Of a DNA stretch of 64,000 nucleotides, positions 1 through 64,000 are shown piece after piece; the stretch's first letter is position 1, and the number at the start of each line of letters is the position of its first letter. Origin of the DNA: Arthrobacter sp. PGP41 (GTDB taxonomy: Bacteria > Actinomycetota > Actinomycetes > Actinomycetales > Micrococcaceae); NCBI RefSeq assembly GCF_002953935.1, contig NZ_CP026514.1:868001-932000 (forward strand). The letters are read 5' to 3'. Both the position numbers and the translations under genes were made by a program. A model generated the notes under the pieces. That model was not told where the DNA came from. It saw nothing but the letters and a program-made list of their open reading frames with translations, and ran no database searches.

Positions 1-1
1 C

Positions 2-178
2 GGGCACTTCGAAGGCCTGCATTTCGAAGCCGCCGCAGTGGCCCGTTGCATTGCAGCCGGACAAGCAGAAAGCCCCCAGCGTCCACTCGCTGCTTCCATC
101 CGGACGATGGAAGCAGCGGACGAAATCCGGCGCCAGCTCGGCATTAGCTTTCCGGGCGAAGGAAACCCGTCCGCTTAA
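2..178 (+). CDS. Gfo/Idh/MocA-family oxidoreductase, C-terminal end only
   Basis: This reading frame is open at the left edge and ends at a TAA at 176-178, giving 58 residues. The end of the protein reads GLHFEAAAVARCIAAG, then ESPQRPLAASIRTMEAADEI and a RRQLGISFPGE tail. That is the usual C-terminus of Gfo/Idh/MocA NAD(P)-dependent dehydrogenases, where a long helix is followed by the LGI-x-(Y/F)-PGE end. Two further genes or relics of the same superfamily follow on the same strand, which fits an inositol or sugar-acid catabolic operon. The substrate cannot be told from this fragment, and the family call rests only on the C-terminal pattern. Confidence 0.65.
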   Translation, partial: GHFEGLHFEAAAVARCIAAGQAESPQRPLAASIRTMEAADEIRRQLGISFPGEGNPSA

Positions 179-212
179 CCGTCGCTGTACACAAACCCGA
201 AAGGATGAGCCC

Positions 213-533
213 TTGGGTTACATCACCCACAACCCCACGGCAGTCCCGGTCCCGGTACGGATGGGTCTCATCGGCTCCGGCTGGATGGGCGCATTCCATG
301 CGGACAGCGTTGCCCGCCGCATCCCCGGCGTAGTCCTGGCCGCCATCGCCGACCCCAACATCGAGTCCGCCCGGAGCCTTGCCCTGGAGCGGGGCACTGC
401 CAAGGTGACGGCCAGTGCCGACGACATCTTCGCGGATCCAGTCGGCATGGAGGCGTGGGCCAGGGATGACAGCGCCGCGGCCCTCGACGCCTTCCGGACC
501 ACCTTTACCGTCTATGCAGAGGAAAAACCATGA
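213..533 (+). pseudogene. In-frame chimeric relic: Gfo/Idh/MocA N-terminus joined to a TIM-barrel isomerase C-terminus
   Basis: A frame starting at TTG 213, after an AAGGATG ribosome-binding site, encodes 106 residues. Residues 17-70 are a typical Gfo/Idh/MocA Rossmann start (MGLIGSGWMGAFHADSV, then an AAIADP strand end). The frame then passes abruptly into VGMEAWARDDSAAALDAFR and TTFT, which looks like the C-terminus of hydroxypyruvate-isomerase/IolE-like sugar isomerases. Everything between is missing: a dehydrogenase of this family has about 340 residues. I infer a deletion that fused two adjacent genes near base 437 without shifting the frame. The stop overlaps the ATG of the next gene (ATGA), so translational coupling to iolG is kept. 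A short chimeric protein could still be made, but neither parent activity should survive. Confidence 0.6.
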
Positions 534-1570
534 AGGAAGTAACGCTTGGCCTGGTAGGCGTGGGCCGGATCGGCGTGATGCACGCCGGCAACATCGCGGG
601 CCTCAACGGGGTGCTGAACCCCAAGGGCATCAACGTCAGGCTCCGGCTCACCGACGTGGCCGAAGAGCACGCCCGGACCGTGGCAGCCGGCGCGGGCGCC
701 GAGTTTCTTCCGTCCGTCGAAGCCCTCCTTGCCTCCGGCATCGACGGCCTGGTGGTGGCCACAGGCACCGCCACCCATCCTGGGCTGATCAAGGCCGGGG
801 TGGACGCGGGCATCCCGGTATTCTGCGAGAAGCCGGTGGCAATGAATGTGGCGGATGCCCTGCCCGTGCTGGATTATATCCGCAGCAAGCACGGCGTGGT
901 CCAGATCGGCCACCAGCGCCGCTTTGATGCCGGCTACCTGGAAGCCAAGCGGGCGTACCAGGCCGGCGAACTGGGCTGGATCCACTCGCTGCGTGCCGTC
1001 ACCTGTGACATGGCACCGCCTCCTGTGGAGTTCCTGGCCACATCAGGCGGCTTGTTCCGCGACTGCTCCGTCCACGATTTTGACATCCTCCGCTGGCTGA
1101 CGGGCCGCGAGATCGTTGAGGTGTACGCAAAGGGCTCCAACAACGGGGACCCGGCCATCGGCGCTGTGGGCGACGTGGACACGGCGCTCGCGCTCGTGAC
1201 GTTCGACGACGGCACCGTGGGCACTGTCTCAGCGACGCGTTACAACGGGGCGGGCCACGACGTCCGCCTGGAAATCCAGGGTTCCAAGGGATCGCTGACG
1301 GTGGGCCTGGATGAAAAAACCGCCATGGCGTCGGCCGAGCCCGGCGTGGATTTCCCGTCCGGTGAGCCGCACAGGACCTTCGCCGAGCGCTTTGACCAGG
1401 CCTACCGGTCCGAAATGGCCGCGTTCGTTGAGCTTGTCCTTGGCCAGCGTGACAACCCCTGCACACCGGAGGACGCAGTGGCCGCCTCCCGGGTGGCGGA
1501 CGCCGCCCAGGAATCGTTGGCCAGCGGTGTCCCGGTGAGGGTGGAACACGCCACGGCGGGCGTGCACTGA
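530..1570 (+). CDS. iolG: Inositol 2-dehydrogenase-like Gfo/Idh/MocA oxidoreductase
   Basis: A 346-residue protein of normal length for myo-inositol 2-dehydrogenase, which oxidises myo-inositol to 2-keto-myo-inositol with NAD+ in the cytoplasm. The N-terminal Rossmann fold carries GLVGVGRIGVMHAG at residues 7-20. The catalytic lysine is in the E100-K101-P102 motif, and the D178/H182 pair in RDCSVHDFD matches the catalytic Asp/His of IolG. The start codon overlaps the stop of the upstream chimera (ATGA). The neighbouring iolB, the sugar transporter and two sugar-type regulators support an inositol role. Related dehydrogenases for scyllo-inositol or other polyols share all these motifs, so exact substrate is inferred from context. 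Confidence 0.8.
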   Translation: MKEVTLGLVGVGRIGVMHAGNIAGLNGVLNPKGINVRLRLTDVAEEHARTVAAGAGAEFLPSVEALLASGIDGLVVATGTATHPGLIKAGVDAGIPVFCEKPVAMNVADALPVLDYIRSKHGVVQIGHQRRFDAGYLEAKRAYQAGELGWIHSLRAVTCDMAPPPVEFLATSGGLFRDCSVHDFDILRWLTGREIVEVYAKGSNNGDPAIGAVGDVDTALALVTFDDGTVGTVSATRYNGAGHDVRLEIQGSKGSLTVGLDEKTAMASAEPGVDFPSGEPHRTFAERFDQAYRSEMAAFVELVLGQRDNPCTPEDAVAASRVADAAQESLASGVPVRVEHATAGVH

Positions 1571-1601
1571 AACTCCGGGCGCGGGAGCTTGCCGTAGGTG
1601 G

Positions 1602-2618
1602 CTAGCGTCCCGCGCCGGGATCTGAGGAGCTCCGCACCACCAGCGCCGGATCGAGCTTGCGCGTGACGGAGGGGCCGGAACCGGCAAGCCGGTCCAGCAT
1701 GACCTGCGCCGCCACCCGGCCGAGTTCCCCGGCGTGCTGGTCGATGGATGTCAGTCCAATGAGGGGTGAGGCGGCCAGCTCGATGTTGTCGCAGCCCACG
1801 ATCGCCACATCGTCCGGGACCCTCAGCCCGTGCGTAGCCAGGGCCTCCATGATGCCGATGGCCGTGAGGTCGTTGTGGGCAAAGATCGCGGTGGGCAGCA
1901 CGGCGCCGGAAGCCAGGAACCGTTCCATGACGTTGCGCCCGCCGCGCTCGGTCATGTCGCTGTGCACCAGCATCGGCTCAAGGCCGAACTGCTTCATCGC
2001 GTGCAGGTAGCCTTCGCGGCGGTCGGTGTACGGCAGCCAGTCGGAGATATCCACATGGGCGATCCGCCGGTGCCCCAGCCCGTGCAGATGCTCCACGGCG
2101 AGCGCTCCGGAGCGGAAGTCATCCGTCAGGACCGAATCGACGCCGTCGACCTTTAATTCCCTGGTGATGACGACGGCGGCCGTCCCGCGCAGGGCGGCCT
2201 CCAGTTCACCGGCCAAGCCGGTGTAGCCGGCCAGGATGACCCCGTCCACGCGGAGGTCCACGAAGTTCCTCACGGCTTCCAGTTCGGTGCCGGGATCAGC
2301 GGAGCCGACGGCGACCATCACCTGGTTGCCGCTGCCGGCGAGGCCCTCGGCAATGCCGTCGTAAATGTCTGCGAAGACCGAGTTGTGCAGGTCGAGGAAG
2401 AGGACGCCCAGGGTGTTGGTGCGGTGGCTCGCGAGGCGGCTGGCAAGCCGGTTGGGGGAGTAGCCCAGGGCGGCCGCGCTTTCCAGCACCGCCGTCCGCT
2501 TGGCGGCCGAGACTTTGGGGGAATCGCGCATCACCAGGGAGACCAGCGCCCGGCTCACGCCGGCTTCGCGTGCCACGTCCTCCATGGTCACGGAGCGGGC
2601 GGGGGAAGTCTGCTTCAC
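1602..2618 (-). CDS. LacI-family transcriptional regulator
   Basis: A 338-residue repressor from GTG 2618; a longer frame upstream would run into iolB and is not needed. The N-terminus holds the LacI helix-turn-helix and hinge (TMEDVAREAGVSRALVSLVM, then LGYSPNRLASRLAS). A periplasmic-binding-protein-like effector domain with LGVLFLDLHNSVFADI and FAHNDLTAIGIMEAL follows. It is the last gene of a leftward gntR-iolB-lacI unit, 44 bases after iolB, and converges on iolG. The perfect 16-bp palindrome GTTAGAGCGCTCTAAC at 4527-4542, over the transporter promoter, has the central CG and dyad symmetry of LacI operators and is its likely target. The effector is probably inositol or a breakdown product. 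Confidence 0.88.
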   Translation of the reverse strand: MKQTSPARSVTMEDVAREAGVSRALVSLVMRDSPKVSAAKRTAVLESAAALGYSPNRLASRLASHRTNTLGVLFLDLHNSVFADIYDGIAEGLAGSGNQVMVAVGSADPGTELEAVRNFVDLRVDGVILAGYTGLAGELEAALRGTAAVVITRELKVDGVDSVLTDDFRSGALAVEHLHGLGHRRIAHVDISDWLPYTDRREGYLHAMKQFGLEPMLVHSDMTERGGRNVMERFLASGAVLPTAIFAHNDLTAIGIMEALATHGLRVPDDVAIVGCDNIELAASPLIGLTSIDQHAGELGRVAAQVMLDRLAGSGPSVTRKLDPALVVRSSSDPGAGR

Positions 2619-2662
2619 AAGACCCCACTCTGCCACGTAGCGGGTCTGCGCCGGGACCTCGT

Positions 2663-3556
2663 TCAGGCTCCGAACGGCAGCCGGGGGTCGATCTCCTGCC
2701 CGTCCCACGTCTGGCGAACCCAGCCGTGGTGGGGATCGTCGCTGATGAGCCATTCGCGCACCGGTCCCGGTCCTGCCATTACGTTCAGGTAGTACAGGTC
2801 GTAGCCGGGGGCAGCCATCGCCGGTCCGTGCCAGCCGTAAGGAACCAGGACGACGTCACCGGTGCGGACCTCGGCGGACACGTCGATGGGGCGGTCATCG
2901 GAGGCGTAGACGCGCTGGTAGCCCATGGCATCGGCATCGGCCGGTGCAGCTGAGCCGGCGGCCACCCGCGTCTCGAAGTAGTAGATCTCCTCCAGGTGGG
3001 TCTCGCCGTCCTTTTCCTCGTCATGCTTGTGCGGCGGGTACGAGGACCAGTTGCCGGCGGGAGTGAGGACCTCGCAGACGATGAACCTGTCGGCCTCGAG
3101 CGCGGCGGGCGTGCCGAAGTTGTGGACCTGGCGGGAGCAGTTGCCGGCCCCGCGCAGTTCCACCGGCGTCTCGGCGGCAGTCACCAGGCGGGTGGGGTAC
3201 GAATCCTTCGCCGGTGCCGTGGCAACCGCCACGCGGCCGCCGTCGGCCGAGCTGATGGTGACCCCCCGCCCCGTGCCGGAGTAGAGGACGTCGCTGGGGC
3301 CGTGGAACACCGATGCACGGCCTTCCAGCTGGTACTCGATGCTGTCCACCGTGACGGTAAAGGATCCATTAAGGGGCACCACAATGCGCTCCTCAGCGGC
3401 GGCGGGAAGGACGACGTCGGCCCCGGCGGCGAGGGTGCCCACCTTCAGTCCGGTGTGTGCCCAGCCGTCCACGGCAAGGGAGGAATCGGAGGTCCCGATT
3501 GAGACGTCCCATTTGCCGTCGGCGGCGGTGCCCAGGGGGTAGACCCAGTTGGTCAT
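2663..3556 (-). CDS. iolB: 5-deoxy-glucuronate isomerase
   Basis: A 297-residue bicupin isomerase of normal length. It converts 5-deoxy-D-glucuronate to 2-deoxy-5-keto-D-gluconate in myo-inositol degradation. The metal-binding cupin motif is visible as PPHKHDEEKDGETHLEEIYY, with the family's His/His/Glu ligands. The start ATG 3556 is preceded by AAGGAG at good spacing. It lies 17 bases after the gntR gene and is probably co-transcribed with it. Other pathway genes (iolC, iolD, iolA, complete iolE) are not in this window and probably lie to the left. Confidence 0.95.
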   Translation of the reverse strand: MTNWVYPLGTAADGKWDVSIGTSDSSLAVDGWAHTGLKVGTLAAGADVVLPAAAEERIVVPLNGSFTVTVDSIEYQLEGRASVFHGPSDVLYSGTGRGVTISSADGGRVAVATAPAKDSYPTRLVTAAETPVELRGAGNCSRQVHNFGTPAALEADRFIVCEVLTPAGNWSSYPPHKHDEEKDGETHLEEIYYFETRVAAGSAAPADADAMGYQRVYASDDRPIDVSAEVRTGDVVLVPYGWHGPAMAAPGYDLYYLNVMAGPGPVREWLISDDPHHGWVRQTWDGQEIDPRLPFGA

Positions 3557-3573
3557 GGAGTTGGCTCCTTGCG

Positions 3574-4314
3574 TTATCGCTGTACGAGTGTCATTTCAAA
3601 GCTGTAGGAATCGCCGCGGTACACGTGGTGCCCGGTTTCCACGCGCCGGCCGGTGTCATCCATGGCAGTGCGCTCCATGGTGACCAGCGCGGACCCGGGA
3701 GCGGTGTCCAGGAGGGAGGCCTGGTAGTCGTTGGCCACCACGGCCCCGATGCGCTGGTTGGCCAGGCGGAAGTTCACGCCGCCGCGGCGCAGGATGGCGT
3801 ACAGGCCTTCCGCGGCCAGCAACGCTTCATCCATGTCGGTGATGTCGTCACGGACCCAGTTCTCCATAAGCGCCAACGGTTTGCCCCCCACCTTGCGCAG
3901 CCGGGTGAAGTGGTAGACCTTGGAGCCCGCCGGCAACTGCAGCGTGGCCAGGGTGGCGTCGTCCGCCTCAACATGGGAGAAGCTCAGGACATCGGTGGTG
4001 GGCTTCTTGCCGTTGTTGGTGAGGTCGTCGTAGAGGCTGGAGAGCTCGAGTGGACGGCGCACCTGGCTTGAAACCACCTGGGTTCCCACGCCGCGTTTGC
4101 GCACCAGCAGGCCGGACCGGACCAGTTCGTCCATGGCCTTGCGCATCGTGGGGCGGGAAAGGTTCAGCTGCGCCGCCAGGTCAATCTCGTTGTCCAGCCG
4201 GCTGCCGGGTTCCAGCACGCCACTGAAGATGGCCGCTTCTATGCCCTGCACCACCTGGTGGTAGAGCGGGACGGGGGAGGAGCGGTCGATGCTGAGACCC
4301 AGGTTGTTCGCCAC
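3574..4314 (-). CDS. GntR/HutC-subfamily transcriptional regulator with UTRA domain
   Basis: A 246-residue regulator from GTG 4314, chosen because GAGGGA lies a few bases upstream; the more upstream ATG 4383 has no clear site. Residues 10-85 form the GntR winged helix (PLYHQVVQGIEAAIFSG, then LNLSRPTMRKAMDELVRSGL and RKRGVGTQV). The rest is a UTRA small-molecule-binding domain (LPAGSKVYHFTRLR, ALMENWVRDDI, then PGSALVTMERTA near the end). It heads the leftward gntR-iolB-lacI unit and is divergent from the inositol transporter. The inverted repeat AGGACA-N7-TGTCCT at 4400-4418, about 86 bases upstream of the start, is a likely autoregulatory site. Confidence 0.9.
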   Translation of the reverse strand: MANNLGLSIDRSSPVPLYHQVVQGIEAAIFSGVLEPGSRLDNEIDLAAQLNLSRPTMRKAMDELVRSGLLVRKRGVGTQVVSSQVRRPLELSSLYDDLTNNGKKPTTDVLSFSHVEADDATLATLQLPAGSKVYHFTRLRKVGGKPLALMENWVRDDITDMDEALLAAEGLYAILRRGGVNFRLANQRIGAVVANDYQASLLDTAPGSALVTMERTAMDDTGRRVETGHHVYRGDSYSFEMTLVQR

Positions 4315-4399
4315 GGTACTTCCCTCATGTTCCTGTTGCGGGGCGTCTTCGCCCGGGTGGGGCGTGAACGGCCGCTTTGCCACTATATGTTCGCTTGAT

Positions 4400-4418
4400 A
4401 GGACATACTATCTGTCCT
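4400..4418. promoter_or_regulatory. Inverted repeat AGGACA-N7-TGTCCT, candidate GntR operator
   Basis: Two 6-base arms, AGGACA at 4400-4405 and TGTCCT at 4413-4418, are separated by seven bases. The site lies in the divergent region just upstream of the gntR-like gene. GntR/HutC regulators usually bind dyads of this size near their own start. Assignment to this regulator is by proximity only. Confidence 0.5.
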
Positions 4419-4471
4419 TCGATCCTAGCAGGCGCTTTCCTTGGGTCAAGGGATCGGCCATGCGGCAGGGG

Positions 4472-4492
4472 ATAATGCGCTAGGCGCATTAT
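4472..4492. promoter_or_regulatory. Perfect 9-bp inverted repeat ATAATGCGC-TAG-GCGCATTAT
   Basis: Arms 4472-4480 and 4484-4492 are exact reverse complements around a TAG centre. The site sits between the GntR-type repeat and the LacI-type palindrome in the iolB/transporter divergent region. It matches neither of the other two sites, so a third regulator or a second class of site is possible. Confidence 0.5.
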
Positions 4493-4514
4493 GTACTGAC
4501 ATTAGAACTTTATG

Positions 4515-4542
4515 TTGACATGCGGCGTTAGAGCGCTCTAAC
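4515..4542 (+). promoter_or_regulatory. Transporter promoter overlapped by a LacI-type operator
   Basis: A consensus -35 TTGACA at 4515-4520 is followed 16 bases later by TCTAAC at 4537-4542 as a plausible -10. The perfect palindrome GTTAGAGCGCTCTAAC at 4527-4542 covers the spacer and the -10. A repressor bound there would block RNA polymerase, so the inositol transporter gene at 4607 is probably repressed by the LacI-type protein encoded at 1602-2618. Confidence 0.7.
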
Positions 4543-4606
4543 GTGGGTGTTACGCATCACATTCCTGACCGCTACTCCGGTCCCCGAGAGAATCTGAGAG
4601 GCAACA

Positions 4607-6022
4607 ATGCTGTTGCAGAAACAATCGCCGACCGTGCCCGGCACCCAGCGCCGCGGCTACCTCGCCCGGCTGACTGTCATCTCCACCCTGGGGGGCCTGC
4701 TCTTCGGCTACGACACCGGCGTTATCTCCGGCGCCCTGCTGTACATGAACGACTCCCTGAACATGACCGCCGTCGAGGAAGCCACGGTGGTCAGCGCCCT
4801 GCTGTTCCCCGGCGCCGCGGTGGGTGCCCTCACCGGCGGCCGCATGGCGGACAGGCTTGGCCGCAGGGGTTCCCTGCTGGTCTGCGCCCTGCTGTTCCTG
4901 TTCGGTGCCATTGGCTGCGCCATCGCCCCCACCGTGCCGTTCATGATCGCGGCGCGCATCCTGCTGGGCCTGGGTGTGGGCGCGGCGGCCGTTACCTGCC
5001 CGCTGTACCTGGCCGAAATGGCGCCCGCCCACCTGCGCGGCCGCATGGTCACCATCAACGAGCTCATGATCGTCACGGGCCAGATGCTGGCGTTCGCCAT
5101 CAACGCCCTGCTCGATGCCCTGATCCACGACACCGAGGTCTGGCGCACCATGCTGGGCATCGCGTCCCTTCCCGCCCTCGCGCTGCTCGCCGGAATGCTG
5201 ATGCTCCCCGAGTCCCCCCGCTGGTACGCCATCCGCGGCCGCCTCGAGGATAGCCGCCGTGTCCTCAACCTCAGCCGAAGCCCCGAAGAAGCCGCCAGTG
5301 AGTTCCAGGAAATTGCGGAGGCTGCGAAGACCGCCAAGGAAGAGCGCGGTCACGCCTGGCGGGACCTGCGGGACAACCCCTGGATGCGCCGCCTTCTCTG
5401 GATCGGCATTGGCCTTGCCGTCGTGCAGCAGGCCACCGGCATCAACACCGTGAACTACTACGCCCCCAGCATCCTTGAAAAGAGCGGGCTCGGCGTCAGC
5501 GCATCCCTGGTGGCCACCATCGGCGTCGGCGTGACTTCTGTGCTGATGACCATCCTCGGAATCTGGCTGCTCGGCTTCATCGGCCGGCGGAAAATGCTGA
5601 TCATCGGCTTCTCCGGAGTGGTGGGCTCCCAGGCACTGCTTGCCGTGGTCTTCCTGTTGCCCCAGTCCGACCTGGCCAGCTACACCATCCTCGCCGCCAT
5701 GATGCTGTTCGTCGCGTTCGTCCAGTGCTTCATCGGTACCTGCGTGTGGCTGCTCCTCTCGGAGATGTTCCCGCTGGCCATCCGAGGTTTCGCCATGGGA
5801 ATCGCGGTGTTCGCGCTGTGGACGGTCAACGCAGCCATCTCCTTCCTGTTCCCGATCGTGGTGGAAGCGCTTGGTTCCACCGGCACCTTTGGCCTGTTCG
5901 TCCTGGTGAACCTCGCGTCCCTGATGTTCGTCAGCAAGTTCGTCCCGGAGACAAAGGGCCATTCCCTTGAGGATCTAGAAGCGCACTTCCGCCACGGCGA
6001 AACCGTCCGGGTTCCCGCCTAG
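4607..6022 (+). CDS. iolT: MFS sugar/myo-inositol:proton symporter
   Basis: A 471-residue, twelve-helix sugar porter of the major facilitator superfamily. Family signatures are present: GGLLFGYDTGVISGALLYMN in helix 1, then GRRGS, a PESPRWYAIRGR motif after helix 6, QQATGINTVNYYAPSIL in helix 7, and PETKGHSLEDLEAHF at the C-terminus. This combination is typical of inositol/xylose-type symporters. GAGAGG lies just upstream of the ATG. The LacI-type operator over its promoter and the divergent iolB unit make myo-inositol the most likely substrate. Another polyol cannot be excluded. Confidence 0.85.
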   Translation: MLLQKQSPTVPGTQRRGYLARLTVISTLGGLLFGYDTGVISGALLYMNDSLNMTAVEEATVVSALLFPGAAVGALTGGRMADRLGRRGSLLVCALLFLFGAIGCAIAPTVPFMIAARILLGLGVGAAAVTCPLYLAEMAPAHLRGRMVTINELMIVTGQMLAFAINALLDALIHDTEVWRTMLGIASLPALALLAGMLMLPESPRWYAIRGRLEDSRRVLNLSRSPEEAASEFQEIAEAAKTAKEERGHAWRDLRDNPWMRRLLWIGIGLAVVQQATGINTVNYYAPSILEKSGLGVSASLVATIGVGVTSVLMTILGIWLLGFIGRRKMLIIGFSGVVGSQALLAVVFLLPQSDLASYTILAAMMLFVAFVQCFIGTCVWLLLSEMFPLAIRGFAMGIAVFALWTVNAAISFLFPIVVEALGSTGTFGLFVLVNLASLMFVSKFVPETKGHSLEDLEAHFRHGETVRVPA

Positions 6023-6035
6023 CAACTCCACCAAC

Positions 6036-6090
6036 GCGGGGTCAGATTCAACCCATTCCGGTGCACCGGAGAGACGGTATCTGACCCCGC
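6036..6090. repeat. Nested palindrome with GGGGTCAGAT arms
   Basis: Outer arms GCGGGGTCAGAT (6036-6047) and ATCTGACCCCGC (6079-6090) are exact 12-base complements. The 31-base loop contains a second perfect palindrome, TCCGGTGCACCGGA, at 6057-6070. It lies 14 bases after the transporter stop and 20 bases before the next start. It could act as a terminator or be a REP-like element; no T-run follows. I saw only one copy in the window. Confidence 0.6.
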
Positions 6091-6109
6091 ATTGCTTTAG
6101 GTTTAGACG

Positions 6110-7267
6110 GTGAACCTCTCCGGAAACCTGGGCCCCCACCCGCACAACCTCGAAGTCCAGGACCTGGAGAGCTTCGACCGGCTGCTCAGCGCAGGCGCCC
6201 TGGACATGCACGGCTGGCATGCACAGTCCCTGGACCTGCGGGGGAGGACCGCCGCGCTGGAAGGCATGCACGTGGAGGGTGCCATCTTCCTCGGCTGCAC
6301 GTTCGATGACGGTGCAGAGGACCTGCTCCGGCAACGGGGAGCGCTGATCTTTCCACGGCTTGAGACGGTGCCCTTCAACCCCTACCGGGCCACCCTCTAT
6401 ACGCCCCAGGAGCTCTACGCCGGGCTGCCGCACTCCGCTTATGAGCAGCTTCCGGATGCCCGGATCTACCAATGGAGCATCCACGATGGCCACCGGCACC
6501 GGCTGGACGCCACCCTTGCTTCCGCGCTTCATGACCATGCCATCGGCGACGCCCTGGACGAGCTGGCCAGGACAGGGCCCTGGCAGGGCCGTGCCATGGT
6601 CGGCGTGATGGGCGGGCACGCCGCGCAGCGTGGCAGCACGGGTTTTGCCCAGGCCGCCCTGCTGGGCCGGCTGCTGGCACAGGACGGTCGCGTGGTTGCC
6701 ACAGGCGGAGGGCCGGGCGCCATGGAGGCGGCGAACATGGGTGCGTACCTCAGCGAGGCGTCCGACGCCGAGGTGCAGGCGGCGCTGGACATGCTCGCCT
6801 CCGTCCCCGGGTTCCGTCCCTCGGTGTCCGCGTGGGCGCGCGCGGCCGCTGCCGTCGTCGAACGCTTTCCCGGCGGGACGCCGTCGCTCGGCATCCCCAC
6901 GTGGTTCTACGGGCACGAGCCGCCCAACTATTTCGCCACGCACATTGCCAAATACTTTGCCAATGCCATCAGGGAAGCCATCCTGCTGGAGCTGTGCAAG
7001 GGAGGCATCGTGTTCCTTCCCGGGGCCGCGGGCACAGTGCAGGAAATATTCCAGGACGCCTGCGAGAACTACTACGGCGCGCGGGAAACGGTCACGCCGA
7101 TGGTGCTGGTGGGCAGGCACCACTGGGAGCACCAGTACCCCGCATGGCCCATGCTCCGCAGCCTGGCAGCCGGCCGGCCGATGGAAGACCATATCTTCCT
7201 GGTGGACTCCGTGCAGGATGCGGTGGACGTGCTGCGAAGCCAACCGGGGCCAGGGCTGGCCACCTGA
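6110..7267 (+). CDS. LOG-family Rossmann protein, possible nucleotide hydrolase
   Basis: A 385-residue protein starting at GTG 6110. The middle and C-terminal parts show the lysine-decarboxylase-like/LOG fold: a GVMGGHAAQRG strand-loop, the phosphate-binding TGGGPGAMEAANMGAY, and LPGAAGTVQEIFQ, which corresponds to the PGGxGTxxE motif with Gly-Gly changed to Ala-Ala. LOG proteins of this group cleave nucleoside 5'-monophosphates. The N-terminal about 140 residues are an extension not found in classical 200-residue LOG proteins, so this belongs to the longer bacterial subgroup. The conserved Glu of the motif is kept. The substrate is unknown, and there is no cytokinin-related context. Confidence 0.7.
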   Translation: MNLSGNLGPHPHNLEVQDLESFDRLLSAGALDMHGWHAQSLDLRGRTAALEGMHVEGAIFLGCTFDDGAEDLLRQRGALIFPRLETVPFNPYRATLYTPQELYAGLPHSAYEQLPDARIYQWSIHDGHRHRLDATLASALHDHAIGDALDELARTGPWQGRAMVGVMGGHAAQRGSTGFAQAALLGRLLAQDGRVVATGGGPGAMEAANMGAYLSEASDAEVQAALDMLASVPGFRPSVSAWARAAAAVVERFPGGTPSLGIPTWFYGHEPPNYFATHIAKYFANAIREAILLELCKGGIVFLPGAAGTVQEIFQDACENYYGARETVTPMVLVGRHHWEHQYPAWPMLRSLAAGRPMEDHIFLVDSVQDAVDVLRSQPGPGLAT

Positions 7268-7295
7268 GACCCGGCGGGCATCCGGGTCCGGAGGG

Positions 7296-8240
7296 TCAGA
7301 GGTCCTTGCGGCACTGGGCCTTGCCCAGCTCATACAGCCCGTTGAGGTCTCCGGCGGACAACCCCTCGGGGGTGCCGATTTCCGGGTACATCAGCTGCGT
7401 GGGGTCCTCGACATGGTCAAGTCCCATGACGTGGCTGAGCTCGTGGAGGATCACGGCCCTGGCATACAGGTGGCCATCCGGGTTCAGGAGTTCATCGGCG
7501 ATCTGCGGTGAGTCCAGGTCCAGGCCTCCGGTCACAAAGGCTCTGGGGCCGTCGTCGTAACTGAAGTGGGTGCTGCCTCCGGTGCCGATCACCTTGCCCT
7601 TCAGCTGCGGTGCTGCTTCCGGGGTTGTCCAGGCGATGAGCAGCGGCGCCCAGCGCTCGCCGTAGGCCTCGGGCTGGTAGGGCGGCCGTTGCGGAGAGGG
7701 CTGTTCCCGGGTGGTTCCGTCGTAGATGAACTGGATTCCGGTGGCGGCCGAGATGGTGGCGATGGCCTCCATGATGAGCTGCTGCGCGCCGGCCGGTGCC
7801 AGTTCGTCGTTGACCACATAGTGCAGCGGCCTGCAGGGCGAATACCCTACGGGGCTGCCGTCCCCGTTGACCGCGAGGAAGCGGTAGGAATCGCTGCCCA
7901 GCGGCGGAGGGCTGGCGGCGGCCAGCGGGGCGTCCGACTCCTCGAGTCCCGGAGGCGGCGTCTTCGTCCGGCCCTCAGCCGGGGGTGCCTGGCCGGCCTG
8001 TCCCGTGGGGTAGGTATCCTGGTGGCCGCCTGAATCGCCGGCCTTTCCGCCTGGTTGTCCGGTTCCCGGGCCGATGCGGACATCCAGCAGTTCCTTGAAG
8101 CGCGGATCGCTGACTGCCACGGCCGCACCAAAAACTGCCGCCGTGGCCAGTCCGGCGATGACCAGGAGCCTGGCTATCCCTCGTGTGCCTCGGCGGACCC
8201 TGGCCCGCGCATGGCGGGACCCCTCGCGGCGGTCCTCCAC
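7296..8240 (-). CDS. Membrane-anchored matrixin-like zinc metalloprotease
   Basis: A 314-residue protein from GTG 8240 with a basic N-terminus and one hydrophobic segment at about residues 22-43 (LLVIAGLATAAVFGAAVAV) that should anchor it in the membrane. A Pro/Gly-rich linker follows. The extracellular catalytic part ends with the zinc motif HELSHVMGLDH and a downstream Met-turn, LMYP, the metzincin arrangement. The closing GLSAGDLNGLYELG is also typical of matrixin-like domains. The gene follows the VIT1-type gene by 27 bases on the same strand and may share its transcript. The natural substrate is not evident. Confidence 0.8.
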   Translation of the reverse strand: MEDRREGSRHARARVRRGTRGIARLLVIAGLATAAVFGAAVAVSDPRFKELLDVRIGPGTGQPGGKAGDSGGHQDTYPTGQAGQAPPAEGRTKTPPPGLEESDAPLAAASPPPLGSDSYRFLAVNGDGSPVGYSPCRPLHYVVNDELAPAGAQQLIMEAIATISAATGIQFIYDGTTREQPSPQRPPYQPEAYGERWAPLLIAWTTPEAAPQLKGKVIGTGGSTHFSYDDGPRAFVTGGLDLDSPQIADELLNPDGHLYARAVILHELSHVMGLDHVEDPTQLMYPEIGTPEGLSAGDLNGLYELGKAQCRKDL

Positions 8241-8267
8241 TAGGCTCCGCCCATTAAGATGCCACCG

Positions 8268-9440
8268 CTAGCCCACCACGGTGCCGAAGACCAGCCCCAG
8301 CAGGTAGGTGACTGCTGCAGCGCCGAGGCCAATGGCAAGCTGGCGCAGCCCGCGCGTCAGGGGCGACGTGCCGGACAGCAGACCAACGGTGGCGCCGGTG
8401 ACCAGCAGGGCCAGGCCCACCAGGACGCCCGCCACCACCAGAGCCGGCACACCTGTCAGGCCGAACACAAACGGCAGGATGGGTACGATCGCGCCGGACG
8501 CGAAGAAGCAGAAGCTGGACAGGGCCGCGGCCCATGCTGTGCCCACGGCCTCATGCTGGTCATCGACGTCGGGCAGTTCGGGCTGCAGCGACAAGCTGGG
8601 GTCGCAGTCACAGGGCAGCAGGCCGGTGCGCTCGGCCACCCGGTGTTCCGCGGCTTCCTGGGTCATGCCCCGGGCCAGGTACACCAGCAGCAGTTCGTTG
8701 TGCTCAAGGTCAAGCTTGGGAGCCGCTACCAGCGTGACCTGCGTGGGCCGCGTTGCCGCCAGCAGTTCCCGCTGGGAACGGACGGAAATGAACTCACCGG
8801 CGCCCATGGACATGGCGCCGGCCAGGAGGCCGGCAATGCCGCTCAGCAGCACCACGCTGCTGGCCACGCCGGATGCAGCCATGCCCATCACCAGGGACAG
8901 GTTGCTGACCAGGCCGTCATTGGCGCCGAACACCGCTGCCCGGAAAGTTCCTGCCAGGCGGTTGCGCCCCCGTGTTGCCAGTCCGCGGACCACTTCCTCG
9001 TGGATCTGCTCATCGGCCGCCATGGCATCCGTGGCGTTGGGGTCCTTGGCATAGGGGGAGCGGCCTTCAGCGCGCTGGGCCAGCGCCAGCACGAACACCG
9101 AGCCGAAGTGCCGGGCCAGGAAACCCAGCAGCCGGCTGCGGAGGGATGCACGCCGGGGCTTGCCCGCACGGTCCCCAAGCAGGCCCAGCCAGTGTGCTTC
9201 ATGGCGGCCTTCGGCCTCGGCCAGGGCCAGGAGGATGTCACGTTCTTCACCCTGGCGGCTCTGCGCCAGGTCCCGGTAAACGGCGGCCTCGGCGCGCTCG
9301 TCCGCGAGGTATTGCCGCCAACGTTTGATGTCCGTCGGCGACGGCCGGGACTGCCGGTTCGGCCCGGAAGCTTCCGGTGCAGCCGGAAGGGGCGACGCCT
9401 GGGGCGTGGTGTTTCGGTTGTTCTGGGCGTGCGGAGACAC
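8268..9440 (-). CDS. VIT1/CCC1-family Fe/Mn transporter with N-terminal ferritin-like domain
   Basis: GTG 9440 was chosen because AGGAG lies five bases upstream; this gives 390 residues. The N-terminal about 150 residues look like a rubrerythrin/ferritin-like helical domain (RWRQYLADERAEAAVYRDLA, then LALAEAEGRHEAHW, and DEQIHEEVVRGLA), with Glu/His residues suited to a di-iron site. The C-terminal half is a VIT1/CCC1 transporter with about five helices, including FGANDGLVSNLSLVMGMA and AGAMSMGAGEFISVRSQREL. VIT1/CCC1 proteins move Fe2+ or Mn2+ out of the cytosol. The ferritin-like domain probably delivers or senses the metal. Confidence 0.85.
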   Translation of the reverse strand: MSPHAQNNRNTTPQASPLPAAPEASGPNRQSRPSPTDIKRWRQYLADERAEAAVYRDLAQSRQGEERDILLALAEAEGRHEAHWLGLLGDRAGKPRRASLRSRLLGFLARHFGSVFVLALAQRAEGRSPYAKDPNATDAMAADEQIHEEVVRGLATRGRNRLAGTFRAAVFGANDGLVSNLSLVMGMAASGVASSVVLLSGIAGLLAGAMSMGAGEFISVRSQRELLAATRPTQVTLVAAPKLDLEHNELLLVYLARGMTQEAAEHRVAERTGLLPCDCDPSLSLQPELPDVDDQHEAVGTAWAAALSSFCFFASGAIVPILPFVFGLTGVPALVVAGVLVGLALLVTGATVGLLSGTSPLTRGLRQLAIGLGAAAVTYLLGLVFGTVVG

Positions 9441-9697
9441 GGACACTCCTGGGCTGGATGAAGCATGGTTCGGCCCCATTGCAGTGCCAGCTTACTGCGA
9501 AAATCCGCCGGTTTTTGGCAGGTAATCCTCCCTCGGACATTTCGGTCCGCCGTAAATCACGGTCCTGCTCCTGAGGGTGCCGCCAGCCGCTTTCCAGCGC
9601 TATTGACCCGTATGCCGGGCGGTGCTGTGATGAAAGTGTGGCGCGGCCCGCGCCCTCACTGAAAGAGCACGTCAGGCGAACAAACGGAGGTTCAATC

Positions 9698-9925
9698 ATG
9701 AGCACCACCGGACAGCACCCGGACATGCCGCACCTTGATGCCGTGGAGGCGGACCCCGCCTACGACTACGCCGAGGATGCACCGGTAGATGAGGACGACT
9801 GGGACACCGAGGACGATCTCCTGGACGAGGAGGAACCTGTGGTCCAGGTGCCTCCTGTCGTGATCGACGCAGAGGACCGGGTGGTCCCCCTCGAGGACCC
9901 CGACGAGGTCCGCGAAGCCGAGTAG
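9698..9925 (+). CDS. Small highly acidic protein of unknown function
   Basis: A 75-residue protein starting at ATG 9698, with GGAGG at good distance upstream. It is dominated by Asp and Glu (for example EDAPVDEDDWDTEDDLLDEE), with Pro/Val-rich stretches and no hydrophobic helix, so it should be soluble and largely disordered. Codon use and the strong ribosome-binding site support a real gene. No domain was recognised. It is divergent from the VIT1-type gene and ends just before a strong bidirectional terminator. A role in cation or nucleic-acid-mimic binding would only be a guess from its charge. Confidence 0.6.
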   Translation: MSTTGQHPDMPHLDAVEADPAYDYAEDAPVDEDDWDTEDDLLDEEEPVVQVPPVVIDAEDRVVPLEDPDEVREAE

Positions 9926-9930
9926 GACTG

Positions 9931-9981
9931 ACGACGGCGGCACCTCCTTCGCTGGAACGCTACAGGAGGTGCCGCCGTCGT
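9931..9981. terminator. Bidirectional hairpin between convergent genes
   Basis: Arms ACGACGGCGGCACCTCCT (9931-9948) and AGGAGGTGCCGCCGTCGT (9964-9981) form a perfect 18-bp stem with a 15-base loop. It lies between the stops of the acidic-protein gene and the symporter gene, so it can serve both strands. Confidence 0.85.
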
Positions 9982-10008
9982 ACTTTGCCGTGGAGCGGTC
10001 CGCCGGAC

Positions 10009-11526
10009 CTAGCGGATTGCGGTGGGAACCGGCGCTTCTTCGCTGTCCTGCCCGGCCACCCGGCGCTGCCAGTTGCGCATGACCTGGGGGTCGGTGGGCT
10101 TGGTCAGCAGGGACACCGCAATGTAGACCACCGCTGAGGCCAGGAGGCCGTAGTAGATGGGCTCGTTGGCGTAGATGCCGTCCAGCGGCGCCTTGGCGTT
10201 GACTTCAAGGATGATCATGGTGCCCAGGGTCACCACGGACCCCACTGCCATGGAGGCCGCGGCGGCCAGGCCCGTGCCGCGCTTCCATACCAGGCCGCCC
10301 AGGATTGCCACCAGGAGGCCGCCCACCAGGATGTCGTAGGCGATGGTCAGGGCTGCCACCACGTCCTTGGTGATGATGGCGATGACGATGGCCACGATGC
10401 CAAGGGCGAGGACCCACGTGCGGTTGGCTTTGACATCGTGCTCCGGGTTGTCTGTGTCTTCGGTGTTGATGGTCTTGCCGAACCAGCTGGCGACGAAAGG
10501 CAGGACATCTGCGCGGGCCACGGTTGCAGCGGCAATGAGGGCGCCGGAAGCCGTTGACATCATTGCGGCCACGGCCGCCGCCAGGACAAGTCCGCCGATG
10601 CCTACCGGCAGCAGGGTCTGGGCCACCTCTGCATAGACATCGTCCTTCGCTGCGATCTCAATGTCGGAGAGGGCCACGCTGGCGGCCATGCCGATCAACG
10701 CGCCGGCCACACCATAAAGGATGCAGTAGATGCCTGCAGTGGCGCCGCCCCACCGGGCCACCGTGGGGGTCTTCGCCGTGAAGACCCGCTGCCAGATGTC
10801 CTGGCCGATCAGCAGGCCCAGTGTGTAGACGACGAAATAGGTGATGATGGTCTGGGCGCCGATGCCGTCAATCTGGAAGAAGCTTTCATCCACACGGCTG
10901 CGGATGCCTTCAAAGCCGCCCGCAGCGTTCAGGGTGAACGGCAGCATCAGGAAGAAGATGCCTACGGTCTTGATGATGAACTGCACCTGGTCCGCCAGGG
11001 TGATGGACCACATGCCGCCTACTGTGGAATAGACCAGCACGATTGCGCCGCCGACGGCGATGGCCATAGCCCGGTCCCAGTCGAAGAGCACCACGAAGAT
11101 GGTGGCATAGGCGCCGGTGGACGTGGCGCACAGCATCAGCGTGTAGGCGAGCATCACGATGCCCGAGGCTTCGGTGGCCCTGCTGCCGTAGCGCAGGGTG
11201 AGCATCTGGGAGACCGTGTAGATCTTCAGCTTCTGGATGGTCCCGGCGAAGAGCAGGCTCAGCAGCAGGACGCCGGCGCCGATGGCCACTACCAGCCACA
11301 TGCCGGAGATCCCGAACTTGTAGCCGAGGCCTACACCGCCCACGGTTGAGGCGCCGCCCAGGACGACGGCGGCCATGGTGCCCGTGTAGAGGAAGGGGCC
11401 GAGGCGGCGGCCGGCAACCAGGAAGTCGCTGTTGTTCCTGGTGCGGGACTTGCCCCACCAGCCGAAGGCCAGCATCGCGAGCAGGTACGCCACCACGATG
11501 GCGATGTTGATGACACTTAGGTCCAT
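10009..11526 (-). CDS. Sodium:solute symporter (SSS family)
   Basis: A 505-residue polytopic protein from ATG 11526, preceded by AAGGAG. It has about 13 hydrophobic segments and SSS-family landmarks: the N-terminal NIAIVVAYLLAMLAFGWWG, the NSDFLVAGRRLGPFL loop, and the GIYCILYGVAGALIGMA and LAAAVAAMMSTASGALIAA helices. SSS proteins import amino acids, urea, sugars or carboxylates with Na+. It is divergent from the XRE-cupin, ureohydrolase and ThDP-enzyme genes, so a guanidino compound or related amine is the likely cargo. A palindrome about 100 bases upstream (11623-11637) suggests regulation by the XRE protein. Confidence 0.85.
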   Translation of the reverse strand: MDLSVINIAIVVAYLLAMLAFGWWGKSRTRNNSDFLVAGRRLGPFLYTGTMAAVVLGGASTVGGVGLGYKFGISGMWLVVAIGAGVLLLSLLFAGTIQKLKIYTVSQMLTLRYGSRATEASGIVMLAYTLMLCATSTGAYATIFVVLFDWDRAMAIAVGGAIVLVYSTVGGMWSITLADQVQFIIKTVGIFFLMLPFTLNAAGGFEGIRSRVDESFFQIDGIGAQTIITYFVVYTLGLLIGQDIWQRVFTAKTPTVARWGGATAGIYCILYGVAGALIGMAASVALSDIEIAAKDDVYAEVAQTLLPVGIGGLVLAAAVAAMMSTASGALIAAATVARADVLPFVASWFGKTINTEDTDNPEHDVKANRTWVLALGIVAIVIAIITKDVVAALTIAYDILVGGLLVAILGGLVWKRGTGLAAAASMAVGSVVTLGTMIILEVNAKAPLDGIYANEPIYYGLLASAVVYIAVSLLTKPTDPQVMRNWQRRVAGQDSEEAPVPTAIR

Positions 11527-11622
11527 GTTGGCTCCTTGGAGCGTGTTGGCAGCGGGGCTGCAGCCCGGGTACCGGGGGGAGCCGGACAACTGCTGCGGAG
11601 ATGGGGAGAGGTTTTCGAGTTA

Positions 11623-11637
11623 TTGCCCTATAGGCAA
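11623..11637. promoter_or_regulatory. Palindrome TTGCC-CTATA-GGCAA in the symporter/regulator divergent region
   Basis: Arms of five bases, TTGCC and GGCAA, flank an AT-rich centre in the 264-base region between the symporter start and the XRE regulator start. Size and location suit an operator for the XRE-cupin protein. No second copy was seen upstream of the ureohydrolase gene. Confidence 0.45.
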
Positions 11638-11790
11638 CAATGGTTTTCCTAAGTTAGGCTGTGATGGTGGTAACAGTCAAGGGGGTTTGCCGTCGCCGCG
11701 GCGCGTACGCAACGGTCGCGTCACAGGCGGGGCCGGCCATTAGGATTGCTCCAGAGCGGAGCCGGGCGGCCGGCCATGAAAGGTTCGTAG

Positions 11791-12366
11791 ATGAAGGCAC
11801 TGCCAGTTGAGCCGAGCAATGTTCCGGTAGCCATCGGTTCCAGGATCCGTGCGGCCCGGCAGTCCCAGCGGCTCACCATAGAGCAGGTGGCAGACGCTAC
11901 GGGCCTGACCAAGGGGTTTCTCAGCCGGGTTGAGCGCGACCTGACGTCGCCGTCCGTCGCCTCGCTCGTGACGCTTTGCCAGGTGCTGTCGATTTCCATC
12001 GGCGATCTGTTCGCAGCGCCGGAAACGCACTTGACCAAACGCAACGAGGGGCCAAGGATCTCCTTGGGTGGCGAGGGCATCGTGGAGCGGCTCCTCACCG
12101 CCCGTTCGGAGCGGCGCATCCAGATCATCCAAGCCTGCATTGAACCGCATGGACGCGGTGAGTCCGAGCTCTATGCCGTGGACTGCGACGTTGACGTTCT
12201 CCATGTGATCAAGGGCAGGATCCGCCTGATCCTCACCAATGAGGAATACGACCTCGGCGCCGGAGACACGGTGACCTTCCCGGGCCGTGAGCCGCACACC
12301 TGGATGAACCCCACGGACAAGCCGGTTGAGGTGCTCTGGGTCCTGGTTCCCGCCGCCAGCCGTTAA
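11791..12366 (+). CDS. XRE-family regulator with C-terminal cupin domain
   Basis: A 191-residue protein. Residues 14-70 are an XRE helix-turn-helix (IGSRIRAARQSQRLTIEQVA, then TGLTKGFLSRVERDLTSPS). Residues about 110-188 form a small cupin (LHVIKGRIRLILTNEEYDLG, then AGDTVTFPGREPHTWMNP). Regulators with this layout, such as PuuR-type proteins, often control amine, amino-acid or guanidino-compound catabolism, with the cupin binding the ligand. It is divergent from the symporter and upstream of the ureohydrolase and ThDP-enzyme genes, so it is the natural regulator of this module. Confidence 0.85.
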   Translation: MKALPVEPSNVPVAIGSRIRAARQSQRLTIEQVADATGLTKGFLSRVERDLTSPSVASLVTLCQVLSISIGDLFAAPETHLTKRNEGPRISLGGEGIVERLLTARSERRIQIIQACIEPHGRGESELYAVDCDVDVLHVIKGRIRLILTNEEYDLGAGDTVTFPGREPHTWMNPTDKPVEVLWVLVPAASR

Positions 12367-12373
12367 CCCCCAC

Positions 12374-12436
12374 AACTAGGTAGCGCTAAGTGTCGTTTTG
12401 AGCGTTCAAAACGACACTTAGCGTTACTCAGATGGG
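12374..12436. repeat. Interspersed palindromic repeat, copy 1
   Basis: The core is an 18-bp perfect stem: CGCTAAGTGTCGTTTTGA (12384-12401) pairs with its complement at 12406-12423 around a 4-base loop. The left flank AACTAGGTAG matches copies 2 and 3; the right flank has decayed. It starts 7 bases after the XRE-regulator stop. The same element occurs at 46270-46335 and 50475-50538. Confidence 0.85.
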
Positions 12437-12529
12437 TGAGGCTCCGTAAACATGCGGTGCACATAGGAAAACCCGGGTGTATGATGGCAGTCACAACAGT
12501 CCCTCAACTCCTCGAAGGAGAGGCCTCCA

Positions 12530-13594
12530 GTGGAAGAGCTGCGCATCGAAGCCAACGGCAACCTAGGCCCCATTGATTCATCCCGCATCCCGCGCTACGC
12601 GGGCGCTGCCACCTATGCCCGGCTGCCGCGGCTGGACCAGGTGGCCAAAGCCGATGTCACCGTGGTGGGCGTGCCCTTCGATTCGGGCGTCTCCTACCGC
12701 CCGGGAGCCCGCTTCGGCGCCAACCACATCCGGGAAGCCAGCCGGCTGCTGCGCCCCTACAATCCGGCATGGGACGTCAGCCCCTTCGAGAACATCCAGG
12801 TTGCCGACGCCGGGGACATGGCGGTCAACCCGTTCAACATCAACGAAGCCATCGAAACCATCCAGCAGAATGCTTTGGACCTCACCGCCGGAGGCAGCAA
12901 GCTGGTGACCCTCGGCGGTGACCATACGATTGCCCTGCCGCTTCTCCGCGCCGCGGCCGAGCGGGCCGGGGGCCCGGTGGCGATGCTGCACTTCGACGCG
13001 CACCTGGACACCTGGGACACGTACTTCGGTGCCGAATACACCCACGGCACCCCGTTCCGCCGCGCCGTCGAGGAGGGCATCCTGGACACGGAAGCCATCA
13101 GCCATATCGGCACCCGCGGCCCGCTGTACGGCAAGAAGGATCTCGACGACGACCATCGCTTCGGGTTCGGCATTGTCACCTCCGCGGACGTCTACTACCA
13201 GGGCGTCCTGGAAACCGTGGCCAAGGTCCGGGACCGGATCGGCAACCGCCCGCTGTACATCTCAGTGGACATCGACGTCCTGGACCCGGCCCACGCTCCC
13301 GGCACCGGCACGCCCGAAGCCGGCGGCATCACCAGCCGCGAGCTGCTGGAGATCATCCGGGGCTTCCGCGGCATGAACCTGGTGGGCGCCGACGTCGTGG
13401 AGGTGGCCCCGGCCTACGACCATGCCGAGATCACCGGCGTAGCCGCCAGCCACGTCGCCTACGAACTGGTCACCCTAATGGCGGACAACGCCGTGGAAGG
13501 AAGCCGCTTCGGCTCGGCAACGGGATACGCCGCCCAGGCGCTCGGCCAGGAGGTCCGCCGGCCGGCAGGCTTCGCACCGGCGGGCAAGGAGTAG
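12530..13594 (+). CDS. Ureohydrolase of the agmatinase family, probably guanidinobutyrase
   Basis: A 354-residue enzyme from GTG 12530, preceded by AAGGAGAGG. All manganese-binding motifs of the arginase/agmatinase family are intact: GGDHTI, the FDAHLDTWD loop and [20 protein letters not shown]. The family hydrolyses a guanidino group to urea and an amine. The substrate could be agmatine, 4-guanidinobutyrate or 3-guanidinopropionate. The next gene resembles 2-ketoarginine-decarboxylase-type ThDP enzymes, which favours 4-guanidinobutyrate (product 4-aminobutyrate) in an arginine-transaminase route; that choice is inference. Palindromic repeat copy 1 separates it from the regulator gene. Confidence 0.85.
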
Positions 13595-13596
13595 CG

Positions 13597-15309
13597 GTGA
13601 TGGTCGAGCACGATCCGGGCAGGGCGGCTGTGCCGGCAGGGAAAGGTCCGGGTACGGGTGCGCGCAACGGCGGGGACCTCGTCGTGGAAACACTGGAAGC
13701 GCTGGGCGCGAAGACGGTGTTTGGCATCCCCGGGCAGCATGCGCTGGGACTGTTTGATGCAATGGGCCGGGGCAACCTGCAGTTCGTTTCCTCGCGGGTG
13801 GAGAACAACAGCGCCTTCGCTGCGGACGGGTATTCGCGGGCCACCGGTGAAGTGGGTGTCCTGTTCCTTTCCACCGGTCCAGGTGCGCTGACGTCCCTGG
13901 CCGGGCTGCAGGAAGCCTATGCCACCGGCGTGCCGATGGTGGTGGTAGCGAGCCAGATTCCGCTGGAAGGCCTGGGCGCCCGGCGCAAGGGCATGCTGCA
14001 CCAGCTCGATGACCAGAAGGCCTCGGCCGCGAACGTGACGAAGAGCCAGCGGCTGATCCAGCACGCGTCCGGCATCCCGTCCGCCATCCAGGATGCGTGG
14101 ACCGAGGCAATCTCCTCGCCCCAGGGGCCGGTGTGGCTCGAGATTCCGCAGAACGTCCTGCTCGATCCGATCATGGTGCCGCCGGTGGAGGACGCCCTCG
14201 CTGAAGCGGCGGACAACCCGCCGCGGGTGGAGCTGGTCCGCGAAGCGGTGAAATGGCTGCAGGCCGCCGAGCGCCCGGCCATCATTGCCGGCGGCGGTAC
14301 CCGCCGGGGCCGGGCTGAGAAGTCGCTGCTGTCCATTGCGGAGAAACTGCGTGCCCCCGTGATCTGCACTCCGGGCGGCAACGGCGCGTTCCCCTGGAAC
14401 CACGAGCTCTCGCTGCAGTCGTGGATCGAGGACCGCTACATGACCGACGTGCTCGAGGATGCCGACGTGCTGGTGGTGATCGGCTCGTCGCTGGGCGAGG
14501 TCACGTCCAACTACTTCACATTCGAGCCGCGCGGCAGGATCATCCAGATCGACGCCGAACCCCGGGTCCTGGAGTCCAACCGGCCCGGGCTGGGCATCCG
14601 CGCGGACGCGGGACAGGCACTGGCTGCCCTGGACGAGGCGCTGGAGGTGGAGCCTGCGCATGCCAGGCCCAACTGGCACGGCACCTCTCCGGAGGACCTG
14701 GTCAAGGAATCCCTGGCGAAAGTCCGGGCGCGCCTGGAATCCCAGGACCTTGCCAAGGAGCTGAAGTTCATGGCCGACATCCGGGAAGCGGTCCCGGCGG
14801 ACATGCAGACCTTCTGGGACATGACCATCGCCGCCTACTGGGGCTGGAGCTGCTGGGACGCCCGGGAGGGCCAGTTCCACTCCGCCCAAGGCGCCGGCGG
14901 CCTGGGCTACGGCTTCCCGGCGGCGATCGGCGCCGCCGTGGGGCTGGAAACAGTCGGCAAGCCGGGCCGGGTGCTCGCCGTCTCCGGCGACGGCTCGTCC
15001 ATGTACTCCATCGCGGAACTGGCCACGGCGAAGCAGCACAACGTGCCGGTCACCTGGCTGATCGTGGACGACGGCGGCTACGGCATCCTGCGCGAATACA
15101 TGGTGGGCGCCTTCGGCAAGGCAACCGCCACCGAGCTGGCCCGGCCGGACTTCGTCAAACTCGCCGAAGCCTTCGGCGTGCCGGCCACAAAAGTGGCGCC
15201 GGAGGACGTGGGGGAGGCGCTCAAGGCGGGCTTCGCCGGTGACGGGCCCAACGTCGTCGTGGTGGAAACGCTCCTGAAGATGTTCGCCCCCACCCATCTC
15301 CCCGCATAG
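13597..15309 (+). CDS. ThDP-dependent acetolactate-synthase-like enzyme, possible 2-ketoarginine decarboxylase
   Basis: A 570-residue protein with the three-domain layout of ThDP enzymes. The N-terminal domain has GIPGQHALGLFDAM and a catalytic Glu in SRVENNSAFAADGYSRA. The cofactor motif GDGSSMYSIAELATAKQHN ends in DDGGYG, where many relatives have NNG. It starts two bases after the ureohydrolase stop (GTG 13597 or ATG 13600), so the two are co-expressed. In Pseudomonas aeruginosa, AruI, once annotated as an acetolactate synthase, decarboxylates 2-ketoarginine, and the resulting guanidino acid is cleaved by a ureohydrolase. The same pairing here suggests that role. The alternative is a carboligase of unknown substrate. 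Confidence 0.7.
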   Translation: MMVEHDPGRAAVPAGKGPGTGARNGGDLVVETLEALGAKTVFGIPGQHALGLFDAMGRGNLQFVSSRVENNSAFAADGYSRATGEVGVLFLSTGPGALTSLAGLQEAYATGVPMVVVASQIPLEGLGARRKGMLHQLDDQKASAANVTKSQRLIQHASGIPSAIQDAWTEAISSPQGPVWLEIPQNVLLDPIMVPPVEDALAEAADNPPRVELVREAVKWLQAAERPAIIAGGGTRRGRAEKSLLSIAEKLRAPVICTPGGNGAFPWNHELSLQSWIEDRYMTDVLEDADVLVVIGSSLGEVTSNYFTFEPRGRIIQIDAEPRVLESNRPGLGIRADAGQALAALDEALEVEPAHARPNWHGTSPEDLVKESLAKVRARLESQDLAKELKFMADIREAVPADMQTFWDMTIAAYWGWSCWDAREGQFHSAQGAGGLGYGFPAAIGAAVGLETVGKPGRVLAVSGDGSSMYSIAELATAKQHNVPVTWLIVDDGGYGILREYMVGAFGKATATELARPDFVKLAEAFGVPATKVAPEDVGEALKAGFAGDGPNVVVVETLLKMFAPTHLPA

Positions 15310-15335
15310 GGCCCACTCAACCGAATACGCAGAAA

Positions 15336-15371
15336 AAGGGTCCCGGCCTCCGCAAGGAGCCGGGGCCCTTC
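15336..15371 (+). terminator. Rho-independent-type hairpin after the ThDP enzyme gene
   Basis: AAGGGTCCCGGCCTCC pairs imperfectly with GGAGCCGGGGCCCTT around a short CGCAA loop, giving a very GC-rich stem. It sits 26 bases after the stop of the gene at 13597-15309 and before the MarR-operon promoter. Confidence 0.7.
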
Positions 15372-15395
15372 GTCATCCCCGAAGCCCTTTAGTTT

Positions 15396-15431
15396 CCTGA
15401 AGCAATCAAATGGGTATATAGTTGCTTCAGG
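15396..15431. promoter_or_regulatory. MarR-type operator CCTGAAGCAA-N16-TTGCTTCAGG
   Basis: Two perfect 10-base arms (15396-15405 and 15422-15431) flank a 16-base spacer with the AT-rich TATATA, a plausible -10. The dyad lies 27 bases upstream of the MarR-type gene start. Autorepression of the marR-efflux operon through this site is strongly suggested. Confidence 0.8.
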
Positions 15432-15457
15432 CAAACAAGTAAGGAGTGTCTGTAGCA

Positions 15458-15928
15458 ATGGCAGTTGCACCGGATACGGCGGCCGATCTCGTCTACCAGA
15501 TCTTCGATCTCCAGCGCGCGGTGCGTTGCATCGCCACTGCCGCAGTCCGCGGGCAGGAGACCGGAGTCGCACTCCAGGGCGTCCTCCGGTTCGTGGGAGA
15601 GGGGGAGTCGCGCGCCACGAGCCTGGCCGAGCGGCTGGGGGTCAGCGCGCCGGTCCTCAGCCGCCACATCGCGGACCTGGAGGAGCACGGCCTGGTGGTC
15701 CGCAGGCAGGACCCCGACGACGGACGGGCACAGTTGGTTGCCCTCACGCCCCTGGGAGTAGACAGGCTCCGGAGCATCGAGGAGCAGCGGACGGCAGCCC
15801 TGCAGGACTACCTGCGGGACTGGAGCGAGGAGGATGCCGGCAACACGGCGAAAACCCTGCACAAGCTCACCGAATCACTCAGGAAATCAGCCCGGGCAAC
15901 GGCGGCCGGCACCATCACCACCCCCTAG
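15458..15928 (+). CDS. MarR-family transcriptional regulator
   Basis: A 156-residue protein. ATG 15458 is chosen because AAGGAG at 15441-15446 is too close to serve the GTG at 15446. The winged helix runs through about residues 40-110: TSLAERLGVSAPVLSRHIAD is the recognition region and VRRQDPDDGRAQLVALTPLG is the wing with its conserved Asp-x-Arg. MarR proteins release DNA when they bind phenolics or drugs. It lies directly upstream of an efflux transporter, and a perfect 10-bp dyad overlaps its promoter, so it probably represses both genes. Confidence 0.9.
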   Translation: MAVAPDTAADLVYQIFDLQRAVRCIATAAVRGQETGVALQGVLRFVGEGESRATSLAERLGVSAPVLSRHIADLEEHGLVVRRQDPDDGRAQLVALTPLGVDRLRSIEEQRTAALQDYLRDWSEEDAGNTAKTLHKLTESLRKSARATAAGTITTP

Positions 15929-15938
15929 GAGCAAACCC

Positions 15939-17558
15939 ATGGCAACCACAGCCGCCCCGGCCACCATGCCGAGTGCACCCGCTGCACCGCCCGAAATGTC
16001 CCACCGCCAGATCATGGAAGCGCTCACCGGCCTCCTGGCCGCCTTCTTCACGGCGATCCTCAGCAGCACGATCGTGGCCAACGCCCTGCCGACGATCATG
16101 TCCGACCTGCACGGCACCCAGACCGACTTTGCCTGGGTGATCACCGCCGCGCTGCTGGCCAACGCCGCCACTACGCCCATCTGGGGCAAACTTGCTGACC
16201 TCTATGACAAGAAGGTCCTGGTCCAGCTGAGCATCATCATCTTCGTTGCAGGGTCCGTCATGGCAGGACTCTCCGACACCATCCCGCTGCTGCTGGGTGC
16301 GCGGGTCGTCCAGGGCGTTGCCATGGGCGGCCTCACGGCATTGGCCCAGGCCATCATCGGCACCATGATCCCGCCGCGGAACCGCGGGAAATACTCCGGC
16401 TACATGGGCGCGGTCATGGCGGTCGGCACCGCCGGCGGACCGCTGCTGGGCGGCTTCATCGTGGACAGCCCGCTGGGCTGGCGCTGGACCTTCTTCGTGT
16501 GCGTGCCGCTCGCCGTCGTCGCCCTGATCCTCCTGCAGGCCACCCTGAAGATCAGCCACGTCCGCCGGCCCGCCACGATCGACTGGCTCGGTTCCATCCT
16601 GCTCACCTCCGGCGTAAGCCTGCTGCTGATCTGGGTCTCCTTCGCCGGCAACCCCGCCTACTACGACTGGATCTCCTGGCAGTCCGCCCTCATGGTGGGC
16701 GGCGGAATGCTCCTGCTGGCACTGCTGGTCCTGGTGGAATCCAAGGTGGAACAGCCCATCATCCCGCTCAAAATCATCTCCGAACGCACCACGGCCCTTG
16801 CCATCCTCGCCTCAGTGGCGGTAGGCGTCGCGATGTTCGGTTCCTCAACCTTCCTGGGGCAGTACTTCCAGGTGGCCCGCGGCGCCACCCCCACCGAGGC
16901 CGGACTGCTTACCCTGCCCATGATCGCCGGCAACCTGGCGGGCTCGGTGGCATCCGGACTCCTGATCAGCCGCACGGGAAAGTGGAAGGGCTACCTGATC
17001 GCGGGATCCATCCTGCTGATCGGCGGGCTGGGACTAGCAGGGACCATGGACCACAGCACGGAGCTCTGGCACGCCGGAATCTTCACAACGGTGCTGGGGC
17101 TTGGCCTGGGCATGCTGATGCAGAACCTTGTGCTGGCGGTGCAGAACACGGTCCGGGCTGCGGACATTGGGACGGCCAGCGCCTCCGTGGCGTTCTTCCG
17201 GTCCGTGGGCGGGGCCATTGGCGTCTCTGTCCTGGGCGCCGTCCTGGCCAACAGGGTCAGCGAACTGGCCACCCAGGGACTGGCAGCGGCCGGTATCCCC
17301 GTCCAGGGCGGCGCTGCGGGCTCCAGCATGGACTTGGCGCACATGCCGGAACCCGTCCGCGACATCATGCGGGCCGCCTACGGTGACGCCACCGCGGAAG
17401 TGTTCCTGATCTCCGCCGCCGTGGCCGTCGCCGCCCTGGTGTCCGTGCTGTTCATCAAGGAAAAGCCGCTGCGGCGGACGGTTGACATCCAGCCGGCGCC
17501 GGAACAGGCGCGGAAGCAGGAAAGCTCGACGGCGGAGCCCGCCCCGGCGGGCAGGTGA
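15939..17558 (+). CDS. DHA2-type MFS multidrug efflux transporter
   Basis: A 539-residue protein from ATG 15939, with TAGGAGC upstream. It has about 14 hydrophobic segments, as expected for EmrB/QacA-type drug:proton antiporters. Typical features are LAAFFTAILSSTIVANALPT in helix 1, the PIWGKLADLYDKK loop after helix 2, the ARVVQGVAMGGLTALAQAI helix and the GPLLGGFIVD motif C. It is 10 bases after the MarR gene and is presumably induced by its own substrates through that regulator. The export substrate is unknown. Confidence 0.88.
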   Translation: MATTAAPATMPSAPAAPPEMSHRQIMEALTGLLAAFFTAILSSTIVANALPTIMSDLHGTQTDFAWVITAALLANAATTPIWGKLADLYDKKVLVQLSIIIFVAGSVMAGLSDTIPLLLGARVVQGVAMGGLTALAQAIIGTMIPPRNRGKYSGYMGAVMAVGTAGGPLLGGFIVDSPLGWRWTFFVCVPLAVVALILLQATLKISHVRRPATIDWLGSILLTSGVSLLLIWVSFAGNPAYYDWISWQSALMVGGGMLLLALLVLVESKVEQPIIPLKIISERTTALAILASVAVGVAMFGSSTFLGQYFQVARGATPTEAGLLTLPMIAGNLAGSVASGLLISRTGKWKGYLIAGSILLIGGLGLAGTMDHSTELWHAGIFTTVLGLGLGMLMQNLVLAVQNTVRAADIGTASASVAFFRSVGGAIGVSVLGAVLANRVSELATQGLAAAGIPVQGGAAGSSMDLAHMPEPVRDIMRAAYGDATAEVFLISAAVAVAALVSVLFIKEKPLRRTVDIQPAPEQARKQESSTAEPAPAGR

Positions 17559-17594
17559 CACCAGGGGCGTACTCCCCGCGCTCCGCGATGCCGA

Positions 17595-17607
17595 TACGAT
17601 TCTGGTC
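17595..17607 (+). promoter_or_regulatory. -10-like TACGAT seven bases before an ATG (leaderless start candidate)
   Basis: TACGAT at 17595-17600 fits TAnnnT and is followed by seven bases and then ATG 17608, with no Shine-Dalgarno sequence. This spacing is the one expected for leaderless actinobacterial transcripts. Confidence 0.5.
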
Positions 17608-18141
17608 ATGGAAAAGGGCAAGATCGTGGATGCACAGTTGATCACGCAGGAGGCGCCCGCGCAGCAGGACACCCCGGCGCAGCCGGAATCCACGGGCGGC
17701 CGCCGGATCGAGGTGCTGGTGCCCATGCGCTGGGGTGACATGGACGCATACGGGCACATCAACAACGTCCAGATCGTCCGGATGCTGGAGGAAGCCCGGA
17801 TCGCAGCCTTCGGCCCGCCGCGGGGCGCGGGGCTGCCCGGCATTGAACCCCGCGTCTCACTCTTCAACGATGTCCCGGACGGGACCATGGCCCTGGTGGT
17901 GGACCACAAGATCCGGTACGTCAGGACCCTTGAATACCGCAACGTTCCGGCCGTGGTCCTGGTGTGGATCGGGGCCGTCAAGGGGGCAAGCTTTGATATC
18001 AACTACCTGGTCCAGGACCCGGTCACCCGGGAGGACTGCGTGAAGGCAAGCAGCCACCTTGCGTTCGTGGACGAAGCCACGGGCCGGGTGCAGCGGCTTA
18101 CTCCGGAACAGAAGGAACGGCTGGCACCGTTCACTGCCTGA
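17608..18141 (+). CDS. Hotdog-fold acyl-CoA thioesterase (4HBT family)
   Basis: A 177-residue protein when started at ATG 17608; the first 30 residues are a low-complexity Gln/Ala/Pro-rich leader. The hotdog domain starts with IEVLVPMRWGDMDAYGHINN, containing the catalytic Asp region WGDMDAYGHINN of YbgC/FadM-type 4-hydroxybenzoyl-CoA thioesterases. The domain ends with SSHLAFVDEATGRV. It would hydrolyse an acyl-CoA in the cytosol. No ribosome-binding site precedes the ATG, but a -10-like TACGAT lies seven bases upstream. The residues around the start (DADTILVMEKGKIVD) also resemble the end of ABC ATPase domains; see findings. Confidence 0.8.
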   Translation: MEKGKIVDAQLITQEAPAQQDTPAQPESTGGRRIEVLVPMRWGDMDAYGHINNVQIVRMLEEARIAAFGPPRGAGLPGIEPRVSLFNDVPDGTMALVVDHKIRYVRTLEYRNVPAVVLVWIGAVKGASFDINYLVQDPVTREDCVKASSHLAFVDEATGRVQRLTPEQKERLAPFTA

Positions 18142-18228
18142 GCCGTCTTGCGGCGGCAGGGCACTGCCACCCATTGCGCAGCGGGCGCCTGCACCGGAAA
18201 CTGAAACCCCAACCAAGGAGCAGAGAAC

Positions 18229-18462
18229 ATGGCCAAGAAAAAGACCTGGAAGGAAATGACTCCGTCGGCCAAGGCAGGCACCATTGTGGTGGGCATCGTG
18301 CAGATGTCCCTGCTGGTGGCAGCCCAGCGCGATATCTCCAAGCGCCCGGCCGCAATGATCAACGGTCCCAAGGCAGCCTGGCGGGCGGCGTCCTTCATCA
18401 ACTTCATCGGTCCCATGGGCTACTTCATTTTCGGCCGGAAGAAGCCCGTCACCGCCATGTAG
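18229..18462 (+). CDS. Small PLDc_N-type membrane protein
   Basis: A 77-residue protein, with AAGGAG upstream of ATG 18229. It has two hydrophobic stretches (GTIVVGIVQMSLLVAAQRDI and AASFINFIGPMGYFIFGRKK) joined by INGPKAAWR. This resembles the phospholipase D/cardiolipin-synthase N-terminal domain (PLDc_N), which occurs widely as a stand-alone two-helix mini-protein in actinobacteria. There is no catalytic HKD motif, so it is not itself a phospholipase. Function is unknown. Confidence 0.75.
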   Translation: MAKKKTWKEMTPSAKAGTIVVGIVQMSLLVAAQRDISKRPAAMINGPKAAWRAASFINFIGPMGYFIFGRKKPVTAM

Positions 18463-18521
18463 TGAGCCGGGCCAAGACCGGCCGTTCACCGTCTGTTGAG
18501 CGCCCGTCCAGCTTGACCCTG

Positions 18522-18534
18522 TAAATTTGAATCC
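18522..18534 (+). promoter_or_regulatory. -10-like TAAATT seven bases before the mcrB ATG (leaderless start candidate)
   Basis: TAAATT at 18522-18527 is followed by seven bases and ATG 18535. No Shine-Dalgarno sequence is visible, matching the geometry of leaderless transcripts. Confidence 0.5.
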
Positions 18535-20766
18535 ATGACCCCCGCCTCCACTGCTGCCATGACCCGCGCCCTCGGCATATCAGAGGAGATTGAGGACGCA
18601 GCATGGTTCGTACTGGGCCCGGGGCTGCTGGGGAAACCGTCGGCCCTGGATGGCCGAACCCTGACGTGGACCGGGGACGCGGCCGCAGAGCTTCTGGAGC
18701 GGCTGGAACGCGGGACGCCTGACCCCAAGGCCCCCATGATGACCAACCTGCGGCAGAACCTGGACGGCGCCTCCAGAGAAGCGAAGCAGCTGGCCGTCGA
18801 ACTGTTGTTCCTGCAGTCCCTTCCGCTGGCCCATGAGGTGAAGTCACTGAAGGTCAAGCGTGCCCGCGTGGCCGAGGCTGCTTCATGGCTGGAGCCTCCG
18901 CTGGAACTGCCCGACGAGCTCTACGAGGGCATGACGGACCACGGTGTCATCAGGGACCGAACCGCCGAGTTCAACTGGACCATCTGGGACCACCTGAAAT
19001 GGCTGTGCCGGTTTGTGCAGCACGTGGACCAGCAGCCCACGGCGGCCATCGCGGCGGCGCTGCAGGACCCGCTCGAGTTCCACCGGCTGGCGGCCGCAAC
19101 CCCGGACGACCAGCCCGCAATCCGCCGCAGCATCGAGTTCCTCACCTGCCCCAGCTACTTCGAGCCCGTGGTGGCGGACGTGGAGCGGCAGGAGATCCGG
19201 GACGCCTTCGCGTCGCTGGTGGGCGGCGCGAAGGGGGATGCCGAAGAGGACATCACCGCTGACATCCACCGTATCCGCCTGCACCTGGATGAGCAGGCCG
19301 GCCAGCGCATCGACTGGTACTCCCGCCAGCTCGTCAGCCAGTGGCGCAAGGTGGGCGACCCCGGCCGGCGGGCCTGGCTGCTGCGCACGCACAGCGACAA
19401 CACAGAGCTCCTTACCGCCTGGCAGGGCGAGGAAAAGGCGACCCTCGACGTCGAACACCTTCGACTGCTGGACCCCGGCGTTACCGCCGGGCTGGTCCAG
19501 CACGCCGTGGACGAGGACTACAAGCACCTCGGTTACGTGGAGCGCGAGGACACCAAGACGGCGGTCTTTGCCTTCCTGACGGTCATGAAGCCGGGGGACC
19601 TGGTGCTGTACCAGCACGCCGGCACCGTGAGCCTGGGGGTTGTGCTGGGGGAGCCCGAACACAACGACGACAACCGGCGCCTGCGCCGCAAGGTCCGCTG
19701 GTTCGACGAGGGACACACCACCACCAGCCTTCCCCGGCACGTCCAGCGGCAGCTGGCCACCCCCGGCATCGTCGTGGATGTGACCAAGGTGGTGCAGGCG
19801 CTGCAGGCACTTCTGCCGGCAGAGGCGGAAACAGAGCCCGACGACGGCGCTGAAGCGGCCGCCGTCGTACCTCCCGTCCAGGAGGGCTTCCGCCCGCTGA
19901 CCCGCGAGTTCGCGGACTCGCTGCACATGGAGCTTGAGCCGCTCCAGGAGATCGCCGAGCTGCTGGAGGAGAACCGGCAGCTGGTCCTGTACGGCCCGCC
20001 CGGGACCGGCAAGACCTACCTGGCGAAGCACCTCGCCGCCGAACTGGCGGACGACACCACGGACGAGCGGGTCAAACTGGTCCAGTTCCATCCCTCCTAC
20101 GCCTACGAGGACTTCTTCGAGGGGTACCGCCCGGACAAGACCGACGAAGGCCAGGTCTCCTTCAAGCTGGTGGCTGGGCCGCTGCGCCGGCTCGCGGAGG
20201 AGGCGGCGAAGCCCGGCAACGAAAACAAGCCGTACTTCCTCATCATCGACGAGATGAACCGCGCCAACCTGGCCAAGGTGTTCGGCGAACTGTACTTCCT
20301 TCTGGAATACCGGGACGACCGGATTTACCTGCAGTACAGCCCCAACGAGCCGTTCACCCTGCCGGACAACCTGTACATCATCGGCACCATGAACACCGCG
20401 GACCGTTCCATTGCCATGATGGACGCGGCCATCCGGCGGCGATTCTCCTTCATCGAGCTGCACCCGCAGACCGAGCCCGTGAAGGGCTCCTTGCTGCGGT
20501 TCCTCCAGGCGCGGCAACTCGACCTCACGCCGGCGCTGCTGCTGGATGCCCTGAACAGTGCGATCGACGAGTGGGACCGGGACCTGATGATCGGGCCGTC
20601 CTACTTCATGAAGCCGGCTGCCCAGACCCCTGCCGGGCTGCGCCGGATCTGGAAGTACGAGCTCATGCCGCTGCTGGAGGAGCACTACCACGGCCAGCTG
20701 ACCCGGGCGCAGCTCGAGGAGCGCTTCGGGCTGGACCAGCTGCTGGGACGCCTTGCGGGCCGCTGA
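18535..20766 (+). CDS. mcrB: McrB-like AAA+ GTPase/ATPase of a type IV restriction system
   Basis: A 743-residue protein. The C-terminal AAA+ domain has Walker A GPPGTGKT at residues 487-494, IIDEMNRANLAKVFGELYFL and the GTMNTADRSIAMMDAAIRRR region, all hallmarks of McrB motors that translocate DNA. The N-terminal 450 residues differ from E. coli McrB. At about residues 340-420 there is an EVE/PUA-like stretch (FLTVMKPGDLVLYQHAGTVS, then LGVVLGEP), likely to read a modified base. It overlaps the mcrC-like gene by 14 bases. The system should cut DNA with modified cytosines, but see the McrC active-site change. Confidence 0.85.
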   Translation: MTPASTAAMTRALGISEEIEDAAWFVLGPGLLGKPSALDGRTLTWTGDAAAELLERLERGTPDPKAPMMTNLRQNLDGASREAKQLAVELLFLQSLPLAHEVKSLKVKRARVAEAASWLEPPLELPDELYEGMTDHGVIRDRTAEFNWTIWDHLKWLCRFVQHVDQQPTAAIAAALQDPLEFHRLAAATPDDQPAIRRSIEFLTCPSYFEPVVADVERQEIRDAFASLVGGAKGDAEEDITADIHRIRLHLDEQAGQRIDWYSRQLVSQWRKVGDPGRRAWLLRTHSDNTELLTAWQGEEKATLDVEHLRLLDPGVTAGLVQHAVDEDYKHLGYVEREDTKTAVFAFLTVMKPGDLVLYQHAGTVSLGVVLGEPEHNDDNRRLRRKVRWFDEGHTTTSLPRHVQRQLATPGIVVDVTKVVQALQALLPAEAETEPDDGAEAAAVVPPVQEGFRPLTREFADSLHMELEPLQEIAELLEENRQLVLYGPPGTGKTYLAKHLAAELADDTTDERVKLVQFHPSYAYEDFFEGYRPDKTDEGQVSFKLVAGPLRRLAEEAAKPGNENKPYFLIIDEMNRANLAKVFGELYFLLEYRDDRIYLQYSPNEPFTLPDNLYIIGTMNTADRSIAMMDAAIRRRFSFIELHPQTEPVKGSLLRFLQARQLDLTPALLLDALNSAIDEWDRDLMIGPSYFMKPAAQTPAGLRRIWKYELMPLLEEHYHGQLTRAQLEERFGLDQLLGRLAGR

Positions 20767-21985
20767 CCCCGGCACGTCTGTCCGGCACCTGGTGCTGGAC
20801 GAACTGTCCCGCGGCATCGTGGAGCGGCTGGACCCGGCCAGCGCGTCCTTCCTGAATTCCAGCGGCCTGGCCAAGGCATCACCCATGGGCCTTGGGCTGT
20901 ACCGGATCGAGCCGGTGGGCAAAGTGGGTTCGGTGCGCACGGCCACCGTGCAGCTCGACGTGCGTCCCAAGGACCGGCTGGGGCTCAGCCGGCTCCTGTT
21001 CCTGCTCAGCTACGCCGGCGAGCAGGGCTTCCGCCCCGATTCGGTCTCAGCCCTGGAGGACCGGGAGCTGTGGAGCGCGCTGGCGGAGTCCTTGGCGCAA
21101 CTGGCCGAACGTGCCCTGGGCCGCGGCGTGCTGCAGGGCTATCTCACCGTGGATGAATCGCTCCGGACGGTCAAGGGCCGGATCCGGATTTCGGACCAGA
21201 TTTCCCGGCGGCCCGGCATGCTGGTGCCCCTGGAGGTGTCCTATGACGAGTTCACCGAGGACATTGCCGAGAACCGGATCCTGCGCGCCGCTCTGGAGCG
21301 GATGGGCCAGGTGCCGCGCGTCCGCCCCGAGGTGTTGAGCAGGCTGCGCCAGCTCAAGGGAAAGCTCGACGCCGTTACGCGCCTCCCGGCAGGAGCACCG
21401 CTGCCCCGGTGGAAAGCCACCAGGATGAACGTCCGCTACCACGCGGTGCTGCGCCTGGCGGAGCTGATCCTGCGCAACGCCTCCGCGGAAGCCGGCGAAG
21501 GCACGCAGCAGACAGCCTCCTTCGTGGTGGACATGTCCCGGGTGTTTGAGGATTTCGTGGGCACGGCGCTGCGGGAGGCGATGTCCGCCTACCCGGGCGA
21601 ACTCCGGCTCCGGTTCAATGCGCTCCTGAGCGAGGCGGTGCATGACGCTGACCGGCTTTCGGTGCGCCCGGACGCCGTACACCTGCTCGGCGGCCGGCCG
21701 GTGGTGGTGTACAACGCCAAGTACACCGCGGCTTCGGATACTGGCGCTTCCCTGACCGCGGACCACTACCAGATGCTGGCGCACTGCACCGCGCTGGCGG
21801 TGCCCACCGCTTGGCTGGTCTACGCCGGGACGGGGGAAATGAAGCTCCGCCGGATCCTCAACACGGACATCGATATCATTGAATTCCCGCTGGACCTGTC
21901 CAGGCCGCCGTTGGAAATCCTCGCGTCCGTCCGGGAACTCGCCCGCCAGTCCTGGGGTGAGGTGGTCCGGCAGTCCACTCCGTGA
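20753..21985 (+). CDS. mcrC: McrC-like nuclease subunit with a substituted catalytic acid
   Basis: A 410-residue protein starting at TTG 20753 inside the end of mcrB, the usual coupling of mcrBC. The middle shows the McrC family pattern (VKGRIRISDQISRRPG, YDEFTEDIAENRILRAAL and FVVDMSRVFEDFV). The nuclease is of the PD-(D/E)xK type: Asp307 in RPDAVH is the first acid, but the second motif reads YNAKY (Asn321-Ala-Lys323) where McrC proteins normally have Asp-Ala-Lys. The AAC codon is at 21713-21715. In E. coli McrC the equivalent Asp is needed for cleavage, so this subunit may be inactive or altered. Confidence 0.85.
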   Translation: MRAADPGTSVRHLVLDELSRGIVERLDPASASFLNSSGLAKASPMGLGLYRIEPVGKVGSVRTATVQLDVRPKDRLGLSRLLFLLSYAGEQGFRPDSVSALEDRELWSALAESLAQLAERALGRGVLQGYLTVDESLRTVKGRIRISDQISRRPGMLVPLEVSYDEFTEDIAENRILRAALERMGQVPRVRPEVLSRLRQLKGKLDAVTRLPAGAPLPRWKATRMNVRYHAVLRLAELILRNASAEAGEGTQQTASFVVDMSRVFEDFVGTALREAMSAYPGELRLRFNALLSEAVHDADRLSVRPDAVHLLGGRPVVVYNAKYTAASDTGASLTADHYQMLAHCTALAVPTAWLVYAGTGEMKLRRILNTDIDIIEFPLDLSRPPLEILASVRELARQSWGEVVRQSTP

Positions 21986-21988
21986 GGG

Positions 21989-23653
21989 CTAGACCGGAAC
22001 CCGGAACGTGAAGGTGGTCCCTTCGCCGAGGGTGCTGTCCACCCCGATGGTTCCGCCGTGGGCCTCGATGATCGCCTTGCTGATCGGGAGGCCCAGGCCG
22101 ACACCGGGGATGGCGGTCCGGCGGACCGTGCTGGAGCGGAAGAACTTGGCGAAAACCTCGGAGGCGTCCTCGGGGCTCATACCCATGCCGGTGTCGGTGA
22201 TCCGGCAGGCCAGGTGCCCGTCCTCCTGCTCCAGGGAGACCAACACGCTGCCGCCGTCAGGGGAGTACTTGATGGCGTTGGACACCAGGTTGTCCAGGAC
22301 CTGGGAGATCCGGGCACCGTCCACGTGGGCCTCAAGCCGTTCAGGGGTCTGCGCCTGGAGCGCCACCCCCGCGTCTGTTGCCCGGGGCGTGGCCGAGGAA
22401 ACGCTGGACCGCACCAGTTCGGCGACGTCCACGGCCTCCGGCGTGACGATCAGCTGCCCGTTGCGGCTGGACAGCAGGTCCGAGACCAGGGTCAGGAGCC
22501 GCTCGGAGTTCCGGCGAAGAATCTCCAGCATCTGCCGCTGCGCCTCCGTCGGTTTGTCAGCCAGCAGGAGTTCCACGTAGCCCAGGATGGAGGTCAGCGG
22601 GGTCCGGAACTCGTGGGAGACGCTGGCAACAAAGTCGTCCTTCGCCGTCAGGGCGTTCACCAGGTCCGTCACGTCGCTGAACGCGACCACCGAGCCGGCG
22701 AAAGCGCCGTCGTGGTCCTTCATGGCGCGCGCGGTGGTCACGACGGCGCGCTGGTCGCTGCCGGCTCCCAGCCAGACCAGGTAATCAGTGAAGGTTTCAC
22801 CCAGGACGGCGCGGCGAACCGGCCGTTCCTCCACGGGAACCAGCGTTTTCCGGTCCGGCCCGAATACCAGCAGCTGGGACTCGTTCGGGTCGGCGATCTC
22901 CTTGGGCCGGGCCAGTTCGTGGTTTGCCCGCTGCTTCCTGTTCATCAGGACATCGTGACCGTCCGCGTCCACGGCAAGGACGCCCAGATGGACAGTGTCC
23001 AAAACGGTATTGAGCAGTGCCTCCTGGCGCTGGCTGGTCCGAAGGTTCGCCTGCAGCTGGGCGTCCTTTTCCTCAAGTTCCCGCTGCTGCCGCATCATGC
23101 TGAGGGTCAGTACGCTCACGGATGTACCGATTCCGAGCACTATCACCGGAACCAGCAAAGAACGCGCCAGGTCCTGGGGCGAAAAGTTCCCCTTCAACAG
23201 CAGCGGAACCCAGATGATGGCCAGCGGCCCCAGGAAGGACAACCACAACGCCGCCCTGGGATAATATCCTGACGCGCACAGCCAAATCACCGGGAAAACG
23301 GCCAGCAGGGTGATGCCCGCCAGGCTCTCCTGCCCGCCCTGCCGGCCCACCCCGATGGAGACAAAGTCCAGCAGCGGAATGACCAGGAAGCTCGTGTAGG
23401 GCAGCCGCTCCCACGGAACCAGGTAGCAAAGGCCCATGATGGCCAGCTGGGAGATTACGAAGGCGGCAAAGAGTGGATTGTCCATGGTGCCCGGGAAGAA
23501 GGCCCACACCAGGAACACCGTCAACAACGTGGTGATGAACAGCGGCATCTGGCTCAGCCCCACCCGCTGGGTCAGGCTGTACTCGTGAAAGGGCCGCCGG
23601 AAAAACCTCAACTTACCCGAAGCCCACGCCACTGGAGCGGTCATGGCGTGCAC
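21989..23653 (-). CDS. Membrane-bound sensor histidine kinase
   Basis: A 554-residue protein. About six hydrophobic segments occupy residues 35-185, followed by a coiled-coil linker (MRQQRELEEKDAQLQANL), a PAS-like region (about 205-330), a dimerisation domain with His347 in SVSHEFRTPLTSILGY, and a catalytic domain with N-box LDNLVSNAIKYSP, G1 DTGMGM, and a G2 region GVGLGLPISKAIIEAHGG. It should autophosphorylate and pass phosphate to the divergent response regulator at 23740. The start is uncertain: GTG 23653 or ATG 23644, neither with a strong ribosome-binding site. The signal is unknown. Confidence 0.9.
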   Translation of the reverse strand: MHAMTAPVAWASGKLRFFRRPFHEYSLTQRVGLSQMPLFITTLLTVFLVWAFFPGTMDNPLFAAFVISQLAIMGLCYLVPWERLPYTSFLVIPLLDFVSIGVGRQGGQESLAGITLLAVFPVIWLCASGYYPRAALWLSFLGPLAIIWVPLLLKGNFSPQDLARSLLVPVIVLGIGTSVSVLTLSMMRQQRELEEKDAQLQANLRTSQRQEALLNTVLDTVHLGVLAVDADGHDVLMNRKQRANHELARPKEIADPNESQLLVFGPDRKTLVPVEERPVRRAVLGETFTDYLVWLGAGSDQRAVVTTARAMKDHDGAFAGSVVAFSDVTDLVNALTAKDDFVASVSHEFRTPLTSILGYVELLLADKPTEAQRQMLEILRRNSERLLTLVSDLLSSRNGQLIVTPEAVDVAELVRSSVSSATPRATDAGVALQAQTPERLEAHVDGARISQVLDNLVSNAIKYSPDGGSVLVSLEQEDGHLACRITDTGMGMSPEDASEVFAKFFRSSTVRRTAIPGVGLGLPISKAIIEAHGGTIGVDSTLGEGTTFTFRVPV

Positions 23654-23739
23654 AGGTAGGGGAGCGGGGTCAGTGGAGCCATACCAGCAGGATATCGGCA
23701 GCCAGCTATACTTCTGACGTTGGCTGCTGAGGGGGCGCT

Positions 23740-24507
23740 ATGAGTGATGCACGAGTGGGACTGGTCATCGAGGATGACCACGACATCCGGGAACTGGTAC
23801 GCACGGTGCTGTCACAGGCCGGTTTCGAGGTGAGTGTTGCCAGCAGCGGGGCAGAAGGCGTCCTGATCGCCAAGAACCTCAGCCCGGACGTCATCACCCT
23901 GGACCTTGGATTGCCTGACATCGACGGCTTCGAGGTTTCCCGGCAGATCCGTGAATTTTCCGATGCCTACATCGTGATGCTCACGGCCCGGACCGAGGAA
24001 CTGGACACCCTGATCGGGCTGGAGTCCGGGGCCGACGATTACCTCACCAAACCGTTCCGGCCCAGGGAGCTGCGTGCGCGCATCGCAGCGATGATGCGCC
24101 GTCCCCGTTCCGTCCCGGACCCTGCCCAGGCCCTGTCCGCGGATAACCAAGCTGACGGGGGAGCCCACCCCGAGCGGGGCAACTTCAGCCACAACGGGCT
24201 GGAGCTCAGCTACTCGTCCCGGACCGTGGTTGTGGACGGTAAGGAAATGAACCTGACCCGTACGGAATTCGAACTCCTGCACGCACTCCTGGAAGCAGGG
24301 CGGACCGTGCGGACCAAATCGGACCTGGTGCGGCGGCTGCGGGACGAGGATTACGACGTCGGCAGCTACATCAGCGAGGCTGACGAACGGTCCGTCGAGG
24401 TGCACATGGGGAACCTGCGGAAGAAGCTGGGCGACTCGCCCCAGAAACCGCGCTGGCTGCAAACCGTCAGGGGAGTCGGCTACCGGCTGGCGCCGGAGGC
24501 CCACTGA
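23740..24507 (+). CDS. OmpR/PhoB-family response regulator
   Basis: A 255-residue protein. The receiver domain has the acidic pocket E11-D12-D13, phospho-acceptor Asp55 in TLDLGLPDIDGFE, and the conserved Lys in YLTKPFRP. A longer than usual linker of about 35 residues precedes the winged-helix DNA-binding domain, which ends in VRGVGYRLAPEAH. It is divergent from the histidine kinase and overlaps by 28 bases, tail to tail, the HPt-like gene. The three genes probably form one signalling unit. Confidence 0.9.
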   Translation: MSDARVGLVIEDDHDIRELVRTVLSQAGFEVSVASSGAEGVLIAKNLSPDVITLDLGLPDIDGFEVSRQIREFSDAYIVMLTARTEELDTLIGLESGADDYLTKPFRPRELRARIAAMMRRPRSVPDPAQALSADNQADGGAHPERGNFSHNGLELSYSSRTVVVDGKEMNLTRTEFELLHALLEAGRTVRTKSDLVRRLRDEDYDVGSYISEADERSVEVHMGNLRKKLGDSPQKPRWLQTVRGVGYRLAPEAH

Positions 24508-24890
24508 GCCTCAAGGCGGTGCATCGTCTGCCGGCTGCAATGGTTGATCCGCCTCAAGAAGGCGACAGCCAGCCGCGGCAGGAAGACAGCCACGTCCGCC
24601 TCCTGTGCCTCGGTACGGATTTCGCCCTCCAGTTCCATGGCCAGGCTGGCCAGCCGTTCGGCACCCACCATCTGGCTGGCGGTCTTCAGGCTCAGGACCG
24701 CGTCCACTGAACCTTCCAGGTCTCCCGTGGTCAGGGCAAGGCGGAGCCGCCCAATGCGATGCGGCAGGAACTCGATAAAGTTCCCCACAAAGACCCTGCA
24801 GTAGCCCTCATCCTCTTCCAGTTCTTCCCGGAGCCGGTCGAGAACGGACTGGTCCACCAAGGGCCGGGGGGCATCATCGGCGGCGCTCAT
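24480..24890 (-). CDS. HPt-like phosphotransfer protein lacking the histidine
   Basis: A 136-residue protein from ATG 24890, which is preceded by AAAGGA. Its helical pattern and the sequence AVLSLKTASQMVGAERLASL align with the HPt signature (A-H-x-L-K-G-x-x-x-x-x-G-A). The phosphorylatable His is Leu66 and the following Gly is Thr70; codons CTG-AGC-CTG-AAG-ACC confirm this. HPt proteins relay phosphate between receivers, so this one cannot do so by the usual residue and may act as a binding decoy. It is tail to tail with the response regulator and overlaps it by 28 bases. Confidence 0.7.
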   Translation of the reverse strand: MSAADDAPRPLVDQSVLDRLREELEEDEGYCRVFVGNFIEFLPHRIGRLRLALTTGDLEGSVDAVLSLKTASQMVGAERLASLAMELEGEIRTEAQEADVAVFLPRLAVAFLRRINHCSRQTMHRLEAQWASGASR

Positions 24891-25157
24891 GGCGGTCCTT
24901 TCGGTGGGTGGCGGTCCATTCCTGGAGGAGGCGTTTAAGTGGGGCATGAATGTCACTTCAGGTTAGGTCTGTTGCTTTTGCCGGGCAGGTTTCCCGAAGA
25001 GAATTGTGCGTTTCTTGATGGGACTGCGGTGGTTCCGAATCGACCTGGAACAGGACCTGATGTCCTGCCTGCCTGCCAGCCGGACCGCCTTCAGGGCTGC
25101 CCTAACGGCGCGTCGGAGCTGAGGGTCGAGGCAGCCGGCAACAGCCCGGGTGAAGGG

Positions 25158-25586
25158 TCAGCGGCGGGTTTCGAGGAACTGCACGAGCTCCGCCTCGAGG
25201 GCAGAACTGTCCTTGAGCTCGCACTCCCACACCGTCAGGACGTCCCAGCCGGCCTCCTCCAGCAGGCGGCGCTGGCTGGCATCCCGGTCCCGGGTCCGGG
25301 TGCGCTTGGCGGCCCAGAATTCCGCGTTGGCCTTCGGCGCATGCTGACCCGCCCGGCACTCATGGAAGTGCCAGAAACAGCCGTTGATGAAGATGACTTT
25401 GCGACGGCCGGCGAAGACCAGGTCCGGGTTGCCGGGCAGGCGGGTGCTCCCGGACCTGCCGTGCAGCCGGTACCGGTAGCCCTTGGCGTGGAGGAGCCTG
25501 CGCACCAGCAGCTCAGGCTTGGTGTTCTTGCCCCGGATCCGGGACATATTCCAGCTGCGCTGCTCGGGGGTGAGCTTGTCCGCCAT
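25158..25586 (-). CDS. vsr: Very short patch repair (Vsr) endonuclease
   Basis: A 142-residue enzyme from ATG 25586, normal length for Vsr. Diagnostic sequences are WNMSRIRGKNTKPEL near the N-terminus, then YRLHGRSGSTRLPGNPDLVF with the catalytic Asp, and RRKVIFINGCFWHFHEC with the zinc and active-site His/Cys. Vsr nicks next to T:G mismatches formed by deamination of 5-methylcytosine. No cytosine methyltransferase gene is in the window, so its partner is elsewhere or lost. It lies about 3 kb from mcrBC. Confidence 0.9.
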   Translation of the reverse strand: MADKLTPEQRSWNMSRIRGKNTKPELLVRRLLHAKGYRYRLHGRSGSTRLPGNPDLVFAGRRKVIFINGCFWHFHECRAGQHAPKANAEFWAAKRTRTRDRDASQRRLLEEAGWDVLTVWECELKDSSALEAELVQFLETRR

Positions 25587-25605
25587 GCTTTTAGTCCGGG
25601 AGCTC

Positions 25606-26040
25606 CTAGATTTCCCGTTCAGGCTGTTCGCCAAAGTGGAAGTGGCGGCCGCTGACGGACGTGGGTTCAATTTCCACGTAGAAGTCCTTCAAGGTGGGAA
25701 CCCAGCTTTTCAGGCCCAGTTCCTCCACCGCCGCCAGTTCCCCGGAGTTGCTCAGAACGCGTGCCTGTCCGCGCAGCACCACGGACCATGCCTCCTCGGA
25801 GAGGACGCCGTCCGTTTCGAAGAGGACAGAGGAGTTGATGGTGAGTTGGGCAAGTTTGTTGCCCGGGGCCGTCCTCAGATAGAGCTTTCGGGCGGACGTG
25901 ACGTAGTTGACCGGGAAGATGTCCGGTTCGCCGGCAACGGATACAACGAGCCGCCCGTGCTTGGTGCCCTCCAACAGCCGCCAGGACTGCTCATCGTTGA
26001 GTTCCAGTACGGGTTGTCCATCTGCATGTTCAAACATCAT
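25606..26040 (-). CDS. Pyridoxamine 5'-phosphate oxidase-like flavin-binding protein
   Basis: A 144-residue protein with the split-barrel pattern of the pyridoxamine-phosphate-oxidase-related family: LLEGTKHGRLVVSVAGEPDI and FPVNYVTSARKLYLRT at the N-terminus, then NSSVLFETDGVLSEEAWSVV. This group binds FMN or F420 and includes nitroimidazole-resistance-type proteins. It is 19 bases upstream of the vsr start on the same strand and could be co-transcribed with it. The reaction is unknown. Confidence 0.8.
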   Translation of the reverse strand: MMFEHADGQPVLELNDEQSWRLLEGTKHGRLVVSVAGEPDIFPVNYVTSARKLYLRTAPGNKLAQLTINSSVLFETDGVLSEEAWSVVLRGQARVLSNSGELAAVEELGLKSWVPTLKDFYVEIEPTSVSGRHFHFGEQPEREI

Positions 26041-26057
26041 GAAGCTATTCTTCTACG

Positions 26058-26354
26058 TTATGTAGAAATATTCCAGAGCTTTGACGAGTTTGCTCCTTGC
26101 GACGGGGTGGCCGTTCCATGCCGGGAACAGGTTGCCCGCCAGGCAAGGGGCGAGACCTGCACTTTCAGGCGGCGTCCGCAATCGGGGCAGTAGCGCGGCG
26201 GTTCCAGCTGCAGCCGTGCGGCGCACGCCGGGTGGAGGGCGATGCCCCGGCGGGCGTCCGACGGCGGAGCGTTGCCGCCGTCGGACGCTTCCTTGCTGCG
26301 GGGCTCCCCGCAGAGGGCGCAGAAGATCGCGGCTGGATTGTGCGGGGTGCTCAT
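26058..26354 (-). CDS. bsaP: Biotin synthase auxiliary protein
   Basis: A 98-residue Cys-rich protein whose ATG overlaps the bioB stop (ATGA), so it is translationally coupled. The cysteines are arranged as [29 protein letters not shown] and ATCSRHG. The last two blocks match the actinobacterial BsaP family found beside bioB, for example downstream of bioB in mycobacteria. The family is known as an auxiliary factor for biotin synthase and probably carries an iron-sulfur or metal centre. A general zinc-ribbon is the alternative, but the overlap with bioB makes BsaP far more likely. Confidence 0.85.
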
Positions 26355-27370
26355 AGGGTTTTCTGGAGTTCCCTGATGGGCATGTTGAGGTCCACCAGGA
26401 GGTTGAGGTCGGCGGCGGCCGGCCGGCCCAGGGTTGTGAGGTAGTTGCCAACGATCACCGCGTTGATACCGCCCAGAAGTCCTTCGCGGGTGCCGAGGTC
26501 GCCGAGGGTCAGCTCGCGGCCGCCGGCGTACCGCAGGACCGTGCGGGGCATGGCCAGGCGGAATGCGGCGATGGCGCGGAGGGCATCCTTGCCGTCCATG
26601 ATGCCCTGGTTTTCCAGCGGGGTTCCGGGCCGCGGATTAAGGAAGTTCAGGGGGACCTCGTGCGGGTCCAGCGCGGCGAGCTGGGCGGCGAGCTCGGCCC
26701 GCTGTTCAAGTGTTTCGCCCATGCCGATGAGGGCGCCGCAGCACAGCTCCATCCCGGCGTCTTTGACCATGTTGCAGGTCTCCAGCCGCTCCTCGTAGCT
26801 GTGGGTGGTGACCACCTCGGGAAAGTAGCTGCGCGCGGTTTCGAGGTTGTGGTTGTAGCGGTGGACACCCCAGCCGGCGAGCTGGTCCACCTGCCGCTGG
26901 GTGAGCATGCCCAGGGAGCAGGCGATGTTGATGTCCACCTCCTCGTTGATGCGGTCGATCGCGAACTTGATCTGGTTCATCAGCTTGATGTCCGGCCCAC
27001 GGACCGCGGCCACGATGCAGAACTCGGTGGCCCCGGTGGCCGCAGTTTCCTTGGCGGCCTTGACCAGCTCCGGAATGTCCAGCCAGACGCCGCGGACCGG
27101 GCTGTCGAAGAGCCCGGACTGGCTGCAGAAGTGGCAGTCTTCCGGGCAGCCTCCGGTCTTGATCGAGATGATGCCTTCCACCTCCACAGCCTCTCCGCAG
27201 TGCCTGAGGCGGACCTGATGGGCAAGCTCCAGCGCGGCCGGGACTGCGTGATCGGGAAGCCGGAGAATCTCCACGAGCTGCGCCTCCGAGAGGCCGGTTC
27301 CGCCCTCCAGGACCTGCTGCCGGGCGGTCTCGAGGATGGGGTATTCCGTCGTGTGTGAATTGCTTGTCAT
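26351..27370 (-). CDS. bioB: Biotin synthase
   Basis: A 339-residue radical SAM enzyme of normal length that inserts sulfur into dethiobiotin. The cluster motif is [11 protein letters not shown] (CxxxCxxC) in the expected N-terminal position. Other family residues follow, such as [43 protein letters not shown] and [14 protein letters not shown]. No bioA, bioD or bioF is adjacent, but bsaP overlaps the end. The 213-base region upstream, shared with a divergent NCS1 permease, has no recognised biotin-regulator site. Confidence 0.96.
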
Positions 27371-27583
27371 CGGCGTCCTAGCTTTCGGTGGTGATCCCTC
27401 TTTCCGAGACTAATTCCGGGATGTGCGGCCGGTTTTGTGGAATTGCGACAATGGGCAGTTGCTCCCTTTGTTTACAGCAGCAGTCAAGGCTTAACGCCCA
27501 AGAAACAAGCCCGTGACCAAGCTGTCGTTTGTGCCGGATAGCGTCGCATCAGATCCCCCAAGATACGAAAGCGACGCAATTCC

Positions 27584-29311
27584 ATGAGCAGTGACAAAGA
27601 GACAACGCAACTGCTGGAACCGCCGGCACAGCCCGGCGCCGCCGCCGTCGGAAGCGCTCCCGCAACTAGCGCCGCGGGCAACGCCGCGGCGCTGAACGCC
27701 ACCAAGGAAAGCCTTGAGGACTACACGCTCCGGTTCGCGCCGCGCTCCTACCGGAAGTGGAGTGCCGGTGTGGTGGCCACCAGTGCTTTGGGTGGTATTG
27801 CCTACCTGGCGGACTTCTCCATCGGCGCGAACATCGGCATCGCGTACGGCACCGTCAACGCCATTTTCGGCATCCTGGCGGCTGCCGTGATCATCTTCGC
27901 CACGGGTTTCCCGCTGGCATATTACGCGGCACGCTACAACATTGACCTGGACCTCATTACCCGCGGCTCGGGATTCGGCTATTACGGGTCTGTGGTCACC
28001 AACGTCATCTTCGCGACGTTCACCTTCATTTTCTTCGCCCTCGAAGGCTCCATCATGGCCCAGGGCCTGGAAGTGGGCCTGGGGATTCCGCAGTGGCTCG
28101 GGTACGCCGCATCCACCGTGATCATCATTCCGCTGGTGATCTACGGGATGAACACCCTGGCCAAGCTGCAGGTGTGGACCACCCCGCTGTGGCTGCTCCT
28201 GATGGTGGTGCCGGTGGGGTACCTGCTGGTCTCGCACCCGGAGAGCATCAACACCTTCTTCGCCTATACAGGCGAATCGGGTGACGGCGGCCCGAACCTC
28301 GCGTCCGTCATGCTGGCTGCCGGCGTCTGCCTGTCCTTGATGGCACAGATTGCCGAGCAGATCGACTACCTGCGCTTCATGCCGCCGCGCACTGAGGCCA
28401 ACAAGGGTGCGTGGTGGCGCGCCGTGATCCTGGCGGGGCCGGGCTGGGTGATTTTCGGGGCGGTCAAGCAGATTGTCGGGCTGTTCATTGCCATCTACCT
28501 CATCGCCACGCTGGATCCCGCAGCCTCGGCGACCGCCAACGAGCCGGTGCACCAGTTCCTGGGCGTCTACCGGGAGATGATGCCGGCCTGGCTGGCCATG
28601 ACGCTCGCCGTGGTGCTGGTGGTCATCTCGCAGATCAAGATCAATGTCACCAACGCCTACTCCGGCTCGCTGGCATGGACCAACAGCTTCACCCGCATTA
28701 CCAAGACCTACCCCGGCCGGATGGTCTTCGTGGTGGTCAACCTGGCCATTGCCCTGGTCCTGATGGAAGCCAACATGTTCGACTTCCTCAACACCATCCT
28801 CGGGTTCTACGCCAACTGCGCCATGGCCTGGGTGGTGACGGTCGCGTCCGACATTGCCATCAACAAGTACCTGTTGAAGATTTCCCCCAAGGTTCCCGAG
28901 TTCCGCCGCGGCATGCTGTATGCCGTGAACCCGGTAGGGTTCGTCTCGATGCTGGCTTCCGCAGGGATCTCGATTGCGGTGTTCTTCGGAGCATTCGGTT
29001 CCGCGATCCAGCCGTTCTCGCCCATCTTTGCGGTGGGCCTGGCGCTGGTCCTTCCACCAGTGCTCGCCTTGGCCACCCGCGGTCAGTACTACCTCCGCCG
29101 CGCCGACGACGGTATTGACCTGCCGATGTTCGACGCCGACGGGAACCCGAGCGACGCCAGGCTCCTGTGCCACGTGACCGGAATTGAGTTCGAGCGTCCG
29201 GACATGGTCCGTTCGGCGAAGGATGCCGACGACGGCGGCCCGCTGTATGTTTCTTCACTCGCTTTGTCCACGGACAAGACAGGGGAGTTGGTGCTGCCGC
29301 CGCAGAAGTAG
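27584..29311 (+). CDS. NCS1-family nucleobase/cytosine-type permease
   Basis: A 575-residue polytopic protein with an Ala/Pro-rich N-terminal tail and about 12 hydrophobic segments. Features of the NCS1 family are YTLRFAPRSYRKWS before helix 1, SALGGIAYLADFSIGANIGI, and NVTNAYSGSLAWTNSFTRI in the substrate region. NCS1 proteins import cytosine, purines, allantoin or hydantoins with H+ or Na+. The roughly 75-residue hydrophilic C-terminal tail is longer than usual. The ATG has no Shine-Dalgarno sequence and is preceded by a GCGTCGC/GCGACGC inverted repeat. The gene is divergent from bioB; a metabolic link to biotin is not evident. Confidence 0.82.
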   Translation: MSSDKETTQLLEPPAQPGAAAVGSAPATSAAGNAAALNATKESLEDYTLRFAPRSYRKWSAGVVATSALGGIAYLADFSIGANIGIAYGTVNAIFGILAAAVIIFATGFPLAYYAARYNIDLDLITRGSGFGYYGSVVTNVIFATFTFIFFALEGSIMAQGLEVGLGIPQWLGYAASTVIIIPLVIYGMNTLAKLQVWTTPLWLLLMVVPVGYLLVSHPESINTFFAYTGESGDGGPNLASVMLAAGVCLSLMAQIAEQIDYLRFMPPRTEANKGAWWRAVILAGPGWVIFGAVKQIVGLFIAIYLIATLDPAASATANEPVHQFLGVYREMMPAWLAMTLAVVLVVISQIKINVTNAYSGSLAWTNSFTRITKTYPGRMVFVVVNLAIALVLMEANMFDFLNTILGFYANCAMAWVVTVASDIAINKYLLKISPKVPEFRRGMLYAVNPVGFVSMLASAGISIAVFFGAFGSAIQPFSPIFAVGLALVLPPVLALATRGQYYLRRADDGIDLPMFDADGNPSDARLLCHVTGIEFERPDMVRSAKDADDGGPLYVSSLALSTDKTGELVLPPQK

Positions 29312-29328
29312 CCATTCGCTGTAATAGG

Positions 29329-29370
29329 GAAAGCCGGTGCTTATGTGCCGGCTTTCTTTATGACTTTTCC
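29329..29370 (+). terminator. Intrinsic terminator after the NCS1 permease
   Basis: GAAAGCCGG (29329-29337) and CCGGCTTTC (29348-29356) form a 9-bp stem with a 10-base loop, followed by a T-rich stretch. It begins 17 bases after the stop codon. Confidence 0.85.
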
Positions 29371-29501
29371 CCGGCCGTTGGTGGTGGTAAAAGTTGGCGA
29401 GGTAGCTGTGGATAAGTTTGATCGCTGAATTGTGACCTGGGCTACCCTTAAGTCATTGTCCGGAGCAAGCCGTCTTGAAACTACTGGGGGATTAGCGGCC
29501 C

Positions 29502-30158
29502 ATGACATCACAGAACGTCCCTACGCCTTGGCAAGCCCGGTCCAGTGCTGCCGCCTTTATCATTGCAGCGGGGCTGATACTCGCCGGCTGCGCGGGTGGC
29601 GCGCCTGCAGACCCCGGCACGGCGACGGCGACGGCTACAACTCCAGCCAGCAGCAGCCCTTCCCCGACGCCAACGCCGAGCGCCGTCTACAAGCCGGCTG
29701 ATGCATCCGGGCCGGCCCAAAACGTCCCCGTCCCCGTGCTGCCCGAGGTGGCAAAGACGGAGACGAAGGAGGGCCTGGAGGCTTTCGCCAGGTATTGGTA
29801 CTCCACCCTTAGCTACGCCTATGAAACCGGGGACATGGGCCCCTTGGAAGCGATATCCGGTCCGGCGTGCGCGAGCTGCGCGAAGGTAAGGACAGAAGTT
29901 ACTGATTGGCACGCAGAGGGTCGCTGGTTGGCAGGCGGGAAAATGGTCGTAGAAGGCGTGCATAGCGACTTCATTGAAACCGGCCCAAGGGAATACCAAG
30001 CAATCGTTCAGGTTTACCAAGACACCGTCGATTATCACTTGCCAGACGGCACTATCAAGGGGTCGGTTCCTCGTAAGCCTGCCATGGGCGACATAGTCGT
30101 CGCAGAATTTGCCGGTGGTGGGTGGAAGGCCAAGACGGTAGAGCACCTGGTGCAGTGA
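29502..30158 (+). CDS. Lipoprotein, DUF6318-like
   Basis: A 218-residue protein with a lipoprotein signal: hydrophobic AAAFIIAAGLILAGC, with Cys31 as the lipidation site. A Thr/Ser/Pro/Ala-rich spacer follows. The folded part begins about residue 80 (ETKEGLEAFARYWYSTLSYA) and includes two close cysteines (GPACASCAKV). This layout matches small actinobacterial lipoproteins of the DUF6318 type, common in Arthrobacter; the family name is from memory and not verified. The stop overlaps the start of the next secreted-protein gene (TGATG). The stretch is visibly less GC-rich than its surroundings. Function is unknown. Confidence 0.7.
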   Translation: MTSQNVPTPWQARSSAAAFIIAAGLILAGCAGGAPADPGTATATATTPASSSPSPTPTPSAVYKPADASGPAQNVPVPVLPEVAKTETKEGLEAFARYWYSTLSYAYETGDMGPLEAISGPACASCAKVRTEVTDWHAEGRWLAGGKMVVEGVHSDFIETGPREYQAIVQVYQDTVDYHLPDGTIKGSVPRKPAMGDIVVAEFAGGGWKAKTVEHLVQ

Positions 30159-31078
30159 TGAGGCGGCGAGACTTCCGCGATCGCTGCCTCGAGATAGCGG
30201 TAGTGGCCTTATTGTTTCTTTGGCTTCCAATTGCCGGAGCATGGGCGGACACGGCGAGTTCACCGTCGATCGGGACTGGCTGGGAGGGCAACGGTGCGGC
30301 AGCCTCGGGGTGGTACCAAGATCCGGCCAGCAAGGGTTGGACGACTGTACCGATTGGCATTCCCACAGACCCTTTCAAATACCGCTTCAAGCATGTCTGC
30401 CGAACCGATCCAACCCTGGACGGGTCCAACTGCAGCGGCCCGGATGTCCAATGTACCGACGGGGAAAATGGGCGGACTGTGAATTGGTACCGGTCGTTGA
30501 AGGCCCTCGATGTCTATTCGTTCTTCGCCGGCCCAACATGCATTTATGACCAGAAGCCCGTTGACGCCTTGGAACAGATCGCCGCCGACATCCAGCGGCA
30601 GTTCCAGAGCCTTCCGGTCAACGCCGGGACCGTGGTGGCCCAACCGAGTCCCCACACCTTGAGGGGTGCCGAAACCAACTTCTACGCGGAGGCAGCTGAA
30701 CAGCAGTTCGACGTCACCATGTTCGGGCAGCAGGTGCACATCGTCGCCACCCCGGTCCAGTACACCTGGAATTACGGGGACGGCACCGTGTTCGGTCCCC
30801 AGCCGTCAATGGGCGGACCCCTGCCGCAGGACCGCTGGGGCGAGAAGACCCGGACGAGTCACGCCTACGGCGCCACGGGTGACTTCCAAGTGGTGCTGAC
30901 CACCACCTTCCAGGGAACGTACTCGGTCAACGCCGGGCCGGCCCTGCCGATTCCCGGCCAGGGCCAGTTCAGCGCTGCTCCCCAGACCATCAGCGTGTGG
31001 CGCTCGCTCACCCGGAACTACGCCGACGACTGCAACGCGAATCCCCACGGCCAGGGCTGCCCCGGTGCGCCTCGGTAG
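30158..31078 (+). CDS. Secreted protein with a PKD-like domain
   Basis: A 306-residue protein starting at ATG 30158, overlapping the lipoprotein stop by one base. The signal peptide (EIAVVALLFLWLPIAGAWAD) has a likely cleavage after AWA. The C-terminal half contains PKD-like elements: VQYTWNYGDGTVFGP, with the WDFGDG-type motif, then TRTSHAYGATGDFQVVLTTT. Cysteines at both ends could form disulfides. Such domains usually mediate surface protein interactions. The tight overlap suggests it works with the lipoprotein. No enzymatic motif was seen. Confidence 0.7.
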   Translation: MRRRDFRDRCLEIAVVALLFLWLPIAGAWADTASSPSIGTGWEGNGAAASGWYQDPASKGWTTVPIGIPTDPFKYRFKHVCRTDPTLDGSNCSGPDVQCTDGENGRTVNWYRSLKALDVYSFFAGPTCIYDQKPVDALEQIAADIQRQFQSLPVNAGTVVAQPSPHTLRGAETNFYAEAAEQQFDVTMFGQQVHIVATPVQYTWNYGDGTVFGPQPSMGGPLPQDRWGEKTRTSHAYGATGDFQVVLTTTFQGTYSVNAGPALPIPGQGQFSAAPQTISVWRSLTRNYADDCNANPHGQGCPGAPR

Positions 31079-31200
31079 GGCCCCAACAAGGCCAGGGTTT
31101 GCCTGCGAACCCGCTGTGATTCCCATCGCAGCCGGAATAGCAGCAGATGCTTCCCGGTTGGCAAGGACAGTACGTCTTCAGCCTTCGAAAGGAACTGCAC

Positions 31201-32271
31201 ATGCTGTTTTCCCCTCTCACCCTCGGCGAACTTGAACTCCCCAACCGGCTGGTCATGGCGCCTTTGACGCGGCTCCGCGCAGGTGAGGAAGGCGTCCCCG
31301 GCCCGCTCGTCGTCGAGCATTACCGCCAGCGCGCGTCCCTTGGCCTCATCGTCAGCGAAGGAACGTTCCCCGCACCGGCCGGCCGCTCCTACGCCGGCCA
31401 GCCGGGCATCGTCACCGAAGAACAGGTTGCCGGCTGGAAGAAGGTCACCGACGCCGTCCACGCCGAAGGCGGCCGCATGTTCGCCCAGATCATGCACGGC
31501 GGCCGCGTCTCGCACCCGGACATCACCGGCGGCCTTGCGCTGGTGGCTCCCAGCGCCGTCGCCATCGAAGGCGAAGTCCGCACCCCGCTTGGCAAGCAGC
31601 CCTACCCGGTGCCGCATGCGCTCACCACGGATGAGCTGCCCATGGTGATCCAGGAGTTCGTGAACGCGTCGCTCAACGCCATCGAGGCCGGGTTCGACGG
31701 CGTCGAACTGCACTCAGCCAACGGCTACCTGCTGCACGAATTCCTGGCGCCCAACTCCAACGTTCGCGACGACAGCTACGGCGGCTCGCCCGAGAACCGT
31801 GCCCGGTTCGTCATCGAAACCGTCAACGCCGTGGTGGCCGCCGTTGGCGCCAACCGCGTTGGCATCCGCATCTCCCCGGAGCACAACGTGCAGGGCATTG
31901 CCGAAACTGATGCCGCGGACGTCCGTGCCACGTACGAGGTGCTCGTGGACAGCATCGCCCCGCTCAACCTTGCATACCTGAGCATCCTGCACCACGAGCC
32001 GTCAGGGGAACTGGTGCAGGATCTCCGTGCCCGCTTTGGCGGGGCCTTCCTGGTGAACACCGGATTCGGCGTGATCACCACCCGTGATGAGGCCACGTCC
32101 CTGGTGGCAGACGGCCTCGCTGACGCCGTGGTGGTGGGCCGTCCCGCCATCGCCAACCCGGACCTTGCCCGCCGCTGGAAGGAAAGCCTCCCGCTGAACG
32201 AGCCGGACCCGTCCACGTTCTACGCCGACGGCGCCCGGGGATACACGGACTACCCGGCCTACCAGAACTAG
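31201..32271 (+). CDS. Old Yellow Enzyme-type alkene reductase (NADH:flavin oxidoreductase)
   Basis: A 356-residue FMN protein from ATG 31201, with AAAGGAAC upstream. The TIM-barrel family motifs are clear: NRLVMAPLTRLRA, AQIMHGGRVSH, then FDGVELHSANGYLLHEFLAP with the His/Asn pair that binds the carbonyl of the substrate, and the phosphate-binding region ADAVVVGRPAIANPDLARRW. These enzymes reduce activated C=C bonds or nitro groups with NAD(P)H. It is monocistronic and ends at a strong bidirectional hairpin. The physiological substrate is unknown. Confidence 0.92.
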   Translation: MLFSPLTLGELELPNRLVMAPLTRLRAGEEGVPGPLVVEHYRQRASLGLIVSEGTFPAPAGRSYAGQPGIVTEEQVAGWKKVTDAVHAEGGRMFAQIMHGGRVSHPDITGGLALVAPSAVAIEGEVRTPLGKQPYPVPHALTTDELPMVIQEFVNASLNAIEAGFDGVELHSANGYLLHEFLAPNSNVRDDSYGGSPENRARFVIETVNAVVAAVGANRVGIRISPEHNVQGIAETDAADVRATYEVLVDSIAPLNLAYLSILHHEPSGELVQDLRARFGGAFLVNTGFGVITTRDEATSLVADGLADAVVVGRPAIANPDLARRWKESLPLNEPDPSTFYADGARGYTDYPAYQN

Positions 32272-32285
32272 GACGGGATTAACGA

Positions 32286-32319
32286 CGACGGCGGCACCCG
32301 GCATTGGGTGCCGCCGTCG
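32286..32319. terminator. Bidirectional hairpin between convergent genes
   Basis: CGACGGCGGCACCC (32286-32299) and GGGTGCCGCCGTCG (32306-32319) form a perfect 14-bp stem with a 6-base loop. It is 14 bases after the alkene-reductase stop and faces the leftward gene ending at 32488. Confidence 0.85.
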
Positions 32320-32487
32320 CTGGCTGCGCGGTGTGCTGTCCCGGCAGCTGGCGCCGAGGGCCATCCGACGGCCTCCGGCTCAGACTGTTAACTTGGCCCG
32401 CCGGGTCCTCAGGGATGCCGGCGGTGATCAGATGCTACTCCAGCGAATGGACTTTTGCTAGGCCTGGTTTTCGGCAAGCGCATGCCG

Positions 32488-32784
32488 CTAAAGCACAGCC
32501 TCCCGGCCGGTCCCTTCCCTCATCACCAGCCGGCCGTCCTCGATTGAAACCAGCACGCTTTTCGGCTTGCCGCTGACCTTTGTGATCGCCTTCAACCCCC
32601 GGTTGGTCACCTCAACGCCCACCTGTGCGCCCTTCGCCGGCAGCTCCACGGACACCTCGTTGGCAATGCCCAAAATCGGATTGGTGGACACACCGAGGTC
32701 CCGTCTTGCCTGTTTGCCGTTCACCGTCACAGTGATGTTGGCCTCCTCGAACCCCTCCTGAAAGACGATAAGCAGTTCCCGCAT
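32488..32784 (-). CDS. Hypothetical protein, about 98 residues
   Basis: ATG 32784 is preceded by GAGG at suitable spacing. The protein has alternating hydrophobic and polar residues (ANITVTVNGKQARRDLGV, then NEVSVELPAKGAQVGVEVTN and PKSVLVSIEDGRLVM), which suggests a small all-beta fold. No signal peptide or known domain was recognised. It stands alone between a bidirectional terminator and the divergent tex gene, so it is probably expressed from its own promoter. Confidence 0.5.
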   Translation of the reverse strand: MRELLIVFQEGFEEANITVTVNGKQARRDLGVSTNPILGIANEVSVELPAKGAQVGVEVTNRGLKAITKVSGKPKSVLVSIEDGRLVMREGTGREAVL

Positions 32785-32937
32785 GGTGGCCTCTTCCTCG
32801 AGCATTGGGCGTCTGTGACGGCATCTCCACTACAGCACTTTGCGGGCGGGAGCGGAATACCTTAGCCGGCCCGTGCGAGCAGACGGCCGCCGCGCCGGGC
32901 AGTGGAGCGGGGCAAGCCCGTAAGGCAAGATGTTCTG

Positions 32938-35349
32938 GTGACTCAACTGCCGCAGGCCCCCTCCGCTCCGTCCCCGTCCACGAAACCGGACGATGCCATC
33001 TACTCGCAGATAGCCGCAGAGCTGGGTGTCAAGGCCTGGCAGGTGAAGGCCGCTGTTGAACTGCTCGACGGCGGATCCACCGTGCCGTTCATCGCCCGGT
33101 ACCGCAAAGAGGCCACGGGGACGCTGGACGATACCCAGCTCCGCGAGCTCGACGAACGGCTCCGCTACCTCCGCGAACTAGCAGACCGCCGTCGTTCGGT
33201 GCTCGATGCGATCGAAGCGCAGGGGCAGCTGACTCCTGAACTGGCGAAGGCCATCCTTGCCGCGGACACGAAGTCCCGGCTTGAAGACATCTACCTGCCG
33301 TTCAAGTCCAAGCGGCGGACGAAGGCACAGATTGCGCGGGAGGCGGGCCTGGAGCCCCTGGCGGATGCCCTGCTCAAGCGGCCTGACCTGGACCCGGAAC
33401 GCGAGGCCGCCAAGTACCTCAACGCCGAGCACGCCATCACCGACCCCGCTGCGGCGCTCGCCGGGGCGCGCGCCATCCTGGTTGAGAGGGTGGCGCAGGA
33501 CCCTGACCTCGCGGCCACCTTGCGCGAGCGGCTGTGGACGCAAGGCCGCATGGTGTCCCGCGTGAAGAAGGGGAAGGAAACCGACGGCCAGAAATTCGCC
33601 GACTACTTCGAGTTCGCCCAGGCGCCCGCCGGGATGCCTTCCCACCGCGTCCTCGCATTGCTCCGCGGCGAGAAGGACGGCGTCCTTGAGCTGGACCTCG
33701 CCGAGGCGGATCCAACGGACGACGACGGCCTTGCCGCCGCGCGCTCGCGGTACGAGGCCGCGGTGGCCAGGTGCCTCGGGGTCGCCGACCGTGGCCGTCC
33801 CGCCGACCAGTGGCTGGTCCAGACCGCGCAGGTGGCATGGCGGTCACGTCTGCTGTCCCGTCTGACGGCGGATCTCCGCGGCAAACTGTTCGCTGCCGCC
33901 GAGGACGAGGCCGTCCGGGTCTTCGCCGCCAACCTGCGCGACGTACTGCTGGCCGCGCCCGCAGGGAACCGGGCCACCCTCGGCCTGGACCCGGGGCTCC
34001 GCACCGGCGTCAAAGTGGCTGTGGTGGACGGCACCGGCAAGGTGGTGGCCACGGACACCGTCTACCCGCATGCTCCCGCCCGGAAGTGGGACGAAGCATT
34101 GGCAACCCTGGTGCGGCTGGCGCGCCAGCACGCCGTCGAACTCATCGCCATTGGCAACGGCACGGCGTCGCGGGAGACTGACAAACTCGCGGCCGAGCTG
34201 ATCAAGCGGCTGCCGGAAGTGGACCGGAAGCCGCAGAAGCTGGTGGTGTCCGAAGCCGGCGCGTCCGTCTATTCGGCGTCGGCCCTGGCAGCTGCCGAAC
34301 TGCCGGGGATGGACGTGTCCCTTCGCGGTGCGGTCTCCATTGCCCGCCGTCTCCAGGACCCGCTCGCAGAGCTGGTAAAGATCGATCCGAAATCCATCGG
34401 TGTGGGCCAGTACCAGCACGACGTGACAGCCTCGAAACTGGACCGTAGCCTGGACGCCGTGGTGGAGGACTGCGTGAACGCCGTGGGCGTGGACGTCAAC
34501 ACTGCCTCGCCCGCGCTGCTCAGCCGCGTGGCCGGCGTCGGGCCCTTGCTGAGCGAGAACATCGTGGCTTACCGGAACGAACACGGGCCCTTCGCCAAGC
34601 GCACGGACCTGAAAAAGGTGCCGCGGCTCGGCGCCAAGGCGTTCGAGCAGTGCGCCGGCTTCCTCCGGATCACCGGGGGAGCGGAGCCGCTGGACGCATC
34701 CAGTGTGCATCCGGAGTCCTATGCCGTGGCGCGGAAGATCCTGGCTGCGGCCGGTTCCACGCCGGCCTCCTCCCTGGACCCGCGGGACTTCGTGGACGAT
34801 GCGTTGGGCCTGCCCACGGTGCAGGACATCCTGTCCGAGCTGGACAAGCCGGGCCGGGACCCGCGTCCGGCGTTTGCGGCAGCCACCTTTTCCGAGGGAA
34901 TCGAGAAGATCTCCGACCTCAAGCCCGGGATGGTGCTGGAAGGAACGGTGACCAACGTCGCTGCGTTCGGCGCATTCGTGGATGTGGGCGTCCACCAGGA
35001 TGGTTTGGTCCACGTCTCGGCGATGGCGAACCGTTTTGTTTCCGATCCGCGGGAAGTGGTTAAGTCCGGCCAGGTGGTCCGGGTGAAGGTGCTGGAAGCG
35101 GATCCTGACCGGAAACGGATTTCGCTGACCTTGAGGCTCGACGACGAACCCTCCGTTGGCGGGCCGGGCTCAGGACGCGCCGGCAACAGTTCACGACCCC
35201 GGGAACGCGGCAGGGAGAAGGGCGGCACTCCGGCACGGAACATGCCGTCGCCAGCCCGTTCATCCGCGGCGCCGGCTGCCGCCAGGAAGGAAGCCCCTGT
35301 CAACACGGCCATGGCTGAGGCGCTGCGGAAGGCCGGCCTGGACAAGTAG
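32938..35349 (+). CDS. tex: Tex-family S1 RNA-binding transcription accessory protein
   Basis: An 803-residue protein if started at GTG 32938; GTG 32902 is possible. Tex features are in order: the N-terminal helical region with GSTVPFIARYRKEATGTLDD, the YqgF-like domain (TLGLDPGLRTGVKVAVVDGT), the helix-hairpin-helix region (VNTASPALLSRVAGVGPLLS, then RTDLKKVPRLGAKAFEQCAG), and the S1 domain at about residues 665-735 (GMVLEGTVTNVAAFGAFVDV, then SDPREVVKSGQVVRVKVLE). A disordered Gly/Arg/Ala-rich tail ends the protein. Tex binds nucleic acids and associates with RNA polymerase. Confidence 0.93.
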   Translation: MTQLPQAPSAPSPSTKPDDAIYSQIAAELGVKAWQVKAAVELLDGGSTVPFIARYRKEATGTLDDTQLRELDERLRYLRELADRRRSVLDAIEAQGQLTPELAKAILAADTKSRLEDIYLPFKSKRRTKAQIAREAGLEPLADALLKRPDLDPEREAAKYLNAEHAITDPAAALAGARAILVERVAQDPDLAATLRERLWTQGRMVSRVKKGKETDGQKFADYFEFAQAPAGMPSHRVLALLRGEKDGVLELDLAEADPTDDDGLAAARSRYEAAVARCLGVADRGRPADQWLVQTAQVAWRSRLLSRLTADLRGKLFAAAEDEAVRVFAANLRDVLLAAPAGNRATLGLDPGLRTGVKVAVVDGTGKVVATDTVYPHAPARKWDEALATLVRLARQHAVELIAIGNGTASRETDKLAAELIKRLPEVDRKPQKLVVSEAGASVYSASALAAAELPGMDVSLRGAVSIARRLQDPLAELVKIDPKSIGVGQYQHDVTASKLDRSLDAVVEDCVNAVGVDVNTASPALLSRVAGVGPLLSENIVAYRNEHGPFAKRTDLKKVPRLGAKAFEQCAGFLRITGGAEPLDASSVHPESYAVARKILAAAGSTPASSLDPRDFVDDALGLPTVQDILSELDKPGRDPRPAFAAATFSEGIEKISDLKPGMVLEGTVTNVAAFGAFVDVGVHQDGLVHVSAMANRFVSDPREVVKSGQVVRVKVLEADPDRKRISLTLRLDDEPSVGGPGSGRAGNSSRPRERGREKGGTPARNMPSPARSSAAPAAARKEAPVNTAMAEALRKAGLDK

Positions 35350-35364
35350 CCGTTTCCTGCACCT

Positions 35365-36162
35365 TCAGGCGAGCGAGAGTATGAACGCCAGGACAAATCC
35401 TGCGGCAGTACTGAGGGCCACCGCGGGGCCGCCGTGTTCGTAGGCTTCCGGCATCAGGGTGTCCGCCAGGGATGCGATCACCGCGCCGGCAGCAAATGCC
35501 AGCGGTATTGATATTGCCTCGGGATCGGTACCGGACAGGGGGCCGGCTCCGATAACGACGGCGATGACCAGCAGAACGGCACATGACACCCACAGCCCGA
35601 TGATGCTGCCTGCAGACCGGCCCTGGCTCCGCATCGAAGCTGAACCTACCAGGGCTTCAGGGAAGTTCGATACAAAGATGGCGGCCAGCAGCGCCAGGCC
35701 GCCCGTTCCTTCTCCCAAAGAGATTCCGAGGGCAAGGTTTTCCGGGACGCCGTCCAAGGTGACGGCCGCCAGCAATGCCAGGCCTGCCGCTCCGCCCGTC
35801 GAGGCAGAGGTTGGGCGTTTGTCGCTCGCCGCAGCGTCGGTATCCAGTTTGGCGCTGCCCTGGAACTCGTCCGCCGCCTTGGCCTGCTTCTGGTCTCCGG
35901 CCTGTGCCCACCGGTCCAGCAAAGCGCTCAGAACCGTGAAGACGACGGCACCCAGCATCAAACCAATGGCTGCGCGGAGGATGCCGCCGCGTTCGTAGGC
36001 GTCCTGGAACAGTTCGAAAGCCAGGGCAGTGATGAGCGATCCGGCCGCGAAGGCCAGGAGCATGGCAAGGAGCCGTTTGGGAAGTTCGAACCGTACGCCG
36101 ATGAACGCACCCAGGACGAGAGCGCTGGATGCTATGACGCCAAACCACAGCGACATCATCAT
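35365..36162 (-). CDS. ZIP-family divalent metal transporter
   Basis: A 265-residue membrane protein from the ATG at 36162, the first of three consecutive ATGs. It has seven to eight hydrophobic segments, with the metal-binding helices LAAVTLDGVPENLALGISLG and AAIFVSNFPEALVGSASM, the ZIP helix 4/5 pattern (HxVPExxxxG-like, with Asp instead of His). A hydrophilic loop of about 45 residues between helices 3 and 4 is rich in Lys, Asp and Ser. ZIP proteins move Zn2+, Fe2+ or Mn2+ into the cytosol. The replaced His may alter selectivity. Its stop lies 15 bases from the tex stop, tail to tail. Confidence 0.82.
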   Translation of the reverse strand: MMMSLWFGVIASSALVLGAFIGVRFELPKRLLAMLLAFAAGSLITALAFELFQDAYERGGILRAAIGLMLGAVVFTVLSALLDRWAQAGDQKQAKAADEFQGSAKLDTDAAASDKRPTSASTGGAAGLALLAAVTLDGVPENLALGISLGEGTGGLALLAAIFVSNFPEALVGSASMRSQGRSAGSIIGLWVSCAVLLVIAVVIGAGPLSGTDPEAISIPLAFAAGAVIASLADTLMPEAYEHGGPAVALSTAAGFVLAFILSLA

Positions 36163-36265
36163 CCGGCAAGTATAGGAGCGGTCCGTTGACGTGGGAAGAC
36201 ACGTGTGGAATGGCTCCGGCCCCGGCCGACTTTCGGCGGCAGGTGGTTTCTGCAAAGGTTGCTTC

Positions 36266-36586
36266 ATGACTTATTTCCTGGAGTACACGATTCCCGCCGC
36301 GCCCGACGAAGCCGAGTTTGAGTTTCCCCATGATGAGATCAACCCCGGGACCACTATTCCGTTGTCGGAGACCGATGCTGAAGTGGTCCACACCCCGGAA
36401 CTGCCGGCCAGGACCGGCATCATCGCTGCCACCGTTCCCGAAGCGAAGCTTGAGGCTGAGCAGTTGATCCTGCACAGCCGGGCCTCTGAAGGTTCCCTCT
36501 ACTTTGACCCGTCCAGTTCCCTTCAGGCCGGAGTTGGGACGCTCGTGGCCACGTTCAGCGAGGGCCGGGGCTGGCAGGACGCCTAG
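36266..36586 (+). CDS. Hypothetical protein, 106 residues
   Basis: ATG 36266 follows AAAGG. The protein is acidic and soluble (PAAPDEAEFEFPHDEINPGT near the start, DPSSSLQAGVGTLVATFSEG near the end) and has no transmembrane segment or recognised domain. It is divergent from the ZIP gene and its stop overlaps by four bases the stop of the convergent DUF2071 gene. The codon bias is normal for the window, supporting a real gene. Confidence 0.5.
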   Translation: MTYFLEYTIPAAPDEAEFEFPHDEINPGTTIPLSETDAEVVHTPELPARTGIIAATVPEAKLEAEQLILHSRASEGSLYFDPSSSLQAGVGTLVATFSEGRGWQDA

Positions 36587-37350
36587 GCAACCGCAGGGTG
36601 GCGGGGGCTCCCCATCAGCCTCGGCCGTCCGAACTGGGTCCGCACGCCAGGCGAAAACAGGACCGATTCAGGCGGCCCGCTCACCCCGATACCCGCTGAG
36701 GCAATCAGTTCATCCTGCACATGGTGCAGACTGGCGCGGCGCAGAGGCCATGGTTCATGGGTGTTGGGAATGTAGATGCTCCGCCTGCGGAATGCACCGT
36801 GCATGCCGAACCTCGCCGTCAGAAAGATGGATAACGGGTCGTCGACTGCGGCACCGGACCGGGGTTCGACGGCGAAGCTGCTCCGTGCCCCTTGCCTGAA
36901 GCGCCTGACCGAAAATCCGAATGCTTCATTGCCCGGCGGCCTCATCTGGGAATAGCGGATCCGCGACCACACATAGGGAATTCCCGCTGCCCGGGCCGCC
37001 ACAACCACGGGCAGCCGGTCCGCGTCCAAGCTCAGGAAAACCACGCCCCGGGTTCCGTCGGGTTCCCGCGAGTAGAGGCGCACGTTGACCTCATTGAAGC
37101 TGCCCAGGTACGGGATCCCGGGGCCGCGTCCGATTCCGGCGTTCTCCATGCGGAAACCGATAAGCCCCACCCATGAACTGCCGTCGAAGAGGTCCGGTTG
37201 CACTCCAGGGGGCATAAAACGGGCTGCGACGTTTTCCGGGATGCGCCAATGAAGGAATATGGCGTCGGCCCACTGCTGGTCCATGATGCGGGGCGGTGGC
37301 AGCTCAGGCGGGGCGGGCCAGAGACCTGCGGCTGTTGGGTGGGTGTCCAC
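36583..37350 (-). CDS. DUF2071 (YqjF-like) protein
   Basis: A 255-residue protein matching the DUF2071/YqjF family: QQWADAIFLHWRIPENVAAR, FMPPGVQPDLFDGSSWVGLI, then YLGSFNEVNVRLYSREPDGT and RGVVFLSLDADRLPVVVAAR. The family has an acetoacetate-decarboxylase-like fold, but its biochemical role is not established. The start at GTG 37350 has no strong ribosome-binding site, so the N-terminus could be shorter (ATG further in at MDQQWAD). Confidence 0.8.
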   Translation of the reverse strand: MDTHPTAAGLWPAPPELPPPRIMDQQWADAIFLHWRIPENVAARFMPPGVQPDLFDGSSWVGLIGFRMENAGIGRGPGIPYLGSFNEVNVRLYSREPDGTRGVVFLSLDADRLPVVVAARAAGIPYVWSRIRYSQMRPPGNEAFGFSVRRFRQGARSSFAVEPRSGAAVDDPLSIFLTARFGMHGAFRRRSIYIPNTHEPWPLRRASLHHVQDELIASAGIGVSGPPESVLFSPGVRTQFGRPRLMGSPRHPAVA

Positions 37351-37390
37351 GTGCGAAGCCTACCGGAGGCGGCCGGCCGTCACGCGGCGC

Positions 37391-37786
37391 TTAGCCTGCG
37401 GGGGCGCCCGCGGGGTCGCCGGACTCCCGGGACTCCTTCTGCCACGGCCAGCGCCCGGTGATTTCCAGCTCCAGCGAGAAACTGAGGAACGTCCGGATCA
37501 GCACGATGACGGCGAGAACGCCGACACTTTCGAAGGTTGGGGTGACGGCGACGGTGCGGATGATGTCTGCGGCCACCAGCAGCTCAAGTCCCAGGAGGAT
37601 GGACCTGCCCAGCAGCTGACGGTAGGAGCGGTACAACGTCAGCTTTTCGGCGCCGGCGGGCAGTTTGCGGGGCTGGTGGCCGCGAAGCGCGAGCGGGATG
37701 GAGATGAGGGCCCCGATCACCATCACGGCCACCCCCGCAAAATCGACGAACTCGCCGACCGTTTCAATGATGTGCCGAAAATCCAT
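37391..37786 (-). CDS. DUF1622 membrane protein
   Basis: A 131-residue protein with three hydrophobic segments (FAGVAVMVIGALISIPLAL, the helix ILLGLELLVAADIIRTVAV, and GVLAVIVLIRTFLSFSLELE). The central YRQLLGRSILLGLELLVAAD and the closing LIRTFLSFSLELEITGRWPW are the signature of DUF1622. The function of the family is unknown. The C-terminus is a short Gly/Pro/Ala tail. It is on the same strand as the DUF2071 gene, 40 bases upstream of it. Confidence 0.85.
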   Translation of the reverse strand: MDFRHIIETVGEFVDFAGVAVMVIGALISIPLALRGHQPRKLPAGAEKLTLYRSYRQLLGRSILLGLELLVAADIIRTVAVTPTFESVGVLAVIVLIRTFLSFSLELEITGRWPWQKESRESGDPAGAPAG

Positions 37787-37858
37787 GGGTTACGCCTTCC
37801 TATATGCCCGAGGCCCAAGCTGCCAGCCTAAACGCTGGCTCCGCTGTGCGGCCGCAAC

Positions 37859-38719
37859 CTATGGGTGGCGTACCCCATTGCCGGCGAGGATGTCCCGGTA
37901 GCCCTCCCGGAACGAGGGGAACGCGAATTGGAACCCCGTGCTGCGCAGCAGTTCGTTGCGGCAGCGCTTGTTGCCGCCCCGTGCGAGCCCGGCATCACCC
38001 ACGGGTGGCTCCTCAAGCCCCAGCTCCGCGGCGAGGAAGCGCAGCACCGTCCCAAGATCGGCGGGGTCGTTGTCCACGCCGACATAAACGGGGGCCGGTT
38101 CTGGAGGCATGGTGGCCAGGTGCACGATGGCGGCAGCGGCGTCGTCGCGATGGATGCGGTTGGTGTACCTGGCATCTTCCGGGACGACGGCGGTGCCGCC
38201 GCGGACTTGGTCGATCAGGCGGGTGCGGCCAGGTCCGTAGATGCCGCCCAGCCGGAGGGACGTCGCAGTGGTTGCCGTTCCGCTGAATGTTGCCTGCAGC
38301 AGCTGCTCCGCTTCCAGCAGGACGCGGCCGGAAAACCCGCCCGGGCGGGGAGGCGTATTTTCATCCACCCAGCCGCCCCCGGCATCGCCGTAAACCGCCG
38401 TGGAGGAAACGAAGAGCACCCGCCGGGGCCTGACGCCGTCGCGTTCCAAGGCATCAAGCACATGGGTGAGACCGTCCATGTAGGCGGCCCGGTAGGCCTC
38501 CTCCGTCGGCGAGTCGGCAGCTACCGCTATGACGACGGCGGTGGTGTCCGCCGGGACTGGCGGCAGGTTGGGCGCGCTCAGGTCCGCGGCTGCACCTTCG
38601 ATGGCCGCCGGCAGTTTGGCAGGGGAACGGCGCCAGCCGACGACCCGGTGGCCAAGGGCGTGGAAACGCATCCCGGCCTCAGTCCCCAAGTCACCGCAGC
38701 CGGCTAAAAGGATGGTCAT
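37859..38719 (-). CDS. NAD(P)-binding atypical SDR/epimerase-like protein
   Basis: A 286-residue Rossmann protein with an N-terminal GCGDLGTEAGMRF nucleotide-binding loop, the SSTAVYGDAGGGWVDENTPP segment, and SLRLGGIYGPGRTRLID. It lacks the classical YxxxK catalytic pair, so it belongs to the atypical SDRs (YeeZ-like group). It ends 140 codons of conserved sequence with FPSFREGYRDILAGNG, typical of this group. It lies three bases downstream of the pyrimidine-dimer-glycosylase-like gene on the same strand, so they form an operon. The substrate is unknown. Confidence 0.78.
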   Translation of the reverse strand: MTILLAGCGDLGTEAGMRFHALGHRVVGWRRSPAKLPAAIEGAAADLSAPNLPPVPADTTAVVIAVAADSPTEEAYRAAYMDGLTHVLDALERDGVRPRRVLFVSSTAVYGDAGGGWVDENTPPRPGGFSGRVLLEAEQLLQATFSGTATTATSLRLGGIYGPGRTRLIDQVRGGTAVVPEDARYTNRIHRDDAAAAIVHLATMPPEPAPVYVGVDNDPADLGTVLRFLAAELGLEEPPVGDAGLARGGNKRCRNELLRSTGFQFAFPSFREGYRDILAGNGVRHP

Positions 38720-38722
38720 GCC

Positions 38723-39643
38723 TTACGGCGCCTCAACCGGGAAGAAGACTCGCGGGTCCTGGAGAAGGGCCGGGTAGGCAAAAGCGGAGCGGTCAATGAT
38801 TTCAGTAACAGTGAAGTTCCTGCCGAACCTGCCGTCCTCCAGCGTGATGGGCCGGCCCATCACCTGTCCCACCGCGAACTTCGCGCCGTGCTCGAACGGA
38901 ACGGCCACCGGGGTTTTGCCCGGCAGCGTCGAGAACGCTTCCTCCTGTGCGAGGCGTTTGCGGGTTGGCTTCTTGACCAGCTGCCTGGGCGGCGCCTTCC
39001 GGGGCTGCCGGGAAGGACGGCGGGATCCGTCGTCGAGGAAGACAGGTGAGTAGTCATCGTCGCCAAGAACGGCCGCCGCTGCGGCCGCGGAGCTCCGGCT
39101 CACCGGCGGAAGCGCCACCGTGTTCAGCGTCTGGGGGTCGACGTCGTGGTGCGGTGAACGGAGGATCCACAGAATGTCGCCCTCGGGCTCCTGCGGCAGG
39201 AACTCATGCTTGGGCTCCGGCCAGATGTAGTCCATCTCGGGGATTGCATCGGTGAACACTGAGCTGTAGAACTTCGGTTCCTTGCGCACCAGCTTGGAGC
39301 GGTGGCTGAGGTGGAAATCAGCATCCCCAAGCCACGGCGGCATCGGAATCTTCGCCGCATAGTCCGGGTGCGCGGCCTGCGGTGCGAACTCGGTGATGTT
39401 CGCCCGGGTGTTGTCGGGGTGGCCGCGCTTGGTCCACTCGTCCACCATTGCCAGGCCGTACAGGGTGAGGGCCGGCACGTAGCCCATCCACATGCGGATG
39501 GCCGGGTGGGTCTGCCAGCCGTAGCCCGGAAGCACCAGGGATCGAAGCGTCTGCAGCGCCTCGACGCGCTGCTTGCCCAGCCTGGCGGTGTCCAGGGCGG
39601 CGGCGCTCTGCCGGAAATCGGGGTACGGAAGGAAGGTTTGCAT
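38723..39643 (-). CDS. MSMEG_6728-family protein, pyrimidine dimer DNA glycosylase-like
   Basis: A 306-residue protein from ATG 39643, with GAAGAG just upstream. The N-terminal 150 residues match the T4 endonuclease V-like family: QTFLPYPDFRQSAAALDTAR, LGKQRVEALQTLRSLVL, then HPAIRMWMGYVPALTLYGLA. T4 endonuclease V excises UV pyrimidine dimers; activity of this actinobacterial branch is inferred. A basic linker (about residues 210-245) leads to a C-terminal module (GQVMGRPITLEDGRFGRNFT) not present in the phage enzyme. It precedes the SDR gene by three bases. Confidence 0.75.
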   Translation of the reverse strand: MQTFLPYPDFRQSAAALDTARLGKQRVEALQTLRSLVLPGYGWQTHPAIRMWMGYVPALTLYGLAMVDEWTKRGHPDNTRANITEFAPQAAHPDYAAKIPMPPWLGDADFHLSHRSKLVRKEPKFYSSVFTDAIPEMDYIWPEPKHEFLPQEPEGDILWILRSPHHDVDPQTLNTVALPPVSRSSAAAAAAVLGDDDYSPVFLDDGSRRPSRQPRKAPPRQLVKKPTRKRLAQEEAFSTLPGKTPVAVPFEHGAKFAVGQVMGRPITLEDGRFGRNFTVTEIIDRSAFAYPALLQDPRVFFPVEAP

Positions 39644-39799
39644 CTCTTCAGTCTGACGGCACCTGGCGGATGTGCCAATTGCAGTGCCACGGGCCACATG
39701 GGGATGTCCTGGATGTTCACATCGTGGACGCATGCATACGCCAGTGGCCTCCAGGCACTAAGATCACCGCAACCACCCCAGCGTTTTGGAAGCTCACTC

Positions 39800-40390
39800 A
39801 TGACATCAACAGTTGAAAAAACCACCGGAACCGCCCCGGCCTTCGTGCCCCGCTACGGGCAAATGCTAAGCCCGGAAGCAAAGGGCATCCTGGTCCTTGA
39901 CGAGTTCACCATCGATCCTGCCGCGGCGCGCAAGGAACAGCACCGCTTCCGCGACGGCATGGCTGCAGTCGCCCGGACAATGCGCCGGATCGCCGCCCTC
40001 CGCGTAGTGATCGCCATTGTAGCCATCGGGAACCTGCCGCTGTTCCTGCTCTCCAGCGGCTGGTGGATCTACGCCGTGTCGCTCACCCTCGTGGTGGCCG
40101 TACACGCGGCTGTTTCATGGCTCAACCGCCATGAGCCGCGGCTCAAGCAGCGCTCCGCCCTGGAGCTGCACATGCACCGCGAGCGCAGCGCCAACTACCG
40201 CAAGGTGCGCGACGCCGTGAAATACATGATCGACACCCCTGCGCGGATGAACGAGCACCTCTACCTGGAACTGCTCGCCGCAAAGCGCGTCGCCCTCAAC
40301 CTTGCCCACGGCACCGTCGCCCTGCTGGACACCAGCGACGACTCCGCCTGGAAGGTGCGCATCGTGCGGGAGCTGCCGGCAGCAAGCTGA
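39800..40390 (+). CDS. Two-helix membrane protein of unknown function
   Basis: A 196-residue protein from ATG 39800. The hydrophobic part (about residues 70-108: ALRVVIAIVAIGNLPLFLLS, then WWIYAVSLTLVVAVHAAVSW) probably spans the membrane twice. Cytosolic parts on both sides are rich in charged residues, and the end may form helices. No known domain was recognised. It is divergent from the pyrimidine-dimer-glycosylase-like operon and ends at a strong terminator. Confidence 0.6.
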   Translation: MTSTVEKTTGTAPAFVPRYGQMLSPEAKGILVLDEFTIDPAAARKEQHRFRDGMAAVARTMRRIAALRVVIAIVAIGNLPLFLLSSGWWIYAVSLTLVVAVHAAVSWLNRHEPRLKQRSALELHMHRERSANYRKVRDAVKYMIDTPARMNEHLYLELLAAKRVALNLAHGTVALLDTSDDSAWKVRIVRELPAAS

Positions 40391-40420
40391 CCCGCCAGGC
40401 GGTGCCTGTAGGGATTAAAG

Positions 40421-40466
40421 AACGACGCCGGCACGTCCCTTGTGGGGGCGTGCCGGCGTCGTTTTT
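40421..40466. terminator. Bidirectional intrinsic terminator
   Basis: AACGACGCCGGCACG (40421-40435) and CGTGCCGGCGTCGTT (40449-40463) form a perfect 15-bp stem with a 13-base loop, followed by TTT. It lies between the convergent ends of the membrane-protein gene and the rpf gene. Confidence 0.9.
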
Positions 40467-40571
40467 GGTCAACGGAATTTGTCTATCGCCGACCTGTCGG
40501 TGGTGCCGCTGGGGCTGGCGCCCCGCCGTGGCTGGCCCCGGCTGTGACAAGCCGCAGGGCCTGTGCAGCCA

Positions 40572-41255
<684 letters not shown>

Positions 41256-41378
41256 TCATCGCGCCACTGCCCGCCCCTGACGAATAGAGGTCAATTTCGG
41301 TGGCTGCCTGCTGGGCAGTTGTGGTGGAGGCAGCACCGGGCATTCCTTCGCCCGCGAGCAGCGGGCATGCGTTTCACG

Positions 41379-43955
41379 CTAGGACATCACCCGGGCGTTA
41401 TCAAATCGAGATTTTCCTGGGTGTTGGCTGGTGGTTGCCTGGCCGAGCGCAGCGGCCAGATAGGAAGCGGTGCGGCTGCGGGTGGAATTTGCGACGGCGG
41501 CGGGCGTCCCGGCTGCCATGATCTGCCCGCCCTTGTCCCCTCCTGACGGCCCAAGGTCAATGACCCAGTCTGCCCCCGCCACCACTGCCATGTCGTGCTC
41601 GACCACCACCACCGAGTTGCCGGCGTCCACCAGGCCGTGGAGCTGGGCCATCAGGAGCTGCACATCGGCCGGATGCAGCCCGGTGGTCGGTTCATCGAGG
41701 AGGTAGAGGCTGTGGCCGCGCTGCGCCCGTTGCAGCTCGGTGGCGAGCTTGATGCGCTGCGCCTCGCCGCCGGAGAGTTCGGTGGCGGGCTGCCCCAGCC
41801 GCAAATAGCCGAGACCCACGTCCCGCAGGCTCTTGAGGCTCCTCGCGGCAGCAGGGATGCCGGCCAGGAATTCGGAGGCGACATCCACCGTCATGGCCAG
41901 AACCTCGGCGATATTCAGGCCCCGGTACCGCACCTCAAGTGTTGCGGGGTTGTAGCGGGATCCCTCGCACTCCGGGCAGGGGCCGTAGCTGCCGGGTAGG
42001 AAGAGTAGTTCGACGGCCACAAACCCTTCGCCCTGGCAGGTTTCGCAGCGCCCGCCAGCCACGTTGAAAGAGAACCTGCCGGCGCCGAAACCGCGCGCCT
42101 TGGCCTGCCCGGTGGCCGCGAATTCCTTGCGGACGGCGTCGAAAAGTCCGGTGTAGGTGGCCAGGTTGGAACGCGGGGTCCTGCCGATGGGCTTCTGGTC
42201 CACGGTCACGAGCCGGTCGATGCGGTGGTTGCCCCGAACGTTTCCCAGCTCCAGGGTCTCCGCGGGGTCCTCCTGCTCCACCGGGCTCTTGAGCGCAGAG
42301 GCGACCACCTCGCCCAGGACTTTGCCCACAAGAGTGGATTTACCGGAGCCTGAAACACCGGTGACGGCTGTCAGCACGCCCAAGGGGAACTCTGCATCCA
42401 GTCCGCGCAGGTTGTGCAGGCTGATGTCCGTCAGTTCCAGCCACTCCTGCGGCTCCCTGGCCCCGCCGGAACTGGAACAGCCGTGCGGGACAGAGCCGCC
42501 GTCGTCGAACAGGAACGGCCTGGTGACTGACGCCTCGATCCCGGCGAGGCCGTCGACAGGTCCGCTGTAGAGCACTTCGCCGCCGCCTTCGCCGGCGCGC
42601 GGGCCCACGTCCACCAGCCAGTCGGCCCTGCGGACCACGTCCATGTTGTGTTCCACCACGAATACCGAGTTGCCGGACGCTTTCAGCTGCTCCAGCACTT
42701 CCAGCAGCGGCTCGGCGTCTGCCGGATGAAGGCCGGCGGAGGGTTCATCCAGCACGTAGATCACACCGAACAGGCCCGACCTCAGCTGCGTGGCGATCCT
42801 GAGCCGCTGCATCTCGCCGGGCGAAAGGGTGGGGGTGGCCCGGCCGAGCGCCAGGTAGCCCAGCCCGAGGTCCAGCAGGACCGTGATGCGCTGCAGCAGG
42901 TCCCGGGTGATGGCCACCGCCACCTCGTTGGACTCCCCGGAAAGCTGCCTGCGGGACGCCGTGCCGGCGTCGTCCAATGCAGCGGTGGGACGGACAACCT
43001 CGGCGAGCTCCGCCATCGGAAGCCTGTTGAGTTCCGCGATGGTCCTGCCCGCAAACGTGACGGCCAGGGCCTCCGGCACCAGCCCCGTCCCGGAACAGCG
43101 GAGGCACGGCCCGGACTCCATGTAGGCAAGCACGCGTTCACGCATCGAGGCGCTCTGCGAATCAGCCAGCGTATGGAGCACATAGCTCCGGGCGCTCCAG
43201 AACCGTCCCTTGTACGGTTTGGCCACCCGGTCACGCTGCGGAGTCACCTCCACCACCGGCTGCTCCTCCGTGAAAAGGATCCAGTCGCGGTGTTTCCTGG
43301 GCAGCTTGCGCCAGGGGACGTCGACGTCGTAGCCCAGGTGGGTGAGGATGTCCCGCAGGTTCTTCCCCTGCCAGGCGCCGGGCCACGCCGCGATGGCGCC
43401 GTCCCGGATGCTGAGTGACGGGTCCGGGACCAGCGAGGACTCTGTCACCGTGTGCGCGGTGCCCAGGCCGTGGCATTCCCGGCAGGCGCCGGCGGCGGTG
43501 TTGGGGGAGAAGGTGTCCGAGTCCAGCTGGGTGGAGCCTGCCGGGTAGGTGCCGGCCCGGGAGAAAAGCATGCGCAGGGAGTTGGAGAGCGTGGTGACTG
43601 TTCCCACGGTGGACCGGCTGCTGGGTGCGCCGCGGCGCTGCTGAAGCGCGACGGCGGGAGGCAGTCCGCTGATCAGCTCCACCTTCGGATTGTGCCCCTG
43701 CTGGATGAGGCGGCGCGCGTACGGAGCCACGGACTCGAAGTAGCGCCGCTGCGCCTCGGCGTAGATGGTGCCGAACGCCAGCGAGGACTTGCCCGAGCCT
43801 GAGACGCCGGTGAACGCCACGATCGCGTCGCGCGGGACATCCACATCCACGTTGCGGAGATTGTTTTCGCGGGCTCCGCGGACGCGGACAAAACCGTCGG
43901 CGGAAGGTGAAGGAGCGGGGTACTGCAGGTCATCAGCGTGCTTAGCGTTCTGCAT
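41379..43955 (-). CDS. uvrA2: Class II UvrA-like ABC ATPase (UvrA2)
   Basis: An 858-residue protein from ATG 43955. Two ABC ATPase modules are present: the first with GVSGSGKSSLAFGTIYAEA and LSPGEMQRLRIATQLRSG, the second with GVSGSGKSTLVGKVLG and ELSGGEAQRIKLATELQR, each with a VLDEPSAGLHPAD- or LLDEPTTGLHPAD-type Walker B. Cysteine pairs (CRECHGLG, CLRCSGTG, CETCQGEG, CPECEGSR) are consistent with zinc modules. At 858 residues it is about 90 shorter than UvrA, as expected for UvrA2 proteins that lack the UvrB-binding domain. They have been linked to tolerance of DNA-damaging drugs. Confidence 0.9.
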   Translation of the reverse strand: MQNAKHADDLQYPAPSPSADGFVRVRGARENNLRNVDVDVPRDAIVAFTGVSGSGKSSLAFGTIYAEAQRRYFESVAPYARRLIQQGHNPKVELISGLPPAVALQQRRGAPSSRSTVGTVTTLSNSLRMLFSRAGTYPAGSTQLDSDTFSPNTAAGACRECHGLGTAHTVTESSLVPDPSLSIRDGAIAAWPGAWQGKNLRDILTHLGYDVDVPWRKLPRKHRDWILFTEEQPVVEVTPQRDRVAKPYKGRFWSARSYVLHTLADSQSASMRERVLAYMESGPCLRCSGTGLVPEALAVTFAGRTIAELNRLPMAELAEVVRPTAALDDAGTASRRQLSGESNEVAVAITRDLLQRITVLLDLGLGYLALGRATPTLSPGEMQRLRIATQLRSGLFGVIYVLDEPSAGLHPADAEPLLEVLEQLKASGNSVFVVEHNMDVVRRADWLVDVGPRAGEGGGEVLYSGPVDGLAGIEASVTRPFLFDDGGSVPHGCSSSGGAREPQEWLELTDISLHNLRGLDAEFPLGVLTAVTGVSGSGKSTLVGKVLGEVVASALKSPVEQEDPAETLELGNVRGNHRIDRLVTVDQKPIGRTPRSNLATYTGLFDAVRKEFAATGQAKARGFGAGRFSFNVAGGRCETCQGEGFVAVELLFLPGSYGPCPECEGSRYNPATLEVRYRGLNIAEVLAMTVDVASEFLAGIPAAARSLKSLRDVGLGYLRLGQPATELSGGEAQRIKLATELQRAQRGHSLYLLDEPTTGLHPADVQLLMAQLHGLVDAGNSVVVVEHDMAVVAGADWVIDLGPSGGDKGGQIMAAGTPAAVANSTRSRTASYLAAALGQATTSQHPGKSRFDNARVMS

Positions 43956-44003
43956 TGGTTCGACTCTAGTGGCGATTCGGGCCCCGGGCATTATCCTGAC
44001 CCG

Positions 44004-45068
44004 ATGGATAACTTTGCGGACGGCACTGCCGTGCCTGATACAGAACCGGACGAAGCTGGGCTTGACGTGCCGGCCAGGCTCCTCCCGGTGGCGGAGCTGC
44101 ACCTTCACATCGAGGGAACCCTCCAGCCCGAGCTGATCTTCGCACTCGCAGAGAGAAACGGCATCACCCTGCCGTACGCAGGCCTGGACGAGCTCCGGGA
44201 AAGGTACGAGTTCACGGACCTGCAGTCCTTCCTTGACCTGTACTACGCCAACATGGCTGTGCTGCAGACAGAGCAGGATTTCGCGGACATGACCCGGACC
44301 TACCTGGAGCGCGCAGCTGCAGCCGGGGTGCGGCACGCCGAGATCATGATGGACCCGCAGGCCCACCTCACACGCGGGATTTCCCTGCAGACCTGCGTCA
44401 ACGGTGTGGCGTCCGTACTGGCAACGTCGCAGGAGGACTTTGGGATTTCAACCCTGCTGATCGCTGCGTTCCTGCGTGATCTTTCCGAGGAGTCGGCACT
44501 GGAAGTGCTGGACAGCTTGCTGGCCATGGACGCACCCATTTCCGCCGTCGGCCTGGATTCCGCCGAGGTGGGCAATCCGCCGTCGAAATTCGAGCGGCTC
44601 TATGACAAGGCACGCGAAGCAGGCCTGCGGCTGACGGCGCACGCCGGCGAGGAGGGGCCGCCGTCGTACATCATCGAAGCCCTGGACATCCTGGGCGTGG
44701 AACGCATTGACCACGGCATCCGCTGCATGGAGGATCCGGACCTGGTGGAACGCCTGGTGGATGCGCGGATTCCGCTCACCGTCTGCCCGCTGTCCAACGT
44801 CAGGCTCAGGGCCGTGGACACCCTTGCCGACCATCCGCTGCCCGCAATGCTCGCGGCGGGGCTGAACGTGTCCGTCAACTCGGACGACCCTGCGTACTTT
44901 GGCGGCTATGTGGACGACAACTTCGCCCAGCTGGGGGCGGTGTTTGAGCTCTCCGATTTCGACAAGGCCCGGCTGGCCGCGAACTCGATCCATTCGTCCT
45001 TCGCTTCCGAGGAACGGAAGGCGGAACTGCTGGAGGAACTCAACGGCGGCGAAGTGGCGGGCGCTTAA
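44004..45068 (+). CDS. Adenine deaminase (adenosine deaminase superfamily)
   Basis: A 354-residue metal-dependent amidohydrolase from ATG 44004. Metal-binding HLHIEGTLQPELIF is near the N-terminus, catalytic HAGEEGPPSYIIEAL is in the middle, and RIDHGIRC and SVNSDDPAYFGGYVDDNF are near the end. The SDDPAYFGGY form of the last motif is characteristic of the adenine deaminase (Aah1-like) branch rather than adenosine deaminase. The product would be hypoxanthine for purine salvage. It is divergent from uvrA2, with 48 bases between the starts. Confidence 0.85.
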   Translation: MDNFADGTAVPDTEPDEAGLDVPARLLPVAELHLHIEGTLQPELIFALAERNGITLPYAGLDELRERYEFTDLQSFLDLYYANMAVLQTEQDFADMTRTYLERAAAAGVRHAEIMMDPQAHLTRGISLQTCVNGVASVLATSQEDFGISTLLIAAFLRDLSEESALEVLDSLLAMDAPISAVGLDSAEVGNPPSKFERLYDKAREAGLRLTAHAGEEGPPSYIIEALDILGVERIDHGIRCMEDPDLVERLVDARIPLTVCPLSNVRLRAVDTLADHPLPAMLAAGLNVSVNSDDPAYFGGYVDDNFAQLGAVFELSDFDKARLAANSIHSSFASEERKAELLEELNGGEVAGA

Positions 45069-45324
45069 CGTGTCCCAGGCAACAGCCGCTGATTAATCCC
45101 GCTAATATGGGTGCCGCAGGCGTGTCTGGGGAAGTGCAATGTCGCACCCATGTCAGCGCTCAAGGGTTGTGCAGTCAGCCCGTTTCCCGAGACCTCAGCC
45201 TCATTTTGTGGGGACGTCCGCTTAATAGTCGGTCACGACACGCAGTGTTAACCATTTCAAGTCGCGCGAATTAACCGGCAGTTGGCAAGATGCCTAAGAC
45301 CGATCGCATTTATAAAGGGGAATC

Positions 45325-46254
45325 ATGGCCAAGTCCACCGCAGAAAACACCTTCCTTCGCCTCAAGACCGTGCTGGATGTCCTGACCGAAGGCGTGTGGT
45401 CCGGCGATGCACTGAACGCGGGGCAGGTCCTCGCGGAGGCTACGGCACGCGTGCCGTTCAACGAGCACGAAGCTGAACTGCTCAGCGGCGGAATTCCCCG
45501 CGGGCACAAGACGCTCACCTCAGCCACCGCAAAGCTGGTCAAGGCCGGCTGGCTGGTCAAGGGCCGGTCCGGCTGGACCATCACTGACGAAGGCATGCGC
45601 GCCACGGTTGCCTTCCCGGACGCAGTGTCCTTTGCCACCGCGCTCGACGCCGGCGCTCCAGTGCCTGCCGAGGTCCAGGTTCCCACTGCTCCCGAGGGCT
45701 TCGTGCGCAGGACCACCGCGGTTCCCGAAACGGCAGCGCCGGCAGCCGTGGCCGCCGACGCCAAGAAGGCTCCTGCAAAGAAGACCCCGGCAAAGAAGGC
45801 CGCCGCCGCCGTGGGCAAGGCAGCCAAGGTGATCGAGGACGCCGTCGAGCCCGTTGTCAAAGCCGTGCGCACGCGCAAGGCGCCGGCCAAGGCCACTGAA
45901 ACCGCCGTACCCGTGGCAGCGGAGCCGTTCGAGGACGCGGACGTTGAGACGCACCCGCAGCCCGAAGCCGTGGCTGTAGCGGGCGACTTCAACACGATCC
46001 TGGGCGCCCCGGAGAACTGGGCACCGCAGTACGACGAAGCCCAGATGGAGTTCGACTTCCTGGACCAGCTCTGGAAGAAGAACGCCGACCTGCCCGCCGG
46101 TTTCTACACCTTCAAGATCGCCCTCAACCGGTCCTGGGAAGAGAACTACGGCGCGTTCGGCGCGTTCGACGGCCCCAACCACGAACTGCACCACGCCGGC
46201 GGCCCGGTCACCATCCGCTACAACCACAGCACCCGCGACATCACCATCAACTAA
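45325..46254 (+). CDS. Winged-helix / lysine-rich / X25-domain protein
   Basis: A 309-residue protein without a signal peptide; ATG 45325 follows AAAGGGGAA. Residues 1-95 resemble the Mrr-type N-terminal winged helix (FLRLKTVLDVLTEGVWSGDA, then LTSATAKLVKAGWLVKGRSG and WTITDEGMRATV). A middle section has histone-H1-like repeats (KKAPAKKTPAKKAAAAVGKA). The C-terminal about 90 residues match the X25 domain of bacterial pullulanases: GAPENWAPQYDEAQMEFDFL, then AGFYTFKIALNRSWEENYGA. The parts are individually recognisable, but the combination is unusual. It may bind both DNA and a glucan or act as a nucleoid protein. Confidence 0.7.
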   Translation: MAKSTAENTFLRLKTVLDVLTEGVWSGDALNAGQVLAEATARVPFNEHEAELLSGGIPRGHKTLTSATAKLVKAGWLVKGRSGWTITDEGMRATVAFPDAVSFATALDAGAPVPAEVQVPTAPEGFVRRTTAVPETAAPAAVAADAKKAPAKKTPAKKAAAAVGKAAKVIEDAVEPVVKAVRTRKAPAKATETAVPVAAEPFEDADVETHPQPEAVAVAGDFNTILGAPENWAPQYDEAQMEFDFLDQLWKKNADLPAGFYTFKIALNRSWEENYGAFGAFDGPNHELHHAGGPVTIRYNHSTRDITIN

Positions 46255-46269
46255 GTGTCCGTCCGCCTG

Positions 46270-46335
46270 CCCAACTAGGTAGCGCCAAGTGTCGTTTTGG
46301 ACGCTCAAAACGACACTTACTGCTACCTAGTTGGG
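46270..46335. repeat. Interspersed palindromic repeat, copy 2
   Basis: Outer arms CCCAACTAGGTAGC (46270-46283) and GCTACCTAGTTGGG (46322-46335) pair over 14 bp. Inner arms AAGTGTCGTTTTG (46287-46299) and CAAAACGACACTT (46306-46318) pair over 13 bp. A 3x3 internal mismatch lies between them. It begins 16 bases after the stop of the X25-domain gene. Confidence 0.88.
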
Positions 46336-46365
46336 AGGGGACGGCACTGACGGAGGGGAGGCACC

Positions 46366-46725
46366 TTGGCCAGGCACGCAGGTCCGTCATCCGAGGTGCC
46401 CGATCCTTCTGACGGCGCCCCGCCATCCGAGGGAGCCGCGTCATCCGACGCGGGTGCGGTGCGGCTGACTGCCCGGGTTTTCGGCGTGGTTCAGGGTGTT
46501 GGCTTCCGCTACTGGACCAGGGGCCAAGCCGAAGAGCTCGGCCTCATCGGCGAGGTGAAGAACCTCGCCGATGGCTCGGTGGGCCTGGTCGCCGAAGGAC
46601 CCCAGGGGAAAATCAACGAACTCCGCACCTGGCTGAATTCCGGGCGCACCCCCGGGCGTGTGGAGCGCGTGGAGGACTCCATCTCCGCGGCCGAGGGTGG
46701 CTTCCGCGGGTTCAGGGCGCGCTGA
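46366..46725 (+). CDS. acyP: Acylphosphatase
   Basis: A 119-residue protein from TTG 46366, preceded by GGAGG. The first 30 residues are a Pro/Ser/Ala-rich extension. The rest is a normal acylphosphatase: VFGVVQGVGFRYWTRGQAEE holds the catalytic Arg, and VKNLADGSVGLVAEG holds the catalytic Asn. The enzyme hydrolyses acyl phosphates. It lies downstream of repeat copy 2 on the same strand as the X25 gene and converges on the large nuclease/helicase gene. Confidence 0.9.
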   Translation: MARHAGPSSEVPDPSDGAPPSEGAASSDAGAVRLTARVFGVVQGVGFRYWTRGQAEELGLIGEVKNLADGSVGLVAEGPQGKINELRTWLNSGRTPGRVERVEDSISAAEGGFRGFRAR

Positions 46726-46751
46726 GCTTTACGGCTCCTGACCCGCTTGGC

Positions 46752-49700
46752 TCAATCCCGCGGGCTGAGCCCAATGAAGGCACCCAGCTCCTCCAGCGCT
46801 GCGGGCTTGTGCGGCGCGTAGCTGGTGAGCTCGGGGGAGCGGATGATCACGGCCCGCCATTGCCCGCGTGACACGGCCACATTGATCCGGTTCCTGTTGA
46901 GCAGGAACTCAGCTCCCCGCGGTGCCTCGGCCACGGCGGAGCATGCCATGGATACGATCACAACGGGTGCTTCCTGGCCCTGGAACTTGTCCACGGTTCC
47001 CACCCGGACATCCGGCAGCCCGGCTTCCTCCAGGGCTTTCCGGACCAGGTGGACCTGGGCGTTGTAGGCGGCCACCACCAGCAGGTCCTGCTGGTCGAGG
47101 GGCCGCGGCTCGCTCTCCGCCCCCGGTTTCCATTTCAGGCCAAGGTGCCGCCGCGCCTGACGGACCACCTCCGCAGCCTCTTCCCTGGACGCTGTGGTGT
47201 TGCCGGTGTGCTCCACGAACACAGTTTCGACGCCGGGCGGCAGCTCCTCGAGTTTCCGCTGCGAGGCTGCCGGGGCGGACTTCAGCTTTCCTTCGTAGCT
47301 GAGCCCGGAAACTGCGCGGCACAGTTCCGGGTGCATCCGCCAGCTGTCGGCCAGGAAGTAGCCAAGGCTGGCAGGCAGGGTGGCGTGGCCTGCGGCCAGC
47401 CACCCCAGTGCGGACTCATCCACGGGCTCGGGGTGCGCGCCCTGGGTGACTTGTGGCAGCTGCTGCGGATCGCCGAGCAGGAGCAGCCGCTTGGCGGCCC
47501 GGGAAACAGCGAGGGTGTTGGCCAGCGAGAACTGCCCGGCTTCATCGATCACCAGCAGGTCCAGGGAGCCGGCCGGGACCTCCTTGCCGGTCATGGTCCA
47601 GGCCGTTCCGCCCACAAGGCAGCCGCCGGAGGATGCGAGCAGTCGGGCGACGTCGCCCTCGCCCCTGGACTTCCAAGGAACGTCGTGCGGGGCCGCCAGC
47701 TTCTTGGTAACCGCCGCCGGATCAACGCCGCCGGCGGCAATGGCGCGGCAGAGCAGGTTCTCCACCACGTTGTGCGACTGGCCCACTACGCCGATTTTCC
47801 AGCCCTCATTCACCAGCCGGCCGATGACGTGGGCGCCGACGTACGTCTTTCCAGTGCCCGGCGGGCCCTGCACGGCGAGGTAGGAGCGCTGAAGGTCCAG
47901 GAGTGACGCCGTGATCGCCGCAGCGTAGTCCGCGGCGCCATCGGTGCCATGGGGCACGACCACCGGTCCGTCCAGGCTTCTGAACCGCGGCGGCTGCTTG
48001 CGCAGGATGTCCAGCCCGGGTTGGGCGGGCAGCGATGGCACGGACGCGCCAACGGCGGCGGCGGCGATCTCCGCGATCGCAGCTTCGATGCTCGCGGTGG
48101 CCAGCGGCTGGTCCTCGGTAAGGGCCACGGGCAGGTGCGGGTAGGCGGCAACCTTCCCCGACTCGCGCTCCGCGATGGTGATGATGGTGTGCTCCGGGTT
48201 GTCAGGGGCCGGAGCCAGCTCGCTGATCCTGGTCCCGAAGGAGTAGGCGCGTGCACCGGGAGCAGCGTCCGGCGCGGCCATGCCCTCCGGGGGCGGTGCA
48301 TCGTAGAGCCGGCACCAGGTGGAGTCTGCCCGGAAGTCCGACCCCTCGGTCATGGTGCCGCTGAGCCGGAGCACCCGGGTCCGCATACGCTCCCGGGGTT
48401 TGGCCAGCGCCCAGTCGGAGACGACCTCGGCCGAGGACACCACGAACACGTTCCGTTGGTCCGCCCAGGTCTCGAGCGGTGCTTCCACGCGGTCGAAGTG
48501 CTGCCACCAGAACTGCTTGCGCTCGCGGCGGTGGTAGCCGGTGGCGGCGGCCACCATCGCGATGGCGCGTTCGTCATCTGTCCAGGAGCGGTTGTCCGGG
48601 AGGTCTGCCAGGTACTCGCACAGCCGGGCCTCCGCTGGACTTTCCCCGGGGGCAGCCCGCTGTTCCGGCGCTTGCTGGCGCTCGGCTGGACCCCGGCGGT
48701 CCGGGGATGCTGCGGGCGCGGTGGCCTGCGCCCCCACCTCCCGCAGCCAATCCCTGAGCCGGAGCGTGGACAGGCAGTCGTACTGGTTGTAGTCCGAGAT
48801 GGACGCGAGGACCTTGTCCGCTTCCGCCATATTCCCGGCATCGCGGGCCGCGCAGTACGCGGCGTAGGCCACCACGGAGGCACCGGCGTCCTTCACGTCC
48901 CCCGAGCGCAGGTTGCTGCCCATATAGAGCGGTTCGAGTTTCTTGATGGAGTAGGAGGGCTCGGAAATGCGCAGCGAATGCCGGACGGTGGCGTAAAGAT
49001 CAACCAGCAGCCCTTCCCGGAGCCACTTGTCCACCGTCTCCTCCCCGGCCTGGTGCGCCAGCGAGAGGTTGCGGAGCGCCGTTTTTTCGTACGCCGCGTA
49101 GTGGTAGACGTGCATGTCCGGATACCGTGCCCGGCGTTCCTCTACGTAGGCAAGGAAATCCAGGAAGGCGCGGCGCTCCCCGGACCTGGAGTGCGCCCAG
49201 AACGGACGGAACACCGGGTCCCCGTGATGGTCTGGAGCCGGCGCCTCGACCACTCCGAACAGGTACTCGATGCCCCAGGCTCCGGTGGCGGGATCCTGCC
49301 AGAGGGGGTCACCCTCGAAATCGAAGAAGATGTCCCCGGGGCTGGGCGGCGGGAGCGACCCGATGGTGCTTCCGGGCAGGACAGTGAACGCGACCGTATG
49401 GGGCTGGCCGTCCTTGATGAACGTCCGGGAGCCGGCGGCGGCGTCCAGCCCCAGCTGCATCCGCGCCTGCGACCGGAGCCGGGCCACGGAATTCCGGGCG
49501 TCCCCGGCAGGCATTGCCGCGAGTTCGTCGATGGTGGTGATGCGGGCGGCGTGCAGTTTCTTTCGCTGCACCACAGACATTCCTGCCACCATCAGCAGGT
49601 CCCGGTGCAGCTGCACCTGCTCGGCGCAGTAATCGCACCGGCCGCAGTGGGCGATTCCCGGCTGCTGCCACTGCACCGTGGCGTCAGCCTCCCTGTGGTG

Positions 49701-50369
49701 CGTAACCAGTTCGCGGAAACGGCGCCGCCGTTCACGGAAAACAGGCAGCAGGTCCGGCAGGGAGTGGCTGCTGCGGAGCCAGTCTTCACCTATGCGCGTG
49801 CCCAGCACCAGCGTGACCACCGGTGAGGGCTCAATGCCCATCCCCAGCAGTTGGTCCCCGTAGGCGGCGAGCTGGAGCAGGGCGCCCGCCTTGGCGTGCC
49901 GGGCGAGTTTCGTGTCCCAGACCTCGTAGCGGCCGGGGTCTCCGGTGCCCGCGGCTTCGTTGACCAGGAAGTCTGCGTAACCCAGGAACTCCCCGTCAAA
50001 GAACGTGGCCTGGAACACCACGTCCGCCCCGGACCGCAGGGCGAGCTCTGTTTCCGCATGCTTGGCCTTCAGTTCCCCGCGCACGTTCTGGCCACGGTCA
50101 AGGCAGTACACGCCCGCACCCCGGCTGGAATCCCATTCGCCGTACTTGGCAACCAGGCTGGCAAGGACGGTTTGCTCATGCCGGTCGCCCAGTTCGCCGG
50201 CGCGGACCTGCATCTCGTCTGCGGGGAAGACGGCCTTGGGGGAGCGGCCCAGCTTCTCGTCCAGGACCCGGAGCATGCGGTACTCGCACTCGCTGGCAGC
50301 CACAAGGTCGCTGGCGGAAAACACCAGGTCCGGCGGCGCGCCAGCGGCAGCAGCTTCAAGCAGGAACAC
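46752..50369 (-). CDS. TM0106-type RecB-like nuclease fused to an SF1 helicase
   Basis: A 1205-residue protein from GTG 50369, with GGGGAGG upstream. The N-terminal part has a RecB-family nuclease core (YADFLVNEA, then YEVWDTKLARHAKAGALLQL with D-x-K and Gln/Tyr), a four-Cys cluster region (HCGRCDYC), and a predicted RNase H-like nuclease (FFDFEGDPLWQD and later YNQYDCLSTLRLRDWL). The C-terminal third is an SF1 helicase: GPPGTGKTYVGAHVIGRLVN, VIDEAGQFSLANTLA, the DPQQLPQVTQG strand, and DKFQGQEAPVVIVSM. It probably processes DNA ends or structures. Partners are unknown. Confidence 0.88.
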   Translation of the reverse strand: MFLLEAAAAGAPPDLVFSASDLVAASECEYRMLRVLDEKLGRSPKAVFPADEMQVRAGELGDRHEQTVLASLVAKYGEWDSSRGAGVYCLDRGQNVRGELKAKHAETELALRSGADVVFQATFFDGEFLGYADFLVNEAAGTGDPGRYEVWDTKLARHAKAGALLQLAAYGDQLLGMGIEPSPVVTLVLGTRIGEDWLRSSHSLPDLLPVFRERRRRFRELVTHHREADATVQWQQPGIAHCGRCDYCAEQVQLHRDLLMVAGMSVVQRKKLHAARITTIDELAAMPAGDARNSVARLRSQARMQLGLDAAAGSRTFIKDGQPHTVAFTVLPGSTIGSLPPPSPGDIFFDFEGDPLWQDPATGAWGIEYLFGVVEAPAPDHHGDPVFRPFWAHSRSGERRAFLDFLAYVEERRARYPDMHVYHYAAYEKTALRNLSLAHQAGEETVDKWLREGLLVDLYATVRHSLRISEPSYSIKKLEPLYMGSNLRSGDVKDAGASVVAYAAYCAARDAGNMAEADKVLASISDYNQYDCLSTLRLRDWLREVGAQATAPAASPDRRGPAERQQAPEQRAAPGESPAEARLCEYLADLPDNRSWTDDERAIAMVAAATGYHRRERKQFWWQHFDRVEAPLETWADQRNVFVVSSAEVVSDWALAKPRERMRTRVLRLSGTMTEGSDFRADSTWCRLYDAPPPEGMAAPDAAPGARAYSFGTRISELAPAPDNPEHTIITIAERESGKVAAYPHLPVALTEDQPLATASIEAAIAEIAAAAVGASVPSLPAQPGLDILRKQPPRFRSLDGPVVVPHGTDGAADYAAAITASLLDLQRSYLAVQGPPGTGKTYVGAHVIGRLVNEGWKIGVVGQSHNVVENLLCRAIAAGGVDPAAVTKKLAAPHDVPWKSRGEGDVARLLASSGGCLVGGTAWTMTGKEVPAGSLDLLVIDEAGQFSLANTLAVSRAAKRLLLLGDPQQLPQVTQGAHPEPVDESALGWLAAGHATLPASLGYFLADSWRMHPELCRAVSGLSYEGKLKSAPAASQRKLEELPPGVETVFVEHTGNTTASREEAAEVVRQARRHLGLKWKPGAESEPRPLDQQDLLVVAAYNAQVHLVRKALEEAGLPDVRVGTVDKFQGQEAPVVIVSMACSAVAEAPRGAEFLLNRNRINVAVSRGQWRAVIIRSPELTSYAPHKPAALEELGAFIGLSPRD

Positions 50370-50474
50370 GGGGCCTCCCCATCGACAGCCGGGCTATCAT
50401 CGGCGGGCCGGAGGAGAAGTCCCGTGGCCCAGAATCAAAGCTAGCAAGAGGCACCGACAAACAGCCGGGCCCCG

Positions 50475-50538
50475 AAACTGGGTAGCGCCAAGTGTCGTTT
50501 TGAGCCCCCAAAACGACACTTGGCGCTACCTAGTTGGG
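50475..50538. repeat. Interspersed palindromic repeat, copy 3
   Basis: Positions 50481-50502 and 50509-50530 form a perfect 22-bp stem around the 6-base loop AGCCCC. Pairing continues outward with one wobble for four more pairs. It starts 9 bases after the terC stop (reading leftward gene order) and lies in the 177-base gap between terC and the helicase start. Confidence 0.9.
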
Positions 50539-50546
50539 TGGGCGGG

Positions 50547-51746
50547 TCAGCCCTCCGCGGCCGCCCGCACCTGGGCTTTGTCATGCTCGGCATGGGCGGA
50601 ACGCAGCAGGTCCATGAACTCGGGCTCGTTCCGGATGAGGCGCTTGTACTTCTCCGGGAGCTTGCGGATCTGGTCCTCCTCGCGGCACATTGCGGCGAAG
50701 ATCTTGTCCCGCTCGTTCATGTCCGTCTCGTAGTTGAGGTCCAGGTATTCAACGGCATGCCGCCGCGCACCGGAAACGGCGTTCTTGGCCTTGCCCTTGG
50801 GGCTGAAGATGGATGCCAGCACGGTGACCACCAGGACACCCAGGATCACGCTCAGGGACACCTCCGTGCTGACCTCCACCACATTCACGTGCTGGCCGTC
50901 GTTGATGAACGGCAGGGTGTTCTCATGCAGGGCATGCAGGATGAGCTTCACGCCGATGAACCCCAGGATGACGGCCAGGCCGTAGGAAAGGAAGATCAGG
51001 CGGTCCAGCAGGCCGTCGATCAGGAAGAACAGCTGCCGCAGGCCCATCAGGGAGAACGCCGTGGCCGTGAACACGATGAACACGTTCTGGGTCAGGCCGA
51101 AAATTGCCGGGATGGAGTCCAGCGCAAACAGGATGTCCGTGCCGCCGATCGCCACCATCACCAGGAGCATCGGGGTGAGGACCCGCTTGCCGTCCTGCAC
51201 GGTGAAGAGCTTGTCGCCGTCGTAGTGTTCCGACGCCGGCAGGAACTTCTTGGCCAGCCGGACCACCAGGCCTTCGGAGTCGTCGTCGTGGCTGTCCGGC
51301 CTGAGGAGGTTGCCGGCGGTGATGAGCAGGATCAGCCCGAAGATGTAGAACACCCACGCGAAGCTGTTGATCAGGGCCGCGCCGAGGAAAATGAATGCCG
51401 TGCGGGCGATGAGCGAAAAGACGATGCCGAAGAGCAGCACCTTCTGCTGGTCCGCGCGGGGCACCCGGAAGCTGGCCATGATGATGAGGAACACGAAGAG
51501 GTTGTCCACGGACAGCGCCTTCTCCGTGATGTACCCGGCAAAGTATTCGGTGCCCATGGTGGGTCCGCCGAGCAGCAGCACGCCGAGCCCGAAAAGCAGC
51601 GCGATTCCCACGTACAGGGCTGACCAGATGGCCGATTCCCTAAGCGAGGGAGTGTGTGCCTTGCGGACATGAAAGAAGAAGTCGAAGACCAGCAGGCCCA
51701 CGATCCCAATGACGGTCAGGGTCCAGACATAAGAAGGTACTTCCAC
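50547..51746 (-). CDS. TerC-family (Alx-type) integral membrane protein
   Basis: A 399-residue protein from GTG 51746, with AAAGG upstream. It has about nine hydrophobic segments and TerC signatures: YFAGYITEKALSVDNLFVFL, LFGIVFSLIARTAFIFLGAA, VAIGGTDILFALDSIPAIFG and LMGLRQLFFLIDGLLDRLIF. The acidic residues in helices are thought to bind divalent metals, and Alx-type relatives export Mn2+. The C-terminal about 85 residues are charged and cytosolic. It follows recQ by 41 bases on the same strand, so no room exists for a manganese riboswitch upstream. Confidence 0.92.
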   Translation of the reverse strand: MEVPSYVWTLTVIGIVGLLVFDFFFHVRKAHTPSLRESAIWSALYVGIALLFGLGVLLLGGPTMGTEYFAGYITEKALSVDNLFVFLIIMASFRVPRADQQKVLLFGIVFSLIARTAFIFLGAALINSFAWVFYIFGLILLITAGNLLRPDSHDDDSEGLVVRLAKKFLPASEHYDGDKLFTVQDGKRVLTPMLLVMVAIGGTDILFALDSIPAIFGLTQNVFIVFTATAFSLMGLRQLFFLIDGLLDRLIFLSYGLAVILGFIGVKLILHALHENTLPFINDGQHVNVVEVSTEVSLSVILGVLVVTVLASIFSPKGKAKNAVSGARRHAVEYLDLNYETDMNERDKIFAAMCREEDQIRKLPEKYKRLIRNEPEFMDLLRSAHAEHDKAQVRAAAEG

Positions 51747-51787
51747 GTGGCGGGCCTTTCGTTCGGGTCTCTTCCCAGCCTACCTAC

Positions 51788-53464
51788 CTATGCTGGCTTC
51801 AGAAGTTCGTGTTCCACTACAGCGGTCCGCGAGAGGGTCTTGTAGCCTTCCTGTTCAAACAGGACGGTCATCACGTCATCCTCGTGCCGCATCACCAGCC
51901 CCGGACCCCACTCCTTATGGACCACGGCGGACTGGAGCGGGAACCGTTCCTCCGCCTGATCGCCGAAAGCCCTGCCGCCGTCGTCCGCTGAATGAAGGGC
52001 CGGCTCCTTGGCCGCAGCATCGGCGCACGCGTCGCAGTTGCCGCACGGTTCCGGCAGGTGCTCGCCAAAGTAGGCCAGCAGGAACTGCCGCCGGCAGCTG
52101 TCCGTCTCGGCGTAGCCGCGCATCATGGTGAGCCGGGACTGGTCCACGCGCTGCCGGGCTTCGGCGAGTTCGACGGCGCCACCCACCAGGGCGGGCAGCT
52201 TCTCCGTGGAGACGAGCCGGACGCCGCGCCTGCCGGACGTGACAGCGCCGGTTTCCTCCAGCTGGTTCACCAGCGAGGTGATGCGGCGGGCCGATAAACC
52301 CGTGAGTTCGGCAAGGGAAGACCTGGGGGCAGGCGCGCCCGCTGACTTGAGGACCTTCAACAGGGCCAGGAGCGCCTCGGGATCGGGGGAGTGAGTTGCG
52401 AAGAACTTCCGCAGGCCCAGATCCTCTGAGCGGTAGTGCAGCACGGCCGCAGCCGGCTCACCGTCACGCCCGGCCCGGCCAATTTCCTGATAGTAGGAAT
52501 CCAGCGACTCGGGAATGTCCGCGTGGACCACGAAGCGCACATTGGGTTTGTCGATTCCCATGCCGAAGGCGGTGGTGGCCACCACCATGTCCAGCTGGTC
52601 GTCCAGGAACTGTTCGTGAATGCGCTCGCGTTCCGCCGCGGAACGCCCGGCGTGGTACGCCTCCGCGCGCAGCCCCTCCTTGCCCAGCCTGGCGGCGTAC
52701 TTTTCGGTATCTTTGCGGGTGGCGGCGTAGAGGAGGCCCTGCCCCTCCCGGGCCATCGCCGCCACCTGTTCCACCACGGCCTGGCGCTTGCCCTTGTCCT
52801 CATGGTGCCGGACGACGTCCAGGCCGATGTTGGGCCGGTCGAAGCCGTGCACCAGGACCAGCGGGTCCTTCATGCGCAGCCGCTCCTCGATCTCGTCCCG
52901 GACCGGGGACGAGGCGGTGGCGGTGAGTGCTGCAACGGGAGGATTGCCCAGCCGTTCGCGGACGCTGCCCAGTCCGAGGTAGTCGGGGCGGAAATCGTGG
53001 CCCCAGGAGGAGACGCAGTGGGCCTCGTCCACCACGAACAGCGAGATGTCCAGGGCGGCGATGCGGTCCACCGTCTTCTGCTTGGCCAATTGCTCCGGGG
53101 CGAGGAACAGGAACGCGGCCTTGCCGGTTTCCACCGCCTGCCACGCGGCCTCCACCTCCGAATCGCTGCGGGACGAATTGACGGCGACGGCGGCGCCCGC
53201 CCCCAGGTCCCCGGCCAGCGCGTCGAGCTGGTCCTCCTGCAGGGCGATGAGCGGGGAGACCACGACGGCGGGCCGCCGGGTTTTGTTGTGGAGGAACAGG
53301 GCAGCGACCTGGTAGATCGCAGACTTTCCGTAGCCGGTGGGCATTACCGCAAGGACGTCACGGCCGGCGGCCAGCGCGGCCATGCCTGCCAGCTGGCCGT
53401 CCCGCAGGTGGGACAGGGAAAAGGAGGACGCCGCGAGGGCGGAGAGGGCAAGATCGTCTGACAT
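51788..53464 (-). CDS. recQ: RecQ-family ATP-dependent DNA helicase
   Basis: A 558-residue SF2 helicase. Motif I is [12 protein letters not shown] and motif II is [20 protein letters not shown]. Further motifs include [20 protein letters not shown] and [13 protein letters not shown] RecQ C-terminal zinc cluster follows ([20 protein letters not shown], then CDACAD). No HRDC domain is visible; the short C-terminal 70 residues contain a [20 protein letters not shown] element. The enzyme unwinds DNA in recombination and repair. It lies upstream of terC and shares its strand with the large nuclease/helicase. Confidence 0.93.
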
Positions 53465-53686
53465 AAAAGGCGCTCCGCAGAGTGGTTTCCGCAGCCGCTT
53501 GCTTCAGCCGAGGTGACCAGCCTATCGCGGCCCGGAAGCCGCCGTCGTCAATTGTTCGCGGCGGTGTCATGGACAGGAAGCCGTTTTCCTTGACTTCCCG
53601 GTTTCCCTGAACAAGTGTGGAAAGGGCCCGGACCCCCGAACATGCGGAGGGTGGCAGGTACCGGCCGAACGCGAGGAGAACCAGCA

Positions 53687-56014
53687 GTGACGCGCAAGAA
53701 TCCCGAAGTCGAAGAGGCTGACGAGTCTGAGATTGAAGTCAGCGGCCACCCGAAAACCTGGGCTGCCGGCGTGCCCGGCGTCTACCATTCCATGCAGCCG
53801 GCCCTCAAGCACATGGGCCTGGACCGGTCGCGGAAGACCCTGCTGGCGCTGAACCAGAAGGACGGATTCGACTGCATGAGCTGTGCCTGGCCGGACCCTG
53901 GCCACCGCAAAACGTTCGAATTCTGCGAGAACGGCGCCAAGGCAGTGACCTGGGAAGCCACCCCGGTGGTGATCGGGTCCGAATTCTGGGCGGAGCATCC
54001 GGTCAGCGAGCTGCGGGAACGGTCCGAGTACTGGCTGGGCATGCAGGGGCGCCTGACGGAGCCTGTGTACAAGCCTGCAGGCGAAGACCACTACCGGCCC
54101 GTGGGCTGGGACGAAGCGTTCGGGATCATTGCGGACAAGTTGAAGTCGCTGCCCAGCCCCGACCAGGCAGCCTTCTACACCAGCGGCCGGACCTCGAACG
54201 AGGCAGCCTTCCTCTACCAGCTTTTCATCCGCGGGTACGGCACCAACAACCTGCCGGACTGCTCCAACATGTGCCACGAGTCCTCGGGCTGGGCAATGGG
54301 CCAGACCATCGGCATCGGCAAAGCAACGGTTTCCTATGACGACTTCGCCAAGGCCGAGCTGATCATCATCATGGGCCAGAACCCGGGCACCAACCACCCC
54401 CGGATGCTCACCGCCCTCGAAGAAGCGAAGGAGGCCGGTGCCCGGATCGTGGCGGTCAACCCGCTGCCCGAGGCCGGGCTGATGCGCTACAAGAATCCGC
54501 AGAAGGTGAAGGGGATCATCGGCCGCGGCACGGACCTGGCAGACCAGTTCCTGCAGGTGCGGATCGGCGGCGACATGGCGCTGCTGCAGGCCGTCTCCAA
54601 GCGCGTCCTCGATGCCGAGGCCGCTCATCCGGGGACTGTGCTGGACCACCAGTTCCTCGAGGAACACTGCGACGGCCTCGAGGAACTCCGGGCGCACCTT
54701 GCTGAACTGGACGAGGCCGCCGTCCTTGAGGCCACCGGCCTGCGGACCGAGGAAATCGACGAGCTCGCAGCCCGGTACCTCGCTGCGGAGAAGGTGATCA
54801 TCACCTGGGCGATGGGCATCACGCAGCAGAAGAAGGGCGTTGCCACCATCAAGGAGATCATCAACCTGCTCCTGCTGCGCGGCAACATCGGCAAGCCCGG
54901 CGCCGGTGCCTCGCCCATCCGGGGACACAGCAACGTCCAGGGCGACAGGACCATGGGGATCTGGGAGCAGATGCCACCGGCATTCCTGGACGCCCTGGGC
55001 AAGGAATTCAGCTTCGAACCGCCGCGGACGCACGGCGCGGATGCGGTGGAGACCATCCGGCAGATGCGCGACGGCGGGATCAAGGTTTTCATCGCCATGG
55101 GCGGCAACTTCGTGGGCGCCATGTCGGACACCCGGGCCGCGGAGACGGCGATGGAAGGCACGGAACTGTCCGTCCAGGTTTCCACGAAGCTCAACCACTC
55201 CCACGCGGTCACGGGCGCCGAGGCCTTGATCCTGCCCACGCTCGGGCGGACCGAGATTGACCGGCAGGCGTCAGGCCCGCAGTTCGTGTCCGTGGAGGAC
55301 ACCGTCTGCGCCGTCCATGCCTCCCACGGCACGGTGGAACCCGTGGCGCCCGGCCTGCTCTCGGAAGTGGCCATCGTCTGCCAGCTGGCACAGCGGGTGC
55401 TGGGTGACCGGATCGCGGCGGACTGGGCGGGCTTCCAAGAGAACTATGACCTGATCCGCGAGCACATCTCCCACGTGGTGGTGGGCTGCGAGGACTACAA
55501 CCGGAAGATCAGGCAGGAGGGCGGCTTCGTCCTGCCGAACGGTCCCCGCGATTCCCGCACGTTCCACACCCCCACCGGCAAGGCCATGCTGACCGTCAAC
55601 GAGCTCGAGCATGTGGAGCGGCCGGCAGGCACCCTGATCCTGCAGAGCATGCGCTCGCACGACCAGTTCAACACCACCATCTACGGCCACAACGACCGCT
55701 ACCGCGGCATCAAGAAGGGCCGCGAGGTGGTGTTCGTGAATCCGGAAGACCTTGCCGAACTGGGGCTTGAAGACGGGCAGCACGTGGACGTGCGGGGTGT
55801 GTACGGGGACAACGCCGAGCGGGTCCTCCGCAACTACCGGGTGGTGTCCTACCCGTCAGCCCGCGGGTGCGCTGCCGCCTACTATCCGGAAGCCAACGTG
55901 CTGGTGCCGCTGGAGAGCGTGGCGGAGGGCAGCCAGACGCCCGTCTCCAAAGCAGTGATCGTCCGTCTTGAGCCCGTAGCCGCCTTCCGTGAGGAGCCAA
56001 CGGCCGCGGGATAA
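53687..56014 (+). CDS. FdhF/YdeP-family molybdopterin oxidoreductase
   Basis: A 775-residue protein from GTG 53687, chosen for AGGAG upstream. It belongs to the YdeP branch of molybdopterin oxidoreductases. The N-terminus has CMSCAWPDPGHRKTFEFCEN and TWEATPVVIGSEFWAEHPVS. The probable active-site Cys lies in PDCSNMCHESSGWAMGQT, where Cys-His matches the Sec/Cys-His of formate dehydrogenases. Cofactor-binding stretches (IIIMGQNPGTNHPRMLTALE and SPIRGHSNVQGDRTMG) follow, and the C-terminal domain includes QSMRSHDQFNTTIYGHNDRY. Formate oxidation is plausible because fdhA lies just downstream, but YdeP substrates are not proven. Confidence 0.85.
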   Translation: MTRKNPEVEEADESEIEVSGHPKTWAAGVPGVYHSMQPALKHMGLDRSRKTLLALNQKDGFDCMSCAWPDPGHRKTFEFCENGAKAVTWEATPVVIGSEFWAEHPVSELRERSEYWLGMQGRLTEPVYKPAGEDHYRPVGWDEAFGIIADKLKSLPSPDQAAFYTSGRTSNEAAFLYQLFIRGYGTNNLPDCSNMCHESSGWAMGQTIGIGKATVSYDDFAKAELIIIMGQNPGTNHPRMLTALEEAKEAGARIVAVNPLPEAGLMRYKNPQKVKGIIGRGTDLADQFLQVRIGGDMALLQAVSKRVLDAEAAHPGTVLDHQFLEEHCDGLEELRAHLAELDEAAVLEATGLRTEEIDELAARYLAAEKVIITWAMGITQQKKGVATIKEIINLLLLRGNIGKPGAGASPIRGHSNVQGDRTMGIWEQMPPAFLDALGKEFSFEPPRTHGADAVETIRQMRDGGIKVFIAMGGNFVGAMSDTRAAETAMEGTELSVQVSTKLNHSHAVTGAEALILPTLGRTEIDRQASGPQFVSVEDTVCAVHASHGTVEPVAPGLLSEVAIVCQLAQRVLGDRIAADWAGFQENYDLIREHISHVVVGCEDYNRKIRQEGGFVLPNGPRDSRTFHTPTGKAMLTVNELEHVERPAGTLILQSMRSHDQFNTTIYGHNDRYRGIKKGREVVFVNPEDLAELGLEDGQHVDVRGVYGDNAERVLRNYRVVSYPSARGCAAAYYPEANVLVPLESVAEGSQTPVSKAVIVRLEPVAAFREEPTAAG

Positions 56015-56037
56015 GCCGCGGGGATAAGCAGGCGCGA

Positions 56038-56367
56038 CTATTGTGCGGTGTCCGCCCAGCCCTTGCTGGCGGGCCCGCCGTCGTGCCCGTCCTCGCACAG
56101 CTGGAAGGCGGTGTCCGCGGCCTTGGCCACCGCGGCAGCCGCGTTCCCGCGGTTGCCGGCACTGCCGGTGCCGGCCTGCAGTCCCGCAGCGTATCCCACC
56201 ATGAAGGTGGTCACCGGGGCTGCGGCGTGGGTGACAGACCCGGCCGATTTCCGGGCCAGGTCCAGGAGCAGTTCGTGGTCCACGTCCAGGTCCAGGATTT
56301 GCAGCGCCTGGGCCAGCCGGTTGCTCCATTGGTCCAGGATCTGCATTTCGTCCTCATTGGCCGGCAT
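56038..56367 (-). CDS. DUF6457 protein, small helical
   Basis: A 109-residue protein from ATG 56367, with AAGGAG six bases upstream; the GTG at 56373 abuts that site and is not used. The pattern LDQWSNRLAQALQILDLDVD, then LLLDLARKSAGSVTHAAAPV and TTFMVGYAAGLQAG, fits DUF6457, which often occurs next to or fused with molybdenum-cofactor genes such as mobA in actinobacteria. Here it converges on the molybdopterin oxidoreductase gene, in keeping with that link. No catalytic residues are evident. Confidence 0.78.
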   Translation of the reverse strand: MPANEDEMQILDQWSNRLAQALQILDLDVDHELLLDLARKSAGSVTHAAAPVTTFMVGYAAGLQAGTGSAGNRGNAAAAVAKAADTAFQLCEDGHDGGPASKGWADTAQ

Positions 56368-56693
56368 GTCCACTCCTTGGTTTTGGCTCGGTGTTGGGTC
56401 GCTGGAACGTTCTCCGTGCCGAGACTACAAGGGTTCGGCGCGGAAGTCACCGGGTGTCCGGAACCCTTAATTCCCGTGAGTGGAGATATTAGGGGTCGAA
56501 CCTATGGCTACGCGGCCACGCCGTGCTTAGACTGGGCGGACCCCCGCCCATTGGACCCTTTCCGGCCCGATCCCCACCTGATGTTGAGGCGCCAGGAATA
56601 TCGGCCCACCGGACGGTGCCCTTGCCCGGGGTAGCATCAACGACCCAAAATCACGGCCGTCCCACCGGGCAGGCCTGACAACAGGAGACAGAG
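56368..56693. other. 326-base divergent intergenic region
   Basis: The region separates the DUF6457 gene from fdhA. It holds the AAGGAG of the DUF6457 gene at its left end and ACAGGAG before fdhA at its right end. No open frame with a ribosome-binding site, no RNA gene and no strong dyad was seen. Candidate -10 elements toward fdhA are TAGACT near 56528 and TAGCAT near 56633, without convincing -35 partners. Confidence 0.5.
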
Positions 56694-57911
56694 ATGACAG
56701 GAAACAAAGCCGTTGCCTACAAAGAGCCGGGCAAGGTTGAACTGATCGACATTGACTACCCCAGTTTCGAACTCAAGGACGGGCCGGGGGTCAACCCAGC
56801 GAATGTGGGCCGTCCGGTCAATCACGGAGTGATCCTCAAGACCGTAGCCACCAACATCTGCGGCTCGGACCAGCACATGGTCCGCGGACGCACCACCGCC
56901 CCGCCCAACCTGGTGCTGGGGCATGAGATCACCGGTGAAGTGGTGGAGGTGGGCCGCGACGTGGAATTTATTAAAGTCGGCGATCTCTGTTCGGTGCCGT
57001 TCAACATCGCCTGCGGCCGCTGCCGGAACTGCAAGGAGCGCAAGACCGGCATCTGCCTGAACGTGAACCCGGACCGCCCGGGCAGCGCCTATGGGTACGT
57101 GGACATGGGCGGCTGGGTGGGCGGCCAGGCAAACTACGTGCTGGTGCCGTATGCCGACTGGAACCTGCTGAAGTTCCCGGACAAGGACCGGGCCATGGAG
57201 AAGATCATGGACCTTGCCATGCTCTCGGATATCTTCCCCACGGGATTCCACGGAGCCGTGAGCGCCGGTGTGGGTGTTGGTTCCACGGTGTATGTGGCCG
57301 GAGCCGGTCCTGTGGGCCTCGCAGCGGCGACGAGCGCGCATCTGCTGGGTGCCGCCGTCGTGATTGTGGGGGACCTCAACGAGGACAGGCTGGCGCGGGC
57401 GCGCAGCTTTGGCTGCGAAACGGTGGACCTCACCAAGGGCGGCCCGGCGGAGCAGATCGAACAGATCCTCGGGGTGCCCGAAGTGGACTGCGGCGTGGAC
57501 GCGGTGGGCTTCGAGGCGCGGGGGCATGGGCACGGAAAGGACGCTGAGGAAGCACCTGCCACCGTCCTGAACTCGCTGATGGAGATCACCGCGGCCGGCG
57601 GCGCGCTTGGCATCCCTGGCCTCTATGTGACGGGTGATCCCGGCGGCATCGACGAGGCCGCCAAGAAGGGCGCGCTGAGCCTGAGCCTGGGCACCGGCTG
57701 GGCCAAGTCCCTGAGCTTCACCACCGGCCAGTGCCCGGTGATGAAGTACAACCGGCAGCTGATGATGGCCATCCTGAACGACAAGGTGAACATCGCCAAG
57801 AACGTGAACGCCAAGGCGATCACGCTTGAGGAAGCGCCGCAGGGCTACGCGGAGTTCGACGCCGGTGCAGCAACCAAGTACGTCCTCAACCCGAACGGCT
57901 ACCTGAGCTGA
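56694..57911 (+). CDS. fdhA: Glutathione-independent formaldehyde dehydrogenase
   Basis: A 405-residue zinc-containing medium-chain dehydrogenase. Catalytic-zinc residues are in ATNICGSDQHMVRGR (Cys) and LGHEIT (His-Glu). The structural-zinc cysteines lie in CGRCRNCKERKTGIC. The NAD-binding loop is VAGAGPVGLAAATSA. The overall sequence, with MGGWVGGQANYVLVPYADWN and LNEDRLARARSFGCETVDLT, matches Pseudomonas putida-type FdhA, which oxidises formaldehyde to formate with tightly bound NAD. The nearby YdeP-type enzyme could take formate further to CO2. Confidence 0.92.
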   Translation: MTGNKAVAYKEPGKVELIDIDYPSFELKDGPGVNPANVGRPVNHGVILKTVATNICGSDQHMVRGRTTAPPNLVLGHEITGEVVEVGRDVEFIKVGDLCSVPFNIACGRCRNCKERKTGICLNVNPDRPGSAYGYVDMGGWVGGQANYVLVPYADWNLLKFPDKDRAMEKIMDLAMLSDIFPTGFHGAVSAGVGVGSTVYVAGAGPVGLAAATSAHLLGAAVVIVGDLNEDRLARARSFGCETVDLTKGGPAEQIEQILGVPEVDCGVDAVGFEARGHGHGKDAEEAPATVLNSLMEITAAGGALGIPGLYVTGDPGGIDEAAKKGALSLSLGTGWAKSLSFTTGQCPVMKYNRQLMMAILNDKVNIAKNVNAKAITLEEAPQGYAEFDAGAATKYVLNPNGYLS

Positions 57912-58014
57912 CCCAGGACTGGCGGACGGTGGGCCGGGCAAGGGAAGGGTGCGGGAACAAGTATCCCTCGGCTGTGGTTAGCTGAAGGACACACCGCACA
58001 GAAGGAGATTCCCC

Positions 58015-58365
58015 TTGAGTGACATCACCGTCCGTCACAACCCCGGCCGCGAGCGCTTCGAAGTGCTCGACGCCGGCAACGTGATCGGCAAGGCCGCGTA
58101 CAAGGATTACGACGGCGGCGGCTCGCCGCAGCGGATTTTCTACCACACCGTGATCAACGAGGAGTACGGCGGCCAGGGACTGGCGGGCCAGCTCGCCACC
58201 GCCGCGCTGGGTGCCACGGTCAGCGCCGGAATGGGAATCGTCCCGGTGTGCCCCTACATCAGGAAATTCCTCATCAGCCATCCTGACTACGCGGGTCACA
58301 CAGTGCGTGTTGCTCCCGCACACCTGGAGTTCCTGGACGCTGCGCTGGCCGCCCGCACCCGCTGA
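58015..58365 (+). CDS. GNAT-like N-acetyltransferase (YjdJ type)
   Basis: A 116-residue protein from TTG 58015, with AGAAGGAG upstream. The pattern FYHTVINEEYGGQGLAGQLA and the helix ATAALGATVSAGMGIVPVCP, then IRKFLISHPDY, is the compact single-domain GNAT of the YjdJ/NAT_SF-2 type, with the acetyl-CoA-binding GGQGLAG loop. Substrates of this group are unknown. It follows fdhA by 103 bases and ends at a hairpin that begins one base after the stop. Confidence 0.88.
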   Translation: MSDITVRHNPGRERFEVLDAGNVIGKAAYKDYDGGGSPQRIFYHTVINEEYGGQGLAGQLATAALGATVSAGMGIVPVCPYIRKFLISHPDYAGHTVRVAPAHLEFLDAALAARTR

Positions 58366-58366
58366 C

Positions 58367-58402
58367 GGACACCGCACCTGCGCGTCCGCGGGTGCAGTGT
58401 CC
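58367..58402 (+). terminator. Hairpin after the acetyltransferase gene
   Basis: GGACACCGCACC (58367-58378) and GGTGCAGTGTCC (58391-58402) pair with one mismatch around a 12-base loop. It starts directly after the stop codon. There is no T-run, so the strength is uncertain. Confidence 0.6.
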
Positions 58403-58538
58403 ATAAAGGGGTGCCGGGACATGGCGCGCCTGCGGCTTATCAGGCAGCTCCCGACCTTCAATGGTCTAATCAACATCGCATCCCGTGCGCTGGGGCCGCG
58501 TGATGCAGACCGGGCTGTTGAAGGAGGCAGGAGCCCCT

Positions 58539-59459
58539 ATGTCGGTGGACCAGAAAAACACTCCGTCCGGGCCGAAGGCCCGTCCGGGCCCGCGGGCGGC
58601 AAGGCGACGGCTTGCGGTGTTGTTTTGTGCCGTGGCGCTCCTGATAGCCGCCACCTTTGTCCTGGCCGTCCAGCGATCGGTGCCGCTGGCCGGGGGAGCG
58701 GAACCGGTCCCGGCCGCGGCGCCGACGGAGCCTGTTGCTGCCGCCCCGAATTCGCTGCAGGACCGCATCGACTCCCTTCTGGCGGATAAGGCCGGCTACC
58801 GGATCGGGGTGGCCCTGGCGGACGTTTCCGGTGACGCAGCGCTGACCTTCGGGGACCAGGAGGCCTTCAACGCGGCCAGCACGGCAAAGATCATCACGGC
58901 AGCGGCCTACTACCGCCTGGTGGAAAAGGGGGAGGCGCGCCTCGACGACCCCCTGGGGGACTATGACGCAGCGTTCCAGCTTGAAGCGATGGTGAACCAG
59001 AGCAACAACGATTCCTGGCTGCTCCTGATGGATGCGGTGGGCTACCCGGAGCTGACCGCCTATTCCGCCTCGATCGGTGTCACTTACGATCCCGAAGAGA
59101 ACCTCCTGACTCCCGCCGCCATGGCCAGTGTCCTCAAACAGCTTTACGCCGGGGACCTGTTGAACCCGGAGAATACGGCGGAACTGCTCGGCTACATGCA
59201 GGAGACGAATAACGAGGACCTGATCCCCGCCGGCTCCCAGGCCGGGATCGAGGTGTTCCACAAGTACGGGGAGTTCGACGGGCAGCTTCACGATGCCGCC
59301 ATCCTGAATTACCGCGGCTCATCCTTTGCGCTGGTGATCTACACCGAGAATGCGGAGGGATTGGAAGCCGCCGGGCAGGCCGACGCAATCCGCGAACTGA
59401 CAGGACTGGTTGAGGAAGCATTGTTCCCGCCGGTGCGGGCCGGGAACCAGGCCGGATAG
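58539..59459 (+). CDS. Secreted beta-lactamase-like serine hydrolase
   Basis: A 306-residue protein from ATG 58539, with CAGGAG upstream. A membrane segment (LAVLFCAVALLIAATFVLAV, about residues 26-45) is followed by a Pro/Ala spacer. The catalytic domain has the class A-like SxxK motif in AASTAKIITAAAYY, an S-x-N motif in VNQSNNDSWLLLM, and HKYG in place of KTG. This fits the DD-peptidase/beta-lactamase-like serine hydrolase family. The lack of a clear class A Glu166 region argues against true beta-lactamase activity; a peptidoglycan role is more likely. Confidence 0.8.
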   Translation: MSVDQKNTPSGPKARPGPRAARRRLAVLFCAVALLIAATFVLAVQRSVPLAGGAEPVPAAAPTEPVAAAPNSLQDRIDSLLADKAGYRIGVALADVSGDAALTFGDQEAFNAASTAKIITAAAYYRLVEKGEARLDDPLGDYDAAFQLEAMVNQSNNDSWLLLMDAVGYPELTAYSASIGVTYDPEENLLTPAAMASVLKQLYAGDLLNPENTAELLGYMQETNNEDLIPAGSQAGIEVFHKYGEFDGQLHDAAILNYRGSSFALVIYTENAEGLEAAGQADAIRELTGLVEEALFPPVRAGNQAG

Positions 59460-59504
59460 CCCATCAACTCGCGCCATCTGTGCCGTGTGCGCCAGACTGT
59501 TTCC

Positions 59505-60869
59505 GTGAGCAACAAATCCCGGACTGCCCTGGCCGTCGCCGGCCTCAGCCTGGGCACGGCGCTGAATCCCCTCAACTCCTCCATGATCGCCGTTGCCCTG
59601 GTGGTGCTCCGCGCGGACTTCGGGCTCGACGTCGCTGCCGTCACCTGGGTGGTCACGTCCTTCTACCTCGCGTCGGCAGCAGGCCAGCCCGTGATGGGCA
59701 GGCTGGCCGACAGGTTCGGCCCGCGGCGCATGTTCATGCTCGGCATGGCTTTGGTCGCGGTGACGTGTGCGCTGGCACCGTTGGCCCCGAACTTCGCCCT
59801 GCTCTGCCTGGCCCGTGCGGTGATGGCGCTCGGTACGGCCACCGCGTACCCCAGTGCTGTGGTGATGGTGGGGGCCATTGCACACCGTGCCAACATGGAG
59901 CCGGCGCGTCCTCTTGGCAGGCTTCAGATGGCGAACACCTCGGCCGCTGCGGTGGGCCCCGTTGTTGGTGGACTGCTGGTCAGCCTTGTGGGCTGGGAGG
60001 CTTTGTTCCTGGTCAACGTCCCGCTGGCGCTGGCCGCACTGTTGATCGTCCGGCAGGCAGCACCCAAGGACGAGGCCCGGGAGCGCGGCAGCGTCGCGCA
60101 GTTGCTGCGCGACTCGGACATCCCCGGGATCCTGGGATTCGTGGCCGCCCTGCTGCTGGTGATGATGGCCGCACTGAACGTCTTTCCCGCCTACCGCTGG
60201 TGGATGCTGGCCGCCGGAACGGTCATTGCAGCCCTGTTCGCCTGGCGCGAGCTGCGCTTCAACCGCCCGTTCCTTGACCTGCGGCTGCTGGGACGCAACA
60301 AATCCCTGATGCTGATCTACCTGGCCTTCGCGGTGTTCAGCAGCGTGTACTACTTTGTCTTTTTCGGCCTTCCCCAGCTCCTGCAGGAAGCCGGCGGCTA
60401 CGATCCCGGCGTTGTTGGCCTCCTGATGCTGCCGCTGGCGGGCATGTCCGTCCTGGCTACGCCCTGGGCGGTCCGGGCGATGGGAAGGTTCGGCGTGCGG
60501 CGGGTGTTGATTGCCGGCGTCGTCCTCCTCACCGTGGCGGCCGCCCTGATGTGGCTGCTGACCGGCACCCTGGTGATCCCCCTGGTGGTGGTGCTGACTG
60601 CCCTGATGGGTGTCCCCTACGGAACGGTGGGCATCGCCACCAACCAGGGCATGTTCGTTTCGATCGGGCCGCAGGAGCGCGGCGTTGCGGCCGGCATCTA
60701 CCAGACCTGCCGGTACGTGGGCGCCATCACCGCCACGGTGATGATCGGCGTCTTCGCGGGCGGTGGCGTGGACCAGGAAAGTTGGTCCCGGATGGTCCTC
60801 GCGATGCTGGTCCTGTGCGCGGTGACGTTCGCGGTGAGCCTGCTGTGGCGGCAGCGGGCGCACCAGTAG
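59505..60869 (+). CDS. MFS transporter, DHA2/EmrB-like
   Basis: A 454-residue membrane protein when started at GTG 59505; GTG 59487 in the same frame would add six residues. About 12 to 14 hydrophobic segments are present, with the DHA family motif in GQPVMGRLADRFGPRRMFM, helix 1 LSLGTALNPLNSSMIAVALV, and motif C-like AAAVGPVVGGLLVSLVGWEA. It is probably a drug or metabolite exporter. A -10-like CAGACT six bases before GTG 59505 could give a leaderless transcript. It follows the serine hydrolase by about 45 bases, and no regulator is adjacent. Confidence 0.85.
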   Translation: MSNKSRTALAVAGLSLGTALNPLNSSMIAVALVVLRADFGLDVAAVTWVVTSFYLASAAGQPVMGRLADRFGPRRMFMLGMALVAVTCALAPLAPNFALLCLARAVMALGTATAYPSAVVMVGAIAHRANMEPARPLGRLQMANTSAAAVGPVVGGLLVSLVGWEALFLVNVPLALAALLIVRQAAPKDEARERGSVAQLLRDSDIPGILGFVAALLLVMMAALNVFPAYRWWMLAAGTVIAALFAWRELRFNRPFLDLRLLGRNKSLMLIYLAFAVFSSVYYFVFFGLPQLLQEAGGYDPGVVGLLMLPLAGMSVLATPWAVRAMGRFGVRRVLIAGVVLLTVAAALMWLLTGTLVIPLVVVLTALMGVPYGTVGIATNQGMFVSIGPQERGVAAGIYQTCRYVGAITATVMIGVFAGGGVDQESWSRMVLAMLVLCAVTFAVSLLWRQRAHQ

Positions 60870-60897
60870 TCCCTGTTGCCGGGTTTATCGTGGAGAC

Positions 60898-61113
60898 ATG
60901 GCTTCTCCAAAGGCGCAGCTGTACCTGGACATCACCGCGAAAGGCCTGTGCATCGTAGGCGCAGCGCTGATGATCTTCGCCCGGGATGCCTGGTTCTACG
61001 TGGGCGTCGCCACGGTGGTAGCTGGTGTGCTGTTCATGGGTGCGTCCCTGGTGGCATCCCGCCACCTGCGGCAGCGGGGATGGGACGGCAGGAACCGGCG
61101 TCCACTTTCCTAG
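60898..61113 (+). CDS. Small two-helix membrane protein, hypothetical
   Basis: A 71-residue protein with two hydrophobic stretches (AKGLCIVGAALMIFA and FYVGVATVVAGVLFMGASLV) and a short basic tail (RHLRQRGWDGRNRRP). A TATCGT box lies about six bases before the ATG, suggesting a leaderless start. No known domain was recognised. Its stop overlaps by four bases the stop of the convergent mscS gene. Confidence 0.55.
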   Translation: MASPKAQLYLDITAKGLCIVGAALMIFARDAWFYVGVATVVAGVLFMGASLVASRHLRQRGWDGRNRRPLS

Positions 61114-62345
61114 TTCCGTGATGCCAGGGTCTGGTCTCGGTCCTGGAAGACATCCTCGCCGGGCCCGGTGAAGGCACGCGAGCGCTGCACAGCCTCGATC
61201 GAGCCGGTGAACAGCTGTGACTCGTGCGGATCCGCGGCCGGTCGGGCGCCGTCCCGGCTGGACGTACCCAGCCCCCGCAATGGCTGCTGGCGGCCGGCGG
61301 AGGTGCCGCCGTCGGACGCTGCCTCGGTCCAGCGCTGCTGGGGGAGCGCTTCCGGATGGCCCTGCTGCAGGAAGCTCACCATGGCCTCGCGGATGAGGCA
61401 GCGCAGGTCGAAGAGCGCGGCGCTGTCCGCGGCGCTGACCAGGATGCGCACCCGGACGAAGCCGCCAGTGGCGTCGGTGATCTGCAGGATGCCCACACGC
61501 TCGTCCCACAGGTCAGTGCCGGCGAGGACGGACCGCAGCTCGGCGCGCATGTCCTCCACGGGGGCGCGCCAGTCGAGGTCGAACTCCACGGTGCCCATGA
61601 CCTCGGACTGGCGCCGGGTCCAGTTCTCGAACGGGGTGGTGGTGAAGTAGGTGGACGGTAGGATCAGGCGGCGGTCGTCCCAGATGTGGACCACCACGTA
61701 GGTGAGGGTGATTTCCTCGATCCGGCCCCACTCCTTCTGCACCACTACAACGTCGTCCACGCGGATGGCGTCCGTGAAGGCCAGCTGCATGCCGGCGAAG
61801 ACGTTCACCAGGGAGGTCTGGGCGGCCAGGCCTGCCACGATCGAGATCACGCCGGCGGAGGCCAGCAGCCCGGCGCCGAGGGCCTGGATGGCCGGGAAGG
61901 TCAGCATCACCGAGCCGGCGGCGAGCACCACCACCAGCGCCACCCCGATCCGCCGGGCCAGGATCATCTGGGTGCGGAGCCGCCGCGCGCGCCGGTTGTC
62001 CGCAACGTCCACGCTGTACCGGCCCAGCACCACCGCCTCGACGATCAGCAGTACGGCCACGGCCAGCCAGGCGAGGGAGCCGATGAGGGATATGAGCAGC
62101 AGGTGGTCGACGGCGCCGTGCCAGCTTTCGCCGGCTGCCGTGAGTCCCAGCGCGGTGCGGACGCCGATCAGGCACAGGGCCATGCGCAGCGGCTGGCGGG
62201 CAACCCGGGACGTGGCCTGCAGTTCCGGACGCTTGCGGTTGAGGCGCAGGACGAGCCTGCGCAGCAGCCAGGACAGGACCAGGCCTGCGGCCACCGCCAG
62301 GGTGACGGCAATGAAGGGCATGGCGGGATTAAGTAGGTCTTGCAT
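61110..62345 (-). CDS. MscS-family mechanosensitive channel
   Basis: A 411-residue protein with five hydrophobic segments at the N-terminal half. The pore-helix and beta-domain signature of MscS is present: ASAGVISIVAGLAAQTSLVN and VFAGMQLAFTDAIRVDDVVV, then WGRIEEITLTYVVVHIWDDR and LILPSTYFTTTPFENWTR. A C-terminal tail of about 75 hydrophilic residues follows the cytosolic domain. It should release solutes on hypo-osmotic shock. The ATG is 70 bases from the terminator of the neighbouring gene relic. Confidence 0.9.
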   Translation of the reverse strand: MQDLLNPAMPFIAVTLAVAAGLVLSWLLRRLVLRLNRKRPELQATSRVARQPLRMALCLIGVRTALGLTAAGESWHGAVDHLLLISLIGSLAWLAVAVLLIVEAVVLGRYSVDVADNRRARRLRTQMILARRIGVALVVVLAAGSVMLTFPAIQALGAGLLASAGVISIVAGLAAQTSLVNVFAGMQLAFTDAIRVDDVVVVQKEWGRIEEITLTYVVVHIWDDRRLILPSTYFTTTPFENWTRRQSEVMGTVEFDLDWRAPVEDMRAELRSVLAGTDLWDERVGILQITDATGGFVRVRILVSAADSAALFDLRCLIREAMVSFLQQGHPEALPQQRWTEAASDGGTSAGRQQPLRGLGTSSRDGARPAADPHESQLFTGSIEAVQRSRAFTGPGEDVFQDRDQTLASRN

Positions 62346-62414
62346 CCTTTAACCTCTACCAACGTCGCGCCCGGGGCCGAAATCCGCCTCCGCCCCGGCG
62401 TGGTGCAAAAGCAC

Positions 62415-62460
62415 GACGGCGGCTGCCGGACTCCTCCGCGGACGTCCGGCAGCCGCCGTC
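62415..62460 (-). terminator. Strong hairpin after a decayed gene
   Basis: GACGGCGGCTGCCGGAC (62415-62431) and GTCCGGCAGCCGCCGTC (62444-62460) form a perfect 17-bp stem with a 12-base loop. It lies 17 bases downstream of the stop of the GDPD relic and shares its GACGGCGGC core with other terminators of this window. Confidence 0.85.
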
Positions 62461-62476
62461 GGGCCTTCCGCGGAAT

Positions 62477-62569
62477 TTAGCCCTGCAGCGAGTAGGCCTT
62501 GGGCAGCTTCAGGCCGCGCTCCGCCATGAGGGTGCGCAGGCGGGTGGGGTAGTCGGTGATGATGCCGTT
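62477..62569 (-). pseudogene. C-terminal relic of a glycerophosphodiester phosphodiesterase
   Basis: Reading leftward, 30 codons end at TAA (62477-62479) and spell NGIITDYPTRLRTLM, then AERGLKLPKAYSLQG. This matches the C-terminus of glycerophosphodiester phosphodiesterases (the GIITDYP strand and following helix). Upstream, the similarity stops abruptly in the same frame and no start codon with a ribosome-binding site is found, so the first about 250 residues are missing. The terminator after it is intact. The gene was probably removed by a deletion with one end near 62570. The short length makes the family call moderately certain. Confidence 0.6.
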
Positions 62570-62658
62570 CCTCCAGGTGGCGGTTCCGGCGGTTCGCCGG
62601 TGACCCGTCAACGCTAGGGGGCAGGTTGCGCGCCGGGTGCGGGGAGTTGGCGCCGGGG

Positions 62659-63477
62659 TTAACGCCGGGTGCCCTGTTTGTCCTGCGGTTCGATGGCCGG
62701 AAGCGGTGAATCCTTGCCGTCAGGGTGTGCCCTGCTGATTCCCCGCTCATTGGCGGGTTCCGTGCTGTTCACGGGAGCCGGGGCCGGGACCGGAGGTGCC
62801 CCGGTGGGGCCCGGACCCGGAGTTTCCGCCCCGCGGTTGGCATCCGCCGGCACACCGGCCGCTGCCCCCGCTGCACCATCAGGAGAAGCCTTGGCGGCAC
62901 CCGGGGCATGCCCCGGCGTCGGCGGCTTTTCCGCCGCCGGCTCCTGCCCGGAATCGGACGCCGGATGTTCAGCAGGCCGGGGCCCGGGGGGATAAGGCAC
63001 GGTCCGGTCCTCCGCCGGATCGCCCGCAACGGCGGGAGCCGAACCCGGTTCCCGGGACGGCAGGGCGGGCGCCGGAGCTGTGGGCAGCGGCGCGGAGAAC
63101 GCCCGGACAATGTTCATGATGGTTCCTTCCGCACTGCGGCGGATTTCCTCGCTCGCGGCAGCCGCGCCGCTTGCGATGCCGAGCGAGGCCGCTACTGCAA
63201 GCGTGGTGAAGGCAATACGCCTTTTCTTCGGCTGCTTGCCCGGCTCCAGCACGTTAACGGTGGCCTCTCCGGGTCCGCCCATCAGCGCGGCCAGTTCGGC
63301 CGAGGGCGGTGGAACATCGGCAACCCGCAGTTCCCTCAGCTTCAGGAGCACGTCCCGGAGCCCAGGGTCGTCCGTGTAACCAGCTTCAGCCAGCAGGGCA
63401 TCCACGCACCGCTCATCCTCCAGCCGGTGCCCGTGCTGCGTGCTGTCCGCGCCGGTTGCTTTGTGTTCACTGCTCAT
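62659..63477 (-). CDS. Probable anti-sigma factor, single-pass membrane protein
   Basis: A 272-residue protein from ATG 63477, preceded by GGAGAAGG, overlapping the sigma-factor gene by 11 bases. The N-terminal about 90 residues are soluble (RCVDALLAEAGYTDDPGLRD, then LLKLRELRVADVPPPSAELA), followed by one membrane segment (IAFTTLAVAASLGIASGAAA) and a long extracellular Pro/Ala/Gly-rich tail. No zinc-binding anti-sigma motif is seen. The overlap with the sigma gene and the topology suggest it holds the sigma factor at the membrane. Call by context more than sequence. Confidence 0.65.
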   Translation of the reverse strand: MSSEHKATGADSTQHGHRLEDERCVDALLAEAGYTDDPGLRDVLLKLRELRVADVPPPSAELAALMGGPGEATVNVLEPGKQPKKRRIAFTTLAVAASLGIASGAAAASEEIRRSAEGTIMNIVRAFSAPLPTAPAPALPSREPGSAPAVAGDPAEDRTVPYPPGPRPAEHPASDSGQEPAAEKPPTPGHAPGAAKASPDGAAGAAAGVPADANRGAETPGPGPTGAPPVPAPAPVNSTEPANERGISRAHPDGKDSPLPAIEPQDKQGTRR

Positions 63478-64000
63478 GGCGACCTTCTCCCAGGGAGGGA
63501 CAGTGCTTCCGGAGCCGGGACAGGGCCCTCCGCTGCAATTGCTTGATGGCGCCCGGCGTTTTGCCCATGATCTCCGCCGTCGTCTCAAGCGACAAGTCCG
63601 CGACGATCCTTAGCGCAAGGACCTCCTGCTGATCCTGCTGCAGCGTCCCCAGCAGCGCATTGACGTTTTCGGAGCCCTCGCCAGCCAGCACCTGGTCCTC
63701 GGCGGAATCGGTGCGGCGGGGGTCGGCGTCGGGGTCGTATCCGGTGCTGAACGGGGCCTTGACCCGGCGGCGGTGCTCGTCCACGTATCGGGCATGGGCG
63801 ATGGAAAAGGCCAGGGACTTGGCACCCTTGGCCCCGCCGTTCAGCCCGTCAAGCTGAGGGTACAGGGCAAGGAAAACCTCCTGGGTCATGGCCTCGGGAT
63901 CTTCCACGTCCCGGGCCCGCAGATAGCTCAAGACCCCGGGCGACAATTCCCGGTACACAGCACAAAAGGCGCCTTGGTCGATCTGACCGTGCGCCGCTGC
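63467..64000 (-). CDS. ECF-type RNA polymerase sigma factor (5' end beyond the window)
   Basis: At least 177 residues are coded, and the frame stays open to the right edge, so the true start lies outside. Region 2 is seen as DQGAFCAVYRELSPGVLSYL, then RARDVEDPEAMTQEVFLALY. Region 4 has LQQDQQEVLALRIVADLSLE and TTAEIMGKTPGAIKQLQRRA, the usual helix-turn-helix of sigma-70 factors. It precedes and overlaps the anti-sigma-like gene. Its regulon cannot be read from this window. Confidence 0.9.
   Translation of the reverse strand, partial: AAAHGQIDQGAFCAVYRELSPGVLSYLRARDVEDPEAMTQEVFLALYPQLDGLNGGAKGAKSLAFSIAHARYVDEHRRRVKAPFSTGYDPDADPRRTDSAEDQVLAGEGSENVNALLGTLQQDQQEVLALRIVADLSLETTAEIMGKTPGAIKQLQRRALSRLRKHCPSLGEGRHEQ

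Follow-up and report, generated by a model that had tools for sequence, protein, structure and literature searches.

Long palindromes at gene ends of Arthrobacter sp. PGP41 as probable sites of an AbiEi-Vsr fusion nuclease: a candidate two-part selfish repeat system

What kind of element is a long palindrome that recurs three times within 64 kb, each time directly past the end of a different gene? The window analysed here, i.e., the whole stretch of 64,000 nt from Arthrobacter sp. PGP41 (contig NZ_CP026514.1, positions 868,001 to 932,000), had been annotated initially with three such repeats, for which the following extents and neighbouring genes were determined.

12371..12436, no strand: palindrome copy 1, arrangement 30-6-30, centre AGCGTT, beginning 4 nt beyond the stop codon of 11791-12366
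46270..46335, no strand: palindrome copy 2, arrangement 30-6-30, centre GACGCT, beginning 15 nt beyond the stop codon of 45325-46254
50473..50538, no strand: palindrome copy 3, arrangement 30-6-30, centre AGCCCC, 8 nt beyond the stop codon of 51746-50547 (minus strand)
11791..12366, plus strand: HTH-cupin regulator gene, with copy 1 at its 3' end
45325..46254, plus strand: pullulanase X25 domain gene, with copy 2 at its 3' end
50547..51746, minus strand: TerC-family membrane protein gene, with copy 3 at its 3' end

All three copies exist as 66-bp palindromes of a single repeat family, and their RNA folds lie 9.4-10.9 standard deviations below those of dinucleotide shuffles. Each copy is indeed located behind a stop codon, but the gene belonging to copy 3 is situated on the minus strand and not on the plus strand. 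Similarly, the compensated change reported for T12387 is real, since T12387-A12420 of copy 1 is replaced by C50489-G50522 in copy 3; the pairing partner is A12420, not A12418. At a threshold of at least 22 of 30 pairs and a loop of 4-8 nt, five palindromes were found in the whole window, of which two do not belong to the repeat family. A separate long inverted repeat with 24-bp arms (92%) at 62408-62467 lies outside the palindrome family. A search of the window against Rfam gave no match at gathering score.

In the genome of this strain (G000, 4.27 Mb), the repeat unit comprises 66 bp, composed of a 30-bp arm with the consensus CCCAACTAGGTAGCGC(T/C)AAGTGTCGTTTTG, six free bases, and the reverse complement of the arm. 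The pattern GTGTCGTTTTG-N{2,12}-AAAACGACAC was detected at 29 places genome-wide (27 on both strands, 2 on a single strand) and its reversed control nowhere in the whole genome; though a spacer of 2-12 was permitted, all 29 matches are 28 bp long with a 6-base centre. Occurrences of the half-site GTGTCGTTTTG (71 at 44 centres) represent 41 clear copies, one degenerate copy, and two unrelated sites. With a covariance model built from the 41 clear copies, the computed dispersal extends to at least 54 places (107 strand matches, E <= 0.01), a lower bound because 150 of 713 candidates were scored. At least seven of the 54 places carry a different outer arm, CGATTGCTCCGTA, and are referred to as type 2. 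The 6-base centre occurs in 33 forms in 42 copies and follows R-V-S-S-B-Y, except for two copies deviating at the fourth base. Covariation inside this one genome (7 of 500 shuffles reach its covariation score and 25 of 500 its paired percentage) is weak evidence when taken alone; the strong evidence comes from the comparison between genomes. With at least 54 places and compensated changes across genomes, the family-wide structural role proposed for the element is not refuted. No copy was found in a 765-kb stretch (G000:C1:1425733-2190614; 1.43-2.19 Mb) roughly opposite the contig start, a gap that was matched in 36 of 20,000 random draws.

The preference for gene 3' ends also applies genome-wide. 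Based on gene calls by a codon model trained on the window, 30 of the 54 places lie between tandem, 21 between convergent, and 3 between divergent genes. A stop codon is found within 30 nt at 49 of 54 places, compared to 18% of random intergenic placements in the window, and convergent positions (21 of 54) compare to 6% of random placements in the window. In case of the tandem copies, 29 of 30 are located nearer to the end of the upstream gene. Seventeen of the 54 places overlap a gene end, and in ten of these the gene stops at arm base 9, because arm bases 7-9 (TAG, TAA, TGA) serve as the stop codon.

This placement, together with stems folding 9-11 standard deviations below shuffles, is what would be expected of bidirectional terminators or mRNA 3'-end hairpins serving the host, with the nuclease described below merely using the same terminator type on both sides. 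We consider this explanation unlikely. The stems are not followed by a T-run, so that the copies are not canonical intrinsic terminators; only 54 places were found in 4.27 Mb, and ordinary terminators can do without a near-fixed length and a common sequence.

Allowing one mismatch, 21 of 59 searched genomes contain a match, the own genome included, all of them in one genus group, and the covariance model matched at least 57 of 295 genomes of the family, again including the own one, in 14 of 32 genus groups. The latter number is a lower bound as well, because 17 candidates were scored per genome. Among at least 118 matching stretches from GTDB genomes, the 80 listed belong to Arthrobacter, Pseudarthrobacter, and one Sinomonas. 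The repeat was also found in four plasmid records of Arthrobacter/Paenarthrobacter; phage records gave no match to the repeat and IMG/VR contigs none to the exact core pattern. In other genomes, the geometry is kept but the arms differ, and these arms are repeated within the genome concerned, namely AACTGCAGTTTTG in G254, GGGGCCGTTTTG in G314, and GTGCACCCAAA in G155, and the type-2 outer arms recur in G104 and G192. Orthologous gene ends bear each species' own dialect, as seen for the G254 sites 278254, 595881, 2688984, 3914578, and 4176043, which are orthologous to sites in G000; site 4176043 is a hybrid in which the two arms belong to the two different dialects.

Some relatives lack the element at orthologous sites. 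Copy 3 is missing at loci L159 and L163, and in case of L163 the sequences on either side almost meet, but their divergence is too great for a duplication to be read. Presence and absence at orthologous places, short size, and dispersal are properties of a MITE whose arms would be the inverted repeats of an ordinary insertion sequence. This origin is very improbable. The arm AACTAGGTAGCGC (at most one mismatch) occurs 70 times in G000, each time inside one of the 54 places or, in one case, at its edge, which leaves no insertion sequence in G000 with this arm at its end; a parent element with the same terminal repeats was not found there. The few pairs of occupied and unoccupied sites showed no target-site duplication, but they are too diverged for one to be read.

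Three further assignments were rejected. The attC sites of integrons have conserved GTTRRRY/RYYYAAC ends; in the present element the ends are variable (C6 to G), and attC-type ends are absent from the second subfamily. DNA uptake sequences would occur as many single copies, coding DNA included; in G000, 42 of 44 half-site centres are part of palindromes, one of these degenerate. The inner 11-6-11 geometry is Xer/dif-like, and no further support for such a site was found.

In the initial annotation, a REP-like element or a mobile terminator family was considered. Of this assignment, the dispersed, intergenic, and palindromic nature, the location at gene 3' ends, and the compensated changes persist; a Y1/RAYT gene and a T-run are missing. 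Intergenic dispersed palindromes, genome-specific dialects, and a driver gene flanked by the repeats are known from classical REP elements moved by a RAYT transposase. As an explanation of the present family this is extremely improbable, since Y1_Tnp (PF01797) had no match in G000, with the control positive in 5 of 14 genomes; a genome without a Y1/RAYT gene does not fit classical REPs. In addition, the long symmetric palindrome differs from the tagged 20-40-bp REP in the part of the REP literature consulted (PMC3733652).

The statement that no transposase is nearby agrees with the window as viewed overall; a candidate partner gene is situated about 236 kb away. In G000, close pairs of copies, one pair of type 1 and one of type 2, bracket homologous ORFs. 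Both encoded proteins match Pfam MTES_1575/DUF559 at scores below the curated cut-offs and AbiEi in PADLOC, and one of the two gave a weak Vsr match in NCBIfam; MTES_1575 was matched at E <= 0.01 by all 38 aligned members of this nuclease group. The computed two-domain fold is predicted to consist of an AbiEi-like N-terminus and an EDxHD/Vsr-type catalytic domain. The latter displays both the catalytic fold and conserved E-D-H-D residues, which we take to be exactly those denoted by the name EDxHD. In Foldseek alone, no match reached E <= 0.001; the best-ranked entry was I-Bth0305I at 0.013. A single match to a solved structure from a profile sequence search (E 0.12) was judged to be due to chance. 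No toxin gene was recognised by eye beside the nuclease at the two G000 loci. Three further close pairs in G000 (G000:C1:1395934-1396777, 3270928-3272825, and 3529727-3531913) enclose non-nuclease genes, named by eye: a 196-aa ORF; two ORFs, one MFS-like; and ORFs of 71 and 385 aa.

Homologs of the nuclease (E <= 1e-6) are present in 227 of the 295 genomes of the family. Flanks were surveyed at 53 loci, i.e., the best homolog of 30 genomes, 20 chosen loci (one dropped as it gave no alignment), and 4 known loci, with the threshold of at least 22 of 30 pairs and a loop of 4-8 nt. Palindromes occur on both sides at 35 loci, on one side at 12, and on neither at 6. The number of both-sided loci is conservative, because L341 is cut by a contig end and the second palindromes of L364 and L365 are just outside the limits. 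The 30-6-30 geometry is the usual one; the loop comprises 6 nt in 72 of the 85 flank palindromes, 5 in eight, 7 in three, and 4 and 8 in one each. A typical type-1 unit is composed of a palindrome, about 62 nt, the nuclease gene (~311-317 aa), and a second palindrome, of which bases 7-9 contain the stop codon of the nuclease in many type-1 units. A further homolog in G000 (L382, G000:C1:147177-147848) contains a TAG in frame, is devoid of palindromes at the threshold, and looks like a decayed gene.

The nuclease and its palindromes diverged together. Protein distance and palindrome-arm distance are correlated (Mantel r 0.657, reached in 0 of 5000 permutations) in the 40 of 53 units having a 66-bp, loop-6 flank adjoining the gene, with a Sinomonas duplicate excluded; in part, this correlation is due to shared descent. 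Flanks differ by 0.17 inside a unit and by 0.48 between units. Paralogs in one genome possess different palindromes, with distances of 0.64 in G180, 0.62 in G020, and 0.61 in G002 (type 1 against type 2), and of 0.57 in G294 (first and third unit), 0.40 in G200, and 0.34 in G221 (type-1 units), compared to 0.12-0.23 within units of these paralogs; only rows with flank loops of 6 were used, the remainder being out of register. The likeness of flanks inside units and the difference between palindromes of paralogs speak against shared descent as the only cause, and the differences inside one genome argue as well against the terminator explanation. Over 66 flank palindromes, each column of the arm is occupied by between two and four Watson-Crick types, and pairing is observed in 36 to 66 of the 66.

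Presence and absence of the unit can be followed at purN, which was found in 61 of 61 searched genomes and of which 30 3' ends were read. The nuclease is present at 15 of these and absent from 15. All 15 loci with the nuclease carry a family palindrome upstream, and 12 of 15 carry one downstream as well, including a loop-5 copy in G000. Except for two loci with an unrelated palindrome and a decayed family copy in G355, the loci without the nuclease (12 of 15) have no palindrome. The G355 copy at the purN stop (L415, near 2069-2130) has 17 of 26 pairs and looks like a decayed solo copy without nuclease. At the purN 3' ends L395 (G349) and L397 (G011), where the nuclease is missing, palindromes of other sequence are found. 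From this comparison, the unit appears to occur, for the most part, either complete or not at all, and its dialect to change in place.

Matching of dispersed copies to the resident nuclease is less uniform. Ranked against 44 flanks, with samples from other genomes biased to the G000 dialect, the own flank has a median rank of 1 only in G254, G192, and G209 (one copy), of 2 in G000, G104, and G031 (one copy), of 3 in G021, and of 4 in G322, G002, and G294 (one copy each in the last two). Poor ranks were obtained for G020 (18, three copies), for G180 (29), G282 (16), and G001 (15), with one copy each, and for G272 (33.5) and G314 (27). A 400-kb sample of G020 contains two type-1 copies, neither in the dialect of the resident nuclease. 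No close type-1 nuclease was found for G272 and G314 in the search of 295 genomes, and the dispersed copies of G314 match flanks of G358 in 5 of 5 cases. The strongest objections to a tight pairing at present come from the mismatches in G020, G180, and G282 and from the copies without a close nuclease in G272 and G314; these observations would agree with a lag and loss of the driver.

A third pair is present in G000, where a paralog of 38% identity at 3.19 Mb (G000:C1:3192645-3193701) has its own flanking palindromes of about 65 bp with arms GCAACGCGGGGTCACTT. These are dispersed at gene ends as well, e.g., at 1770940, 3234774, and 3464204. The arm has 78 matches in G000, compared to 35 for the reversed control, and forms 11 inverted pairs exactly 41 bp apart; 9 of 14 dispersed places read are convergent. 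Two occurrences were found in a 200-kb sample of G358.

In another order, a DUF559 protein of Tsukamurella (33% identity over 64% of the query) is flanked by two near-identical palindromes with 23 and 25 of 26 pairs and a loop of 10. This palindrome recurs in 8 records of one isolate, its own record included. According to the deposited annotation, six of seven more places overlap a stop or lie no more than 20 nt away from one, and the seventh overlaps a gene start, with the next stop at a distance of about 31 nt. In a second Tsukamurella paralog the palindrome is weaker (19/26) and of different sequence, and it recurs beside one of the dispersed places; a third has a weak palindrome only. Recurrence of the association with unrelated arms in Tsukamurella likewise speaks against the terminator explanation. 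Considering seven distant homolog loci, both flanks are palindromic in one (Tsukamurella), one flank in four, and none in two (Nonomuraea and a partial viral match). Loci L493, L496, and L502 of Tsukamurella tyrosinosolvens, deposited as plasmids of one isolate, show the same arrangement with unrelated palindromes. Distant nuclease homologs are also encoded by one phage-labelled record and one viral contig; the former (L494, MT837503.1, an unannotated gut record labelled Bacteriophage sp.) has a perfect palindrome with 26-bp arms downstream of the gene.

Altogether, the palindromes are probably the cognate sites of the AbiEi-Vsr fusion nuclease, both forming a two-part selfish system; the pairing suggests a previously unrecognised selfish repeat system of soil bacteria. 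Its first part would be the autonomous unit of palindrome, about 62 nt, nuclease gene, and palindrome, and its second part the many solo palindromes directly past stop codons of host genes. A dimer on the 66-bp palindrome appears as the natural reading: the AbiEi-like parts of a homodimer would read the two 30-bp arms, and the EDxHD/Vsr-type catalytic domains would be positioned over the 6-bp centre. For the dimeric I-Bth0305I, a target length of nearly 60 bp is given in the portion of the report available (PMC3943268). Nicks or breaks at the centre, repaired from other copies, may spread and homogenise the arms and leave the centre free to vary. Solo copies would be tolerated, since all they contribute past the end of a gene is a stop codon and a strong hairpin; for transcripts arriving from either side, the latter may also act in termination or protection. 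With 54 sites in the resident chromosome, cutting would kill the host unless the nuclease makes nicks only, is silent, or is blocked. Besides this and the dialect mismatches, the reading is opposed by the six nuclease loci without a palindrome, the one-sided or missing flanks at six of seven distant homologs, the 13 flank palindromes with loops other than 6, the three close pairs around unrelated genes, and the share of common descent in the Mantel correlation.

Alternatively, the protein might read operators at its own gene and genome-wide, with the nuclease domain acting elsewhere, e.g., in defence. Such a regulon is in keeping with the predicted AbiEi fold of the N-terminus, since AbiEi binds inverted repeats and autoregulates through them, as described in the section of the AbiEi study consulted (PMC7319586). 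We regard it as quite unlikely, because the copies follow stop codons rather than precede genes as promoter sites would, 29 of 30 tandem copies being nearer to the end of the upstream gene, and because the second flank is located at the stop of the nuclease itself.

Returning to the two-part selfish system, it is tempting to speculate on a general class of selfish elements in Actinomycetota, in which every DUF559/MTES_1575 homing-type nuclease lies between copies of a long palindrome of its own that it also disperses; a single genome would then harbour several nuclease-palindrome pairs, all different from one another. For this extension the case is evenly balanced. In its boldest form, a dimer would cut both flanking 6-bp centres, and the unit, freed with half-palindrome ends, would be inserted elsewhere, a transposition-like cycle driven by a homing-type nuclease without a transposase. 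If true, a biological role would be suggested for a nuclease group listed in Pfam as of unknown function (DUF559) or by locus name (MTES_1575). A natural series of long-site nucleases with matched targets would make the evolution of specificity directly testable.

As far as the searches reach, the nuclease partner makes this a new kind of system; in literature searches with thin coverage of subscription journals and preprints, no paper on the nuclease-palindrome association was found. Palindromic repeats without a known dedicated transposase are described as CGTC REPs, which, in the parts of the article consulted (PMC3733652), differ by loops of 4-5, shorter length, frequent dimers, and their origin from five other phyla, with neither Actinobacteria nor Arthrobacter named there. 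RepRanger tabulates putative REPs in Arthrobacter livingstonensis; the accessible part of that report (PMC12306157) contains counts only and describes no such family or nuclease. The present nuclease shares with EDxHD/Vsr-type homing endonucleases its presence or absence at an otherwise conserved locus, as seen at purN. Unlike I-Bth0305I, its gene is not intron-borne and is flanked by two palindromes, the protein has an AbiEi-like N-terminus, and tens of solo palindromes occur in the host. In contrast to the AbiEi antitoxin of type IV toxin-antitoxin systems, the AbiEi-like part is fused to a nuclease. The closest likeness in arrangement is to REP/REPIN elements and RAYT (TnpA-REP), with many short, intergenic, genome-specific palindromes, a repeat-flanked driver gene, and gene-less solo copies; the driver, however, is an AbiEi-Vsr/EDxHD-type nuclease and not a Y1 HUH transposase, and the element consists of two 30-bp arms. 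If the proposed pairing is true, the REP/RAYT arrangement would have been arrived at a second time, with a chemically unrelated enzyme.
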